NCBI GenBank assembly: GCA_964030475.1
Contig: CAXIPT010000001.1
Location: 12,940,810-13,004,809 of the forward strand
Length of the DNA: 64,000 nt
Direction: 5' to 3'
Origin: Tethya wilhelma
Taxonomy: Eukaryota; Porifera; Demospongiae; Tethyida; Tethyidae
In this document: one piece after another, positions 1 to 64,000 of the stretch
How the letters are laid out: each line of letters begins with the position of its first letter
How positions within the stretch are numbered: position 1 is the first letter of the stretch
The notes under the pieces: generated by a model
The model's input: only the letters and a program-made list of their open reading frames with translations
What the model was told of the DNA's origin: nothing
Databases searched by the model: none
Translations under genes and position numbers: made by a program

Positions 1-1390
1 ACATTTACTCTTTTTGCTGACGCATGGATTCTAGTTGATAAACACTGATTCTAATGCTAAAATTGACACACTAACTCTATTGGTATGTGCAGTCTATTTT
101 CCTAGATGCTAACTCTTTTTCCTAATTCCTGGACTCTTGTTGCTAACACACTGTTTCTATTGCTTTGTGAAGTCCACATTGACTCTTTTTCAAATACATT
201 GAGTCTTGTTGAAAACCTATGGACTTTTGTTGCTAACAAACTGATACTATTGGTATGTACAGTGACCATTGACTCTAAGACTTGTTGTTAACTAATGGAC
301 TCTTGTTGCTAACACACTGACTATTGCCAAGAGTGGATAAGAGGGGGGAGGAAGAGTATCGAACTACGGTATACCCCACGGAAACACTGTTGGGAAAGTA
401 ACATGACTTGCACGTGACCATTTTCTCGTTTTTATCCGGATTCTACGCCGTATTCTCCATTACGTCATTCGCAACCAAAAACTACGGTAGCATGCGCAGA
501 TTACCAGTAATGACTGTCTCGCAGTGAGCTTGTGAAACCATGATGAAACGAAGAAGCTGCCTGTTTTAAACCCATCGCTATACCTTTGGACCTGTCTTGA
601 GTTGGATTCTACTAGTTTTCCGAGCCTGTCGTTTACCCTTGGCACTTAGCTTTTTTTTGGCAGTGGCACAGAATTTTCTTTGTTGCTAGCTTTTACGTGT
701 GATTTGTCCTTCCTTTTAGCCTTTTTGCTCCGTTTTTCACAAGCTCCCACTTCCACTTTAGAGCCAATAGTCATCTCTGACTCAGAGCCAAGAAGCGCTC
801 AAATTTTCTAGGCCATGTTTTGCTGATTCAGCAAGTCTGTAAATAAACGCGAGTGTTACGAGAGTTTGCGATTTTGCTCACGTGCAAACGCCCCAAAGTC
901 ACGTTACTTTCCCAACAGTGTTTACTCTAGTTAGATACTCTTCCTCCTCTTATGCACTCTTGCTATTGCTATATGTACAGTCACCATTGACTCTTGTTGC
1001 TAAAACACAGACTCTATATATTGGTGTGTGAAGTCCACATTGAATGTTTATTCTAATTCAGGACTCTTGTTGCTAACTAATGGACTCTTGTTGCTAACAC
1101 ACTGACTATTGCTATGTGCATGCAGTCACCATTGGCTCTTGTTGTTAATACACTGACTCTGTGGGTATGTGCAATCTGTATTGATTTTTATTTTTAATTC
1201 ATAGACTCTTGTTGCTAACTCATGGACTCTTGTTGCTAACACACTAACTCCATTGGTAATGAGGAAGTACACAATGATTTTTATTCTAATTCATGGACTC
1301 TTATTGTGAACTCATGGACTCTAGTTGCTAACACACTGACTATTGTTATGTGAACTCACTATTGACTCTTGTTGCTAATACAGTGACTGT
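1..1390. repeat. Degenerate tandem repeat field, family 1 (first part)
   Basis: The stretch is built of degenerate units with the cores ACTCTTGTTGCTAACACA and GTGAAGTCCACATTGACTC, spaced 20-60 bases apart in varying order. A foldback element interrupts it at about 328-964. The same field resumes at about 3460 and 4885. Short reading frames on both strands are low-complexity products of the repeat and not genes. Confidence 0.85.
328..964. mobile_element. Foldback (MITE-like) element inside the tandem field
   Basis: The two ends are imperfect inverted repeats. The left end reads CAAGAGTGGATAAGAGG, then a run ending in AACACTGTTGGGAAAGTAAC and GCACGTGA. The right end carries their reverse complements (TCACGTGC, GTTACTTTCCCAACAGTGTT, CTCTTATGCACTCTTG). 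Terminal inverted repeats are roughly 90 bases with gaps. No coding capacity is visible, which suggests a non-autonomous DNA transposon. Confidence 0.7.
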
Positions 1391-1549
1391 TAGTTTAAAA
1401 AAGAAATTTTTTTAGAAGCTAAAAGCTCAAAGTTCCTAAGTTATGCCAGGATTTTCGGTTCGAGCGATTACTCGAGCAGCCATTTTGGCTATGTGGCCCC
1501 ACCCACTATTACGTAGGTACGTNCATGCGCATATTAATGCCACGTGATA

Positions 1550-2010
1550 GATGACCTTTGAACTCTACCTACAAAGATGGCTGTATTGTAGTACATGAAT
1601 TTATACACTAAGTTTCAAAGCTTTCTAGTTTTTGTTTAGGCCTTTTTATGATGAAAGCGAGTGTCAAGGAATGTAGTACCCATGAAAAGAACTTACTTTG
1701 TGCTGTCAAAGTTGGCTCAACACATTCTGGTTCTCTGGAAATGCTTTTCAAGTAAGTCAGTTAGGAAGTACGTAAGGAAGTACGTTAGAAGAACAAAAAT
1801 GGCACTATGGTGGCTTCCCACTAGCGCTCTCTACGAGTGCTGAGGAAAGTTTTTGTGAGTTTTAGGCCTTGCATGCAGTTGGTAATCTGTCAGTGAGAGC
1901 TTCTGAGCAACTTTGAAGGTTTAATATTGTTTGACTAGATTTTTATGGTGGCCAACATTTTGTATTGTGTCTATGGGACAGTCGGCCCATTCCTACTATA
2001 CGTACTACCG
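1550..2010 (+). repeat. Interspersed ~480-bp repeat, copy 1
   Basis: The right end (CCCATTCCTACTATACGTAC, then ACCGTACGTATGATA) and the body (GAGTTTCAAAGC-like, TAGATTTTGTTT-like) recur at about 46145-46515, 53667-54132 (reverse) and 61212-61690. Apart from this copy, 1391-2402 shows nothing recognisable. A single N at 1523 marks an uncertain base or join. Confidence 0.65.
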
Positions 2011-2402
2011 TACGTATGATACCCTCTGTGGTTTTAGTAATTGCACTCTAGCATAGTATAATTAACAATCATGTAAACTAGCCAAGATTTTGTGTTTATT
2101 CCTCTATAAAATTGTGATATTAGCTAATTTCGTGTCTGTTCCTCCATAAAATGATACTATTAGCAGATAACCACATGACTCCTCGTACAATTTTTTAATA
2201 GCACTCTAGCTGCCACTCGTATGGCAGCTGTAGTGCAATCATTAATTCCATAATTGCACTCTGAATCATGTGGTTATCTATACTAATTACTATAGGATGT
2301 ACATGCATAAAATTAATTTTGGCCCGCCTAGCTGGGCAATGTCATGCATTCCATTGAACTTTCATGCCACCGAGTCTTTCATCTGCATGTCATCATTAAC
2401 AG

Positions 2403-2616
2403 GTGGATTGGCAATTTGTGTCCCTGGTGAACTGCGTGGTTTGGAAATGGCTTGGAAGAGGTTTGGTGTGTTGCCGTGGGCAGATCTGTTTCAACCAGCA
2501 GTAGAGCTGGCTCGAGATGGATTTCCAGTGTCACCTACTATAGCACGAGCTATCAATTATAAAAGAAAAGTCATTACCTCTGGAGAGTTCCCTGATATAG
2601 TGTAAGTGTGTGTGTG

Positions 2617-2671
<55 letters not shown>

Positions 2672-3304
2672 CTATGTAGCTTGTTCCAGGCTTCCCGCTT
2701 ACCTTACGTTAAGGTATGTAGGTGGGGAACCTAGAACCAAGACCCTCTGGATTACGAGGCCCGGAGAGCTTAGCTCACAAAGATAAAGATATGATCTTGA
2801 GAAAGTGTAGTATTATTATGTGTATGTGTGTGATGTGTGTGCTTGCATATGTGCATGCACTTGAGCAAATTTGTGGAAGCCATTCAGACTATATCATGTG
2901 AAGCAATTGTGAAAGTGCTGTATGTACTCTTGCTAGCTGTTATGTATATGTTCACTTGTATTTGATATCACTAATGTACTACCTTAATTTCTGATTCAGG
3001 GAGATCCTTGCACCCAATGGAGAACTCCTCAAGGAAGGTGACATTCTCAGGCAAGAAAAACTAGCAGACACACTCAGGGAAATTGGAGAGAAAGGAGCTG
3101 ATCACTTCTACAACAGTGAACTGACAGAAGCCATGCTCAAAGATCTCCAGGAGTACAATAGCATATTAACCCTAGAGGATTTTAAATGCTACAGGGCAGT
3201 AGAGCGAGATGTCACAGCCACAAAGTTCATGGGACTAGACGTGTATGGTGTCTCTGCACCAGCTGGAGGGCCAGTGCTGGGACTGATACTAAATACATTA
3301 GAAG
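2403..3304 (+). CDS. Gamma-glutamyltransferase, two internal exons (partial, possibly a gene remnant)
   Basis: Gamma-glutamyltransferases cleave the gamma-glutamyl bond of glutathione at the cell surface. Two exons are seen, about 2403-2599 and 3001-3304. The first encodes GGLAICVPGELRGLEMAW and LPWADLFQPAVELARDGFPV; the second encodes ADHFYNSELTEAMLKDL and VSAPAGGPVLGLILNTLEG. These are hallmark stretches of the large (N-terminal) subunit. Exon 1 ends at a GTGTAA donor that keeps phase 0; exon 2 follows TGATTCAG and ends before a GTTAGA donor. The N-terminal membrane anchor and the whole catalytic small subunit, including the autoprocessing threonine, are absent. Downstream lies only tandem repeat until BBS1, on the other strand. 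Either the rest was lost, making this a remnant, or the repeat field sits in a very large intron and other exons lie outside. Confidence 0.72.
2605..2671. repeat. (TG)n microsatellite
   Basis: A nearly pure TG dinucleotide run starts directly at the splice donor of the first gamma-glutamyltransferase exon. Confidence 0.95.
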
Positions 3305-3459
3305 GTTAGAGGAGACACAATGCTGCAAAAGAGTATTTGACTGCATGGTATATACCAACAAACTGTAAATTATAATCTTAATTTTGATAATTATTATAAC
3401 AGTTACTCCTGCATACATTCCCAGAATACAACTTAACAAAGAGAGACTGTGTTACCACA

Positions 3460-4260
3460 CAGAGTGGACTGCACACATACTAACTCACTCACCCTATTGC
3501 TATGTGCAGTCCATGTTGACTCTTTCTCCTGATTCACTGACTCTAGTTGGCAACACATGGACTCTTGTTGCTAACAAACTCATTCTATTGCTATGTGGAG
3601 TCCACATTGACTCTTTTTACATATATTCCTAATCCATGGACTTTGTTGCTAACACATGGACTCTTTTTGCTAAACACTGACTCTAATGGCTGAAGTTGGA
3701 CTTCACATACCAATGAGGCAGTGTGTTAGCAACAATAGTTCATGAGTTGTGGTTTGTCTACCCACTCCTCTATCATGCTCCCCCAGTGATATGATACTAC
3801 TTCATGTTTTACTACAACAGTGAGAGCTCATCCAAGTGTAACATTTTTTACTCTTGCTGCTGCACATACCAAAAGAGTTAGTGTGTCAATTTGGACTTCA
3901 CATAATATTAGAGTCAGTGTTTATCAACTAAATCCATGCGTCAGCAGTCTATTTTCCTAGATGCTAACTCTTTTTCCTAATTCCTGGACTCTTGTTGCTA
4001 ACTCAAGGACTCTTGTTGCTAACACACTGTTTCTATTGCTTTGTGAAGTCCACATTGACTCTTTTCAAATACATGGAGTCTTGTTGAAAACTTATGGACT
4101 TTTGTTGCTAACAAACTGACACTATTGGTATGTACAGTGACCAATGACTCTTGTTGTTAATAAATGGACTCTTGTTGCTAACACACTGACTACAGTCACC
4201 ATTGACTCTTGTTGCTAAAACATTGACTCTATATGTGTGTGAAGTCCACATTGAATGTTT
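3460..4260. repeat. Degenerate tandem repeat, family 1 (second part)
   Basis: Same cores as at 1-1390: ACTCTTGTTGCTAACA and AGTCCACATTGACTC. Several segments, such as the one around 3950-4080, nearly repeat 100-230, showing block duplication inside the array. A short inverted stretch at 3690-3960 carries the reverse-complement cores. Confidence 0.8.
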
Positions 4261-4884
4261 ATTAATCCTCTGCACGTGCGTAGGAGGATTACGGTAGTCG
4301 TTTTGTCTGTCTGTCTGTTCCATCGAAATCTCAAGAAAGGCAGCTCTAGCGACAAAATTGATGGTACTTACGTTCATAACTCTAAATGATTTTGTAAACA
4401 TATATTTTTTTCTTTACAAAACAATGTAGTTGCTGAGATTTGAGCACAGCAGAGATTCAGTTATAGCTGCTGTTGCTGTTAGTCAGTGTTGTTTGGCAAG
4501 ACAGACAGGAGCTGGCCTGCTTTCTATGTAAGCATATAGGGCATGCATACATTTTTACATAGAAGCTAGCATGCAGTGGTTCAAATTTATAGTTAGACTT
4601 CACTATCTGACAGTAGGTGAGCATTCCAATAATCATAGCAAAGCTCATCTGGTTCATCATCTGTGGCATTTGCTGCTTTACCATAGTTAGCTATGTGGCT
4701 AACCTGGGCCATATGTATAAAGCGTATTGTGAACAACTCAGCTGCAGGCTCTCTCTGGCCTATATGCTAGGCTGGGCCAGGTGGAAAAGTTCTTAATACT
4801 GAGTTATGATACACTCTTTTACAGAATGTATGCATGTAACTGTGCTAGCTAGTTGAGTGTGCCGAGGCTTATGCACCATCAGTG
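4261..4884. other. Non-tandem spacer between repeat blocks
   Basis: No gene is seen. The left edge holds a short foldback (TAATCCTC, then GAGGATTA) followed by GTCTGTCTGTCTGTTCC. A related stretch occurs at about 50240-50280. The remainder is unremarkable AT-rich DNA. Confidence 0.5.
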
Positions 4885-7310
4885 CCTTCATTCTAATTCA
4901 GGACTCTTGTTGCTAACACACTGACTATTCCTATGTGCAGTCACCATTGGCTCTTGTTGTTAATACACTGACTCTGTTGGTATATGCAATCCATATTGAA
5001 TCTTTTTTCTAATTCATGGACTCTTGTTGCTAACAAACTGTCTCTATTGCTATGTGTTGTCCATGTTGACTCTTGTTGTAATACAGGGACTGTATTGGCA
5101 TGTGAAGTCCACATTGACTCTTTTTCCAAGTCCATAAACTCTTGTTGCTAACACACTGACTCTGTTGGTATGGGCAATCCTTAACTCTTTTTCTGAATTA
5201 ACAGACTCTAGTTGCTAACTGATGGATTCTTGTTGCTAACACATGTACTGACTCGATTGGAATATGAAGTCCACATTGACTATTTATTTTAATTTATGGA
5301 CTCTTGTTGCTAACACACGGACTCTTCTTGCTAACACACAGACTCTTGTTGCTAACACACTGTTTCTATTGGTATGTGAAGTCCACATTGACTCTTTTTT
5401 CCAAATCCATGAACTCTTGTTGCTAACTGATGGACTCTTGTTGCTAACACAAGGTTTCTATTGCTATGTGCAGTCACCATTGACTCTTTTTTCTAATTCC
5501 TGGACTCCTGTTGCTAACTAATGTTCTCTGTTGCTTACACACTGTCTCTATTGCATGTTGACTCTTGTTGTAATACAGAGACGGTATTGATATGTGAAGT
5601 CCACATTGACTCTTTTTTTCTAAATCCATGAATTTTGTTGCTAACTCGTGGACACTAACTATATTGGTATATTTATGCAATCCATATTAACTCCTTTTCC
5701 TAATTCACAGACTCTTTTTGCTAACCGATGGACTCTTGTTGCTAACATACTGTCGCTATTACTATGTGTAGTTCATGTTGACTCTTATTGCTAATACATC
5801 GACTGTATTGGCATGTGAAGTCCACATTGACTTTTTCCCTAAATCCATGAACCCTTGTTGCTAACTCATGGACTCTTGTCGCTAACACACTGACTCTGTT
5901 CCGAATTAACAGACTCTTGTTGCTAACTGATGGACTCTTGCTGCTAACACATGTACTGACTCTATAGCTATGTGCAGTGTATATTGACTCTTTTCTCTAA
6001 TTCCTGGACTCTTATTGCTAACTCTCAGACTCTTGTTGCCAACTCATGGACTCTAGTTGCTAACACACTGACTATTGCTATGTATACAGTCACCACTGAC
6101 TCTTGTTGCTAATACATTGACTCTATAGGTATGTGTAATCCCTATTAACTCCTTTTCCTAATTCACAGGCTCTTTTTGCTAACTGATGGACTCTTATTAC
6201 TAACACACTGACTCTATTGGTATGTGAAGTCCCCATTGACTCTTTTTTCTAATTTATGAACTCTTGTTGCGAACTCATGGACTGTAGTTGCTAGCACACT
6301 GACTATTGCTAAGACCATTGACTTCTGTTGCTAATAAACTGAATGTTGGTATATGCAATCCATATTGACTCTTTTTTTTTAATTCATGGACTCTTGCTGC
6401 TATCTCATGGACTGTTGTTGTTAACACATGTACTCTATTGCTATGTGAAGTGTACAATGACTCTATTTTATAGACTCTTGTTGCTAACACATTGTCTCTA
6501 TTGGTATGTGAAGTCCACATTGACTTTTATTCTAATTCACTAAGTGATGAGATCACATGCACCAAGAAACATGTAAACACAAGCCTTGCTTTTCAACCTA
6601 CACCAAATGGCAACCTCTGACTATCAACAAGAGTCAATGGTGACTGTACATGGCAATAGTCAGTGTGTTAGCAACTAGAGTCTATGAGTTAGCAACAAGA
6701 GTAATACACTGATTCTGTTGCTATGTGTATTCCGTGTTGAATTTTGCTGCTAATACAGGGACTGTATTGGTATGTGAATTCGACATTGACTTTTTTTTCC
6801 AAACCTTGAACTCGTGTTGCTAACACATGGATTAGTTCTTGTTGCTAATAATCTGATTCTATTGACGTACAACCCATATTCACTCTTTTTCCTAATTCAC
6901 GGACTCTTAATGCTAACTCATGGACTCCTGTTGCTTACAAACTGTATTGCCATGTGCAGTTCAGAGCTTTTTTGTAATTCATTGATTGACTCTTGTGACT
7001 CATGGAGTCTTGTTACTAAAACACTTACTCTGCTGCTATGTATAATCCACATTGACTTTTGTTGCTAATCACAGACTCTTGATACTAACACACTTGCTCT
7101 ATTGGTATGTACAATTTACATTGATTCTTGTTACATTGGTTTTTGTTGCTAATACACTGAATCTTTTACTATGGACAGCCAATGCACATCGATTCAATCT
7201 TGTTTCTAAGGCAGGTACATAATACATTATTTCCAATGCATGCTGTTTTGCAAAGTATATTGTTTGTATGTGTATAGTCCACATTGACTCTTGTTGTTAG
7301 CCTATAATAT
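4885..7310. repeat. Degenerate tandem repeat, family 1 (main block)
   Basis: This is the longest uninterrupted run of the GACTCTTGTTGCTAACACA / GTCCACATTGACTCTTTTT units, with sub-blocks alternating between the two cores. It abuts the last BBS1 exon seen (7353) on the minus strand, so it lies where the 3' end of BBS1 should be. Confidence 0.85.
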
Positions 7311-7352
7311 CTTTTACATTATTACATTGTAACATTATAACCCCCTGCTTAC

Positions 7353-10300
7353 TTGTATAATAGGTTTGTTGATCCTGTAGAGTGACTCATCACACTTGAA
7401 AGCAATGTAGTGATCAATGACAATCATTGCTGGAGATGTGTTCTGCACATTGACAGTGAGGTGGAAGATGGGTCCTAGACCTTGCACTTGGGCAGATATT
7501 TTCAGTGAAGCTAGATGAGATGTAATGACAGGGGCCAAAGAGGATGTAATTGCCTTCACGTAAGACCTGGCAGTTTCCAATTTCAGACGACAGAGATCTC
7601 GTTGAAATGTATTGTGCATAGCTGTGGGATGTGTGAATGTAGAGAGTAGTGTGCAGGGGTAAACTTGGCTGTGGGATAATAGTCACTGACTAAAACAAAA
7701 AACTCTTTCATATACCTGTAGCATTTTCTCTCTCTCTAATGGTTTGATCAACAAACACCTTTGTCTTCTTGGGAACATTGAGTTTTGCCATTTGTGCTTT
7801 TGGTGGGCCTGGGTTGGCTTCCTTGATTTCCAACATGGCATTTCTCTTGAGGATCTTAATGACCAGAGCTCCTCCCTGGGTGACTAGAAGTAAGGATCCA
7901 TCTTCACGACCAAAACGACCAAACTTCATTCCTATTACAATATCCTAAAATAATTGCATGATGTGTGTATGTTTGTATGTCTTTAACTCACTATGACGTA
8001 CACAGGCAATAATATTATACAAAACATAGAGTGTACTGGTAACTGAGAATGCATCAATGACACTTGGTTGACAAACTTACATCTGTATTGATTGTGTTCA
8101 CCAGGTGCTTATCACGGTAAACTCTGACTTCTCTGTTTCTCAGTGCTACCAACACTCCCTTTACTCCTTTAGATTTGTGATCCAAACACTCAAGAGTAGT
8201 GATAGCATCAGGCAGGTTTTGAACCCATAGCCGTTTCCCCTAAAAATATACAGAAAATTAATAATATTGAAGAGCATTTCCTTAACTACCTTGTGCAATA
8301 ACTTAGCAGACTCCTTTTGCTAAGTCACAGACTATCATTATGCCTTTAGGACACACAGGGACTAGATAGGACACTGCATGAGTCTTGTTTCTAAGACACA
8401 TGGACTCTAATTAGGACACTGGCTCCTGTTTCTAGGACACAGCTGTTGTTTCTAGGACACATGGACTCTAATTAGGATACTGACTCCTGTTTCTAGGACA
8501 AGACTCTTGTTTCTAGGACACATGGACTCTAATTAGGACACTGACTCCTGTTTCTAGGACAAGACTCTTGTTTCTAGGACACATGGACTCTAATTAGGAC
8601 ACTGACTCCTGTTTCTAGGACAAGACTCTTGTTTCTAGGACACATGGACTCTATCTACTTTTGTTGTCAGAATCTTGTGTCTAGGTTACTGATTGTCTCT
8701 AGGACACATGGACTCTTGTTAGGACACTGACTCTTATTTCTAGGGCACTGACTGTTGTTTCTGGGACAATGACTCTTGCTTCTAGAACACATGGACTCTT
8801 CTTGTTAGAACTGACATTTCTAGGACAGTGGCTGATATCTCAAGGATGCAAAATAGGCTTTCCTATAAGTTCTGTAAACTACAATTACATACTTGTGTTT
8901 CAAGCTAACCTTTGGTGTGTAGCATGCCAGAGTGTTGTTCATACAGCCAACAATGATATGTTTGTCAATCCTCTGTAGACCACATGGCTGTGTACCCAGT
9001 GATATCTTGTACTTAGGTGTCTTGCCTCCTCCCTTGATGGTGTAGACACAGGCATCCCTGCATGCTGCTGACACAATGTACTCCACATCATAGAGTCCTG
9101 ATACAGTCAGGAACACTGGTACAGCTGGTAGGAACATCTGAAGTTGTAGGAAAGTTCATGTGAACTAACATAATTTAAACACCTACCAGCACAATTTAAT
9201 GGGAGAGGCTTGGGAATGAATGAAGCTATATATCATGTACATTATAGAACACAGAGTGTATAGTGCTATTGGTATAGGTACAAAAAGACAAGTTCATGCA
9301 CAGCTACATACGTACTTTAGCAAGGACAGTGAAAGCTTCAGGATCCAGGATGTAGATGTCCTTATTCTCTGTCCCTACCACTAGACAGCTCACAGCATAG
9401 TCCTCTTCATGGCTCTTCTTCATGGTGGTCATGCAGGTAATAACAGTCTGAGACATAGAGGGAAAATAAGGCATACAGTAACTCAGAATATCTGACACAT
9501 GAGGGAGCACCTACTTGTCTCTTGAGTGGAACATGTTTGAAAACAGTAGCAAAAGGTATGAAATCTTCTGGCTCCAACTGAAGAAACCTATTTGAAACAG
9601 GAGGGCTGATAACATCATTGCTAGTTGTTGTGATGACTTACTTGAGAGACCTAGCACTGAGAGGAACATCTGTGCCTTCGTTGTTCATGCTCTCCAACAT
9701 CTCACGAAGGACAACTGGATCCATCCTATCCTGGAGTGTTAGCATGGGTATGTGGATGTCATTAACATGGAATATGGCAAGTTAATATATATATATGAAT
9801 CTAGTTGTACCTCTTTCACTTGAGCCCAAAGGTCAGCTTCTGTGGGATTCAACTACAATGTACAAATATCATTGATGAACATTACATTATAGAACTCATG
9901 ACTCAGTTACTCACCTCAAGATGTGGCAAAGTGAACTTGAAGTAAGGCCGGAGGTTCTTAAAGATGTAGACAAAAGATCCAGAGGCTATTGCCACAGCTG
10001 GTGTTCTAGGATCAGTGGTATCCATGTAGAATGTGCACACTCCAGTTGGCATGTCTAGCAAAGGAGTCTCATACATCAGCTCCGTGCCTGTATGTATAAG
10101 GTATATGTGCGATGATCTATATATTCACGAGTATACAAGCGAGTTTATTGAAGTGACCCTTTTGAACAAAGAATACTCACTGATAAATACCTACTATGGA
10201 CTGCATCAAGCCACATTCACTTCCTATGGCTAATGCAACTGACACTGTACATTTTTATACAATAACTTTGTCATAAGATTTCAAATCACCTTTATACACC

Positions 10301-10714
10301 TTGAGTTTCATGTCAAACTGGCCCATTCCCAAGTCTCCAACAAGCAGCTTGTGCTCTCCATCTCTATTCAGATCTTCAAGGGCTGAAATGAAGACCATAA
10401 TACTTAACTCTGCCCCTCACCAATTGCCATAGCAACAAACACATCTATACATCCACAGCAATGAAACACCCAAAGCAATTATTGTTCTTACCCATGCAAG
10501 AAGTGAATGTGTAGAGAGACGCTACAGGATCATAATGTGCGTCCAACCAACAGGAATTGCTGCAAAGGACAAAGGAACCAAACTAAGTGAATCCATTTAA
10601 AGCACACCAACAACACCTTAACAATCAGCGCCCTCACCCATCATCAGATTTTCCATCAGTTTTTTTCTTTCTCGGCTTTTCGCGACTTGTAGGTGACATT
10701 TCAACAGCATCCAT
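7353..10714 (-). CDS. BBS1: BBS1, BBSome core subunit (3' end missing)
   Basis: BBS1 is a beta-propeller subunit of the BBSome, the coat that moves membrane proteins into and out of cilia. Twelve exons keep frame throughout: 10638-10714, 10492-10559, 10290-10382, 9915-10087, 9811-9852, 9642-9730, 9515-9587, 9316-9447, 8910-9137, 8081-8239, 7716-7944, 7353-7621, giving 544 codons. Diagnostic stretches are [33 protein letters not shown] with [54 protein letters not shown] and [10 protein letters not shown]. The start ATG at 10712-10714 follows an in-frame TGA. Human BBS1 is 593 residues, so about 50 C-terminal residues are missing; after a GTAAGC donor at 7352 only tandem repeat follows. Decayed copies of several exons lie at 19.7-20.3 and 25.1-25.9 kb. 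The intact frame argues for a functional gene whose last exon lies elsewhere or was lost in assembly. Confidence 0.95.
8285..8830. repeat. Tandem repeat family 2 in a BBS1 intron
   Basis: Units of about 61 bases containing CTCTTGTTTCTAGGACACAT, CTCTAATTAGGACACTGAC and TCCTGTTTCTAGGACAAGA repeat almost exactly between about 8460 and 8660, with looser flanks. The family is related to family 1 (shared GACTCTTGTT core) and is the same as the array at 17.3-19.3 kb. A short patch also occurs at 12520-12605. Confidence 0.9.
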
Positions 10715-11260
10715 GACGTTTCAGCGACTAGCTAACGAGGATAGCTCCGACTCCACAGCTCGTTCGAGCCGCAGTATGATCGATTGAGGAAAAGGTTGTC
10801 ATTGTAAAAGCTCAAATTGATGCACATGGTATAGTCACAAAGCGGAAACAGCTTTGACGTCCTTTACCGCAGAATGTTTTCTCATAGATTATTATTGTTG
10901 TATTATTAACAATTTTTAATTATCAACAATTTAATTTCTTGCATAACATTGTCTTTTTTTCAGCAATATGCTGAAGACAGAGACACGACTAGCCTTGAAG
11001 TATTAGCAAAATGTTTTGTATAATTATTGCATACATTGATACACTGTCTGAATGGTATCAGACAGAGAGATGAAGCATTAAAAAAGTACTAACACTTGTG
11101 TGTCTGTATGAGAGAGGAAGCTTTTAGATATTGAAAAGTATTGAATGACAAAGAAGCTCCAAGCATGCTCCAAGCATGCTCCAAGTTATGATGATTGACA
11201 ATCCTCACTGTCATCTACACAAGATCTCTGACTCTGTACCAAAATTTAATATGGTGTGTG
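10715..11260. other. BBS1 upstream region
   Basis: No coding exon is seen. This is the 5' flank of BBS1 and must hold its promoter, but I cannot point to a specific element. A CCAAGCATGCT unit is repeated in tandem near 11160-11185. Confidence 0.4.
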
Positions 11261-11261
11261 T

Positions 11262-11690
11262 CTTTCCAGCACCAATACTCAGCTGAGTCTGTATGAATGA
11301 ATGGTAGCAACACCATTACTTCAGATAATATTAGATGGTCCTCAATAATTTTAGGGATGTATGTGTGCAAATACAAACACATGTGTTAGCTCCGAACACA
11401 AAGCCTATACCTGTAAGCTCCATAAGTACAACTGTACCCTCCAATAATGCTATCAATGATGTTCTTCTCAACCACAGCATACTGATACACCTCTCTCTTG
11501 GTGCTCTGCATAGCTGTGGACCAAACATCATGTCAAAGAAGTATTTCTTTTCACGAGAATAATTTGCTCGTGAGATGTCATCAGCTTGTATCTTCAAAGG
11601 GGTCCATGAGAACAACCAATGGGGTAGGTTTCCATTCAGGCCTGTACTCTAGGGTCAGAATGCACAGAGAGATACCTGCACAGTACATAA
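11262..11690 (-). pseudogene. Decayed KIF19 fragment (exons 4, 3 and 2)
   Basis: On the minus strand the sequence matches the KIF19 gene at 31143-31796. The start of exon 4 (ACCATATT and the K-T-H-T region) is at about 11262-11275. Exon 3 is at about 11441-11610 and the exon 2 region at 11615-11680. Substitutions and small insertions break the frame (for example an extra A near the splice site at 11446), and the exon 3 / exon 2 intron has been deleted. It lies just upstream of BBS1, as expected if BBS1 and KIF19 were once adjacent in this unit. Confidence 0.85.
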
Positions 11691-12082
11691 AACACCCCCT
11701 TAGGATATCGTTGATAAACATATGATCATTGTCATGCAACCATGAATGTATGCAAAAATGTGTAGTGTGGGTACGTTGGTGCTGATCTGTGATGAGTATA
11801 CGTGGATTGGTTAAACAGTTCTAATCCATTTCCTAATGTGGGCTAGTTATAAGGGTGGTCGGACATAGCAAATGTACTTGCTCCGTGTACTGCGTGTTTG
11901 TTACTGCTCATGGGTGTAATAGTAACTATATATATACCTATGGTCGGTCAGCTGCTATACAACTGACATAGCTCAAGTGTAAGTGCACATAAATCGTAAG
12001 GTTTCTGGTCATATTATTTTGACATTTTAGAAACTTGCCATAATAATAGTGACACAGTTCCTATAATCAAGCTAAAACATCT

Positions 12083-12137
12083 ATGAAGTCACTGATTTGG
12101 TTTGCATCTCTTCTTGGTCTTCTGGTTACTGTGAAAG
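12083..12137 (+). CDS. Orphan signal-peptide exon of the receptor family (P0)
   Basis: The exon starts with ATG and encodes MKSLIWFASLLGLLVTVK, ending in phase 1 at a GGTTAG donor. It is almost the same as the first exons of receptors P1, P2 and P4. No receptor ectodomain exon follows before P1's own first exon at 14030. It is either the relic of a deleted receptor or an alternative first exon for P1; the splice phase would permit the latter. Confidence 0.65.
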
Positions 12138-12324
12138 GTTAGATATCAAAGAATTTAGATAGTCAACTAAGTTCAGCATAGCTAGACTAGGAATTAGCAT
12201 AAAAACTGTTTGACTATTGAGTACTTTGGTATTGTTTTCAGCTGGGCACTAATCATCAATCACATGGACTTTGTGGTGGTAACTTATAATGCTAACTAGT
12301 GTTAAATGCTGCATGTATCCATGC

Positions 12325-12327
<3 letters not shown>

Positions 12328-12388
<61 letters not shown>

Positions 12389-12389
12389 T
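12328..12389. repeat. (ATA)n microsatellite
   Basis: About twenty ATA/AAT trinucleotides with one AAC interruption near the end. Confidence 0.95.
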
Positions 12390-12715
12390 AATGTCTTGCT
12401 ACATGCAACTGCAAGTGCTGTAATGGTGATTATGATAGAGTAGCAGTCTATAGCCTCCTAGGGTCACAGTGCAATATCAAACTACATGTACAAACACTGA
12501 CAATTATGACACAAAGGGTCTTGTTGTTAGAACGCTGACTCTTGTTTGTTTCTAGGACACTGACAGTCTTGTTTCTAGGACACAAGGACTCTTGTTTTTA
12601 GGGGTTTTGTAATGTTTTGCCTACAGTCATTTCACCTACGTATCAATTCGCCTACACTACCAGAAGTGACACAATAACGTAATGTAGGTGGTGCACATAG
12701 TTACTGATAGACCTC

Positions 12716-12905
12716 TCTCTGGGTGCTCTACGGACCAAACATCATGTCAAATTTTTAAAGTAGTACTTCTTTTCATGAGAATGATTTGCTCGTGAGATGT
12801 CATCAGTGTCTTCTGAAAGGAGTCCATGTGAACAACCAACTATGTAGGTTTCCATTCCTGTACTCTTCACACAGAGAGCTACCTGCACAGTACATAAACA
12901 TCCCC
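12716..12905 (-). pseudogene. Second decayed KIF19 fragment (exons 3 and 2)
   Basis: The minus strand resembles KIF19 exon 3 (parts coding DDISRAN and REKK) joined to part of exon 2 (ALRV region), with deletions relative to 31443-31796. A PHF5A exon-3 scrap (GATCTGTGATGAGTGTAA) follows at about 12956-12973. A similar scrap is at about 11787 after the first KIF19 fragment, so the KIF19-PHF5A border itself was copied twice here. Confidence 0.8.
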
Positions 12906-13343
12906 CTCAAGACATCATTGATAAACATGACCACTGGTGTAGGTGTGTATACACTGATCTGTGATGAGTGTAAATATTAACTTGGTTTCCAATTTGGATA
13001 AGTGTGTTTACAAGTAATCTAACTATAAGTTTGTCAGGCCCGAGGTTGTGTAAATCACATAGAAACCGAACCGAATGATGTAACTGACTTGTACCATGGA
13101 CCTACTAAATTAGTTATTCACAAAATGGAGGGAGTGGCCTAATAACTAGCTTCTATGTAGACTCCGGGGGTGTTGACAATCATATGCCCAGGGGGAAAAT
13201 GCTTTCTCATACTGTTGTTCTGAATGGACCAAACATAGGAGGCCACTCCCTCTATTTTGTGAACAGCTGATTTGGTTGGTCCACAGTACAAGTAAGTTTA
13301 ATTTGGGCGGGTTAAAACCTGGGTTAAGTAGCTAGTGTGAATG

Positions 13344-13800
13344 GGGGTTATGGCTCTTATCAAGGAAGATGTACCATATATATGTGGGGGACCTGGTGTC
13401 TCAAATGCTTACTACTGTAAAGAATGTACCATTTGTGAGACAATTAGATAAATTAGGGGGTAATTTTGGTTACCATGTAAGTTACAACAACTACAGATAG
13501 GTGCATATCAAGTGAGCTTGAGACAGCTCTATAGATGGTGTGGAGCACAACACAGCAGCTTGAGTGAAGCCCTCCATCTGTGGGTGAGAACAACTCATTT
13601 ACACAGTGCCTGGAAATACTGTGGCCAGTATCTTTACTAGCTACTGATCACTTAGGATAATCAGTAACACACATAGCTTAATCAATTTCATTGATGAATA
13701 CCTATAACTTTCAGCGCCAAGATTGCTAACTTGGGAAGCTATGAAACACAAGCTCAGAAGTGATGGCTTTACAAGAATGACAGTTATAGCTTGGACAGCA
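13344..13800 (+). pseudogene. Decayed PHF5A exons 3 and 4
   Basis: About 13350-13440 matches PHF5A exon 3 (GGCTCTTATCAAGGAAGATG, GGGGGACCTGGTGTCTCA), with an insertion of ATAT in the CTGCGG-motif region. About 13713-13790 is a mutated exon 4 (CCAAGATTGCTAACTTGGGA). The frame is broken. It directly precedes receptor P1, as PHF5A material precedes P2, the decayed receptor and P4. Confidence 0.85.
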
Positions 13801-13980
13801 GTAAAATGCCATGTCCTCCCTCATTTTCAGGTGTCCTGATTTGGGATAATATTATGAACTAGAACGCAATTATAATAATAGTTAAAATTCTCACTAGTGG
13901 CTAATGGTATATATACAATGATAACACTTGAGTGTAGTGTGATGCAGTAGCTCCACAGCAAATGACAGGCATTTGATTAC

Positions 13981-13990
13981 ACAGGAAGTG
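13981..13990 (+). promoter_or_regulatory. ETS-like site upstream of receptor P1
   Basis: ACAGGAAGTG matches the ETS-family core (GGAA in a purine context). It lies 40 bases upstream of the P1 ATG and is followed by an AATAATAACCCTTT block. The same pair of elements precedes P2, the decayed receptor at 33.3 kb and P4. Confidence 0.45.
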
Positions 13991-14029
13991 GGTAATAATA
14001 ATAACCCTTTATGAACAAGACATGAAACT

Positions 14030-17028
14030 ATGGCATTACTGACTAGGTTTGTATCTCTTCTTAGTCTTCTGGTTGCTGTGAAAGGTTAGATTGCATGGGT
14101 GATTATGGTACTAATTTGGGCATAAAATAATTCTAAAAATATATTCAGTATAATAATATCATCAAATGGGCACAAGAATTAAGCTAGTCGGGTACAGCCA
14201 GACTAGAATTAAGCATACAAAATTGTAAGATTATTGAGTATTATTTTCAGCTTGATGCCAATGTACAATCACACACATTATGGCAATGATACTGTCTGAA
14301 CTGCTGTGTATACATGGCAACAATTAATGCTAGTTTTTAGTTGCATGCACAGACTCTGTTTTCATGTACAGCTCAAAGTTGTCTCCAAGCTGCTGGGAAT
14401 AATGGAGAGCTTCCTGAGTTTAGAAGACGGGATGACCGTGAAGTTAGAATAACTCACCGACACCAAGCCATTATTGCTAGCTACCACTTTCAGTGTTGTG
14501 GTAATGTCACTGAGTGGGGAGCTAGTGTAGAAAATAGTGGTAATGGAGACCAGAATCTATATGACATCAACTTCCAAGTGTGGAGACCATCATCAGCAGT
14601 GGAGACTGATGGATGCTACAGTATGGTGGGACAGAATGCATTTACATCAGTGACACTGATTGATAGGTTGATTAGGGAGACTCCAGCAATGAATGACCAG
14701 ATCTCATTTCAGCCTGGAGATGCAGTCGGGTTCTACGTTCAATCTAACAGAATTAATGATCCAGAAGGTAATGGAGTGGTGTTGGATCAAACATATAACA
14801 CTGAGGCTGTGTGGTATGGAAGTATTGATGATGGAATAGTTCGTAATCCTCCCTGTCCGTTGCCTGTTGGAACTCAGTCTAACAGATTCCTACGTACCTC
14901 CACCAATCAAGCTCCAATAATCTCTGTATCATACAGTAAGTGCAAGTCCACCCACATCCATGTATTTATTATTGATCTTTCTTCAATACCCATAGCAACA
15001 TTTGATTGTTCACTCAAGACCTCTTCAAAATCTGCTCACCCTACTCCTACATCCTCCAAGTCTCTGGTAACCACCACTTCTCTTACCCTCTCCCCCAGTC
15101 TCACACCAACTCCTATTATGATTGGAGGGGGACTGCCTACAACAACAGTCCAACCTGATCAGTCACCCATGACAACTCATTCAACTACCACCAGTGGTGA
15201 CCTAACAACCTCTGAGCCCCCTCCTAACCAGCCTACCTCTGTTATCACTGGTCTCATCATTGGAGGTGTTGTGGCAGCAATCAGTCCGATTCTGATTGCC
15301 ACTGTATTGGCCTTATTTGGATGCTTCATCAGAAAGAATCGCACTAAAATCCTTAGTGCTCACAATGGTGAGGGACTATGATATAGCTACTCAGCAATTA
15401 ATTCACCATTGATTTCTACTAAATAGATGGAGACTCAGCTTACACAAATGAAGGTGACATTGCATCAACTTCAGTAATGAAAATGAATGAAAATGAGGCA
15501 TATGCAAAATCCACTGGCATGGTTTGTACAACTACAGAAGGTAAGTATAGACATAGGAAGGTCATATCATAGAAAAAGCAAACAAGATGTCTAGAATAGA
15601 GTAAAGAATTTACCCTGTGCATGTTATGGACTTGGAATAAATGGTTACACTGTAAATTGTTCAACACATAGATAATACAGATTTACTTATATGTTACGTA
15701 GTCTGTCTTTGTCAAAGTGTAGCCTGGAGGATTTATTATTTAGAGATGTGGTGAGTTGATGGCTTATAAGGAAGTCAAATGTTTGCATGGTGCATATGAT
15801 ATTTATATCATATATGGAAGTGCTATATGCAATTTGGAATATTTGCATTCTTGCATGGGTGTTTGGTTGGGCATTACTTTGAAAATTTAACAATTTCTAT
15901 TTGTAATCTAGCTTTTTCATAGGAGGTAGCCACTTTCACTCAAGATGGACAGTTTCATTTCAATTTTCATTTGAGATTACTGATTTTTCATGGCTTGCCA
16001 TGCATGGGGATTATAACTTGAAATTGACAATTTCCATTCAAGATTGACTGTTTGTCTACTCAGGATAGACAGGTTATACTCAAGCTGGACAGCTTCATTT
16101 TTTTTGAGAATGTTAGTTTATATTGATTTCCAGATAGGAACCGAAATTATTATGCAAAGGAAACTACAAATACAAAAAGCTGACCCATAAACAGAGTCTA
16201 GTAACAGTATCAGTTGTACAATAGCCATGCAGTCTACAACAACTCCAGGAAAGGGGAGAAATTGCCATGAATAATTGTTCTTTCATGGTCACAAATATGC
16301 ATATGTGTGTTTTCCATGTGATTAATTACAGTAGTAAACAAATTGTGTGCATACTTGTTAATAGGGTTTCCCAGAACCCCCCAAGTAGAATGGTGTAGGA
16401 ACTAAAAAAGCCTTTTGACACATTCAAGGTTACTGAGTATAGATCAATGACATTTTGGGGTCAGGATATACACTGTAAATGTGAGGGGAGGGGAAAGAGC
16501 AACCTCAAACAAATTTTATCCCTGAATAAGAATTAATTTTGATATCTTGAATTTGAAGCATCTTAGATAAAAATGATGAAAACAGCAGGTAGTGGGCCAG
16601 GTTTATTGCTCTAGAAAACAGCTCATAAAAGTGTATTATATTATATTACATCACAAGATCCGTGCCATGTGTACACCTATACCATACTGGGAATTTTAAG
16701 AGTTCAGGATAACTTGAGGCTATTTATTTTGCAGTTCTGACTCTGTTAAGTTTTACCATATGAATGTTTATCACTATAATTAGAGTAGTTTATTTCATAG
16801 ATAATGTCAATAATTATCTTATTAATTTGTAATTGTTCTGACAAAGATGCAGAGTATGAGATGGTAGACGACATTGAAATGCCTCAAGCACTGGAGACAA
16901 CAAGTCAGGACTACAATTATGTCAATGAAGACCTCATCATAGTGACTCATCCTAATGAGGCCTATGGTAAATCATCAACTGGAAGCAATCAGATAAATGA
17001 CAATGAGGCTTATGGACATGTACTATAA
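14030..17028 (+). CDS. Receptor P1: single-pass receptor with tyrosine-motif tail
   Basis: Five exons (14030-14084, 14372-14935, 14996-15367, 15427-15540, 16847-17028) give 428 residues in one frame. Residues 1-18 are a signal peptide. Residues 19-206 form a Cys-containing ectodomain with HRHQAIIASYHFQCCGNV, FQVWRPS, GCYSMVGQNAF, ISFQPGDAVGFYV and EAVWYGS. I know no named domain for it. Residues 207-288 are a Ser/Thr/Pro-rich stalk, and about 290-318 is a membrane helix followed by RKNR. The tail carries YTNE, ENEAY, YEMV, YNYV/YVNE, PNEAY and DNEAYGHV. These are NxxY (PTB-type), YxN (Grb2-SH2-type) and YxxV motifs, so signalling through phosphotyrosine is likely but inferred. Intron 2 is 60 bases and stop-free, so its retention would be in frame. 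Confidence 0.9.
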
Positions 17029-17329
17029 GTACACCCATAAGGTGACTCCTAGTTAGCTATAAACATTAATACTGTAACTATATAATGTTGGTATTGTTGA
17101 TAATGTGCATGGTTTAGCTAACTTCATCATTATGCTTTTCTTGTGGCATACTGTATGTAGTGGCACTACATTGTCATATCTTGCTACATGCCACTGTTAG
17201 TGCTCTATGGCGATTAACTTTTTACAGAGTAGCAGTCTATAGCTTACCACAGTCACAGTACAATCTTGTTAAAATAGTCAGACTATTTGCCACAACAATA
17301 TTAAACTATACATAATTATACAAACATAG

Positions 17330-19320
17330 ATAATTAAGAGTCTTGTTGTTAGAACACTGGCTCCTGTTTCTAGGACACATGGACTCTTGTTTGTAGGACA
17401 CATGGACTCTTGTTTCTAGGACACATGGACTCTTGTTTGTAGGACACAAGAGTTCATGTGTCCTAGAAACGAGAGTCAATATAAAAAAAAGTCTTTTTTT
17501 TTACATTGACTCTCGTTTCTAGGACACATGAACTCTTATTGTTAGCTAGGACACTGACTGTTGTTTTCAGGACACATGGACTTGTATTAAGATACTGACT
17601 CTTCTTTCTAGGACACTGACCCTTGTTTGTCGGACCATAGATAATATAACAGCCCTGTTATATCATCTATGGAGAGACACATTGTTAGAACACTGACTCT
17701 TGTTTCTAGAACACATGGACCCATGTTAGGACACATGGACTCGTGTTTGGACACTGATTCTTCTTGTTGTTAGGACACTGACTCCTGTTTCTAGACACAT
17801 GGACTTTTGTTGCTGAGGACACTGAGTCTTGTTGTTAGGACACTGAGTCTTGTTTCTAGGACACATGGACTTTTGTTTGTAGGACACATGGACTCTTGTT
17901 GTTAGGACACTGAGTCTTGTTTCTAGGACACATAGACTTTTGTTTGTAGGACACATGGACTCTTGTTGTTAGGACACTGAGTCTTGTTTCTAGGACACAT
18001 GGACTTTTGTTTGTAGGACACATGGACTTTTGTTGTTAGGACACTGAGTATTGTTTCTAGGACTTGTTTGTAGGACACATGGACTCTTGTTGTTAGGACA
18101 CTGAGTCTTGTTTCTAGGACACATGGACTTTTGTTTGTAGGACACATGGACTCTTGTTGTTAGGACACTGAGTCTTGTTTCTAGGATACATAGACTTTTG
18201 TTTGTAGGACACATGGACTCTTGTTGTTAGGACACTGAGTCTTGTTTCTAGGACACATGCATGGACTCTTTTTCTACATTGACTCTTGTTTTTAGGAGAC
18301 TGACTCTTGTTTCTAGGACACATGGACTCTTTTCTATACTGACTCTTGTTTGTAGGACACATGGACTCTTGTTGTTAGGACACTGAGTCTTGTTTCTAGG
18401 ACACGTAGACTCTAATTGTTAGGACACTGACTCTTGTTTCTAGGACACCTAGACTCTAATTGTTAGGACACTGACTCTTGTTTTTAGGACACATGGACTC
18501 TTTTTTTCTACACTGACTCTTGTTTCTAGGACACCTAGACTCTAATTGTTAGGACACTGACTCTTGTTTCTAGGACACCTAGACTCTAATTGTTAGGACA
18601 CTGACTCTTGTTTTTAGGACACATGGACTCTTTTTTTCTACACTGACTCTTGTTTGTAGGACACATGGACTCTTGTTGTTAGGACACTGAGTCTTGTTTC
18701 TAGGATACATAGACTTTTGGTTTGTAGGACACATGGACTATTGTTGTTAGGACACTGAGTCTTGTTTCTAGGACACATGGACTTTGTTTGTAGGACACAT
18801 GGACTCTTGTTGTTAGGACACTGAGTCTTGTTTCTAGGACACATAGACTTTTGGTTTGTAGGACACATGGACTATTGTTGTTAGGACACTGACTCTTGTT
18901 TCTAGGACACATGGACTTTAAATTTGTTTGTAGGGCACATGGACTCTTGTTGTTAGGACACTGACTCTTTTTTCTAGGACACATGCATGGACTCTTTTTT
19001 CTACATTGACTCTTGTTTTTAGGACACATGGACTCTTGTTGTTAGGACACTGAGTCTTGTTTCTAGGACACATAGACTTTTGTTTGTAGGACACATGGAC
19101 TCTTGTTGTTAGGACACTGAGTCTTGTTTCTAGGACACATAGACTTTTGTTTGTAGGACACATGGATTCTTGTTGTTAGGACACTGACTCTTGTTTCTAG
19201 ACCACATGCATGGACTCTTTTTTCTACATTAACCCTTGTTTTTAGGACACATGGACTCTTGGTTCCATGACACTAACTGACTCTTATTTCTAGGACACAC
19301 TTGGAGTCTTGCTGATTGCA
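17330..19320. repeat. Minisatellite, family 2 (2 kb)
   Basis: Units alternate ACTCTTGTTTCTAGGACACA, TGGACTTTTGTTTGTAGGAC and TGTTGTTAGGACACTGAGTC, with a higher-order period of about 60-70 bases. Long open frames on the minus strand (repeating [17 protein letters not shown]) are products of the repeat. A near-perfect palindrome sits inside it at 17634-17672 (CCATAGATAATATAACAG and its complement). The array separates units 1 and 2 of the duplicated region. Confidence 0.93.
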
Positions 19321-19664
19321 AGGACACCGACTAAAGTCTCTAGTACACACGACTCTTGGCATTGCTGGCAAGAGTTTTATGTACAGTGTACGAAATATAA
19401 GAGTCAGTGTCCTAAAAAAGGAGTTAGTTTCTTGGTAGGGTCGACATTGACACTTGTTGTTTGCTGGGACATTGACTCAGTGCCACAATGGCGTACTAGC
19501 TATGTGGACTTAACTCTGTTAACAAAGGTAATGCCTAAGTAACGATCAAACATCATGGTAAGAGTCTGCAATGATACAGGTGTCATAGAGTTTGGGCACT
19601 GATCGAAATCCAAGAGAGGAGACAAAGAACATACATTAATAATTATCTAATCTGCTCATGAGCT

Positions 19665-20300
19665 AACCTTTGGTGTGTAGCATGCCAGAGTGTTAATCCT
19701 CCACATCTGATACAGCTGGAAGGAACAGAGAGTAACACACTTCAATAATTGTACCAGCAAGAACAAGAATTAAAATACAAAGTTATAATATAGATTAAAC
19801 TTCTAATTTCTAGGTTGCCTGTTCATTAGGCATAGTGAAAGGTGGAGAAGGCCTGGGAATCAATAAAGCTACAATCTACATTATGGTAAGCGTGGGTTTA
19901 AGGCCAAAGGCTGGTGATCAAGGATCAGTGTCACTGTGTATGGTGATGATCCATTCATGAGCATGCAAGTAGGTGAATTTGAGTGACCTTCTTGAAACAC
20001 TAGACAATTGTGGACTGCATAAATAACCTTTTCATTGCTTATTTATTGCAATGCTACCGACACTGTGCAGAATGGGGGTCATGTCCAAGGCTGGAATGAA
20101 CAACATAATCCGCATTGCCATAGCAACAAACACTTCCATGCCGGTATCACAACAACCTCCATGCATATCAGTCACACAACAAACAAACACTCCAAGCAAC
20201 TAATCCTTTATGTTCTTACCCATGGATTAGGTGAATGTGTAGAGCTCGAGACGTTGCAGGATCATGGTGTCCAACAAACATGCAGGAANCCCCCCCCCCC
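19665..20300 (-). pseudogene. Decayed BBS1 fragments (unit 2)
   Basis: The 3' edge of BBS1 exon 9 with its intron (GCTAACCTTTGGTGTGTAGC) is at 19669-19695. Exon 2 is recognisable at about 20214-20285 (TTCTTACCCATGGATTAGGT onward), with intron stretches between. All reading frames are broken. A single N followed by a run of C at 20288-20302 is an uncertain stretch. The order matches BBS1 at 7.3-10.7 kb. Confidence 0.8.
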
Positions 20301-20379
20301 CCCTTTCCCGAACTACTTGAATCTATTTAAGCACACCAACAACACCTTTAGCAAACAGCATTCTCACCCATCTGAAGAT

Positions 20380-21345
20380 AGCTGATATTTGTTTGCAGTT
20401 CCTCTATGATGCAATGGTACTGTGTGATGTGGTACTTCACTTCAGTCACATTCTGGCGGGTCTGCAGAAAATAGAACGTTAAACAGACAAGATCGTAATA
20501 GTTCCTTTGGGAGAATAGTACTCCTACCCCAATATGTACATGTGTATGGTGTAGGGTTCATGTTGATTGTTTTGGAGGAGACCACAGGATAAAACAAAAG
20601 GAAGGCACACCACAGTTTTTCTGTAGTACTCATTAAAGTGGTTCCTTATTGGTATTAAAGGTGCACTTCCTATTAAACCCAAAAAACATACATATTTGGT
20701 GGATACCTGGGTCTACATCCCTTCTAGACATGATAAACATGCATGTACAATATGCATGTCTTGACATGCATACATGACTGACGTACCTGCATGTGTGCAT
20801 GGCTCGGCCTTTTTGCCAATTACCTGATACTTGCCTAAGTAGGCATTGGGAGGGTTTGTTTAGGCTTGGGATTGTTCGTAAAGATTAGACCTGTCTGAAT
20901 TTTCATGATCACCACTAAAGGCAGGTTCACACTGATATGTGCCGCAGGCTGTGATAAATTGCATAATAGTATTTTCTATTGGTGATGTAAATGCAAGGCA
21001 AATGTCGACACAGACTGTTGAGATGGTGGCCTCATGGCTGATTTACTAGTCCATGCATGCCCACCAGATGTTTTCCATCTAGTTTGAAAAAATCAAATAA
21101 TTTTCTAAATATCCAACTGATTTCAAAATTTCAACCACCATTGGAAAGCGCTTGTTCTCCCCGTTCTTTTGGCTGCTTTTTCAGCTTACCAGTCAAAAGT
21201 TAGCTATTTTCCCCCAGGCCATATAAATGTATTGCGTGAATCTCATTACTTCACTTCTGGCGGCATTCTCAAACCAGATGGACTTTAATAGTTCCATCAG
21301 GTGCATGGCATATAGTCTGAAATATTAGTTAGTTTTGTTCAAACA
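20380..21345 (-). pseudogene. Decayed KIF19 fragments (exon 8 and exon 1 / 5' region)
   Basis: About 20370-20640 matches KIF19 exon 8 and its flanking intron at 29118-29395 (GTTCCTCTATGATGCAATGG, TTCCTTTGGGAGAATAGTA). About 21018-21050 resembles exon 1 (CCTCATGGCTGATTTAC), and about 21285-21345 the 5' flank. KIF19 is otherwise deleted here. About 20650-21000 between them shows nothing recognisable. Confidence 0.8.
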
Positions 21346-21582
21346 TCGAATAGTGATACATAGCAGAGAGACATCCTTATAATTATTTATACGTGAAATA
21401 CACACCACAATAGGTGCATAGACTTACATATAGTAGCAACACAAGATAAATCACCCGGTGCACGTTTAGTGCCATACACAGGCAATTTATGGAGAAAAAA
21501 CTTCTAATTTTAACTTGCAAAATTTCCTAGTGTTTCGAACTGTAGCTTGTTTCAAGAAGCTTTGAATAGGCCAATTTTAGAC

Positions 21583-21825
21583 AGGGGGACGTGGAGTCTC
21601 AGATGCTTGCTACTGTAGAATGTGACATGGCAAGGCAAGTTTGAAAATTTGTATTTCCTATACATCTCGGTGGAACAAGTAGTATAGATTATGGATCAAT
21701 TATCATACTAATTTCATTGATACAGCGTCATGGGTGCCCAAAGATTGTCAACTTGGCTTGGGAAGCTCTGTATAAAACAGATTTATTCCATGAAAGGAAG
21801 AAGTATATTGTTTTATGAATCCATA
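21583..21825 (+). pseudogene. Decayed PHF5A exons 3 and 4 (unit 2)
   Basis: About 21583-21620 is a short exon 3 scrap (GTCTCAGATGCTTGCTACTG). About 21724-21812 is exon 4 (GGGTGCCCAAAGATTGTCAA) with insertions (a repeated CTTGG) and a changed C-terminus. It lies just upstream of receptor P2. Confidence 0.85.
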
Positions 21826-21955
21826 GGACAGCTGTAAAATGCTATGTTCTCACTCACCATTGTTGTTCTCTCCAACTTTTGCATAATAATAAAATTGCTT
21901 TAGTGGTTTGAATATCAATAATTATTCATGTTGATATGTCAGGAAGTTTGATTAT

Positions 21956-21965
21956 ACAGGAAGTG
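21956..21965 (+). promoter_or_regulatory. ETS-like site upstream of receptor P2
   Basis: ACAGGAAGTG lies 75 bases upstream of the P2 ATG and is followed by an AT-rich stretch and GCCCTTTATTTC, parallel to P1 and P4. A second GGAA (TCAGGAAGTT) lies at about 21940. Confidence 0.45.
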
Positions 21966-22039
21966 GCTTAATATTATATATAGCCCTTTATTTCATTCCT
22001 CCTGTGAAAATGAATAAATCTCTGACATGATCTGAAGCT

Positions 22040-23153
22040 ATGGAGTTGCTGATTTGGTTTGCATCTCTTTTTGGTCTTATAATCTCTGTGAGAGGTTAGC
22101 ACAGAATGAATCATGATCGGCTATGCAGTGTGATCCTGCATGACTACATTTATTTATTACAGCTCAGCAAAGTTGCCTCCAAGCTGCTGGTAATAATGGT
22201 GACCTTCCTGAGTTTATAAGTGGTGGTGATCATATAGTTAAAATAACTCACAGACACCAAGCTATTATTGCTAGCTACCAGTTTCAATGTTGTGGTAATG
22301 TCACTGAGTGGGGAGCTAGTGTAGAGACAAGTGGTCGTATCGATGATAAAGGTGGATATGATATCAACTACCAAGTGTGGAGGCCATCACCAGCAGTGGA
22401 GATTGATGGATGCTACAGTATGGTTGGACAGAATGCGTTTACATCAGTAACGCTGTTCAATGGGTTGATCAGAGAGACTCCAGCAACGAATGAGCAGATT
22501 TCATTTCAGCCTGGAGATGTGGTTGGGTTCTTTGTTCAATCTAACAGAGATAGAGATCCAGAGCAACGTGGAGTGGTTTTGGATCAAACATATAATACTG
22601 AGACTGTGTGGTATGGAAGTGTTGATGGAGGAGTAGCCGACAATCCTTCCTGTCCATTCCCTGTGGGAAGTCAGTCTAATAGACTCCTACGTACCTCCAC
22701 CGATCAAGCTCCAATAATCTCAGTATCATACAGTAAGTGTCCATCCCTCATCCATTAACATTACAATAATTACTCTTTCTCTCAATATTCACAGCAACAT
22801 TTGATTATTCTCTCATGACCTCACCTGCTCACCCTACTCCTACATCCTCTAAGTCTGTGGTGACCACCTCTTCTCCTACTCTCTCCCCTAGCCCCACACC
22901 AATCTCTATCATCATAGGAGATGGGCAGCCTCCAACAACAGTCCAACCTGATCAGTCACCCGTGGCAACTTTACCAACAACCAGTGGTGACCTAACAACC
23001 TCTGAGTCTCCTCCTAACCAACCTGCCTCTGTTAGTACTGTTCTTATCATTGGAGGTGTTGTGGCAGCAATCAGTCTGATTCTGATTGCCGCTGTTTTGG
23101 CCTTGATTGGTCACTTCCTCTATAAACGTCGTAAAACAAGTACTACAAATTAA
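22040..23153 (+). CDS. Receptor P2: truncated family member lacking its tail
   Basis: Exons 22040-22094, 22163-22732 and 22795-23153 give 327 residues. The signal peptide is MELLIWFASLFGLIISVR. The ectodomain keeps the family hallmarks (HRHQAIIASYQFQCCGNV, YQVWRPS, GCYSMVGQNAF, ISFQPGDVVGFFV, ETVWYGS). A Thr/Pro stalk and membrane helix follow, ending in YKRRKTSTTN and a TAA at 23151-23153. In P1 and P4 this exon is spliced onward to tail exons. Here the stop precedes the place where the donor lies in P1, and the local sequence differs by a short insertion. The predicted product would sit in the membrane without tyrosine motifs. A frameshift in the assembly is the alternative. Confidence 0.85.
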
Positions 23154-23293
23154 ACTTAGTGCTCACAATCATGGTGATTGCATGGAATGTGTTAATCAAC
23201 CTGAATTCTTTAATGTTACTTCGTATAGTTAGACCACTACATAAAATATAGCATTCCGTGAATCATTTTGCTATTATTTCTATCAAAATATAG

Positions 23294-24356
23294 GTGAGGA
23301 CTTAGTTTCAACAAGTAAAGAAGATATTGCATCGATTTCAATAACGAAAATGAATGAAAATAAGGCATATATAAAATCCACTAGCAGGATTTGTACAGCC
23401 ATCAAAGGTAAGTGTATCATACATTATGTAGTAGACCGACTGTCACAATACAAAATATTTATAGGCTTACAAAACTCAGCAAAAAAGAGGTAATTTTACT
23501 AACTTGCCTAGTTGGCCTTATAGACAGCCTTCCAACTGAATACAACAAGCAAACTCTTAGAAACTTTACAGAGCAGTCAAGAGAGTTCTTGGTGGGAAGC
23601 CATGCACTGACATCCTAACTAACTGGAAATCGTGTTCAGATATAAAATTGTACTCACCAAGTACTGTACTCTCTTGAGTGCTTTGTAAAGTTACTGAATG
23701 TCTTTGGATTGATAGGCGTTGTCTCCAAGCAAAGTGTTTAGAGAAGCATAAAAGCCTGAAATTTCAGCAACTGAAACAAAAAAAATCACTTTGCAAGATC
23801 ATACTGTGAAAACCGCAAAACTTTCCTGCTGTACGGTAATGTACCACCAATTTTGTCACTAGAGCCTTCTTTCTTGAGATTTGAGCGGACAGAGAGACAA
23901 AACGACTGCTGTAATATAATATCTTGAATTTAGAAACAAACAGGCCAGCATACTTTCAAGCCTCAGAACTTGGGGCCTAAAACCACTGCTAAAGTACCAA
24001 CTATAAACAAGAGTACATAATAAGCATATACTGTTGCTATAAAGTATAGAAAAAATACTTGCATAAGCACAAAATGTAGCAAAATTTTAGTGCAAAACAG
24101 CTATATATAGTGCTCATGACACAGTTCTTACAACATCAGTAACTATTCTCTACATTGTTACAACAAAGATGCAGAGTATGAGATGGTAGACAGCCTCAGA
24201 ATACCTCAAGCACTGGAGACAACAAGTCAGGACTACAATTATGTCAATGAAGACCCCTTTGTAGTAACTCGTCCAAATGAGGCCTATGGTACATCAACTG
24301 AAAGCTTTCAGATGAGTGGCAATGAGGCGTATGGACACACTAGTATATACCACTAA
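23294..24356 (+). other. Tail exons 4 and 5 downstream of the P2 stop
   Basis: Exon 4 (23294-23407) and exon 5 (24169-24356) remain open and correctly bordered by AG and GT. They encode MNENKAY, then YEMV, YNYV, PNEAYGTS and GNEAYGH. That they have not obviously decayed suggests the P2 stop is recent, bypassed by alternative splicing, or an assembly error. AATAAA at about 24397 may serve as a polyadenylation signal. Confidence 0.7.
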
Positions 24357-25140
24357 TGATCGAGGCTGCTCAGACTTGATTTTGTACAAACATTAAATAA
24401 ATGTAGTTTTTGTTCTAATGTATACTTCATCATTGTAGTTTTTCCTGATGTAGCTTAATGTATTATAAGAGTAAAGTATATGTGTATATATGTAATGTTA
24501 CTTCACAACACTCACAAACTCCTGGTAATGAAACTGTATAATGGTACACACCAACAGGTACAATAGGGGAGGAGGAATACAGACAACATACATACACAGC
24601 TAAACACACATTGCATTAAATTGTGGCATAGAAATAGTTGCAGTGACTTAAAATTTAATCCAAATTGTCAAAATTAAATCCACAAAAATTTAACGTCGGA
24701 ACATAAATTTTATTATGCCCTAGCACAATCATGATAGAAGGGTTTAGAGTGATATTTTCTCCATAGGCCTTCACAAAATAAGCTTGACAATGAAACTTGC
24801 AATGCAGGTGCAGGGGTACTTACTTAGGTTATAAAGCTACAACATCACTTATGAAAGCTACAGTTATTGTAGGTTGCCTGGCTTTAGATGCACAGTGATA
24901 TATATTAGTGAATTAGACCATCCCATTGGCGTAGTTTCCTTTACACTGGCAAAAGATTCACTATTATTGCAAAAGGCTCTCAGCACAGTTAGCTTAATTT
25001 TGCCATATGATGCTACAATGTACTTTCAAAGTTTCTTCATTCGCCAAAATTAAGTTCGCCAATACCGTAGAGCTCCCTTTCTTCAAATTTAATTCAAACC
25101 AAAAGAGCCGTTTATACACCATACATAAATTATCTAAAGT
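24357..25140. other. Spacer downstream of receptor P2
   Basis: AT-rich spacer with no coding exon recognised, up to the decayed BBS1 fragments. Confidence 0.4.
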
Positions 25141-25144
25141 GCTC

Positions 25145-25870
25145 ATGAGCTAACCTTTGGTGTGTAGCATGCCAGAGTGTAATTCATACAGTTAACAGCA
25201 ATATCTGTCCCTACCACTAAACAGCTCACAGCATAGTCCTTTTCATGACTCTTCTTCATGGTGATAGGCCGGAGGTTCTTGATGACATAGACAAAGATCC
25301 GCAGAGGCTATTGCCACGGCTGGTGTTCTAGGATCAGTGGTATCCATGTAGATTGTGCACATTCCAGATGGCATGTCTGAAAGGAGTCTCATACAGCAGC
25401 CGGTGCGGTTCTTTATTCAGTCCAGCCTTGGAAATGACCCCCTTTCTGCATAGTGTAAGTAGCACTACAATAAATGAGCAGTAAAAGTTATTTAAATTAT
25501 GCAGTCCATAAATTGTAGTTATCCATTACAATAGTAAGAAGGTCACTTCAATACACCTACTTGCACACTCATGAATGGATCATCATCATGCTAATCCAGA
25601 ACCCAGGCTCAACATTGCCATAGCAACACATCACAGCAATGAAACAGCCAAGCAATTCAATGACAGTAAATGTTCTTACCCATGCAAGAGGTGAATGTGT
25701 AGAGAGACGCTAGGACGCTAGTTGGCGTCCAACCAACAGGAATTGCCGCAAAGGACCATGCAACTATGTGATTGTGAATCTATTTAAAGCACACCAACAA
25801 TACCAATAGCAACCAGCGTCCTCACCCGTCTTCAGATTTTTCATCTGTTCTTGCTTGTCATTCCACAGAG
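25145..25870 (-). pseudogene. Decayed BBS1 fragments (unit 3)
   Basis: Pieces occur in BBS1 order: exon 9 edge (25148-25182), exon 8 (about 25204-25262), exon 4 (about 25264-25410, coding parts of YETPLLDMP and AVAIASG), exon 2 (about 25678-25755) and exon 1 (about 25823-25865). Exons between them are deleted and the frame is lost. The block abuts the 3' side of the intact KIF19 gene, the same order as in unit 1. Confidence 0.88.
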
Positions 25871-26389
25871 TCCATGGCAGTCTAACTAAATCTTGTAGCT
25901 CCACAGACCTCAGAATGATCGATGATACGTACGTCCGATGGAAATCTTGCTTGAGGAAAAGGTCGTCATCATGTAAAGCTCAAATTGTGCAAAGCGGAAG
26001 CATACTCGTATTACTTTACCACATCCACCTTAGTCACAAAATTTAATAATTAATTAACCAGGTAAAAACAATCAACAATTAATTTTATTCTTTAAAAAAA
26101 ATAATTATTTCTTCTCTGATTTGCTTGCATGTCCTTTTCCTGCAATGTGTTGAAAGACGAGACCTTCAAAGCATTGACTTTTAAAAGAATAATGTTTTCA
26201 TGCACAAGAATGTGACCGGCAATGTACCTTGTTTCTTAGGCTGTCTGAGTGGTGTCAGATAGGGAGATGAAACATTTGAAAAGTGGCTACTTGCATTAAC
26301 TGCATTTTAATAACAGAGAAATCAAATGCTCACACATAATAAACATTGCATGGAGCATAATCATTATGATGTACTGACTATGGTATACT

Positions 26390-26665
26390 TGGAAATATTG
26401 ACAGTCAAAAAATTTGATGGTTTGCTCCGTGGAACGTAAAATAAAAATTTTGATGAAGATTAAATTTGACAATTTGCACATGCACATAGTACATGCATAT
26501 ACGGTACGACACAAGTGCACCTTTGCTGATCGAGCTGGCAAGCAGGTGCACATGATCAATTCTCATTGTGAAGTATTGCAGTTAAGGAATGTAATAAATG
26601 GACTTGCCAGCTCTTTGACTGTCAAAACTGTCAAACTAAAATCCCTGTCAATATTTCTGACTATA
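26390..26665. mobile_element. MITE-like foldback element at the 3' end of KIF19
   Basis: Imperfect terminal inverted repeats (GGAAATATTGACAGTCAAAA near 26391; its relative GTCAATATTTCTGACTATAC at 26648-26667) enclose a core. The core has TACGACACAAGTGCACCTTT on the left and a partial inverted match (GACTTGCCAGCTCTTTGAC) on the right. A relative of the core is at 58208-58357 and its duplicate. The KIF19 stop codon falls inside the right terminal repeat. Confidence 0.55.
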
Positions 26666-29600
26666 CGGTATATTACAATAGGTTTTACCTTTTGCTAATG
26701 CTAACTCCTTTCTTCGTAATGGAACATGTCTCTTGACAGATGGCGCTAGAGGTAGCCTTCTCTTGTGAGGTTGAGTTGGAACCTTATGAGCCACAGGTAT
26801 GAAGGGATGTTGTCTTGAGCTACGAGTGGAGTGTACCACAAGTCCACTGCTGGTGGTTTTATGGAGAGGACTTCGTTCTGACTTGAATCCAGCCTTGTGT
26901 AGTGGTGTGGTGGTAGTAGAAGGTGAATCGGTTGGTTTCTTTGAGTGTGAGCTCACAGTCTTGTGACTGGGTGTGGAGTGGGTGGAGGAGGTGGCCTTCT
27001 TTCGGGAATGATGGTAAATCTTGTCCAGCTCCTCAAGAGTTATCACTTTTCGTCCTTCTCTGTGTTTTGAGGATCGTCGAGTGGCATCGGAAAGAACAGA
27101 TTTGGAAAATGGAAGTGTTCTGGTTCTCTTGTGAGATTGCTTTGAGACCGGCTTGGGAGAGAGGAGAGGCTGGGATTGGGTTTTGCCTGCAATGGATGCA
27201 ATGGAATCCCTCTTCCTCAGGTCTGGCTGATCAGATAGACTCTTGTTATCATCACTCTCACAATCAAACACAACTGTGTTCATGTTTCTGCGTACTTTTG
27301 CTCGTTGAGAGACAATGTATTTGTGTTTTGCTCTGGCAGAGCATCGTGATATGGAGATTCTGGGGCCAGTAAAAGATGGTACTTTGCTGAGTATCTTCTT
27401 TGGTGAAGGGAGGGCTCGATTTCCAGTGGTAGAATACAACTGAGGATCATTCCTCCTTAGCTTTGCTTTCTTAGCTGCTTCCACTATTAAACTGATGTCA
27501 GGTTGCTTGGGTAGGTTATCAGGGTTTGCGATTGGTTCTGGTGATTGTTGCAAGTCAGTGGTTGAACCGTCAGGCTTAGCAGCTACTAGAGAGGGTTGTT
27601 TAGAGGTGTCGATATGTGGAAGAAAGAGATCAGAGTCATTTTGAACCAGAGGCAGGGGTGATAGCTGATGACTAGTCTCAAGAGAAGAGAGGCTGGGAAG
27701 ACGAATATCACTTATTGCAAGAGGACTCAAGTCTTTGGTGGTTTCTTCGGTAGGTGTGTCATCACGAACAAAGAGGTTGGATTTGGATGCTGTAGATCAA
27801 AATACACACAACATGAGCTTGTATATCTGATAGAAATCATAGTGAAATGCATAAGATACCTGTCATGGAAGTATACAGTCTTGCTGACAGCCTTGCAATA
27901 CTTGGTAGCTACATGGACATGAAAAAAATAATATCAGGTAAATCAATTATTCCCACATACAACTAGATATTGTTGTATACCTTCACATGCAGTTCTCTGC
28001 CAAGAAGGGGAGACTTCTTATCAGCAGTCATTTGAAGTTGAAGAGACTTTTGCCTGTCACTTAACTCACGACACTGAGCACTCAGCTCCTCAGGCAATGG
28101 CACCAGCTGTTCTTCCATGAGCTCCCTCTGGAGGACAATGACTCCCAGGAGCTGTTTACTGTGCTTCAACAGAGTCTCTATCATGCTCTCCTGCTTGGCT
28201 ATTTGGATGCTCATGAGAGCTGCCGTGAGGTGGTGCTCTATATTGGAGGCCTCTAGCTCACAGGAGTGTTGAAGGAGCTCAATGAGGTCTTTTCTCAGGG
28301 GCAGCAGATCAGGGTAACCAGACAGCTTCTACATAAAGACACACATAGACAACCAGAGTAACTGAAATTCCAAACATGCCATAGGATTATGGTACACACT
28401 GTATTATTGTGTAAGGAAATGATCTTATGTACCTCATTGATCTCCAGTACTTTGCTCTTGCTCTCCACCACCTTCCTCTCCAGCCTCCTGTGTTGGGCCT
28501 CCATTCTCTGCTTGTCAGCTACCAGAGTGGACAGCTCCTCTCTGGACGATGATACACTGAACAGCTCTATTTGAGAGGCTGGAAGCTCAGCAGTGCCAGA
28601 GTCTGGACTGATTGACATGTGGACCACACCAGGCTTCTGTTCTACACCTAGTGAAACAGGTGGTTCTTCTTGGAGAGGGGCATTTAGATGTAGATGAGAT
28701 TCCATGGACACACCACAAGGAACTTCTTCACTCATTGCCTCGGAAGACTTAGGAAGAGTATCCTCAAGGACTGAGGTAGTTGGAGGGATGAGAGCTACAG
28801 AGCCTGAGACCTCGTGAGAAGACTTCTTTTGTTCCCATTCATTGATCCGTCCAAGGTGCTTCTGACACTCCATGGCATTTTGAAGTAACTTGTACTCCAA
28901 TGAGAGCAGCTCTTGCCTGAAATAGACGTCAAGGACTCATATAATGCATTATGTAGATGCTTAGCAATCGGTACAGAGTACACATGTATTGCAGGGAGCA
29001 TACCTAATCTCCTTCTCTTCTTGGATAAATTCTTTCAGCTGTTGACATAGTGAGTTGACCTCTGAATTCTCCCTCTTAGCTCTCCCCACACCTGACACCC
29101 GGCCATCCAACTGGGACTGAAGATAGCTGATCTTTGTTTGCAGTTCCTCTATGATGCAATGGTACTGTGTGATGTGGTACTTCACTTCAGTCACATTCTG
29201 GCGGGTCTGTTTACAGAAAACAGAACGTTAAACAGACAAGATTGTAATAGTTCCTTTGGGAGAATAGTACTCCTATCCCAATATGTACATGTGTATGGTG
29301 TCAGGGTTCATGTTGATTGTTTTGGAGGAGACCACAGGATAAATCAAAAGGAAGGCACACCACAGTTTTTCTGTACTACTTAACTTGGTTCCTTACTATA
29401 CTAAATTGGCATTACTAAAGGTACAATTCCTACTAAATCACTGACCCTATTCTTGATCTTCTTCCCTATCTCAGCGTAAGAGAGAGTGTTCCTGGACTCC
29501 TCAAAGGACTGGCAGGATGGACTGACATGAGCAATCATCACAGTCTTGCAGTTCCCCCCAAGAGCATCCCTGAGGAGTCGGGTGAGTTTGGAGTCTCTGT

Positions 29601-31062
29601 AGTTGACATAGTTGGTGTTACTGGAGCTGAGAGCATTGATGCAGTTAGCCAGAGCGAGGAGAGAACGATTGATGTGAGCTCCTTCTGCAAAACGCTTCCC
29701 TCGGTTCTGAGTGAGTGTATGAGTGTATGAGTATGAGTGTGTGTACGAGTATGTGCTAGCAGGCATGCATTGGTATTAATATGCCTGTATAGGTGTGTAC
29801 ACACATCCAATAATCTCATTCATATTTAGTGGCATAGTCAGCAAAACAGAGATTTGCACAAGCACATTACAGCCACAGGTAGGTGCAGCAATCATGCAGG
29901 TAGTGCAAAGTATACGGTGGTTCCTATTTCCTGATTTCATGCTACAATGCCACCCTAATGGTGAGTGATGTCATTCATCCCCAGTTGAATACCTTTATCA
30001 CCACATACTTAGCTGGTTTGTTTTCTCCAAACATATCATGTTTCACTGAAATTCACATGCCTCTGTTTCAAACCCTCATGAATATGCAACATTAGTACAA
30101 GGTCTACATCATGTCTGGCACCACACTGCAACCATGGTTCTACTCAGAACTACTGTCAATTACAGCTTCTGCTGCAAATGTAGTGTACCAAAATTTGCTC
30201 ATTAATTTAGTAAAGATTGTCACATGTGTTAAAAATCACATTTTAGGAAAGCACAATCATGTTATCCACCCAGCACACATGTGGGCTATTAGTACCTTTG
30301 TGACTCTAGCCCTCTCTGATCCAGCCAGGTCCACCATGAAGAGAACACCAGTCCGCACATCTTGAGAGACATCCATGACACGACTGCGCTGCTCAACAGT
30401 CACCTGTGGGAATACACACCACCACAGAGTAGCAGTGTTACATAACCACAACACATTGTGTAGTGAAAATCAACCCTCTGGAGAAAAATAATCAGTGCTA
30501 ATGTGTTGACTAGAGCCAGTGAAGCATGAAACTATGGGATTCTGTTACGAATGAGAGAGTATCTGCCAACAATGTTCACGGTGTATTTGATTTCTTTGAT
30601 ACTTTCTACAATTTAGCTCAAAATTCCAGCAAGTATAGAGACATTGTGATGATTCACACAATGTCACAATCATGTGCACAACCACACGTACTATCATGAC
30701 AAACATGTGCTACATTGTGAATAACATGCAGCAAAAAGATGTGGCTCACCTTCAAGATAGCATGTGATCTTGACGATGTCTTGTTGGCTGCGGTGGGTTC
30801 ACACGTTCTCTGTCGATTTCCCCTCTGAAGGAGTTTCATCACCTCTGATGTGGAGGTGGTCTCCACTTCCACCAGGTTGTTGACAACAATCTCACCAGAC
30901 GAGTCCTCGAACAACTCCAGCACTTCATGAGAGGGACAGAGAAGGTCTCTTATCATCTCATTGTAGATCTATGGAGGGGAGACAAGTGTGGTGATGAGGC
31001 CACACACACATCAAAGACAATAGCTACTACACAAAGCATGGGTACAGAATACAGGCAAACAG

Positions 31063-31105
<43 letters not shown>

Positions 31106-31900
31106 TGTGCGTGTGTGTGTATAGAGAGGGAATCAGTCATACTTCCAAGTAGGCCATGGTCACTCGATATATCATATCTTCCTTAGTGTCTTCTATCTTC
31201 TGAAAGAGGTCGTTCAAGGTCAAGGCCATGATACCTGGATCAGAGTCCGTACCCAACATGGTGTGTGTCTTGCCTGCACCTATAGTACACACAGAAGTAT
31301 GGATGAATGTTAATTGTAACTCTATTACAACTATTGTTTGGATAACATTGCAGGCTACTCTATTAGGAGTATGTGCAAACACGTGTGCCTCCTCTCCCCC
31401 ACACAGACACACACTTGAAACCATTGAACACAAAGCCTATACCTGTAGCTCCATAAGCAAACACAGTGCAGTTGTACCCTCCAATGATGCTATCAATGAT
31501 GTTCTTCTCAACCACAGCATACTGATACACCTCTCTCTGGGTGCTCTGAGGACCAAACGTCATGTCAAAGTAGTACTTCTTTTCACGAGAACGATTTGCT
31601 CGCAAGATGTCATCAGTATCTTCAAAGGGGTCCATGAGAACAACCAACTGTGTAGTAATAAATATGGTAATACCATGCCAGGTGGTGGCATTTGTTTTGC
31701 TTATTTTGAACTCACATTCTCATCCACTGTATGGGCAATTTGTCTGTTTCCATTCCTGTACTCTGCTTGGCTCATGGGACGCACACGGAGAGCTACCTGC
31801 AGACAGTGCACAAAAGTACCCCCTCAAGGCATGTTATATAAATGTGGCAATGATCACTACTTACTGTCAACGGCTCCAGCTGCTGGGGTGGCGGCTTCAT
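26648..31900 (-). CDS. KIF19: KIF19, kinesin-8-type motor of cilia
   Basis: KIF19 is a plus-end-directed, microtubule-depolymerising kinesin that limits cilium length in vertebrates. Twelve in-frame exons: 31865-31900, 31716-31796, 31443-31647, 31143-31279, 30750-30968, 30296-30403, 29446-29706, 29004-29206, 28433-28916, 27981-28328, 27860-27908, 26648-27789, giving 1090 residues (human 998). The motor shows VALRVRPMS, YGATGAGKTHTMLG (P-loop), NRQRTCEPTAANKTSSRSHA (switch I), VDLAGSERA (switch II) and GAHINRSLLALANCINALSS. A neck/coiled-coil and a basic Ser-rich tail follow. KIF19-specific features include MDPFEDTDDILRANRSREK. Exon 7 uses a weak GTCAGT donor. The start at 31898-31900 (MKPPPQQLEPLT) matches the family's short N-terminus. 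The last codons and stop appear to come from an inserted foldback element. Other copies in the window are fragments. Confidence 0.95.
31060..31120. repeat. (TG)n microsatellite in a KIF19 intron
   Basis: A run of TG dinucleotides about 55 bases long, upstream of exon 4 on the plus strand. Confidence 0.95.
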
Positions 31901-32216
31901 GGCTGATTTACAGGTCTTGAAGAGAGATTGTGTATGCAGATGATTCCAAGTTCCATCAGGTGGTCTGAAACCTTTCTTTAGTTTTGACCGGTATAAACAT
32001 CGAGCAGCAAGATATCTCAGTAACCATAGCAACACGAACGAGATCGATCAATAACCCCGCACAAGTTGACATATATTTATACGCGCGTATACGGACCGTT
32101 TACGGAGAAATAATTTTTAACTCTTTAGTCACCTAAATTAGTAGCGCAAAGCTAAGCTTTCACTGGCTTTCAGTATTAAATCCTGATTTTACACAGCCCA
32201 CACCCGGTACCCTGTC
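31901..32216. promoter_or_regulatory. Shared KIF19 / PHF5A promoter region
   Basis: The two genes diverge from starts 316 bases apart, so this must hold both promoters. No TATA-like element is placed convincingly. Parts of its KIF19 side recur near 21285-21345, showing that it was copied with the unit. Confidence 0.6.
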
Positions 32217-33059
32217 ATGGCCAAACATCATCCCGACTTGATTATGTGTAGAAAACAACCTGGAGTAGGTAAGGAACCTAAGTAGCTAGACAGTAATCGT
32301 GATATAGTGTACATTACATACATTTTTCTGACATACTTTTTTTCTACAGCAATAGGAAGACTATGTGAAAAATGTAAGTGATATATGGAGAGTAATGTCT
32401 ACATGTATCATGATCCAGTGTTTAAATGTGGTTCTAATATCTATAGGTGACGGCAAATGTGTAGTGTGTGATTCATATGTTCGTCCATGTACCCTGGTAC
32501 GGATCTGCGATGAGTGTAACTATGGCTCTTATCAAGGAAGATGTACCATATGTGGGGGACCTGGTGTCTCAGATGCTTACTACTGTAAAGAATGTACTAT
32601 CTGTGAGAAGGATGTAAGTTTGGCAACTTTGTGTAACATTAGAAAAAGGGAGTGATCCCTATTAAGATAATCACACCTCAATCTGTAGCTGTAGAAGCTT
32701 ATTCACATACGCTCCATTGTGTTGTGTAATAATAGCTTGGTAATGGAAGAACAATGTAAATGTTGACTCAGACTTTAAGTATTGTGTTCGATATTTTGTG
32801 TTGCTGCGTTTTGGTACGCAGGTAGTTTTTGTGATTGAACACGATGCAACATCTTTCGTTAACTAGCCTTTAGCTGTAGAATACGAAAGTACCCTAGAGG
32901 GGAAAATAGCTTGAACTTTCAATTGATGAATCTAAACCTCTGTGCATTATGATTTGCTTTTTGATACAGCGTGATGGGTGCCCAAAGATTGTCAACTTGG
33001 GAAGCTCTAAAACAGATTTATTCTATGAGAGGAAGAAGTATGGCTTCAAGAAACGATAG
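32217..33059 (+). CDS. PHF5A: PHF5A, SF3b spliceosome subunit
   Basis: PHF5A (SF3b14b) is a 110-residue zinc protein in the SF3b complex of U2 snRNP that helps recognise the intron branch site. Exons 32217-32268, 32350-32373, 32447-32613 and 32970-33059 give exactly 110 residues. It starts [20 protein letters not shown] and has the Cys pairs [27 protein letters not shown] and CKEC. It ends [11 protein letters not shown]. The gene looks complete. It is near-invariant in eukaryotes, which makes the fragments at 13.3, 21.6, 38.9, 43.05 and 44.1 kb easy to recognise. Confidence 0.97.
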
Positions 33060-33217
33060 TTATAATAGGACATCACTGTGAAATGTCATATCCAGAGTCA
33101 CTCACAAATTTTTTTTCTCTCCTGTTCTTGATGATACCACTTAATTAAGTCCACGTATTATGAATTATGATATAATATTTTATTATATCACTTAAGTATG
33201 TCAAGCATTTTGATTAT

Positions 33218-33227
33218 ACAGGAAGTA
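33218..33227 (+). promoter_or_regulatory. ETS-like site upstream of the decayed receptor
   Basis: ACAGGAAGTA, followed by AATAATAACCCATTATTT, is the receptor-family promoter block surviving upstream of a receptor whose coding part has decayed. Confidence 0.4.
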
Positions 33228-33301
33228 GCATAGACATCTAATAATAATAACCCATTATTTACTGTTTCTTTAAATGCACTCCTATTTCATGAATGTATAC
33301 A

Positions 33302-33640
33302 GCTCAGCAGAGTTGCATCCAAGCTGCTAATGGAGACCTTCCTGGGTTTTTCAGTAGATGTTGTACGGAAGATGATGATGTTAGGATAACTCCAGGGGCG
33401 TAGGAAGCGGGGGGGCAAGGGAGGCTCGAGCCCCCCTTGTCACAAATCAGTGTGGGCTGAGCCCCCCTTGTAAATGTTACAAATATTTTGGTAAAGATCG
33501 TCTTAGCTCGAGTGCCAAATACAAATTTACAGCTAAGTTGCAAGAGTATAGTATCATGGTGGGACAGAATGCATTTACATCAGTGACTCTGACTAGTAGG
33601 TTGATCACCAGCAATGAATGAGCAGATCTGGGAAGAGCCA
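33302..33640 (+). pseudogene. Decayed receptor ectodomain exon (between PHF5A and P3)
   Basis: After a normal acceptor, about 33302-33345 and 33365-33393 match the start of receptor exon 2 (CTCAGCAGAGTTGCATCCAA). An insertion beginning CAGGGGCGTAGGAAGC at about 33394 and containing GAGCCCCCCTTGT twice interrupts it. The match resumes at about 33552-33630 (TGGTGGGACAGAATGCATTT). No signal exon, stalk or tail is found. The rest, to 34374, shows nothing recognisable apart from half of a foldback (ATAACAGGGCTATTATCTAT) at about 34343. Confidence 0.85.
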
Positions 33641-34374
33641 GAACGGCAGTGAGTAGGCTTGCTGTAGCTCGAATGGAGCAACTGTGGATGCTTTTCAGAT
33701 GAAAAGCAGCCGTGCACAGCTGTCCAGTAGCAGTTAGGAGCTCAAAAGAGCTACTAAGTTAGCTTGGACCATTGGCCACTAGCCAGCAGTACCAGGCAGA
33801 CCAAAGAAGCTTGTTCTAGAAGCAGATAGATCTAGCACAGAGCAGTAAGGAACAAAATCCAGTGTAGAAGCAGCCTGGTACATCTGGCAGGCAAGCAGCC
33901 TTGCTTGTGGACAAGCATCTGGTGTAGATATCGACAACAGGTACAGCTAGTAAAACCAGCTTTTGTCTAGGAAAGCATTCGGTAGGCCTGTAACTAGGCA
34001 AGCATATCATCCAGTGTGAAAGTAGTACAAAAAAGCAACCAGTATAGCTCAGTTATAGCCATGCAGTGACAAGTGCTGTATTCTGCTTACATTACACCTA
34101 TTCACTAAAACCCATCAACAGTGATATATACAACATATGTATATACAACAAGTCAGTTATAGCATGCCCATACTATAACTATAACATATTATTATAGGGA
34201 GAGAGGAAGAGCTAGCTAGAGTCTTTGTTGCATCCGGATCGTAGTTGTGGGTGTAACTTGTGGCTTGTGGCTAAATCTTACTTCCTTTTGTAGTATTCCA
34301 TAAAATGCCCCCGCATTGCTACCCACGTAAAATCATTGATAGTATAACAGGGCTATTATCTATGGTAAAATGAA

Positions 34375-36441
34375 ATGGAGTTTCTGATAATATGGTATGC
34401 ATCTCTCCTTGGCCTTCTTATCACTGTGAAAGGTTAGCTTGCATGAATGCATGATATATAATTTATAATTTCATACAGTGCAAAATTATGTTGAGTTGAA
34501 TAATAATAATAACCTATGCAATTTATTACTATGCATAATCAACAGCATGGCGTGAAAGAGCTATCAACTTAATTCTGTTATTGATAAGAACTATATGTAT
34601 AAGCCTTAGCTACAAGTGATTTATTGTTTATTACAGCTCAGAGTTGCTTCCAAGCTGTTGGAAATAATGGAGATCTTCCTGAGTTTAGAAGACGCAGTGG
34701 CAGTGCTGATAATGTTAGAATATTTCACAGACACCAAGCTATTATTGCTAGCTACCGCTTTCAGTGTTGTGGCAACGTCACTGCATGGGGAGCTGAAGTC
34801 GAAGATGCTCATGACAACAGATACGACATCGCTTTCCAAGTTTGGAGACCATCTCCAAGAGTAGAGATTGATGGTTGCTACAGCATGATTGGACAAAATA
34901 CATTTACAAGAGTTAGCCTCGAGGACAGCTTGATAAGGGAGACCCCAGCAGTGAATGATCGGATCTCATTTCAACCTAATGATGTTGTGGGGTTCTACTT
35001 TTATTCCAATATCAATCCAGAAGAAGATGGGGTGGTTTTGGACAGAACCTATGACACTGAGGCTGTGTGGCATGGAATTATTGGTGATGAAGTAGCTAGT
35101 GATCCTTCATGTCCGATCCCTGTGGGAACTCAACCTGACAGACTATTACGTACTTCAACAAATCTAGCTCCAGTGATCTCTCTATCGTATAGTAAGTTTA
35201 TTTATCATTGAAGTTCATAATTTTTATGTGCAATCGATCAATGCATCTGTTATCAAACTATTTTTGTATACACTCTTGCACAGCATCTTTTGATTGTCCT
35301 CTCATGACTTCAACTGCTCAATATTCTCCTGCTTCCTCTGTGTCTGTGGTGGCTTCTCCTACCCTCTCCCCCAGTCCTACACCACCCCGTGCAATATCTC
35401 TTCTTCCACTCCAACCCACATCATCATCAATGACTGCAATTTCCCCTAGTATCACACAAACTCCTGAAATTATTGAAGATTCCCTCAGTCCCACACAAAC
35501 TCTTTCAATGATTGAAATGCCTCTAAATCCAACACAAGCTTCTACATTTATTGATGTGTCACCAATTCCTACTTTGAGTGTTACATCAATGGCTCGCCTG
35601 ATGATGAGAGGAAATGAACTTTCTATGCTGTCTACAACTTTGAGCTCCAGCACTCTCAGTGTTGATCAAACTATCTCAAACTCCCCTCCAATTGTGCCTG
35701 ACCAGCCTATCAGTATTGGTCTCATCATTGGTGTTGTCATGATACCTGTCAGCCTATTGACAATTCTTATTGTCATTATCATTGCTTTTGGATGTTTCGT
35801 GATTAAAGATTCAAGAAAAAGTGAGTAATTGAAGACTCAATTTTTTGCTTCTAGTACATGATATGAAAATTTATTATTTTACTATAAATATTAATATTAG
35901 CTGCATACACTGATAACTCAATCCATATGTACTGAACTCATGTGTACAATAACATTATATAGCTGATTTAATCATTACAGCCGATCATTATGAAAGAAAA
36001 CAAATAAAAAAAGAAGCCTATAAACATAGGGGCCATAGGGCATCTCCTGTGTCTCCTTGTATGACTTGTACAGGTGTGGAAGGTAAGTATGCCTTGTGCA
36101 GTCTTAGTATAGATGGTATACATTTGATAAAGAGATGATGTGGATGCCAGTCAGTAAATAATTTCTAGTTTCTCACTGTACAATATATATTGTATGCAAC
36201 ATTGTCTCTCTTAAATTTATTAATTATGTGCACACATTATAAAGGTAGGATGGAATATGATGAAGTGGATTGCTTCCAAATGCCTGATGTACTGGAGGCA
36301 CAGAGTCCCAAGTATGATAACACCTTGGTCACAACTCATTCAAATGAGGAGTATGTTAATGCTATGCCAATTGAAATGAAAATGAACAAAAATCAAGCAT
36401 ATGGACATAATTATGTCTCATGCCAAAGTGGACAAAAATAA
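34375..36441 (+). CDS. Receptor P3: divergent family member with long stalk
   Basis: Exons 34375-34432, 34637-35191, 35284-35820, 35981-36082 and 36245-36441 give 482 residues. The signal peptide is MEFLIIWYASLLGLLITVK. The ectodomain has HRHQAIIASYRFQCCGNV, FQVWRPS, GCYSMIGQNTF, ISFQPNDVVGFYF and EAVWHGI. The Ser/Thr/Pro stalk (about residues 205-345) is much longer than in the paralogues and has its own repeats (SPTQT, NPTQA, SPIPT). The membrane helix follows ISIGLIIGVVMIP. The tail is the most diverged: DHYERK, EAYKH, MEYDEV, KYDNT, SNEEYVNAM, KNQAYGHNYV. It keeps NxxY and YVN motifs. Its upstream region lacks the ETS-like block and instead carries half of a foldback element. Confidence 0.9.
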
Positions 36442-37430
36442 TTATTTTCACTAACAGAACATTCATGTAAATACTAATGTTATCAATGCTTGTGTGCCTG
36501 AGCTAGATGTGATGATATTGCTTACCATAATTTATTAAGTCTTGACAAAATTAATCATGATCTTTAAATGTGTATAGCATAATGATAGTATGAAATTTAT
36601 AACATGGTACAGTCATGGTGTTATAATCTATTTTACTCTCAAAATATATACTTAAAAAATTTTAATGAATTTACACGTGCATGCGTCGGCATTTTGACAA
36701 TTAAATTTTTCTAAACTTGTAGAATGTCGGATACCTTCACACATACATACTATGGTACACACAGACACATGTTTGTTCACTCCGGCCAGTGTTGTGTGTT
36801 GACTCAAACTCACAATACCGATACTGCCAGGGACGCTTGGGAGTATAGTCATAACAAAGATAACATCTAAAGAAAATGGTATTTTAAAAAAGGGTATGTT
36901 TGTTGTAATTTATTTTGTGGCCAAACCCATTTGCCATAATCATATACTGCAATTCAAGATAATTTTATGTCTATATAATATTTTGCTTGTAATTGCATTT
37001 GTGGGTAAAGTGATGTTATTCCAAAGAAGTTTATACTCTTTGTAATTCAGCTGTGTATATAAATATTTGCTGTTTCCCAGTGCTGTGACCACAAATTTAA
37101 TTAGAAGGTTAATACTACCTGGCACCCATCAATCTAGCTAGTATTGTTCCTGCCATGCTGAAAGACTGTTCATGATCAGTCTGTTGCGTGATAGCTATGC
37201 CCTATACATCAAATTATAGTGGAGTGGCTTAGTAAAGTGTCTAAAGGATTGTTAATGGAGCAGCTGCTGGCGGTTTGGTTCACATTTTTCAGTCTGGCCT
37301 CTCTAGCTGGCAACTAGTGAACATTGCATCTGCTTTAAGGCATGATTGCTGAACTGTAAATAAATTAATAATCATTAATTTTGCTAGACAAGAAGTGTGA
37401 TTGTACACAAACTATGGAGATTATATTAAT
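36442..37430. other. Spacer downstream of receptor P3
   Basis: No gene is seen. About 36650-36720 is AT-rich and resembles a repeat near 26440-26475 (TGACAATT with AAATTTT flanks). Confidence 0.4.
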
Positions 37431-37435
37431 TTTTT

Positions 37436-37600
37436 TATCATTTTTTGATCAACTTGGTGAAGATGATGATGTTAGAAGAACCAATCAGCACCAATTAAGC
37501 TATTATGGCTAGCTACCAGTTTTACCAGTTTTACTAGCTACCAGTTTTGGTGTTGTGGTAATGTCATGAATGAGGAGCTGAAGTGGCTCCAGATTGTGGA
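37436..37600 (+). pseudogene. Second decayed receptor ectodomain fragment
   Basis: Matches the start of receptor exon 2 (GAAGATGATGATGTTAGAAG, CACCAATTAAGCTATTATGG). TAGCTACCAGTTTTACCAG is duplicated internally and AATGTCATGAATGAGGAGCT is frame-broken. It lies upstream of a foldback element and far from any signal exon. Confidence 0.8.
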
Positions 37601-37659
37601 CCAGATTAGAATCTCTACAGTATCAACATAATTACAAGTATAGTAAAAATTTCATAAAA

Positions 37660-38063
37660 ATTAGTGGTGTAGGAATGGGCAGTGCTGTAAAAAGTAAGGA
37701 AACAAGGCATGCATGTCGCAATTTCGGCACATGACTACTTCATTTTCGTTTTCGATTCCTCATGCATCCAGTCATATAAAATAAATACTGATATGGTTCA
37801 AACAATGCTGTACATGCCCATTGATATTATTATAATAATGGCTTGATGTCATAGATTGTGCAAGCCAATCACAGAATATGTTGGCTATATAGCTAAGTTA
37901 GATAAAGTACATAAGCAGGCAACCTACGAAATGTTAATTGTTTTTGTTATAAACCCTCAAAACTGCAAGACTTGGACATAAAAATGAAGTAGTCATGTGC
38001 CGAAATTGCGACATGCATGCCTTGTTTCCTTACTTTTTACAGCACTGCCCATTCCTACACCNA
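37660..38063. mobile_element. Foldback element, GGAATGGGCAGTGC family
   Basis: The left arm (GTGTAGGAATGGGCAGTGCT, then CGCAATTTCGGCACATGACT and ACTTCATTTTC) is the reverse complement of the right arm at 37985-38061. The arms are about 80 bases. A single N at 38062 follows the right arm. Relatives occur at 44350-44440, 45590-45700, 54280-54640 and within 57.7-61.1 kb. Confidence 0.8.
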
Positions 38064-38087
38064 ACCACTTAATCCATTATTATGGTG

Positions 38088-38415
38088 GCCGAGAAGTGCA
38101 AACCCGACGTCGAATGCGCCGATGTATCGCCGACAGAGCGCCGATAGAGCGCCGACAATGCGCCGACGTATCGCCGACATTGCGCCGACGTATCGCCGAC
38201 AATGCGCCGATGTATCGCCCATAGAGCGCTGACCTATCGTCTAAAGTGCAAACACGATGTCGGGGTCATATGGCCCCCGACAATGCGCCGATAGAGCGCC
38301 GACAATGCATCGACGTATCGCCGACATTGCGCCGACGTATCGCCGATAAAACGCCGACGTGTCGCCGACGCACTGTGCCGACCCATTGCTGACGCATCGT
38401 CGACTAAGCGCCAGC
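38088..38415. repeat. GC-rich short-period satellite (CGCCGAC unit)
   Basis: About 330 bases built of 11-15-base units such as CGCCGACGTATCGCCGAC, ATAGAG and AATG variants. The base composition is strikingly unlike the AT-rich surroundings. It starts right after the N-terminated foldback element. Confidence 0.9.
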
Positions 38416-38438
38416 GCGCGATGGAGCTAGCCTCGTTC

Positions 38439-38520
38439 CCAGGCTCTCCTCCTCCTATACTATTAAGAGGGCGGAGAAAAGAAAGGGGGAGGGGAGAGGA
38501 GAAGGAGGAGGAGAGCCTGG
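38439..38520. repeat. Purine/pyrimidine inverted repeat
   Basis: CCAGGCTCTCCTCCTCCT at the left is the reverse complement of AGGAGGAGGAGAGCCTGG at the right, with a purine-rich loop (GAAAGGGGGAGGGGAG). It could form a hairpin. No gene is seen to 38890. Confidence 0.8.
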
Positions 38521-38891
38521 TCGCGAATAGTCACGTGCGTGTTCTTTCCTGTTCGTGGTTTCCAATTAGTGGTCAGAGGACTCTTTGATCTAGCTAGCGT
38601 AGCGCTCTGAGTGGCTTTGAGTCAAGTAAAACTGTTGTTTTCTCCACTGTTGTTTCAGTTTTAATCACAAAGAGTGACACACAACCATCCAAATTTTTCT
38701 ACCCAGCAAAACGGAAACACGGTAAAATCATGATAAAATTCTCAGTACTCCACGTACCGTTCTAGTGTAAAATGGCTGGTTATATCAAATCTGTGGATAG
38801 CGAAGACTCTTTAGAATAGCCAAAGGGTTGATATGGGCTGATTTCTGTGAATAACTGACAGCAATAGAAGCTTGTTGAATCGTTCAGAGCN

Positions 38892-39122
38892 TTTCGTTAA
38901 CTAGCCTTTAGCTGTAGAATACGAAAGTACCCTAGAGGGGAAAATAGCTTGAACTTTCAATTGATGAATCTAAACCTCTGTGCATTATGATTTGCTTTTT
39001 GATACAGCGTGATGGGTGCCCAAAGATTGTCAACTTGGGAAGCTCTAAAACAGATTTATTCTATGAGAGGAAGAAGTATGGCTTCAAGAAACGATAGTTA
39101 TAATAGGACATCACTGTGAAAT
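38892..39122 (+). pseudogene. Perfect copy of PHF5A exon 4 with flanks
   Basis: These 231 bases are identical by eye to 32854-33084, covering the end of PHF5A intron 3, exon 4 with its stop, and 25 bases beyond. A single N at 38891 immediately precedes the copy. No other PHF5A exon is near. It is either a very recent duplication or an assembly join at an overlap. Confidence 0.9.
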
Positions 39123-39671
39123 ACCATGACCCGTGTTGATCACTAATGTTCTTAATAATGATTTATGCTATTACTTGAGTATATACAGTCGACTAATATG
39201 CAACTCGACTCATTCTGCTCTAGATCTGGCCAAGAGAGACTGACTTCATAAGACATGCATGCCGCACGATCTCCACGATGCCCCAAATCACTCCAAAATG
39301 CCAGTAGATGCTGCGCTCCATTCACATTGAGTCCTTCTTTTGACACCCTACTACTATATGCTTTACTTGGGACACTTTTTTATTAATAAGTCGAACAAAC
39401 CAAACTTCAAAGGTGAACCACTTAATCCATTAAAGATCAGAGTGCTGACCACTTCAAAATCCACTATGGGATATATCCGGTGCCGACATGCCAACAACGA
39501 ATAATTCATGGCCCAGAATGATGACGTTTTGGAGAAATATTAATTTTACCATAATATTACTAAGGTAATAAATTAATAGTCAGACACTGTTTTCGAGGTT
39601 TCTACGTGATTTAGACCCAATGAAATTTGAGGTTTGTATATATATATATAGTGGGTATATACAGTATGCAT

Positions 39672-39681
39672 GCAGGAAGTG
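39672..39681 (+). promoter_or_regulatory. ETS-like site upstream of receptor P4
   Basis: GCAGGAAGTG lies 77 bases upstream of the P4 ATG and is followed by TAATAAATAACCCTTCATTT, parallel to P1 and P2. Confidence 0.45.
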
Positions 39682-39757
39682 GTTAATAAATAACCCTTCA
39701 TTTCTTGCTTCCTTTTACCAAATCATACATGGGTATGAAGGTATATATTGGAAAACT

Positions 39758-41978
39758 ATGGAGTCACTGATTTGGTACGCATCTCTTCTTGCTCTTCTGG
39801 TTACTGTGAAAGGTTAGATTGCATGAGTGATAAATGATTAGTGATTGTTGCATGTAGTCTCGCTAGCCAGACTCTCCGGAGCTCCGCAAGGATGCACATA
39901 TACGTAGTGAGAATTGGCTAGTTGTCAAAATATCACTAAACTTGGCATAATATATATATATATATATATATAGCAGTTATTTTAATAATCAGCTGGGCAC
40001 CAAAAACTCAGTATATTAAAATAATTATGACACACAGACTTCCTGTGTATGGCAAGTACTTCACTGAGTTTAATTTCATACACCACACACTTTTTGTTTT
40101 CCTGTGCAGCTCAAATTTGTCTCCGAGCTGCTGTGACTAATGGTGACCTTCCTGTGTTTCGTAGACCATTTGACCATGATGAAAGAATAACTCACAGACA
40201 CCAAGCTATTATTGCTAGCTACCAGTTTCAGTGTTGTGGTAATGTCACTGAGTGGGGAGCTAGTGTAGAACAAGGTGGTGGTGGAGATAATCGTCTATAT
40301 GATATCAACTTCCAAGTGTGGAGGCCATCATCAACAGTGGAGACTGATGGATGCTACAGTATGGTGGGACAAAATGCATTTACATCAGTGACACTCGTTG
40401 ATAGGTTGATTAGAGAGACTCCAGCAATGAATGACCAGATCTCATTTCAGCCTGGAGATGTGGTTGGGTTCTTTATCCACTCCAATCATGATAACCCAGA
40501 AGGTCGTGGAGTGGTTTTGGATCAAACGTATGACACTGAGGCTGTGTGGTATGGAAGTCTTGGTGATAGTGTAGTTGGTCAACCTTCCTGTCCGTTCCCT
40601 GTTGGAACTCAGGCTAACAGATTCCTACGTACCTCCACAAATCAAGCTCCAATAATCTCAGTATCATATAGTAAGTGTACTCCCTACCACCATCATTACA
40701 AATAATTCAACACCCTCATGCAGCATCTTTTGATTGTCCTCTCACAACCTCCACTGTACAACCGACTATGGTGACCACCTCTTTTACCATTTCCCCTAGT
40801 CCTACACTGACCTCTGCAATAATTGAAATGTCCCCCAGCCCCACACCAACCCCTGCCCTTATTGGAGGTGGACAGCCTCCAAGAACAGTCCAACCTGATC
40901 AGTCACCCAATGGCATGACAACTCTCCCAACTACTACCAGTGGTGACCTAACAACCTCTGAGTCCCCTCCTATCCAACCTGCCTCTGTCAGTACTGTTCT
41001 TGTTATTGGAGGTGTCGTGGCAGGAATCAGTGTGCCTGTTTTTATTGTTGTTTTGGCCTTCATTGGATATTTCCTCAGAAAAGGTTGTAAAACTGGCACT
41101 AAAGGACCTAGTGCTCGGTATGGTGAGTGGTTGGTGTTACTCAATTGTTACTTGGAATATAGTTCACTATACATTGATTTAGCATTCAATCATCTTGCCA
41201 TTACTTTCTACTGAATAGAGGGAGACTTAACTTATACAAATGAAGCTTATATTACATCAACTTCAATTATGAACATGAGTGAAAACGAAGCATATGTAGA
41301 ATCCACTGGCATGGTTTGTACAGCTAATGAAGGTAAGACTTAGTAATAAAATTTGATATTATTATAAGGGTACACAATTATGTCCTGTGTGAGAAGATGA
41401 GGTCATGTAAGGATAATCTTAAAAGTTGCTTTGTGTATTGAAGAAGTAACATATGTATATGGGCTTAATTTATACTTCTCCCGGTTTATGAAATGACACC
41501 ACCAGTTGCAACTGATTACAAAAATTCTTTAAAAGGCTTGTATTCAACAAAAATTGATAAACGTACAACTATAAAATTGCGAGAGCCAGAACCAGATTAG
41601 CCTAAAGTACTTGTAAACAATACTATAATAGGATATCATATAATTATACCACGGTATTCTCTTATAAAATTAATTTGTGTGTTGATTGAGAAATACAATG
41701 TGAATACCAATGTGCTTTAATGTTATCATTTGGAGTTTCTTAACATGGTTTAATTTGGCAAATACTCAATAGATGAGATGGTAGATGGCATCAGAATGCC
41801 TCAAACACTGGAGACAGCAAGTCAGGACTACAATTACATCGATGAAGACCTCTTCGTAGTGACTCGTCCAAATGAGGCCTATAGTACATCAACTAGAAGC
41901 ATTCAGATGAATGACAATGAGGCCTATGGTACATCAACTAGTACTGTGAATACCATCAATGAGGTGACCCATAGTTAA
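39758..41978 (+). CDS. Receptor P4: single-pass receptor with four NEAY motifs
   Basis: Exons 39758-39812, 40110-40670, 40724-41122, 41219-41332 and 41773-41978 give 444 residues. The signal peptide is MESLIWYASLLALLVTVK. The ectodomain (about 19-205) has HRHQAIIASYQFQCCGNV, FQVWRPS, GCYSMVGQNAF, ISFQPGDVVGFFI and EAVWYGS. It is closest to P1. A Thr/Pro stalk and a helix follow SVSTVLVIGGVVAGI. The tail has YTNEAY, ENEAYVES, YNYIDE, PNEAYSTS and DNEAYGTS, so four NEAY motifs. Compared with P1 and P2 the last exon starts DEMVDG instead of DAEYEMVD, losing one tyrosine, and it ends differently (INEVTHS). AATAAA at about 42358 may be a polyadenylation signal. Confidence 0.92.
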
Positions 41979-43049
41979 TTTTTATATTGCTATTAACATT
42001 ATTCGACATAATATTGTGTTTTATTACGCGTGTTGCTTGTATGTTTGTTTGTTCACTTCATCGATAAATTATAATATTTTACTTATAGTGTTATTTTATT
42101 AATAATTTATAAGAGTAGCTTACACTGTATAGTCCATGGCACTGCACTGAAGTGCTTCACAACAGAAATATGTTAAAAATATTCAGTTGTTTCCATATCT
42201 AGTTACATGTCTTTGTTTGGATAATTTTTCTTCATCTCAATTGTCAGAATCTGCATGTTGCTGGATGGCTTTCGATAATAAATCACATGCAGTGTAACAA
42301 TTTATATGCTATGTATGATCCAGTATACATGTCTGTTTTATGTAGAGATACTGCATGTATAATAAATATATGAATGGATTTTTGTAAGTCACATGACCTC
42401 AATTTACAATTTAAAGCATGCATGGACTGAAGAATTGAATGATTGGATTTCATTCAACCTAATGATGTTGACTTGACATGTTGTGGGCTTCTACTTTTAT
42501 TCTAGTATCAATCCAGAAGAAGAGGGACACAGCCTTGAGTTCTAATTGTTAAGTTAGTGGTAGGAGTAGTGCCTATTCATTGTACTCAGTTAGTGTACAG
42601 GCTATATTCAGCACCATGTCATGCAGTGATGTCACTGCATTGGTCTAAAGTTAAACTGCATGCACGTGCACGGAGACAACTAAGAGTTGTGATGTACCAT
42701 ATGATTCATTTGGATGAGTTGCAGCAAAGCTGCTGCCAGTGATGTATAGAGTCGTACTCACAGCTGTCCTACTCATCAACTGAACCATGATAAGCATCTT
42801 TTATGGTTTTGTTACTTTTGTATAATTATAGCTAGTAACTTCAAGTCAACCTCCATGTACTCACACTCACAGTGCACTAATTAAGTGCAGTTCCAAATAA
42901 AAATTGTTGATGCAGGTAACTAAGCAAAGTGTAAATAATTTCATGCTCACTAAATAAATCATCAATACATCAAAGACACATAGCTAATTAATAGTATAGT
43001 AATGAGATCAGTCTTATTCCACAATTATGAATGGTAAATTGATCTATAG
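41979..43049. other. Spacer with a decayed receptor scrap
   Basis: About 42430-42530 matches receptor exon 2, nearest to P3 (TTTCATTCAACCTAATGATG, ATCAATCCAGAAGAAG), with a 15-base insertion and no frame. Nothing else is recognised. Confidence 0.6.
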
Positions 43050-43216
43050 GTGATGGTAAATGTGTCCTTTGTGACTCGCTTGTTCATCCATGTACATTGG
43101 TACGGATCTGTGATGAGTGTAACCATGGCTCTTATCAAGGAAGATGTACCGTATGTGGGGGACCTGGTGTCTCAGATGCTTACTACTGCAAAGAATGCAC
43201 TCTCCTAGAAAAAGAT
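43050..43216 (+). pseudogene. Isolated PHF5A exon 3 copy (+)
   Basis: Same length (167 bases) and splice borders as PHF5A exon 3. The frame is open, encoding [27 protein letters not shown] and [15 protein letters not shown]. Substitutions (LCDSLVHP for [13 protein letters not shown] for ICEKD) change very conserved residues. No exon 1, 2 or 4 is near, so it is probably not functional. Confidence 0.85.
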
Positions 43217-43268
43217 GTAAGTCAATGAACACTTTTGTCACTTACTCTGCCCAATANGAACCCTATCT

Positions 43269-43300
43269 TCGTCGGCAGCGTCAGAGTGTATAAGAGACAG
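43269..43300 (+). other. Illumina Nextera adapter-like sequence
   Basis: TCGTCGGCAGCGTCAG followed by GTGTATAAGAGACAG matches the Nextera read-1 adapter with its transposase mosaic end, apart from one or two bases missing near the middle. It is not biological. A single N lies 12 bases upstream (43257). The join here should be treated as artificial. Confidence 0.93.
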
Positions 43301-43304
43301 TACG

Positions 43305-43730
43305 GCTTGCATGTCTAACTGCTCATTTCAACTCAATAGTGAAGCTCTCATGCTTCCTAATGATGTAATAGCAACACCACTGTCTTCTTCAGACAAGAGA
43401 AAACGGTCTCAAAACTGTAACAGTTCTGAATCCGTGAAAAGGCAAATTTTTATTCGCCAAGACAATATTTCAGATAAAATATTGATGGATATTTCCTATA
43501 AAGCTAGTTACAAATACGTAGAACTTGGACTTCAATTAGGATTGGACTTCAGAACAATTCAATACAGAGTTGGAAGTAGTCATGACAAAGGAGAACACCT
43601 AAAACATTCACAATGCTTCAAGAGTGGAAATCAAGAGCTGCTGATAAATTTACCTTTTCAACACTTGCTCAGGCCCTTGAACAAGTAGGATTGAATAGTT
43701 TAGCTCAAGAGGTTTGTTACACTTGCTGAC
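43305..43730 (+). pseudogene. Death-domain gene fragment with a frameshift
   Basis: The first frame encodes SDKILMDISYKASYKYVELG and LQLGLDFRTIQYRVGSSHDK. After a one-base shift near 43600-43610 it continues TMLQEWKSRAADKFTFSTLA and QALEQVGLNSLAQE. Helices with MLQEW and QALEQVGL fit a Death domain, the adaptor fold of apoptosis and innate signalling. The piece starts directly after the adapter sequence, so it may come from elsewhere in the genome. The shift may be a read error or real decay. Confidence 0.65.
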
Positions 43731-44126
43731 TTGTTAATTTACTGCCAAAAATTTTTAATAGATGTAATTCCTTTGTATGTACAATAAATTAATTGTTGGA
43801 CACTGTTCTCAAGGTTTCTACATATCAATCAATTAAGCTCTATGGTTTATGGAAAATTGTAGGAATAATAAGTACACTCAATTTCAATCAAAAGCTGATT
43901 AATTCTAAGCTGATTATGAACAATTACTTCAAGAGTAGCCTGAACTTGTCTTGAAACCATGCCTTTTGCGTTCATAAATGGAGTCTTTTCTTGAGCTTCC
44001 CAGATTAATTATTTTAGGACATCCTTCCCGCTACAAGATAAACAAGGACAGTAGTGAGTCATATTATGTACAGCAGCCAGCACATGACATTGGGCAGACT
44101 AAGTGACAAAGTGTTCATTGACTTAC

Positions 44127-44293
44127 ATCTTTTTCCAGGAGGATACATTCTTTACAGTAGTAAGCATCTGAGACACCAGGTCCCCCACATACAGTACATC
44201 TTCCTTGATAAGAGCCATAGTTACACTCATCACAGATCCGTACCAGGGTACATGGACGAACAAGCGAGTCACAAAGGACACATTTACCATCAC
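44127..44293 (-). pseudogene. Isolated PHF5A exon 3 copy (-)
   Basis: The reverse complement is again 167 bases with intact splice borders and frame: [37 protein letters not shown]. It shares the LCDSL and LLEKD changes with the copy at 43050, so the two are sisters arranged in opposite orientation. Confidence 0.87.
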
Positions 44294-44732
44294 CTATAGA
44301 TCAATTTACTATTCTTAATTAATTTTGAACAATCAGTATAGACAAGTAGTAAAAGTTTCATAATGGAATGGGCTGTGCTGTAAAAGCAATGAAACAATTA
44401 AGGCAAGACTCTGAATTTCAGCACATGACTACTTCATTTTCATTAAATCTGTCAGCAGTTGCAGGCTAACAGTCCACTAATTGGGATGAAGTATTAGCAG
44501 ACATGCAGGTAAAACTATACTAGTGACGATGTTGAACATCAAAGGGGCGAGCCGTTATCATTGCTATGTAGCAAATAATTAAATTTCATCAATAATTGAT
44601 GTTACTTCAGCTATACAACACACATAAAAATGAAAGCTGAATATTAACCAGGCCTGATGTGGGACAAATGAAGTAAAGTGTACTTGAAAATGTATATAGC
44701 ATGACTGAGCAGAAAGATCCTATTGCTAGTTG

Positions 44733-45117
44733 CAGTGGCGGATCTAGGATTTTTGAAAGGGGGTTTCTAACAATAGTGCGCGCGAAGCGCGCGAAAAATT
44801 TTGGAGTAGCCACGCCCACTTTTGCTAAAACACGCCTATTTTACGCGTACAGCCCCACCCATTTTCCACCTGCAGGAACTTTGCACTTTACCACGAGCGT
44901 CGATCGCGCTAGTGAGCTGACTAGCTAGCTGTTTTGTGCAAGTATCCAAGCTTTCTACTCGTATTTCTTGTTCTAAATTATCTCTCAAGACTCTCCAAGT
45001 AAGTATTTTCTACTTGTAAGTTAGCCTTCTATTGTTTCTTGTAAAAAAATTATAAGCTGGCCTGGCCAAAAGGGGGTTTCCACGGAAACTACGGAAACCC
45101 CTCTGGATCCGCCACTG
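44733..45117. mobile_element. Non-autonomous DNA transposon with 5-bp target duplication
   Basis: The element begins CAGTGGCGGATCTAGGATTT and ends CTCTGGATCCGCCACTG, with further inverted matches (AAAGGGGGTTTC inside both ends). AGTTG directly flanks both sides (44728-44732, 45118-45122), as expected for a 5-base target duplication. No transposase frame is seen. Confidence 0.85.
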
Positions 45118-45892
45118 AGTTGTTCAAGAACTGACAGGCAGGTGTATGTAGGAGCCAGCAGTAGTACCTTTTTTATTTTGGGGCTTTGCTATCCTCTACT
45201 CATGCAGCTATGCTCCCTTTTGGTAGTTTTCAGCCCCTCTAATTGTGGTCTCTCCGGTCATTGCATGGCTCAATTAACTAAAAGGGCACCAACTTGGCGA
45301 GTATTTAAGTTTACTCTCTTTTCAGCTCAAGCAATCGCTTTCTTTCTCAGTCACCACTGATCAAGTTTCTCTCTGATTGAAGTGCAAAATCACGATGAAC
45401 ACGTGGACCTACGTGCATGCGCTGTAGATTGAGATGCACTGGCAATGATCATCGTAAACATATACCATATTTTTTTATATGATGAGGACGTACGACAGAC
45501 AACAAATATATAACATATAATATATAGAAAATTTCGCCGTTGACTACACTAGTGTGGGGCTCGCTCCGGCTCGCCCCAACAATGCAATTTTGGCATAAAA
45601 ATGAAGTAGTTATGTGCCAAAATTCTCTTGCCTTGTTTCGATCATTGCGTTTTACGGCACTGCCCATTCCTACACTGCTAATTTTTATGAAATTTTACTA
45701 CTTGTTCATTCACTTTTTTCAATGCTAAGGTGCTCATTGCATGGAGACTGGTTAGTCTCTACAAAAAAAAGCAGGAGCACATATGTACTTGCAGGAACAT
45801 TAAATACACATGCGCAATATATAGTACTAGTGCAGACCACATGGTCTATTGACAACATTTACTACATAAAATGGCTACATTATAGTCTGGTG

Positions 45893-46121
45893 CCCAGACC
45901 CTTTCTGCTAATTAAAGCCCTTGCCCTAGCCTAGTCATCGAGCTAGACCCTCCTCCTTCGTCATGTTGCACGCGCACGCTAGACCATAGATTATATAATC
46001 TATGGCTAGACCATCTCTCTCGGCGCGTGCAACATGACGAAGGAGGAGGGTCTAGCTTGATAGACTAGCCCTAGCCCTGTCCCGCCTATTAATTAGCAGA
46101 AAGGGTCTGGGCACCAGACTA
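45893..46121. mobile_element. 229-bp foldback element with 9-bp target duplication
   Basis: The 33-base terminal inverted repeats are perfect (TAGTCTGGTGCCCAGACCCT at the left end, its complement at the right). Internal inverted arms (CTAGACCCTCCTCCTTCGTC and complement) extend the foldback through most of the element. GCTACATTA flanks both sides (45884-45892, 46122-46130). A 9-base duplication is usual for the Mutator superfamily. The surrounding 45123-47320 holds no recognised gene. Confidence 0.9.
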
Positions 46122-46144
46122 GCTACATTACAGTACAGTAATTT

Positions 46145-46515
46145 GTACTTAAGAGTTTCAAAGCTGGCTAGATTTTGTTTGCTTAGTTGCAGCAAATGAG
46201 TATCAAAGAACGTACCTCGGATGAATTCAAGTTACCCTGAAAAGTCAGAGTTGGCTCAATATCTTTCATTTCTCTGGAAATCGCGTTCAAGTAAGTCACA
46301 AAGGAAGGATGGAGAAAACAAAATTGTGGCTTCCTGCTAGCGCTCTCTCTAGGATGCTCATTGCTCAAGGAAGTTTTTGTAAGTTTTGATGGTCCATACA
46401 GTTAGAAAACTGACTAAGGGAGGCCTCTAGGCATGTTTGAAGACTTAGCTATATATCTTTTTCTGAAAATTTATAAGCTTGAACATTTTGTACTGTGTCA
46501 ATGGGACAGGCGGTC
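46145..46515 (+). repeat. Interspersed ~480-bp repeat, copy 2 (shortened)
   Basis: Contains GAGTTTCAAAGCTGGCTAGA, TTTCTCTGGAAATCGCGTTC and TGTGTCAATGGGACAGGCGG, shared with 1550-2010, 53667-54132 and 61212-61690. The right terminal palindrome is lost. Confidence 0.7.
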
Positions 46516-46587
46516 AATGTAGAGTGGCAGCCTGGTGGTACGTGGTAGGGTACTGGATCTTGACAAGTTGACAGCTTATTTATTTCA

Positions 46588-46626
46588 TAGATAATATAAC
46601 AGGGTAGCCCTGTTATATTATCTATG
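46588..46626. repeat. Short palindrome, ATAGATAATATAACAGGG family
   Basis: CATAGATAATATAACAGGG is followed by its reverse complement with a few central bases. The same palindrome lies at 17634-17672, and a half copy at about 34343-34362 upstream of P3. Probably a minimal foldback element. About 46630-47320 is otherwise empty, with a single N at 46813. Confidence 0.75.
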
Positions 46627-47320
46627 TTTATTTAAGGTTAGAGTATTTTGAGTGGGCGGTACTTTTGCTATCGCTAATTTAATTAGTGAATCATGAAGGG
46701 GTGTGTCCAAGATTTCTATATCAAAATATACAATTGAAAATAAAAGTGTTCAGGAGGTGCTGGAGATCATTTTCGTGCAAAAACTAGCGACCGGAAGTTG
46801 CCTTCGAACAAGNGGCATTAAAATTAATATACGTCAAATTGCTCTCCTATAAAAATATGTAATAGTGTCCTTAAGGTATGTAGTGTAATTCTTGGAGGGA
46901 ACTTTTTTGGTATTTATTTGTCGCATTTTCTTATGATCAGCATCTGTTGTTGTTCCTGTATAGGAATATCCCACTTCCCAACCACATCTACTACGAACAT
47001 TTAACTAATAATTTCGTATAGTTACTTAGGGCCTTACCACAATGTAATGCTCTTGCTCTATATAATTATACAGATTCTCGAGAGTTCCCAGTCACTCTTA
47101 CATGTTCTAAAGAAGGAGTCTACTGAACTCAAACACCGTACTGATACATCAACACACTCTACAACTGCCACACATTGAGTAGGAAAAATTTTGTTTTACA
47201 CGTAACATTATACAGAAAAATTATTCATAAAAATTATTATTAAAACACTTTTGAATAACAAGTCACATTATAATTATCCACTCAAAAAGTCAAAGTCAGT
47301 TCATTTTATTTGCAACTTAG

Positions 47321-51271
<3,951 letters not shown>

Positions 51272-51500
51272 TTTGGTTGCCTCATGGACATCCACTAGCT
51301 CTTTCTATTTTGACGATCATTTCCGAGCGTATGGGTCCAGTTTCGAGCTATTAATTTCGATTCTTGTATAATTTTTTTATGAATTTCAGAAGTTTGTCAA
51401 TTTGACCATAGATAATGTGAATATGAGTGTAGATTCTAGTCCTGACAACAAAATTGATTGTCCCGTTTTGTTTATTATCATTACTGTATCTGTGCCACCA
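51272..51500. promoter_or_regulatory. Divergent CRYM / receptor-kinase promoter region
   Basis: The two genes run apart from a spacer of about 200-250 bases. The start of the kinase gene is not resolved, so its limits are approximate and no motif is assigned. Confidence 0.35.
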
Positions 51501-51542
51501 CAGCAGTCTAGCGGTTCACTCCCAGGCAGAGCCGGGGCTACA

Positions 51543-54500
51543 GTTTCTCGACAAATGTGCATGGACAAAGCAGCTTCCAGTGCAACTAGGAAGAAATTAT
51601 TCGGACAACCTCTCTTGTCCTGAATTGAAGAGAGATGGAGTTTATAACAGGTGTTTCAATAGATCTGAACTGTGCAATGGAGTATCATATTGTGAGTCAG
51701 GTTTGATGAGGGAATTCTGTCAGAGAGTCTGAATTCATTTCTCCATAGAAATGGTCTAAATTGTAAGTTAATTCTTTTAATATTGATAGTCAAATGGTTT
51801 GGGCAAAATAAAACCTGATTTTTGATTAATTTTCTACATAGACATCTGAGATCTAGTTTGGAAGCCGGCTAGTGTCTATGAATAGTAGATAATTAATACC
51901 ATTCTCTGCTCCAATGCCTGTGAGCTCTAGTAGCTTGTATAGCGTTAAGAGTGTTTGACTAGAATTTGACCTGACTCGGTTCAAATTATCCTAGATTGAT
52001 CTAAAGATTTTTTCCAATGTACATATATAGTAGATCTAGCCATGCAAATATTTGGCAGTCATGGCAGATTGACCATCATACTGTTGAATGACATAATTTT
52101 CTGATGGGAGCACAGATTATTAGATGCTTATTAAAAACTGCATGCAGGTAACAAAGGAGTAAACCCTACCTTTCTGTGTGAGGATGAAACCTTGAATGTC
52201 AGTATCCAAGCCCTTTGTGATGGTCATGCAGATTGCCGAGATGGCAGTGATGAAATTAATGGATTCTGTGAAAGTACAATCTTTTTTCTACTTATAACTA
52301 TATTATTATACTGGCATAATTATTGATATCAAGAGTAGAACATTATTTTTATAGAAAAAATTATATTATTGAGTACCAATTAGGACTAATACTTTGGCAA
52401 CTCATTGTTGATAGCTACTTGAATAAAATAGAAATAAAAAAAAAATAAAAAAATAGAAAGCCTCTCTAATTCAAGCAACATGTTGCTTCTCTCAATGTCT
52501 GCTATATTGCAAGCAACGAATTGCTGGAAACTTGTTGCCTAGTGTATATGATAGTCCAGTCTGGCTTCACCACAGCTCCTGATTTTTGTTGTGTTTACTC
52601 TTTTTCTCTTTCATACTGTAGGTAGTTGTCTTCTTCCATATTATGGTGGTTGCTCACCTTCCAGCGCATGCAATGTTTTTGGACGATTTTTCCGAACCAG
52701 ATCAAGATTTGACCAAACCTGTGTCTCCTGTGCACATGATCAGATCAACGATACCACTGGATGCATTGTGCTAGGTAATGTTTTAGGCATACTTGTACCA
52801 TGACATATAGCAATTGTTTTCTCTTTGGGTGTGGTAATTTACATCTGGTGCTATATATATAATTATATAAGGGCATGCTTGCTTTAAAACTTTTTACTAT
52901 TATTGGTTGAATGAGTGAAAGTATCATAGTTTGGAACTGTACACTGACTTTCATTGAGTGTATTATCTTTACATTATAATTATTGTGTGTATTATTGTCG
53001 GGCAGCATGTGATGGACTAGATTGAACAGGAGTTTATGGGTTACAATTGATCTAACCAATTCCTATATATGAGGGGGCTGAATATTATTACTTCTGGTTA
53101 TGTGACATTCCACCAATAATTATTAAATAAGATGCATTAAAAGCTTGCAATAAATTGGGTAACACACACTTAATAAGAGTGCAATAAAATGTTGTACACT
53201 TTTAGCTTGATCGAAGAAGAAGGCTAACAGTTCTATGGGATATTCGGTCCATTCTACATTATGATAATTATTATGTACATGATTGTACCTACAGATTGTG
53301 ATTTACCATTTAATTCTTCTGGCTATACTAAGCTAATTAGAGAAGAAACGCAACAACTGGTGGTAATGGAGTATCCTCAGATTTGTGATTATTGCTTTGG
53401 TTTCTCTTTGAATGTATCAAAGGAAAGGTATGATCAAACCTGTCAAGCTGCAGATGGTTTCTGGAATGGTTCTGAGTTAGAGCTAGACTCAGCTAGTATG
53501 CATAGGTATGATTTCCATATTATTATGATGTAATAATTATTAGCTTCTTATATTACTGTTTGTAGAACTGTTGCAAAGGTTCTTGAGTGTACATTTAGGC
53601 GTCCCCCTTTCCCTTCCTAGCTTTCAAATTTTTCAAGGCTTAGGAGTTATGTACATTGAATGCACTATCATACGTACGGTAGTACGTATAGTAGGACTGC
53701 CCCATTGACACAATACAAAATGTTCATGCTTATAAACTTTCAGGGAAACAAGGCTAAGCCTTCAAATGCATTTTATAGCCTCTCCCAGACAGTTTACTTA
53801 CTGTATTAACCAAGAAAACTGGCAGAAAGTTTCTGGAGCATTCTGGAGAGAGCGCTGGCGAGAAGCCACAAGAGTGCAATTTTGTTCTCCTTCCTTCCTT
53901 CCTTCCTTCCTTCCTTCCTAACTGACTTACTTGAACGCGATTTCCAGACAAACTAAAGGCATTGAGCCAACTTTAACTATATAGTGAGACTTCATTTCAT
54001 CTGTAGTACGTCCTTTTTGGCTTGTTTCTTGGCGAAAAAGCAGCAAACAAAATCTAGGCAGCTTTGAAAATCTCGATATAAAATACTGTACTTTTTATTT
54101 AGCATTTTGATGTAGGTAAAGGTCGTCAGTAGACCACGTGGTTTGCATGCATATAATGCGCATGCGCATCAAATGTATATACACTTCTGCCTTTGTGAAG
54201 ACTGACTCAGACAAGTCTCTGCTGTGTGATTGTCTCCATGCAATTGAGCACCTTGGTGTTTAAAAAAGTGAATTAACAAGTATAGTAAAAATTTTTATAA
54301 AAATTAGAAGTGTAGGAATGGGCAGTGCGCGGTAAAAAGCAATGAAACAAGGTATAAGTCTCTGAATTTCGGCACATGACTACTTCATTTTTTGTGCCCA
54401 ACTCTTATACATTACTACATTCTACATACTTGTTACTTTATCCAAATTAGTCAAGTGATTGCTTGCATTGACTCACGAGCCAAATGACCGACATTTATAA

Positions 54501-57500
54501 TGATGGAATTCAAGGCTTGCAATTGACTCATGAAAATGAAGTATATAGTCATGTGCCGAAATTCAGAGACTTATACCTTGTTTCATTGCTTTTTACCGCA
54601 CTGCCCATTCCTACACTTCTAATTTTTATAAAAATTTTTACTATATAATATTATTACAGGGAACTGTAGTGATTTGCTGCTTCCCGACCATGGCACTGTG
54701 CAATATAATTCAACGACTATATCAAGTGTGGCTACTTACTCTTGTAATGATGGCTACTTACTCTTTGGAGATAAGACAAGAATGTGCATACAGCTAGCAG
54801 TGCCTGCTACAGACTATTTTTTTATGCCTCAACTGGTCTGGAACAGAACCAGTGTGTGGTATGTTCAACTTGAGTGATAGACAATCTGGAGTTTAAATAA
54901 ATTTTAATATCTATACTTGTAGATAAAGTCACAATTGATTTTGATCAACAAGATTATTCAGTTGGAGAAGATGATGGCCTTTTAATGGTTTGTGCTGAGT
55001 TGAATTTCAATAACAAGACAATCAGCATACCATTAACAGTCAATTTCCTGTTGTACACATCTGAAGGAACAGCAGGTATTACTATGTACATAATACTAGT
55101 GCATTGATACCAGTATCATATCAAATTCAGAACTCATTATTGTACTTACTGTGAGTTTTAGTGTGCATATTGTTGGTATAGCAAAGCTGGTTACTGTAAC
55201 ACAAGAATTGTATATGGATTGCTATACTGTTAGCTCAGTGGTAAGAGCATTCGACTGCATGGAGTTCAAAAGATTTGGGTTCAAGCCAATGATTTCTCAT
55301 GAATATTACGTAATTGACTCCAAAAACTAAACACTTGTTATGATGTATGCTGCTACTATTCAGTATATAGCTATAATTCTCCTTTCGAAGAAGACTAAAT
55401 ATTACCCTAAATTATCACTATCGTACATTGTCAAATGTGACTAATTTTCTTTATCTTCTATTGAAATATTTATCTCTCAGAAGACTTCTTGTATGCTAAC
55501 TGAATTAAGTTGATTGGTGTCCTACTGAACATGGAAGTAGGTATGGGACATCCAGTTGGCCCCCCTAAAAATAAAGTGCCTCCCGCTTGCTTATTTAAAA
55601 TCCTGAGAAACTTAAAAAACAACAAACTACTGGCTTTACTGGTGGATATTATACCCAGAGTAGCTGTAAATGGAATTTCTTAGGATACACCAAAGGAATT
55701 TCTATTGTACAGCAACTCAACCTTTACACACTAAAACAGTCATTGTACAACTAACTTTTACCATAATCAGGTCAATGTAATGAATAAAGAATTCTATAGG
55801 GACTCGTATTTACTTTCTATAAATCAGAAACACAATGTTATAGTTAAGACTTCAATGAGGTGAAAGAAATAGTCTACTCACTGATTTCACTAGTGGTTTT
55901 TGTGAAACTGTATAAAACTACAACCCTGCAGGAAGGAAAAAAGTCTGGTATATGTTTTTAGGTTTCCTGGTATCATGTTTATACGGTGTACTATCTCACG
56001 CACCCTAGCTACAATAACATGTACAGTGCATGTACTATGAACATCAAATAGTTGAACTCTGTATATGTGCACGTACACTGTTATGTGTTTTTTTTAATTT
56101 AATTTTTTTTAAATGAGTGTCTTTGACATCCAAATTTTGTTGTTTGGTTATTCTTTATCAGGTGGAAGGGATTTCACAAATCAAAGCAGAGCTCATTCCA
56201 ATTCTCTGAAAAAAATCAGTACTAGTGACAATGAACGAAAAAAGTGCATCACTGTTTCTATTACTAATGATTTCCTATTTGAAGAGCAGGAACAATTCTT
56301 TGTGAATATGGAGATAACTAGTGTGAATCCAGTCAGTTATCGAAGCACAGTGGTCCTTGCATCAAATTCAGCAACTGTTACAATACCTACCAATGGTACA
56401 AACAACAACATATTGTAAATGTGGAAATATTGGCGGTACTTTAAATTTGGCAGTTTGGCGGTCGGCGCAAAACTGCCAAATTAAATGCGTGCATGTAAAC
56501 TGTTTTTCGCTCTATTGCAATACATTGTACAAAGGAGGAAAACGCCAAATTTAAAACCGCCAATATTTTTGTGGGAAGTGGTCTGAGCAAAATTGCCAAA
56601 TTAAATTGCCCACCAATATTTTTCACGTTTACAGTAATATTATGCCGTGCTAAAGGTTATTTATGCACATAATATTTAATTGGGTATTGTTAATTATCGG
56701 CATATTTGATGCATGTACATGTATAATACACACATGCATAGATATCTTGTTTCCCTACAATGAAGGTGACACTCGTTTTTCAACTCTGGATAGCAGTGTA
56801 TCTCCTCTCATCAATTTGGAAATCCCGTTTCCTTTCTTTAGTGAAATCGAAACAATTTTATATGTATGCCTGAGTATAGTACAGTACTATTTCCTGTAGT
56901 TATACAAGTATAATTCTATTAGAGGTATGATTATTTATATACATGCAGGTCAATTCAAATGGGATCATATCATTTAGAGATCCTTTTAGTCCTGAGATGT
57001 TCAACCTACCCATGATCAACTTACAAGATCTTCCACTAATTCCTCTAATTGCCCCTCTAGATCTACTGACAGATATTGACATTCAGAATGGAGGAGAAAT
57101 ATTCTATCATCAAACCAAGGATCCAATGTCTGTAAAGCACGCAGAGAAACTCATTGATACTGCTCAGAATTCCCTGGACTCAGATCGATATGAGACGTAC
57201 ATTTGTTCCAACTAGTGTATTCATTGCCACCTGGGACAGTGTAGCAGGCTCTGATTTAAATGGCCAGGATGTGAGTAATAAATCTACTAAATGACAGTAT
57301 CAATAATTATTATTACTGTGTTATGTTATTCAGATGATGGAGATTACATTCCAAGTTGTGTTAGCCACAGATGGGAAAAACTCATTTGTTTTCTTCATCT
57401 ATGATCAGCTGGAATGGATAGGAGCACTAACCTATGTTGGATTTAAGAATGCTAATGGAAGCCAGTCTCAATTGTTTGGAGATCTGGGAAATATATATGA

Positions 57501-60500
57501 ATCTGGAGCACGTATCTCAGAATTAAAGCTCAATGAAACAAGTAATGTTAATATTCCTGGAGTTCATTTGTTTCCAGTTGATGGTGAGTCAGTATGATGA
57601 TAATTACATGTAGTAATTGTATTCTAGCACTCCCCATGGTCATTATCCACGTGGTATTATTATGGGCATGCGCATTATCTTCCTCCAGCATAATGAAATG
57701 CATTGTAGCTGCTACTTAAGCTTTTTTGTAGGGACTAAGTCTAAGAGCCTGAATGGGCAGTGCGGTAAAAACCATTGGAACAAGGCACATGTCTAAATTT
57801 TGGCACATGACTACTTCATTTTTTATGCCCAACTCTTGACTGGCCGTCCAGTTTAAGTTGCCTATCTTGTTATAGTTTACTCCACTGCTTAGCCAACTGA
57901 TTAGATTGAACCAATGAAGCTATGGTATATATACCAGAGGAGGTTCGACAGGGTCAAAAAGGTTGAGTAATTATTGCAAATTCCAATCACGTGCGCCATG
58001 TAACTGTATGGAAGGAGCGTTTTACCATCTTGCCTCGTGCATTTGCGGTGGAAAGCAGTTTTTATTAATTTCTAGTAAGAAAAACAGCTGTTTAGTCTAA
58101 AGTCTAAAGTGTACTTTTCCGCAAGACATTGTGACCTTTGACCTTGCCATTGCAGAAAGAGCATGAAACCATAGATAATAGAGACTAGACTCGACTACGT
58201 AAACGCAGAGGAGGTACGACACGAGTGCGCCTTTGCTGAGCTGGCAAACGGGGTGCACGTGATTAACTCTCATTGTGCAAGTACTGCGTCCACATGATTG
58301 GAATGCAATTAACAGACTTGCCAGCTCAGCAAAGGCTCACTCATGTCGTACCTCCTCTGACGTAAACGGGATTGGAAACCGCTCACGTGAGCAGTATAGT
58401 CCTGTACTTTAGGTCGTTGGGCAGGCCGGAGTGCCTCTTAGTGGGTTTTTGGTTGCCAGTCTCTATTAACTATGATGAAACCATACTTGAAAGGCTAATT
58501 CCATGGGTAGGAGTGGACTAAACAGCTGTTTAGCTGGCGCACGTGATTGGAATTTGCAATAATTACTTGACCTTTTTGACCCTGTCGAACCTCCTTTGAT
58601 GGTATACTATATGACATTAAGAATCCATATTAGGGATCAAGAATAAATCAAAAATGAAGTAGTCATGTGCCGAAATTGAGACATGCCTTGTTCCAATGCT
58701 TTTTACCGCACTGTCCATACCTATATACACTGCTTTTTTTTTTGAAATTTTTACTAATTACACAATCATTATATTATATAATAAAAATTTTATAAAAATG
58801 AGAAGTGTAGGAATGGGCAGTGCGGTAAAAAGCAATGAAACAAGGCAAGTCTCTGAATTTCGGCACATGACTACTTCATTTTCATGAGTCAATTGCAAGT
58901 TTGAATTCCATCATTCAATGATAATTATTAGCCATTTGGCTCATGAGTCAATGCAAGCAATCACTTGATTAATTTAGATAAAGTAACAAGCATGTAGAGT
59001 GTAGATACACAGTAGCGTATGAGAGTTGAGTACAAAAAATGAAGTAGTCATGTGCCGAAATTCAGAGACTTGCCTTGTTTCATTGCTTTTTACTGCACTG
59101 CCCATTCCTACACTTCTCATTTTTATAAAATTTTATTATACTTGTTCATTCACTTTTTTAAACACTAAGGTGCTCAATTGCATGGAAAGAATCATACAGC
59201 AGAGACTAGTCAGTCTCTACAACAGAAATGTGCATTTGATGCGCATGCGCATTATATGCATGCAACCACGTGTTCTATTGACGACCTTTGCCTACATAAA
59301 AGGCTAACTAAATTAATGGATAGGAGCACTAACCTATGTTGGATTTAAGAATGCTAATGGAAGCCAGTCTCAATTGTTTGGAGATCTGGGAAATATATAT
59401 GAATCTGGAGCACGTATCTCAGAATTAAAGCTCAATGAAACAAGTAATGTTAATATTCCTGGAGTTCATTTGTTTCCAGTTGATGGTGAGTCAGTATGAT
59501 GATAATTACATGTAGTAATTGTATTCTAGCACTCCCCATGGTCATTATCCACGTGGTATTATTATGGGCATGCGCATTATCTTCCTCCAGCATAATGAAA
59601 TGCATTGTAGCTGCTACTTAAGCTTTTTTGTAGGGACTAAGTCTAAGAGCCTGAATGGGCAGTGCGGTAAAAACCATTGGAACAAGGCACATGTCTAAAT
59701 TTTGGCACATGACTACTTCATTTTTTATGCCCAACTCTTGACTGGCCGTCCAGTTTAAGTTGCCTATCTTGTTATAGTTTACTCCACTGCTTAGCCAACT
59801 GATTAGATTGAACCAATGAAGCTATGGTATATATACCAGAGGAGGTTCGACAGGGTCAAAAAGGTTGAGTAATTATTGCAAATTCCAATCACGTGCGCCA
59901 TGTAACTGTATGGAAGGAGCGTTTTACCATCTTGCCTCGTGCATTTGCGGTGGAAAGCAGTTTTTATTAATTTCTAGTAAGAAAAACAGCTGTTTAGTCT
60001 AAAGTCTAAAGTGTACTTTTCCGCAAGACATTGTGACCTTTGACCTTGCCATTGCAGAAAGAGCATGAAACCATAGATAATAGAGACTAGACTCGACTAC
60101 GTAAACGCAGAGGAGGTACGACACGAGTGCGCCTTTGCTGAGCTGGCAAACGGGGTGCACGTGATTAACTCTCATTGTGCAAGTACTGCGTCCACATGAT
60201 TGGAATGCAATTAACAGACTTGCCAGCTCAGCAAAGGCTCACTCATGTCGTACCTCCTCTGACGTAAACGGGATTGGAAACCGCTCACGTGAGCAGTATA
60301 GTCCTGTACTTTAGGTCGTTGGGCAGGCCGGAGTGCCTCTTAGTGGGTTTTTGGTTGCCAGTCTCTATTAACTATGATGAAACCATACTTGAAAGGCTAA
60401 TTCCATGGGTAGGAGTGGACTAAACAGCTGTTTAGCTGGCGCACGTGATTGGAATTTGCAATAATTACTTGACCTTTTTGACCCTGTCGAACCTCCTTTG

Positions 60501-63500
60501 ATGGTATACTATATGACATTAAGAATCCATATTAGGGATCAAGAATAAATCAAAAATGAAGTAGTCATGTGCCGAAATTGAGACATGCCTTGTTCCAATG
60601 CTTTTTACCGCACTGTCCATACCTATATACACTGCTTTTTTTTTTGAAATTTTTACTAATTACACAATCATTATATTATATAATAAAAATTTTATAAAAA
60701 TGAGAAGTGTAGGAATGGGCAGTGCGGTAAAAAGCAATGAAACAAGGCAAGTCTCTGAATTTCGGCACATGACTACTTCATTTTCATGAGTCAATTGCAA
60801 GTTTGAATTCCATCATTCAATGATAATTATTAGCCATTTGGCTCATGAGTCAATGCAAGCAATCACTTGATTAATTTAGATAAAGTAACAAGCATGTAGA
60901 GTGTAGATACACAGTAGCGTATGAGAGTTGAGTACAAAAAATGAAGTAGTCATGTGCCGAAATTCAGAGACTTGCCTTGTTTCATTGCTTTTTACTGCAC
61001 TGCCCATTCCTACACTTCTCATTTTTATAAAATTTTATTATACTTGTTCATTCACTTTTTTAAACACTAAGGTGCTCAATTGCATGGAAAGAATCATACA
61101 GCAGAGACTAGTCAGTCTCTACAACAGAAATGTGCATTTGATGCGCATGCGCATTATATGCATGCAACCACGTGTTCTATTGACGACCTTTGCCTACATA
61201 AAAGGCTAACTAAATTGACGACCTTTACCTACATCAAAAGGCTAAATAAAAAGTACAGTATTTTATATCGAGAGTTTCAAAGCTGCCTAGATTTTGTTTG
61301 CTGCCTTTTCGCCAGCAAACGAGTCGAAAAGGACGTACTGTGCATCAAATGAAGTCCCTCTATATGGTCAAAGTTGGCTCAATGCCTTTTGTTTGTCTGG
61401 AAATCGCGTTCAAGTAAGTCAGTTAGGAAGGAAGGAAGGAAGGAAGGAAGGAAGGGGAGAACAAAATTGCACTGTTGTGGCTTCTCGCCAGCGCTCTCTC
61501 CAGAGTGCTCCAGAAACTTTCTGCCAGTTTTCTTGGTTAATACAGTAAGCAAACTGTCTGGGGGAGGCTATTAAATGCATTTGAAGGCTTAGCTTTCTTT
61601 CCCTGAAAGTTTATAAGCATGAACATTTTGTATTGTGTCAATGGGACAGTCGGCCCATTCCTACTATACGTACTACCGTACGTATGATAGAGTCATCAAA
61701 GTTGGAACCAATACTATTACAAAAGAAAACAGGTATAGATTAGCTAAAATTAATTATCTATAACTAAATATAGAACTATTTGCAAATTAGAGCACATGTA
61801 GATTTATCCCTATTCTATACAGGCAGACCAAATGACATGCTCACATACTACATTGGGTTAAACAACAGCTTTTGTTTGGAAGATGACAGAGAAGAAACTA
61901 ACTTCACAATTCATTGCAAATTGGAACAAACCTTTGTCCCTCATGACATTTGGTGGACCTATGATGATGGAATAAATCTGGATCCCGGAAATTTTGAGCA
62001 AAACCTCAGTGTTCATTATGAGAATGGACAGAATTCTCTTGTATTTGGTCCAGCAACTCTATCAGACATCCTGAGTATCCTGAATGTTAGTGGTGACTCA
62101 CTAGTTATTAGTTGTCATATCAAAAATAATTTTGGAGAGGACACAGCAAGCATTCAGATAACTAAATGTGGTAAGTGTTTAATTTCTAAACAATACTATT
62201 AATTATTACTATTGTAGATGAAATGTAAAAAAAAACTTGCTCTATTATAGCTCCATCAGCCTGTCAAGATGGAGTCACTAACAACTGTAACCAGCTCTGC
62301 TCTAGAGATGCCAATGGAACTCATCAGTGTGACTGTTATGAGGGTTACACCCTGGGACAGGATCAAGCCACTTGTGAATGTAATCACCAATGCACCACTC
62401 CAGTGTGTTGTCCCATATGAGCAGTGTTTGTGTATTTCTCAGTGATTGTCTGTGGTCCTCTGGTTCCACCGGCTAATGGAACGGTAAATGATTCAACAAT
62501 GACCATTGGCAGCAGAGCAGTCTATAGCTGTGATGAGGGCTTTAGTCTCATTGGATCTGCCATCAGAGAGTGTCAGCCCAATGGAACCTGGAGTGGAATA
62601 GCCCCAAAGTGCGAAGGTAAATTATGTACTTGCTGTCTTTCTCATACTCATTTAATTTTTCTTAATTTTCTTTCTTATAATGTATTACACATACATGCAC
62701 ATACATAAATGTATAGCGATGAACTCTATCCCAGTTGCGGTAATAGTCTCTGTGACAATAGCTGTCACCTTTATAGTCCTCCTGGCAGCCTTTATAGTAG
62801 CTCTTGTAATGTGTTTGAGAGGAACATGTGCTAAGGCAAACAGAAAATCGTAAGTCATTTTGCTTGCTAAACAGATAATTAAATGTATAACATAGTATTG
62901 TCATCCTACCAGTGACTTGTATTTCAACCATGCACACAATAATATTTTATAGTTCATCAAGTATTGATCCTGTGATACTCTACAATAATTCTAATAATCA
63001 GTATTCTTTAGGCCATGGTACGTATGTAAGCAGAATTTGTTGTATAATACAAGCACATAGATGTGTACCTTGGTTCTCTGTATGCATTACTGTTAGGAGA
63101 TAGACCAGATGGAATGTCACAAAAGCAATCAATTTTAGGAGTTCAAACTGTAGATGATATTGCCAATTGCAGTGATATTCATCAGCTGCTGTTGATACAC
63201 TCAGTGAACCTAAAAGTGCTGGAGTCAGTTGGACAAGGTAGTTACTGTTATAGACATAACAAAATTGTTTCAGTGACATGATCGTAATCAACAGGTGAAT
63301 TTGGGGTTGTTTACAAAGGCTACTTGCTCAAAGATCTTGGTCAAGTGGTAATTGGAGTTGTTGCCATCAAAACATTGAAAGGTTTGTTATACATCTGTGG
63401 ATAGCTTTAGCCTTTAGATATTCATCTATAATTCAGAATCTCTTCCAATTATATAATATTTATACAAACATCCCCTGTTCACTAGCACTTAATTGTGCAC

Positions 63501-63763
63501 ACATACATAAATTATGGCATGGTTTAGGATTCTTTGACAAGCAGCTGGTAAACGATCTCCTTGAAGAGTGTCTCAAAATGCAGCACTTTGATCATCCCAA
63601 TGTGCTCTCTCTGACTGGTGTCTGTTTGGATGGTGGGCCAACCCCATTTCTAGTCATGCCCTTCATGACCAATGGAAGTCTTCTTTCCTACCTCCGAAGA
63701 GAACGTCAGACCCTCACTGTAGCTACCACCAGCAGCTCTTCTGATGACCCCTCTCAAGAGATT
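51543..63763 (+). CDS. Receptor tyrosine kinase with LDLa, CCP, Calx-beta, NIDO, Ig, EGF ectodomain (3' end outside window)
   Basis: Exons: to 51718 (start unresolved), 52148-52273, 52622-52774, 53295-53505, possibly 53566-53600, 54660-54858, 54923-55075, 56162-56395, 56766-56863, 56949-57270, 57334-57583, 61823-62170, 62251-62379, 62443-62616, 62717-62849, 62953-63017, 63097-63238, 63295-63381, 63528-63763. Order: LDLa-like modules (CDGHADCRDGSDEINGFC), two Cys modules (DQTC), CCP (YSCNDGY), Calx-beta (ITNDFLFEEQEQFFV), nidogen/NIDO (VFIATWDSV, TFQVVLATDG), Ig (C..W..C), EGF (CDCYEGYTLG), CCP (CQPNGTWSG), membrane helix (VAVIVSVTIAVTFIVLL), kinase start. The kinase shows GQGEFGVVYKG, VAIK, LLEECLKM and HPNVLSLTGVC. 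Frameshifts break the first CCP (near a T7 run at about 54820) and NIDO (about 57185). The first ~20 residues lack a clear ATG: a hydrophobic stretch at about 51454-51520 in frame would start at TTG. The unusual architecture suggests a lineage-specific receptor; its ligand is unknown. Confidence 0.85.
53667..54132 (-). repeat. Interspersed ~480-bp repeat, copy 3 (reverse)
   Basis: The left end has TATCATACGTACGGTAGTAC and the right end GTAAAGGTCGTC. It contains a (TTCC)n run at about 53888-53920. It is the reverse-complement partner of 61212-61690, so the two bracket the interval holding the kinase's CCP-to-NIDO exons. Confidence 0.8.
54280..54640. mobile_element. Foldback element, GGAATGGGCAGTGC family
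   Basis: The left arm (54306 onward: AGTGTAGGAATGGGCAGTGC, TTCGGCACATGACTACTTCA) is inverted at 54535-54640. It ends only about 20 bases before the acceptor of the CCP exon at 54660. Confidence 0.85.
55224..55295 (+). repeat. tRNA-Cys-like sequence (SINE head or tRNA pseudogene)
   Basis: TAGCTCAGTGGTAAGAGCAT with TCGACTGCA (GCA anticodon position) and GGGTTCAAGCC resemble the A box, anticodon loop and B box of tRNA-Cys. The acceptor arms (about ATACTGT and TGATTTC) do not pair and the anticodon stem is broken, so it is not a working tRNA. It may be the head of a SINE in the intron between the two Calx-beta exons. Confidence 0.6.
57413..59314 (+). repeat. 1,902-bp tandem duplication, copy 1
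   Basis: Identical by eye to 59315-61216. The unit starts inside the last NIDO exon of the kinase gene (from GAATGGATAGGAGCAC-like bases, coding the residues after DQLE) and runs through its donor and intron repeats. It ends at GGCTAACTAAATT. Confidence 0.93.
57937..58596. mobile_element. Nested foldback elements in the kinase intron
   Basis: The outer arms are GGAGGTTCGACAGGGTCAAA at the left and its inverted copy at 58577-58595, with about 60 bases matching (including ACGTGATTGGAATTTGCAAT). Inside lies a second foldback at 58208-58357 (GAGGAGGTACGACACGAGTG, GCTGAGCTGGCA and complements). The second one has a relative at the 3' end of KIF19. The whole structure is repeated at +1902. Confidence 0.85.
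59315..61216 (+). repeat. 1,902-bp tandem duplication, copy 2
   Basis: The second copy carries the 3' half of the NIDO exon (59315-59485) with its donor but no acceptor, so it cannot be spliced in normally. It ends at TAAATT, after which the sequence changes to GACGACCTTTACC. Confidence 0.93.
61212..61690 (+). repeat. Interspersed ~480-bp repeat, copy 4
   Basis: Starts near TTGACGACCTTTACCTAC, contains a (GGAA)n run at about 61424-61455 and ends CGTACTACCGTACGTATGAT. It is the best inverted partner of 53667-54132. Confidence 0.8.
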
Positions 63764-64000
63764 GTAAGCGAAGCTACTACACATCTAGTGTAATTTTAAA
63801 ATTTCCCTTTATAGTTGTAGTCGTGGTCTGACTCTTCCTAAGCTTGAAAACTTTAAGTAAAACTAGAATACAGAATGGGAGAAAAATTTTGTATAGTCCA
63901 GAAAAAAATTGTGCTTAGGTTATACTTGCTAGACTTCAGAATGCACCTCACAGAATCCATTTCATATCAGTTGGGCTCAAAAGTTGGGGGAGGGGGAGGG
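63764..64000. other. Intron of the receptor kinase at the window edge
   Basis: Follows a GTAAGC donor after the kinase N-lobe exon. No further exon is seen before the window ends in a G-rich run. Confidence 0.6.

Follow-up and report, generated by a model that had tools for sequence, protein, structure and literature searches.

A tandem cluster of single-pass receptors in Tethya wilhelma, probable kinase-less relatives of a demosponge receptor tyrosine kinase group

Four neighbouring plus-strand genes, P1 to P4, in a 64-kb window of the T. wilhelma genome (the whole stretch of DNA analysed) are very probably kinase-less paralogues of an expanded demosponge group of receptor tyrosine kinases (RTKs), as judged by sequence comparison. 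A jelly-roll ectodomain, as modelled, a mucin-like stalk, a single helix and phase-1 exon joints are common to P1-P4 and the RTKs of the same genome. Unlike these and other metazoan RTKs, P1-P4 have no detected kinase domain and possess a short two-exon tail of their own where the RTKs have juxtamembrane and kinase exons. The sequence-only reading of this locus had recognised the receptor architecture and an unnamed ectodomain, both of which stand, but overlooked the kinship with RTKs bearing the same ectodomain.

Gene models, splice sites and phases were read from DNA alone. Each gene has five exons bordered by GT donors and AG acceptors, with all internal joints in phase 1. In order, the exons encode a signal, an ectodomain of about 185 residues, a Ser/Thr/Pro stalk with one helix, and, in the last two, a tyrosine-rich tail. 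Splice sites and phases upheld the shared five-exon, phase-1 layout previously proposed for four plus-strand receptor genes. Also proposed with them were an orphan signal exon and at least three decayed ectodomain exons; tblastn found the signal exon and three decayed pieces, one of them (37530-37604) weakly. The features were as follows.

12083 to 12139, plus strand: orphan signal exon, 61-83% identity (tblastn) to the P2, P3 and P4 signal exons, E down to 7e-4; repeat family D13
14030 to 17028, plus strand: P1 receptor gene, exons 14030-14084, 14372-14935, 14996-15367, 15427-15540 and 16847-17028, from splice sites and phases; 428 aa
14372 to 14935, plus strand: P1 ectodomain exon, jelly-roll model, mean pLDDT 89.6, pTM 0.87
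22040 to 24356, plus strand: P2 receptor gene, exons 22040-22094, 22163-22732, 22795-23130 (alternative donor), 23294-23407 and 24169-24356; otherwise TAA just behind the helix
33302 to 33640, plus strand: decayed ectodomain exon containing a stop, tblastn pieces of 50-88% identity, E down to 2e-4
34375 to 36441, plus strand: P3 receptor gene, exons 34375-34432, 34637-35191, 35284-35820, 35981-36082 and 36245-36441, from splice sites and phases; 482 aa
37530 to 37604, plus strand: short decayed ectodomain piece, weak (tblastn E 0.27-1.0), with SYQFWCCGNV
39758 to 41978, plus strand: P4 receptor gene, exons 39758-39812, 40110-40670, 40724-41122, 41219-41332 and 41773-41978, from splice sites and phases; 444 aa
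42426 to 42539, plus strand: decayed P3-like ectodomain exon containing a stop, tblastn E 6e-6 to P3
42690 to 42746, minus strand: tail-exon remnant, weak (tblastn E 0.08-0.49), with ATHPNESYGTS

P1, P3 and P4 have intact full-length frames. P2 is open (420 aa) only with a weaker alternative exon 3 donor (GTAAAA after position 23130). With exon 3 ending at the donor position of its sisters, an in-frame TAA follows directly behind the helix, and the P2 protein may end there. Hydropathy gave one signal and one strong helix in each P protein, the stalks are 46-59% Ser/Thr/Pro, and the tails contain 7-9 tyrosines each, in agreement with single-pass receptors with tyrosine-rich tails. Intact genes beside decayed exons bear out the tandem birth and death of copies. 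Tandem copies alongside decayed ones would also fit immune or allorecognition receptors, whose ectodomain would bind microbes or cells of the same species and whose tail would signal alone via cytoplasmic kinases.

The ectodomains of P2, P3 and P4 are 78%, 69% and 80% identical to that of P1. No domain could be named for them, as had been claimed: none of the four P frames had a Pfam match at E<=10, no PDB sequence match to the ectodomain was found, and none of 57 ectodomain family members had a significant Pfam match, to Ig or otherwise. Profile search had been recommended together with structure prediction, which yielded a confident, nearly all-beta model for P1 (scores listed above). The predicted fold is a jelly roll, for which the PDB offered no clear counterpart. 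The PDB likenesses listed for the model are jelly rolls, though the absence of the Ig fold from that list does not exclude it. The model bears a weak resemblance to lectin-like and carbohydrate-binding jelly rolls, and length-variable stretches alternate with conserved ones in the ectodomain alignment; both would suit immune or allorecognition receptors. However, 35 of the 36 ectodomain pairs had a Ka/Ks of 0.26-0.52 and the remaining pair one of 0.88, so diversifying selection is not seen overall.

The ectodomain was not private to the P cluster and heads many RTKs of this genome. At least 68 merged ectodomain places were found, among them weak ones (E up to 0.01) and stop-containing fragments. 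From some genome searches only new or longer places were entered in this list, and merging at 200 bases counted a trio of adjacent ectodomain exons at C8:3.912 Mb as a single place. As the genome searches scored capped lists of candidates, genome-wide ectodomain and kinase counts are lower bounds. Of the 68 listed places, 29 were followed on their own strand by a kinase N-lobe exon no more than 8 kb away, in 23 cases without an intervening ectodomain. Were both families spread uniformly, 0.16 such places would be expected, a figure that is too low since both are clustered. In line with this clustering, 17 of the 68 places also had a kinase exon upstream on their own strand within 8 kb, and 9 had one on the opposite strand at that distance. 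A cluster of same-class kinase exons begins 16 kb past the window, and the kinase exon at 63299-63790 within the window is part of another gene. Behind P1-P4 no kinase exon was detected at E<=1e-5; at E<=1 there was one chance-level match (E 0.65), inside a minisatellite that is present behind P1.

Ectodomain and kinase were joined in single genes at three loci, L039, L040 and L011+L041, whose exons were read by eye. L039 has the ectodomain, a stalk/helix with NPNY, a tyrosine tail and a YWAPA juxtamembrane exon, followed by kinase exons in which VAVK, HRDLAARN, DFG, APE and DVWS come in this sequence; all these exons lie on one strand, and the first joints are in phase 1. L040 possesses the ectodomain, a helix with NPTY, YWAPS, an N-lobe, and HRDLAARN and DVWS exons. 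L011+L041, about 190 kb beyond P4 and with its kinase at C1:13.17 Mb, combines a P-type ectodomain (79% to P1), a P4-like stalk exon, NPNY and kinase exons. In the ectodomain tree P4 paired with the ectodomain of this last gene (support 95/92), and across the tree six label changes were counted for six kinase rows, the same as in shuffles, which favours neither loss nor gain of the kinase. P1-P4 are therefore homologous in ectodomain, stalk and helix to RTKs encoded in this genome, whereas no kinase domain was detected in their polypeptides. L011+L041 is the closest kinase relative and, as its activation-segment (DFG-to-DVWS) exons are missing in this assembly, may no longer be functional. A nearby kinase in this state and the decayed exons in the window are what would be seen if the cluster were made up of relics, former RTK copies without a kinase and of no lasting function. 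We regard this as very unlikely, as three of the four P frames are intact, nearly all ectodomain pairs have the low Ka/Ks given above, and the P-type tail is common to eight other loci.

That tail is encoded by two exons and carries four tyrosines that hardly vary (DYxY..NxAY..NEAY), all of them kept in the aligned tails. The same stereotyped tail occurs at the eight other loci of the genome and also in other assemblies. The tail at C1:13.152 Mb was spotted by eye and not by the genome search for tails, and at C1:13.084, C1:13.092 and C2:7.22 Mb the tail exon alone was seen, without preceding exons. NxxY was counted 31 times in 12 tails against 5.8 in shuffles, an excess that does not represent 12 independent events since the tails are homologous. 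ITAM was absent from the 12 tails, and ITIM-like sites were at chance level (3 against 3.7 in shuffles), with none in P1-P4. Paired ITAM/ITIM immunoreceptors are clustered, single-pass and have tyrosine tails. P1-P4 resemble them in all three respects but differ in their tail motifs and in an ectodomain lacking a Pfam Ig match. Given these tails, the lack of overall diversifying selection and the plainer account that kinship to RTKs offers, an immune or self/non-self role would be rather unlikely.

We lean towards P1-P4 being kinase-less RTK paralogues that serve as docking co-receptors, with those RTKs phosphorylating them in trans; their architecture and conserved tail suggest such a partner or docking role. 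The P ectodomain would bind a surface or secreted partner, and the P proteins would pair with RTKs headed by an ectodomain of the same kind. Either the RTK or a Src-type kinase would then phosphorylate the P tail in trans, and phosphorylated NxxY and YxN sites could hold PTB and SH2 adaptors. ErbB3 is a kinase-dead RTK partner whose docking-tyrosine tail is phosphorylated by its partner. By analogy the P tail may work in the same way, although P proteins lack a kinase domain altogether and their pairing is putative. NxxY motifs can serve internalisation as well as docking, and the P proteins could instead be decoys or brakes that dampen RTKs by capturing their ligand or by forming dimers with them, with a tail mainly for endocytosis. 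An ectodomain identical in kind to that of the RTKs, the absent kinase and a P2 that may end just behind the helix agree with this rather unlikely account, but tail tyrosines and exon frames are conserved across many copies and other assemblies, beyond a decoy's need. A broader version of the docking proposal is unlikely. Many RTKs and kinase-less partners, with an interchangeable jelly-roll ectodomain and in mixed tandem clusters, would pair combinatorially at the surface as a two-part recognition system reading self, non-self or symbionts, and the number of NxxY sites, changed by repeat amplification, would set signal strength.

The Geodia cydonium RTK ectodomain occurs also in kinase-less adhesion molecules (GCSAM). 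P1-P4 are similar in that a sponge RTK ectodomain is common to kinase-less membrane proteins, but the P ectodomain is modelled as a jelly roll, has no Pfam Ig match and belongs to large tandem families. Passages in two papers cite the Geodia RTK ectodomain as Ig-like (PMC12018476, PMC11000336). P1-P4 link an unnamed early-animal receptor family to tyrosine-kinase signalling, and their ectodomain defines a family that can be sought in other sponges. Two testable questions are raised: what this sponge RTK group recognises, and whether kinase-less partner receptors originated in early animals when kinase exons were lost or swapped. Silicatein-like genes were also present in the T. wilhelma genome, as befits a siliceous demosponge. 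Elsewhere the tail had two relatives, one of which, P0074, is on a contig of 1,187,029, equal in size to that of the ectodomain relative P0016.

P1 to P4, the four tandem single-pass receptor genes on the plus strand of the window (C1:12940810-13004809, C1 being a contig of the 124.6 Mb genome), have five exons each, and the DNA gives phase 1 at all internal joints. Exon 1 encodes the signal, exon 2 (555-570 bases) the entire ectodomain, exon 3 a Ser/Thr/Pro-rich stalk with one helix, and exons 4-5 the tail; the proteins of P1, P2, P3 and P4 measure 428, 420, 482 and 444 aa. The exon joints bear out the four plus-strand genes and shared five-exon phase-1 layout of a sequence-only reading, and the signal and stalk/helix exons its signal, mucin-like stalk and single helix. 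Of the four, P2 is doubtful. With the donor position of its sisters, its exon 3 meets a TAA behind the helix, and the frame is kept only by a weaker donor located 5′ of that position. The orphan signal exon and at least three decayed ectodomain exons previously proposed were recovered as the orphan and three pieces, although one piece is weak; there is also a weak tail remnant. A minus-strand kinesin gene and minisatellites are interspersed among the receptor copies.

Queried with P1, the genome yielded at least 40 ectodomain places, and four further members used as queries gave more; tyrosine-kinase exons adjoin these places. At L039 (a locus at C9:2.377 Mb) the exons, followed by eye, begin with the ectodomain and the stalk/helix, then NPNY and a tail that contains IYEDP, YAYVE and EYEEP; after a juxtamembrane exon with YWAPA come kinase exons with VAVK, HRDLAARN, DFG, APE and DVWS. 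Its first exon joints share phase 1 with those of P1-P4, and its tail/juxtamembrane joints are in phase 0. A locus at C2:12.73 Mb (L040) has the ectodomain, a helix with NPTY, and then YWAPS, N-lobe, HRDLAARN and DVWS exons. The most telling single case for a link between the ectodomain and receptor tyrosine kinases (RTKs) is a minus-strand kinase gene at C1:13175192-13170000. Its ectodomain is 79% identical to that of P1, and its stalk exon resembles that of P4 by eye (SFDC..VTSTVQP, TVQPDQSP, TTSGD.TTSE.PP). Beyond the stalk follow NPNY, a tyrosine tail, a YWAPA exon, a kinase N-lobe and HRDLAARN, with Pfam kinase matches at E 4.4e-18 and 7.2e-14. The gene lacks the DFG-to-DVWS exons that should follow its HRD exon and precede its last one, and a CA repeat lies there (1700-2110 of its stretch L041, minus strand); this gap may be a deletion or an assembly fault. 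Its other stretch, L011, forms by eye a near-identical inverted pair with L012, whose helix and tail exons are the same as far as the point where unread bases begin. The ectodomain match C2:12743938-12744447 and the kinase match C9:2385649-2385867 lie within open frames that are unusually long for such exon-rich genes, 3489 aa and 3216 aa respectively.

After merging, there were at least 68 ectodomain and at least 75 kinase N-lobe places. A same-strand kinase exon lay within 8 kb downstream in 29 of the 68 ectodomain places listed, 23 of them without an intervening ectodomain (at 1.37-3.22 kb in 20 and 4.6-5.4 kb in three). Uniform scatter would give 0.16 such places; since that expectation is blind to clustering, the argument rests on the exon-by-exon readings. 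The within-cluster controls were 17/68 for a kinase exon upstream on the same strand and 9/68 for the opposite strand. At least 15 kinase N-lobe exons occupy C1 13.02-13.20 Mb, from 16 kb past the window. No kinase exon behind P1-P4 was among the matches listed in the own-genome searches, the sole kinase match behind P1 (E 0.65, inside a minisatellite) being at chance level. Judged by sequence, the ectodomain, the stalk and the exon joints make P1-P4 paralogues of the RTKs, with no kinase found and with a tail of conserved, predicted docking-type tyrosines.

P4 was sister to the C1:13.17 Mb kinase gene in a tree of 29 ectodomains (support 95/92). The kinase label required six changes for six rows, not fewer than with shuffled labels: kinase presence changed often among these genes, whether by loss or by gain. 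The deeper part of the tree is weakened by long branches and 13 open forks out of 26. Ka/Ks (Nei-Gojobori, own script; nine P-type ectodomains) was 0.26-0.52 for all but one of the 36 pairs, the exception having 0.88. P-type ectodomains are under constraint with no overall diversification, and some stretches vary in length.

The last exon of P1 matched at least 12 places, namely the window's four, C7:4.90 Mb and the rest on C1 and C2, of which C1:13.084 Mb is weak (E 0.08). Outside the window there are at least eight tail loci, counting C1:13.152 Mb, spotted by eye. Upstream of the tail at C7:4.90 Mb lie an ectodomain and stalk of the P type, and the NEAY unit of this tail has been amplified. 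This kinase-less locus (L013, C7:4900583-4904143) carries several copies of a TGGxIQMSENEAY unit; docking-type sites here multiply via repeat growth. At two loci, C1:9.845 Mb and C1:13.152 Mb, a kinase gene is immediately followed by a kinase-less receptor with such a tail, and at C1:13.092 Mb the tail exon precedes a kinase gene; at C1:13.084, C1:13.092 and C2:7.22 Mb the tail exon alone was seen.

NxxY occurred 31 times in 12 tails (shuffles 5.8, sd 2.2; 0/500 reached 31), YxN ten times (shuffles 6.0; 38/500 as high) and ITIM-like motifs three times versus 3.7 in shuffles; no ITAM was found in the 12. NEAY was the best-conserved core around NxxY; position -8 was usually Ile, Val or Met, and position -6 usually Met, Thr or Val. 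PTB domains recognise residues ahead of the tyrosine and SH2 domains those behind it. The conserved -8/-6 residues would suit a PTB-type reader; as +3 and +4 (Ser, Thr) are somewhat conserved too, this reading is a lead. Tyrosines 22 and 55 were invariant, and 24 and 39 nearly so, across 11 aligned tails. Two tail relatives are present in the protein collection. The contig of one, P0074, and that of the ectodomain relative P0016 are both 1,187,029 bases long. From the equal size we infer one contig, and the ectodomain-tail pairing thus probably predates this species.

We suggest that the ectodomain may bind a ligand and that P1-P4 may pair with RTKs; their tails would be phosphorylated in trans and could then dock PTB and SH2 proteins. 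A putative immune or self/non-self role is possible. This ectodomain is not described in the available portions of PMC8662651, PMC8061703, PMC12018476, PMC11000336, PMC8242945 and PMC5793068; in that of PMC8242945, the sponge receptors counted as putative cytokine receptors include those that bear tyrosine-kinase, Ig and fibronectin domains.

The right edge of the window has exons with these domain matches:
56113-56415, plus strand, Calx-beta exon (E 1.2e-5, just below the cut-off)
61774-62199, plus strand, Ig exon (E 4.8e-5, below the cut-off)
63299-63790, plus strand, tyrosine-kinase exon (E 1.6e-11, over the cut-off)
These exons, at 53000-64000, belong to one or more other genes, possibly a separate RTK with a different ectodomain. 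A frame resembling PHF5 (E 2.2e-20) is accompanied by two partial copies; on the plus strand at 32356-32652, 43042-43222 and 13380-13440, they are 82-95% alike, pseudogene-like and scattered among the receptors. An open frame at 43221-43688 looked death-domain-like by eye, but Pfam gave nothing for it at E<=0.01. Near the receptors, parts of the minus-strand kinesin region recur (11514-11584, 12736-12806 and 31546-31616; 20372-20464 and 29117-29209), one pair being 99% identical; this segmental copying is recent. A minisatellite whose units measure 21/23/44 bases occupies 17338-19290, and a GCGCCGA-type repeat of 11 bases occupies 38086-38388.

Silicatein, with its Cys-to-Ser change, is a hallmark of siliceous demosponges, and on this criterion the genome most likely comes from one. 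CGASYAF, in which Ser replaces the catalytic Cys, was present in a cathepsin-L-like frame at four C2 loci, and the reversed pattern, as control, gave 0 matches. For a 40-residue piece of one locus the closest PDB entry was silicatein alpha 6zq3 (E 2.3e-16), followed by a cathepsin-silicatein chimera (1.8e-10) and cathepsins.
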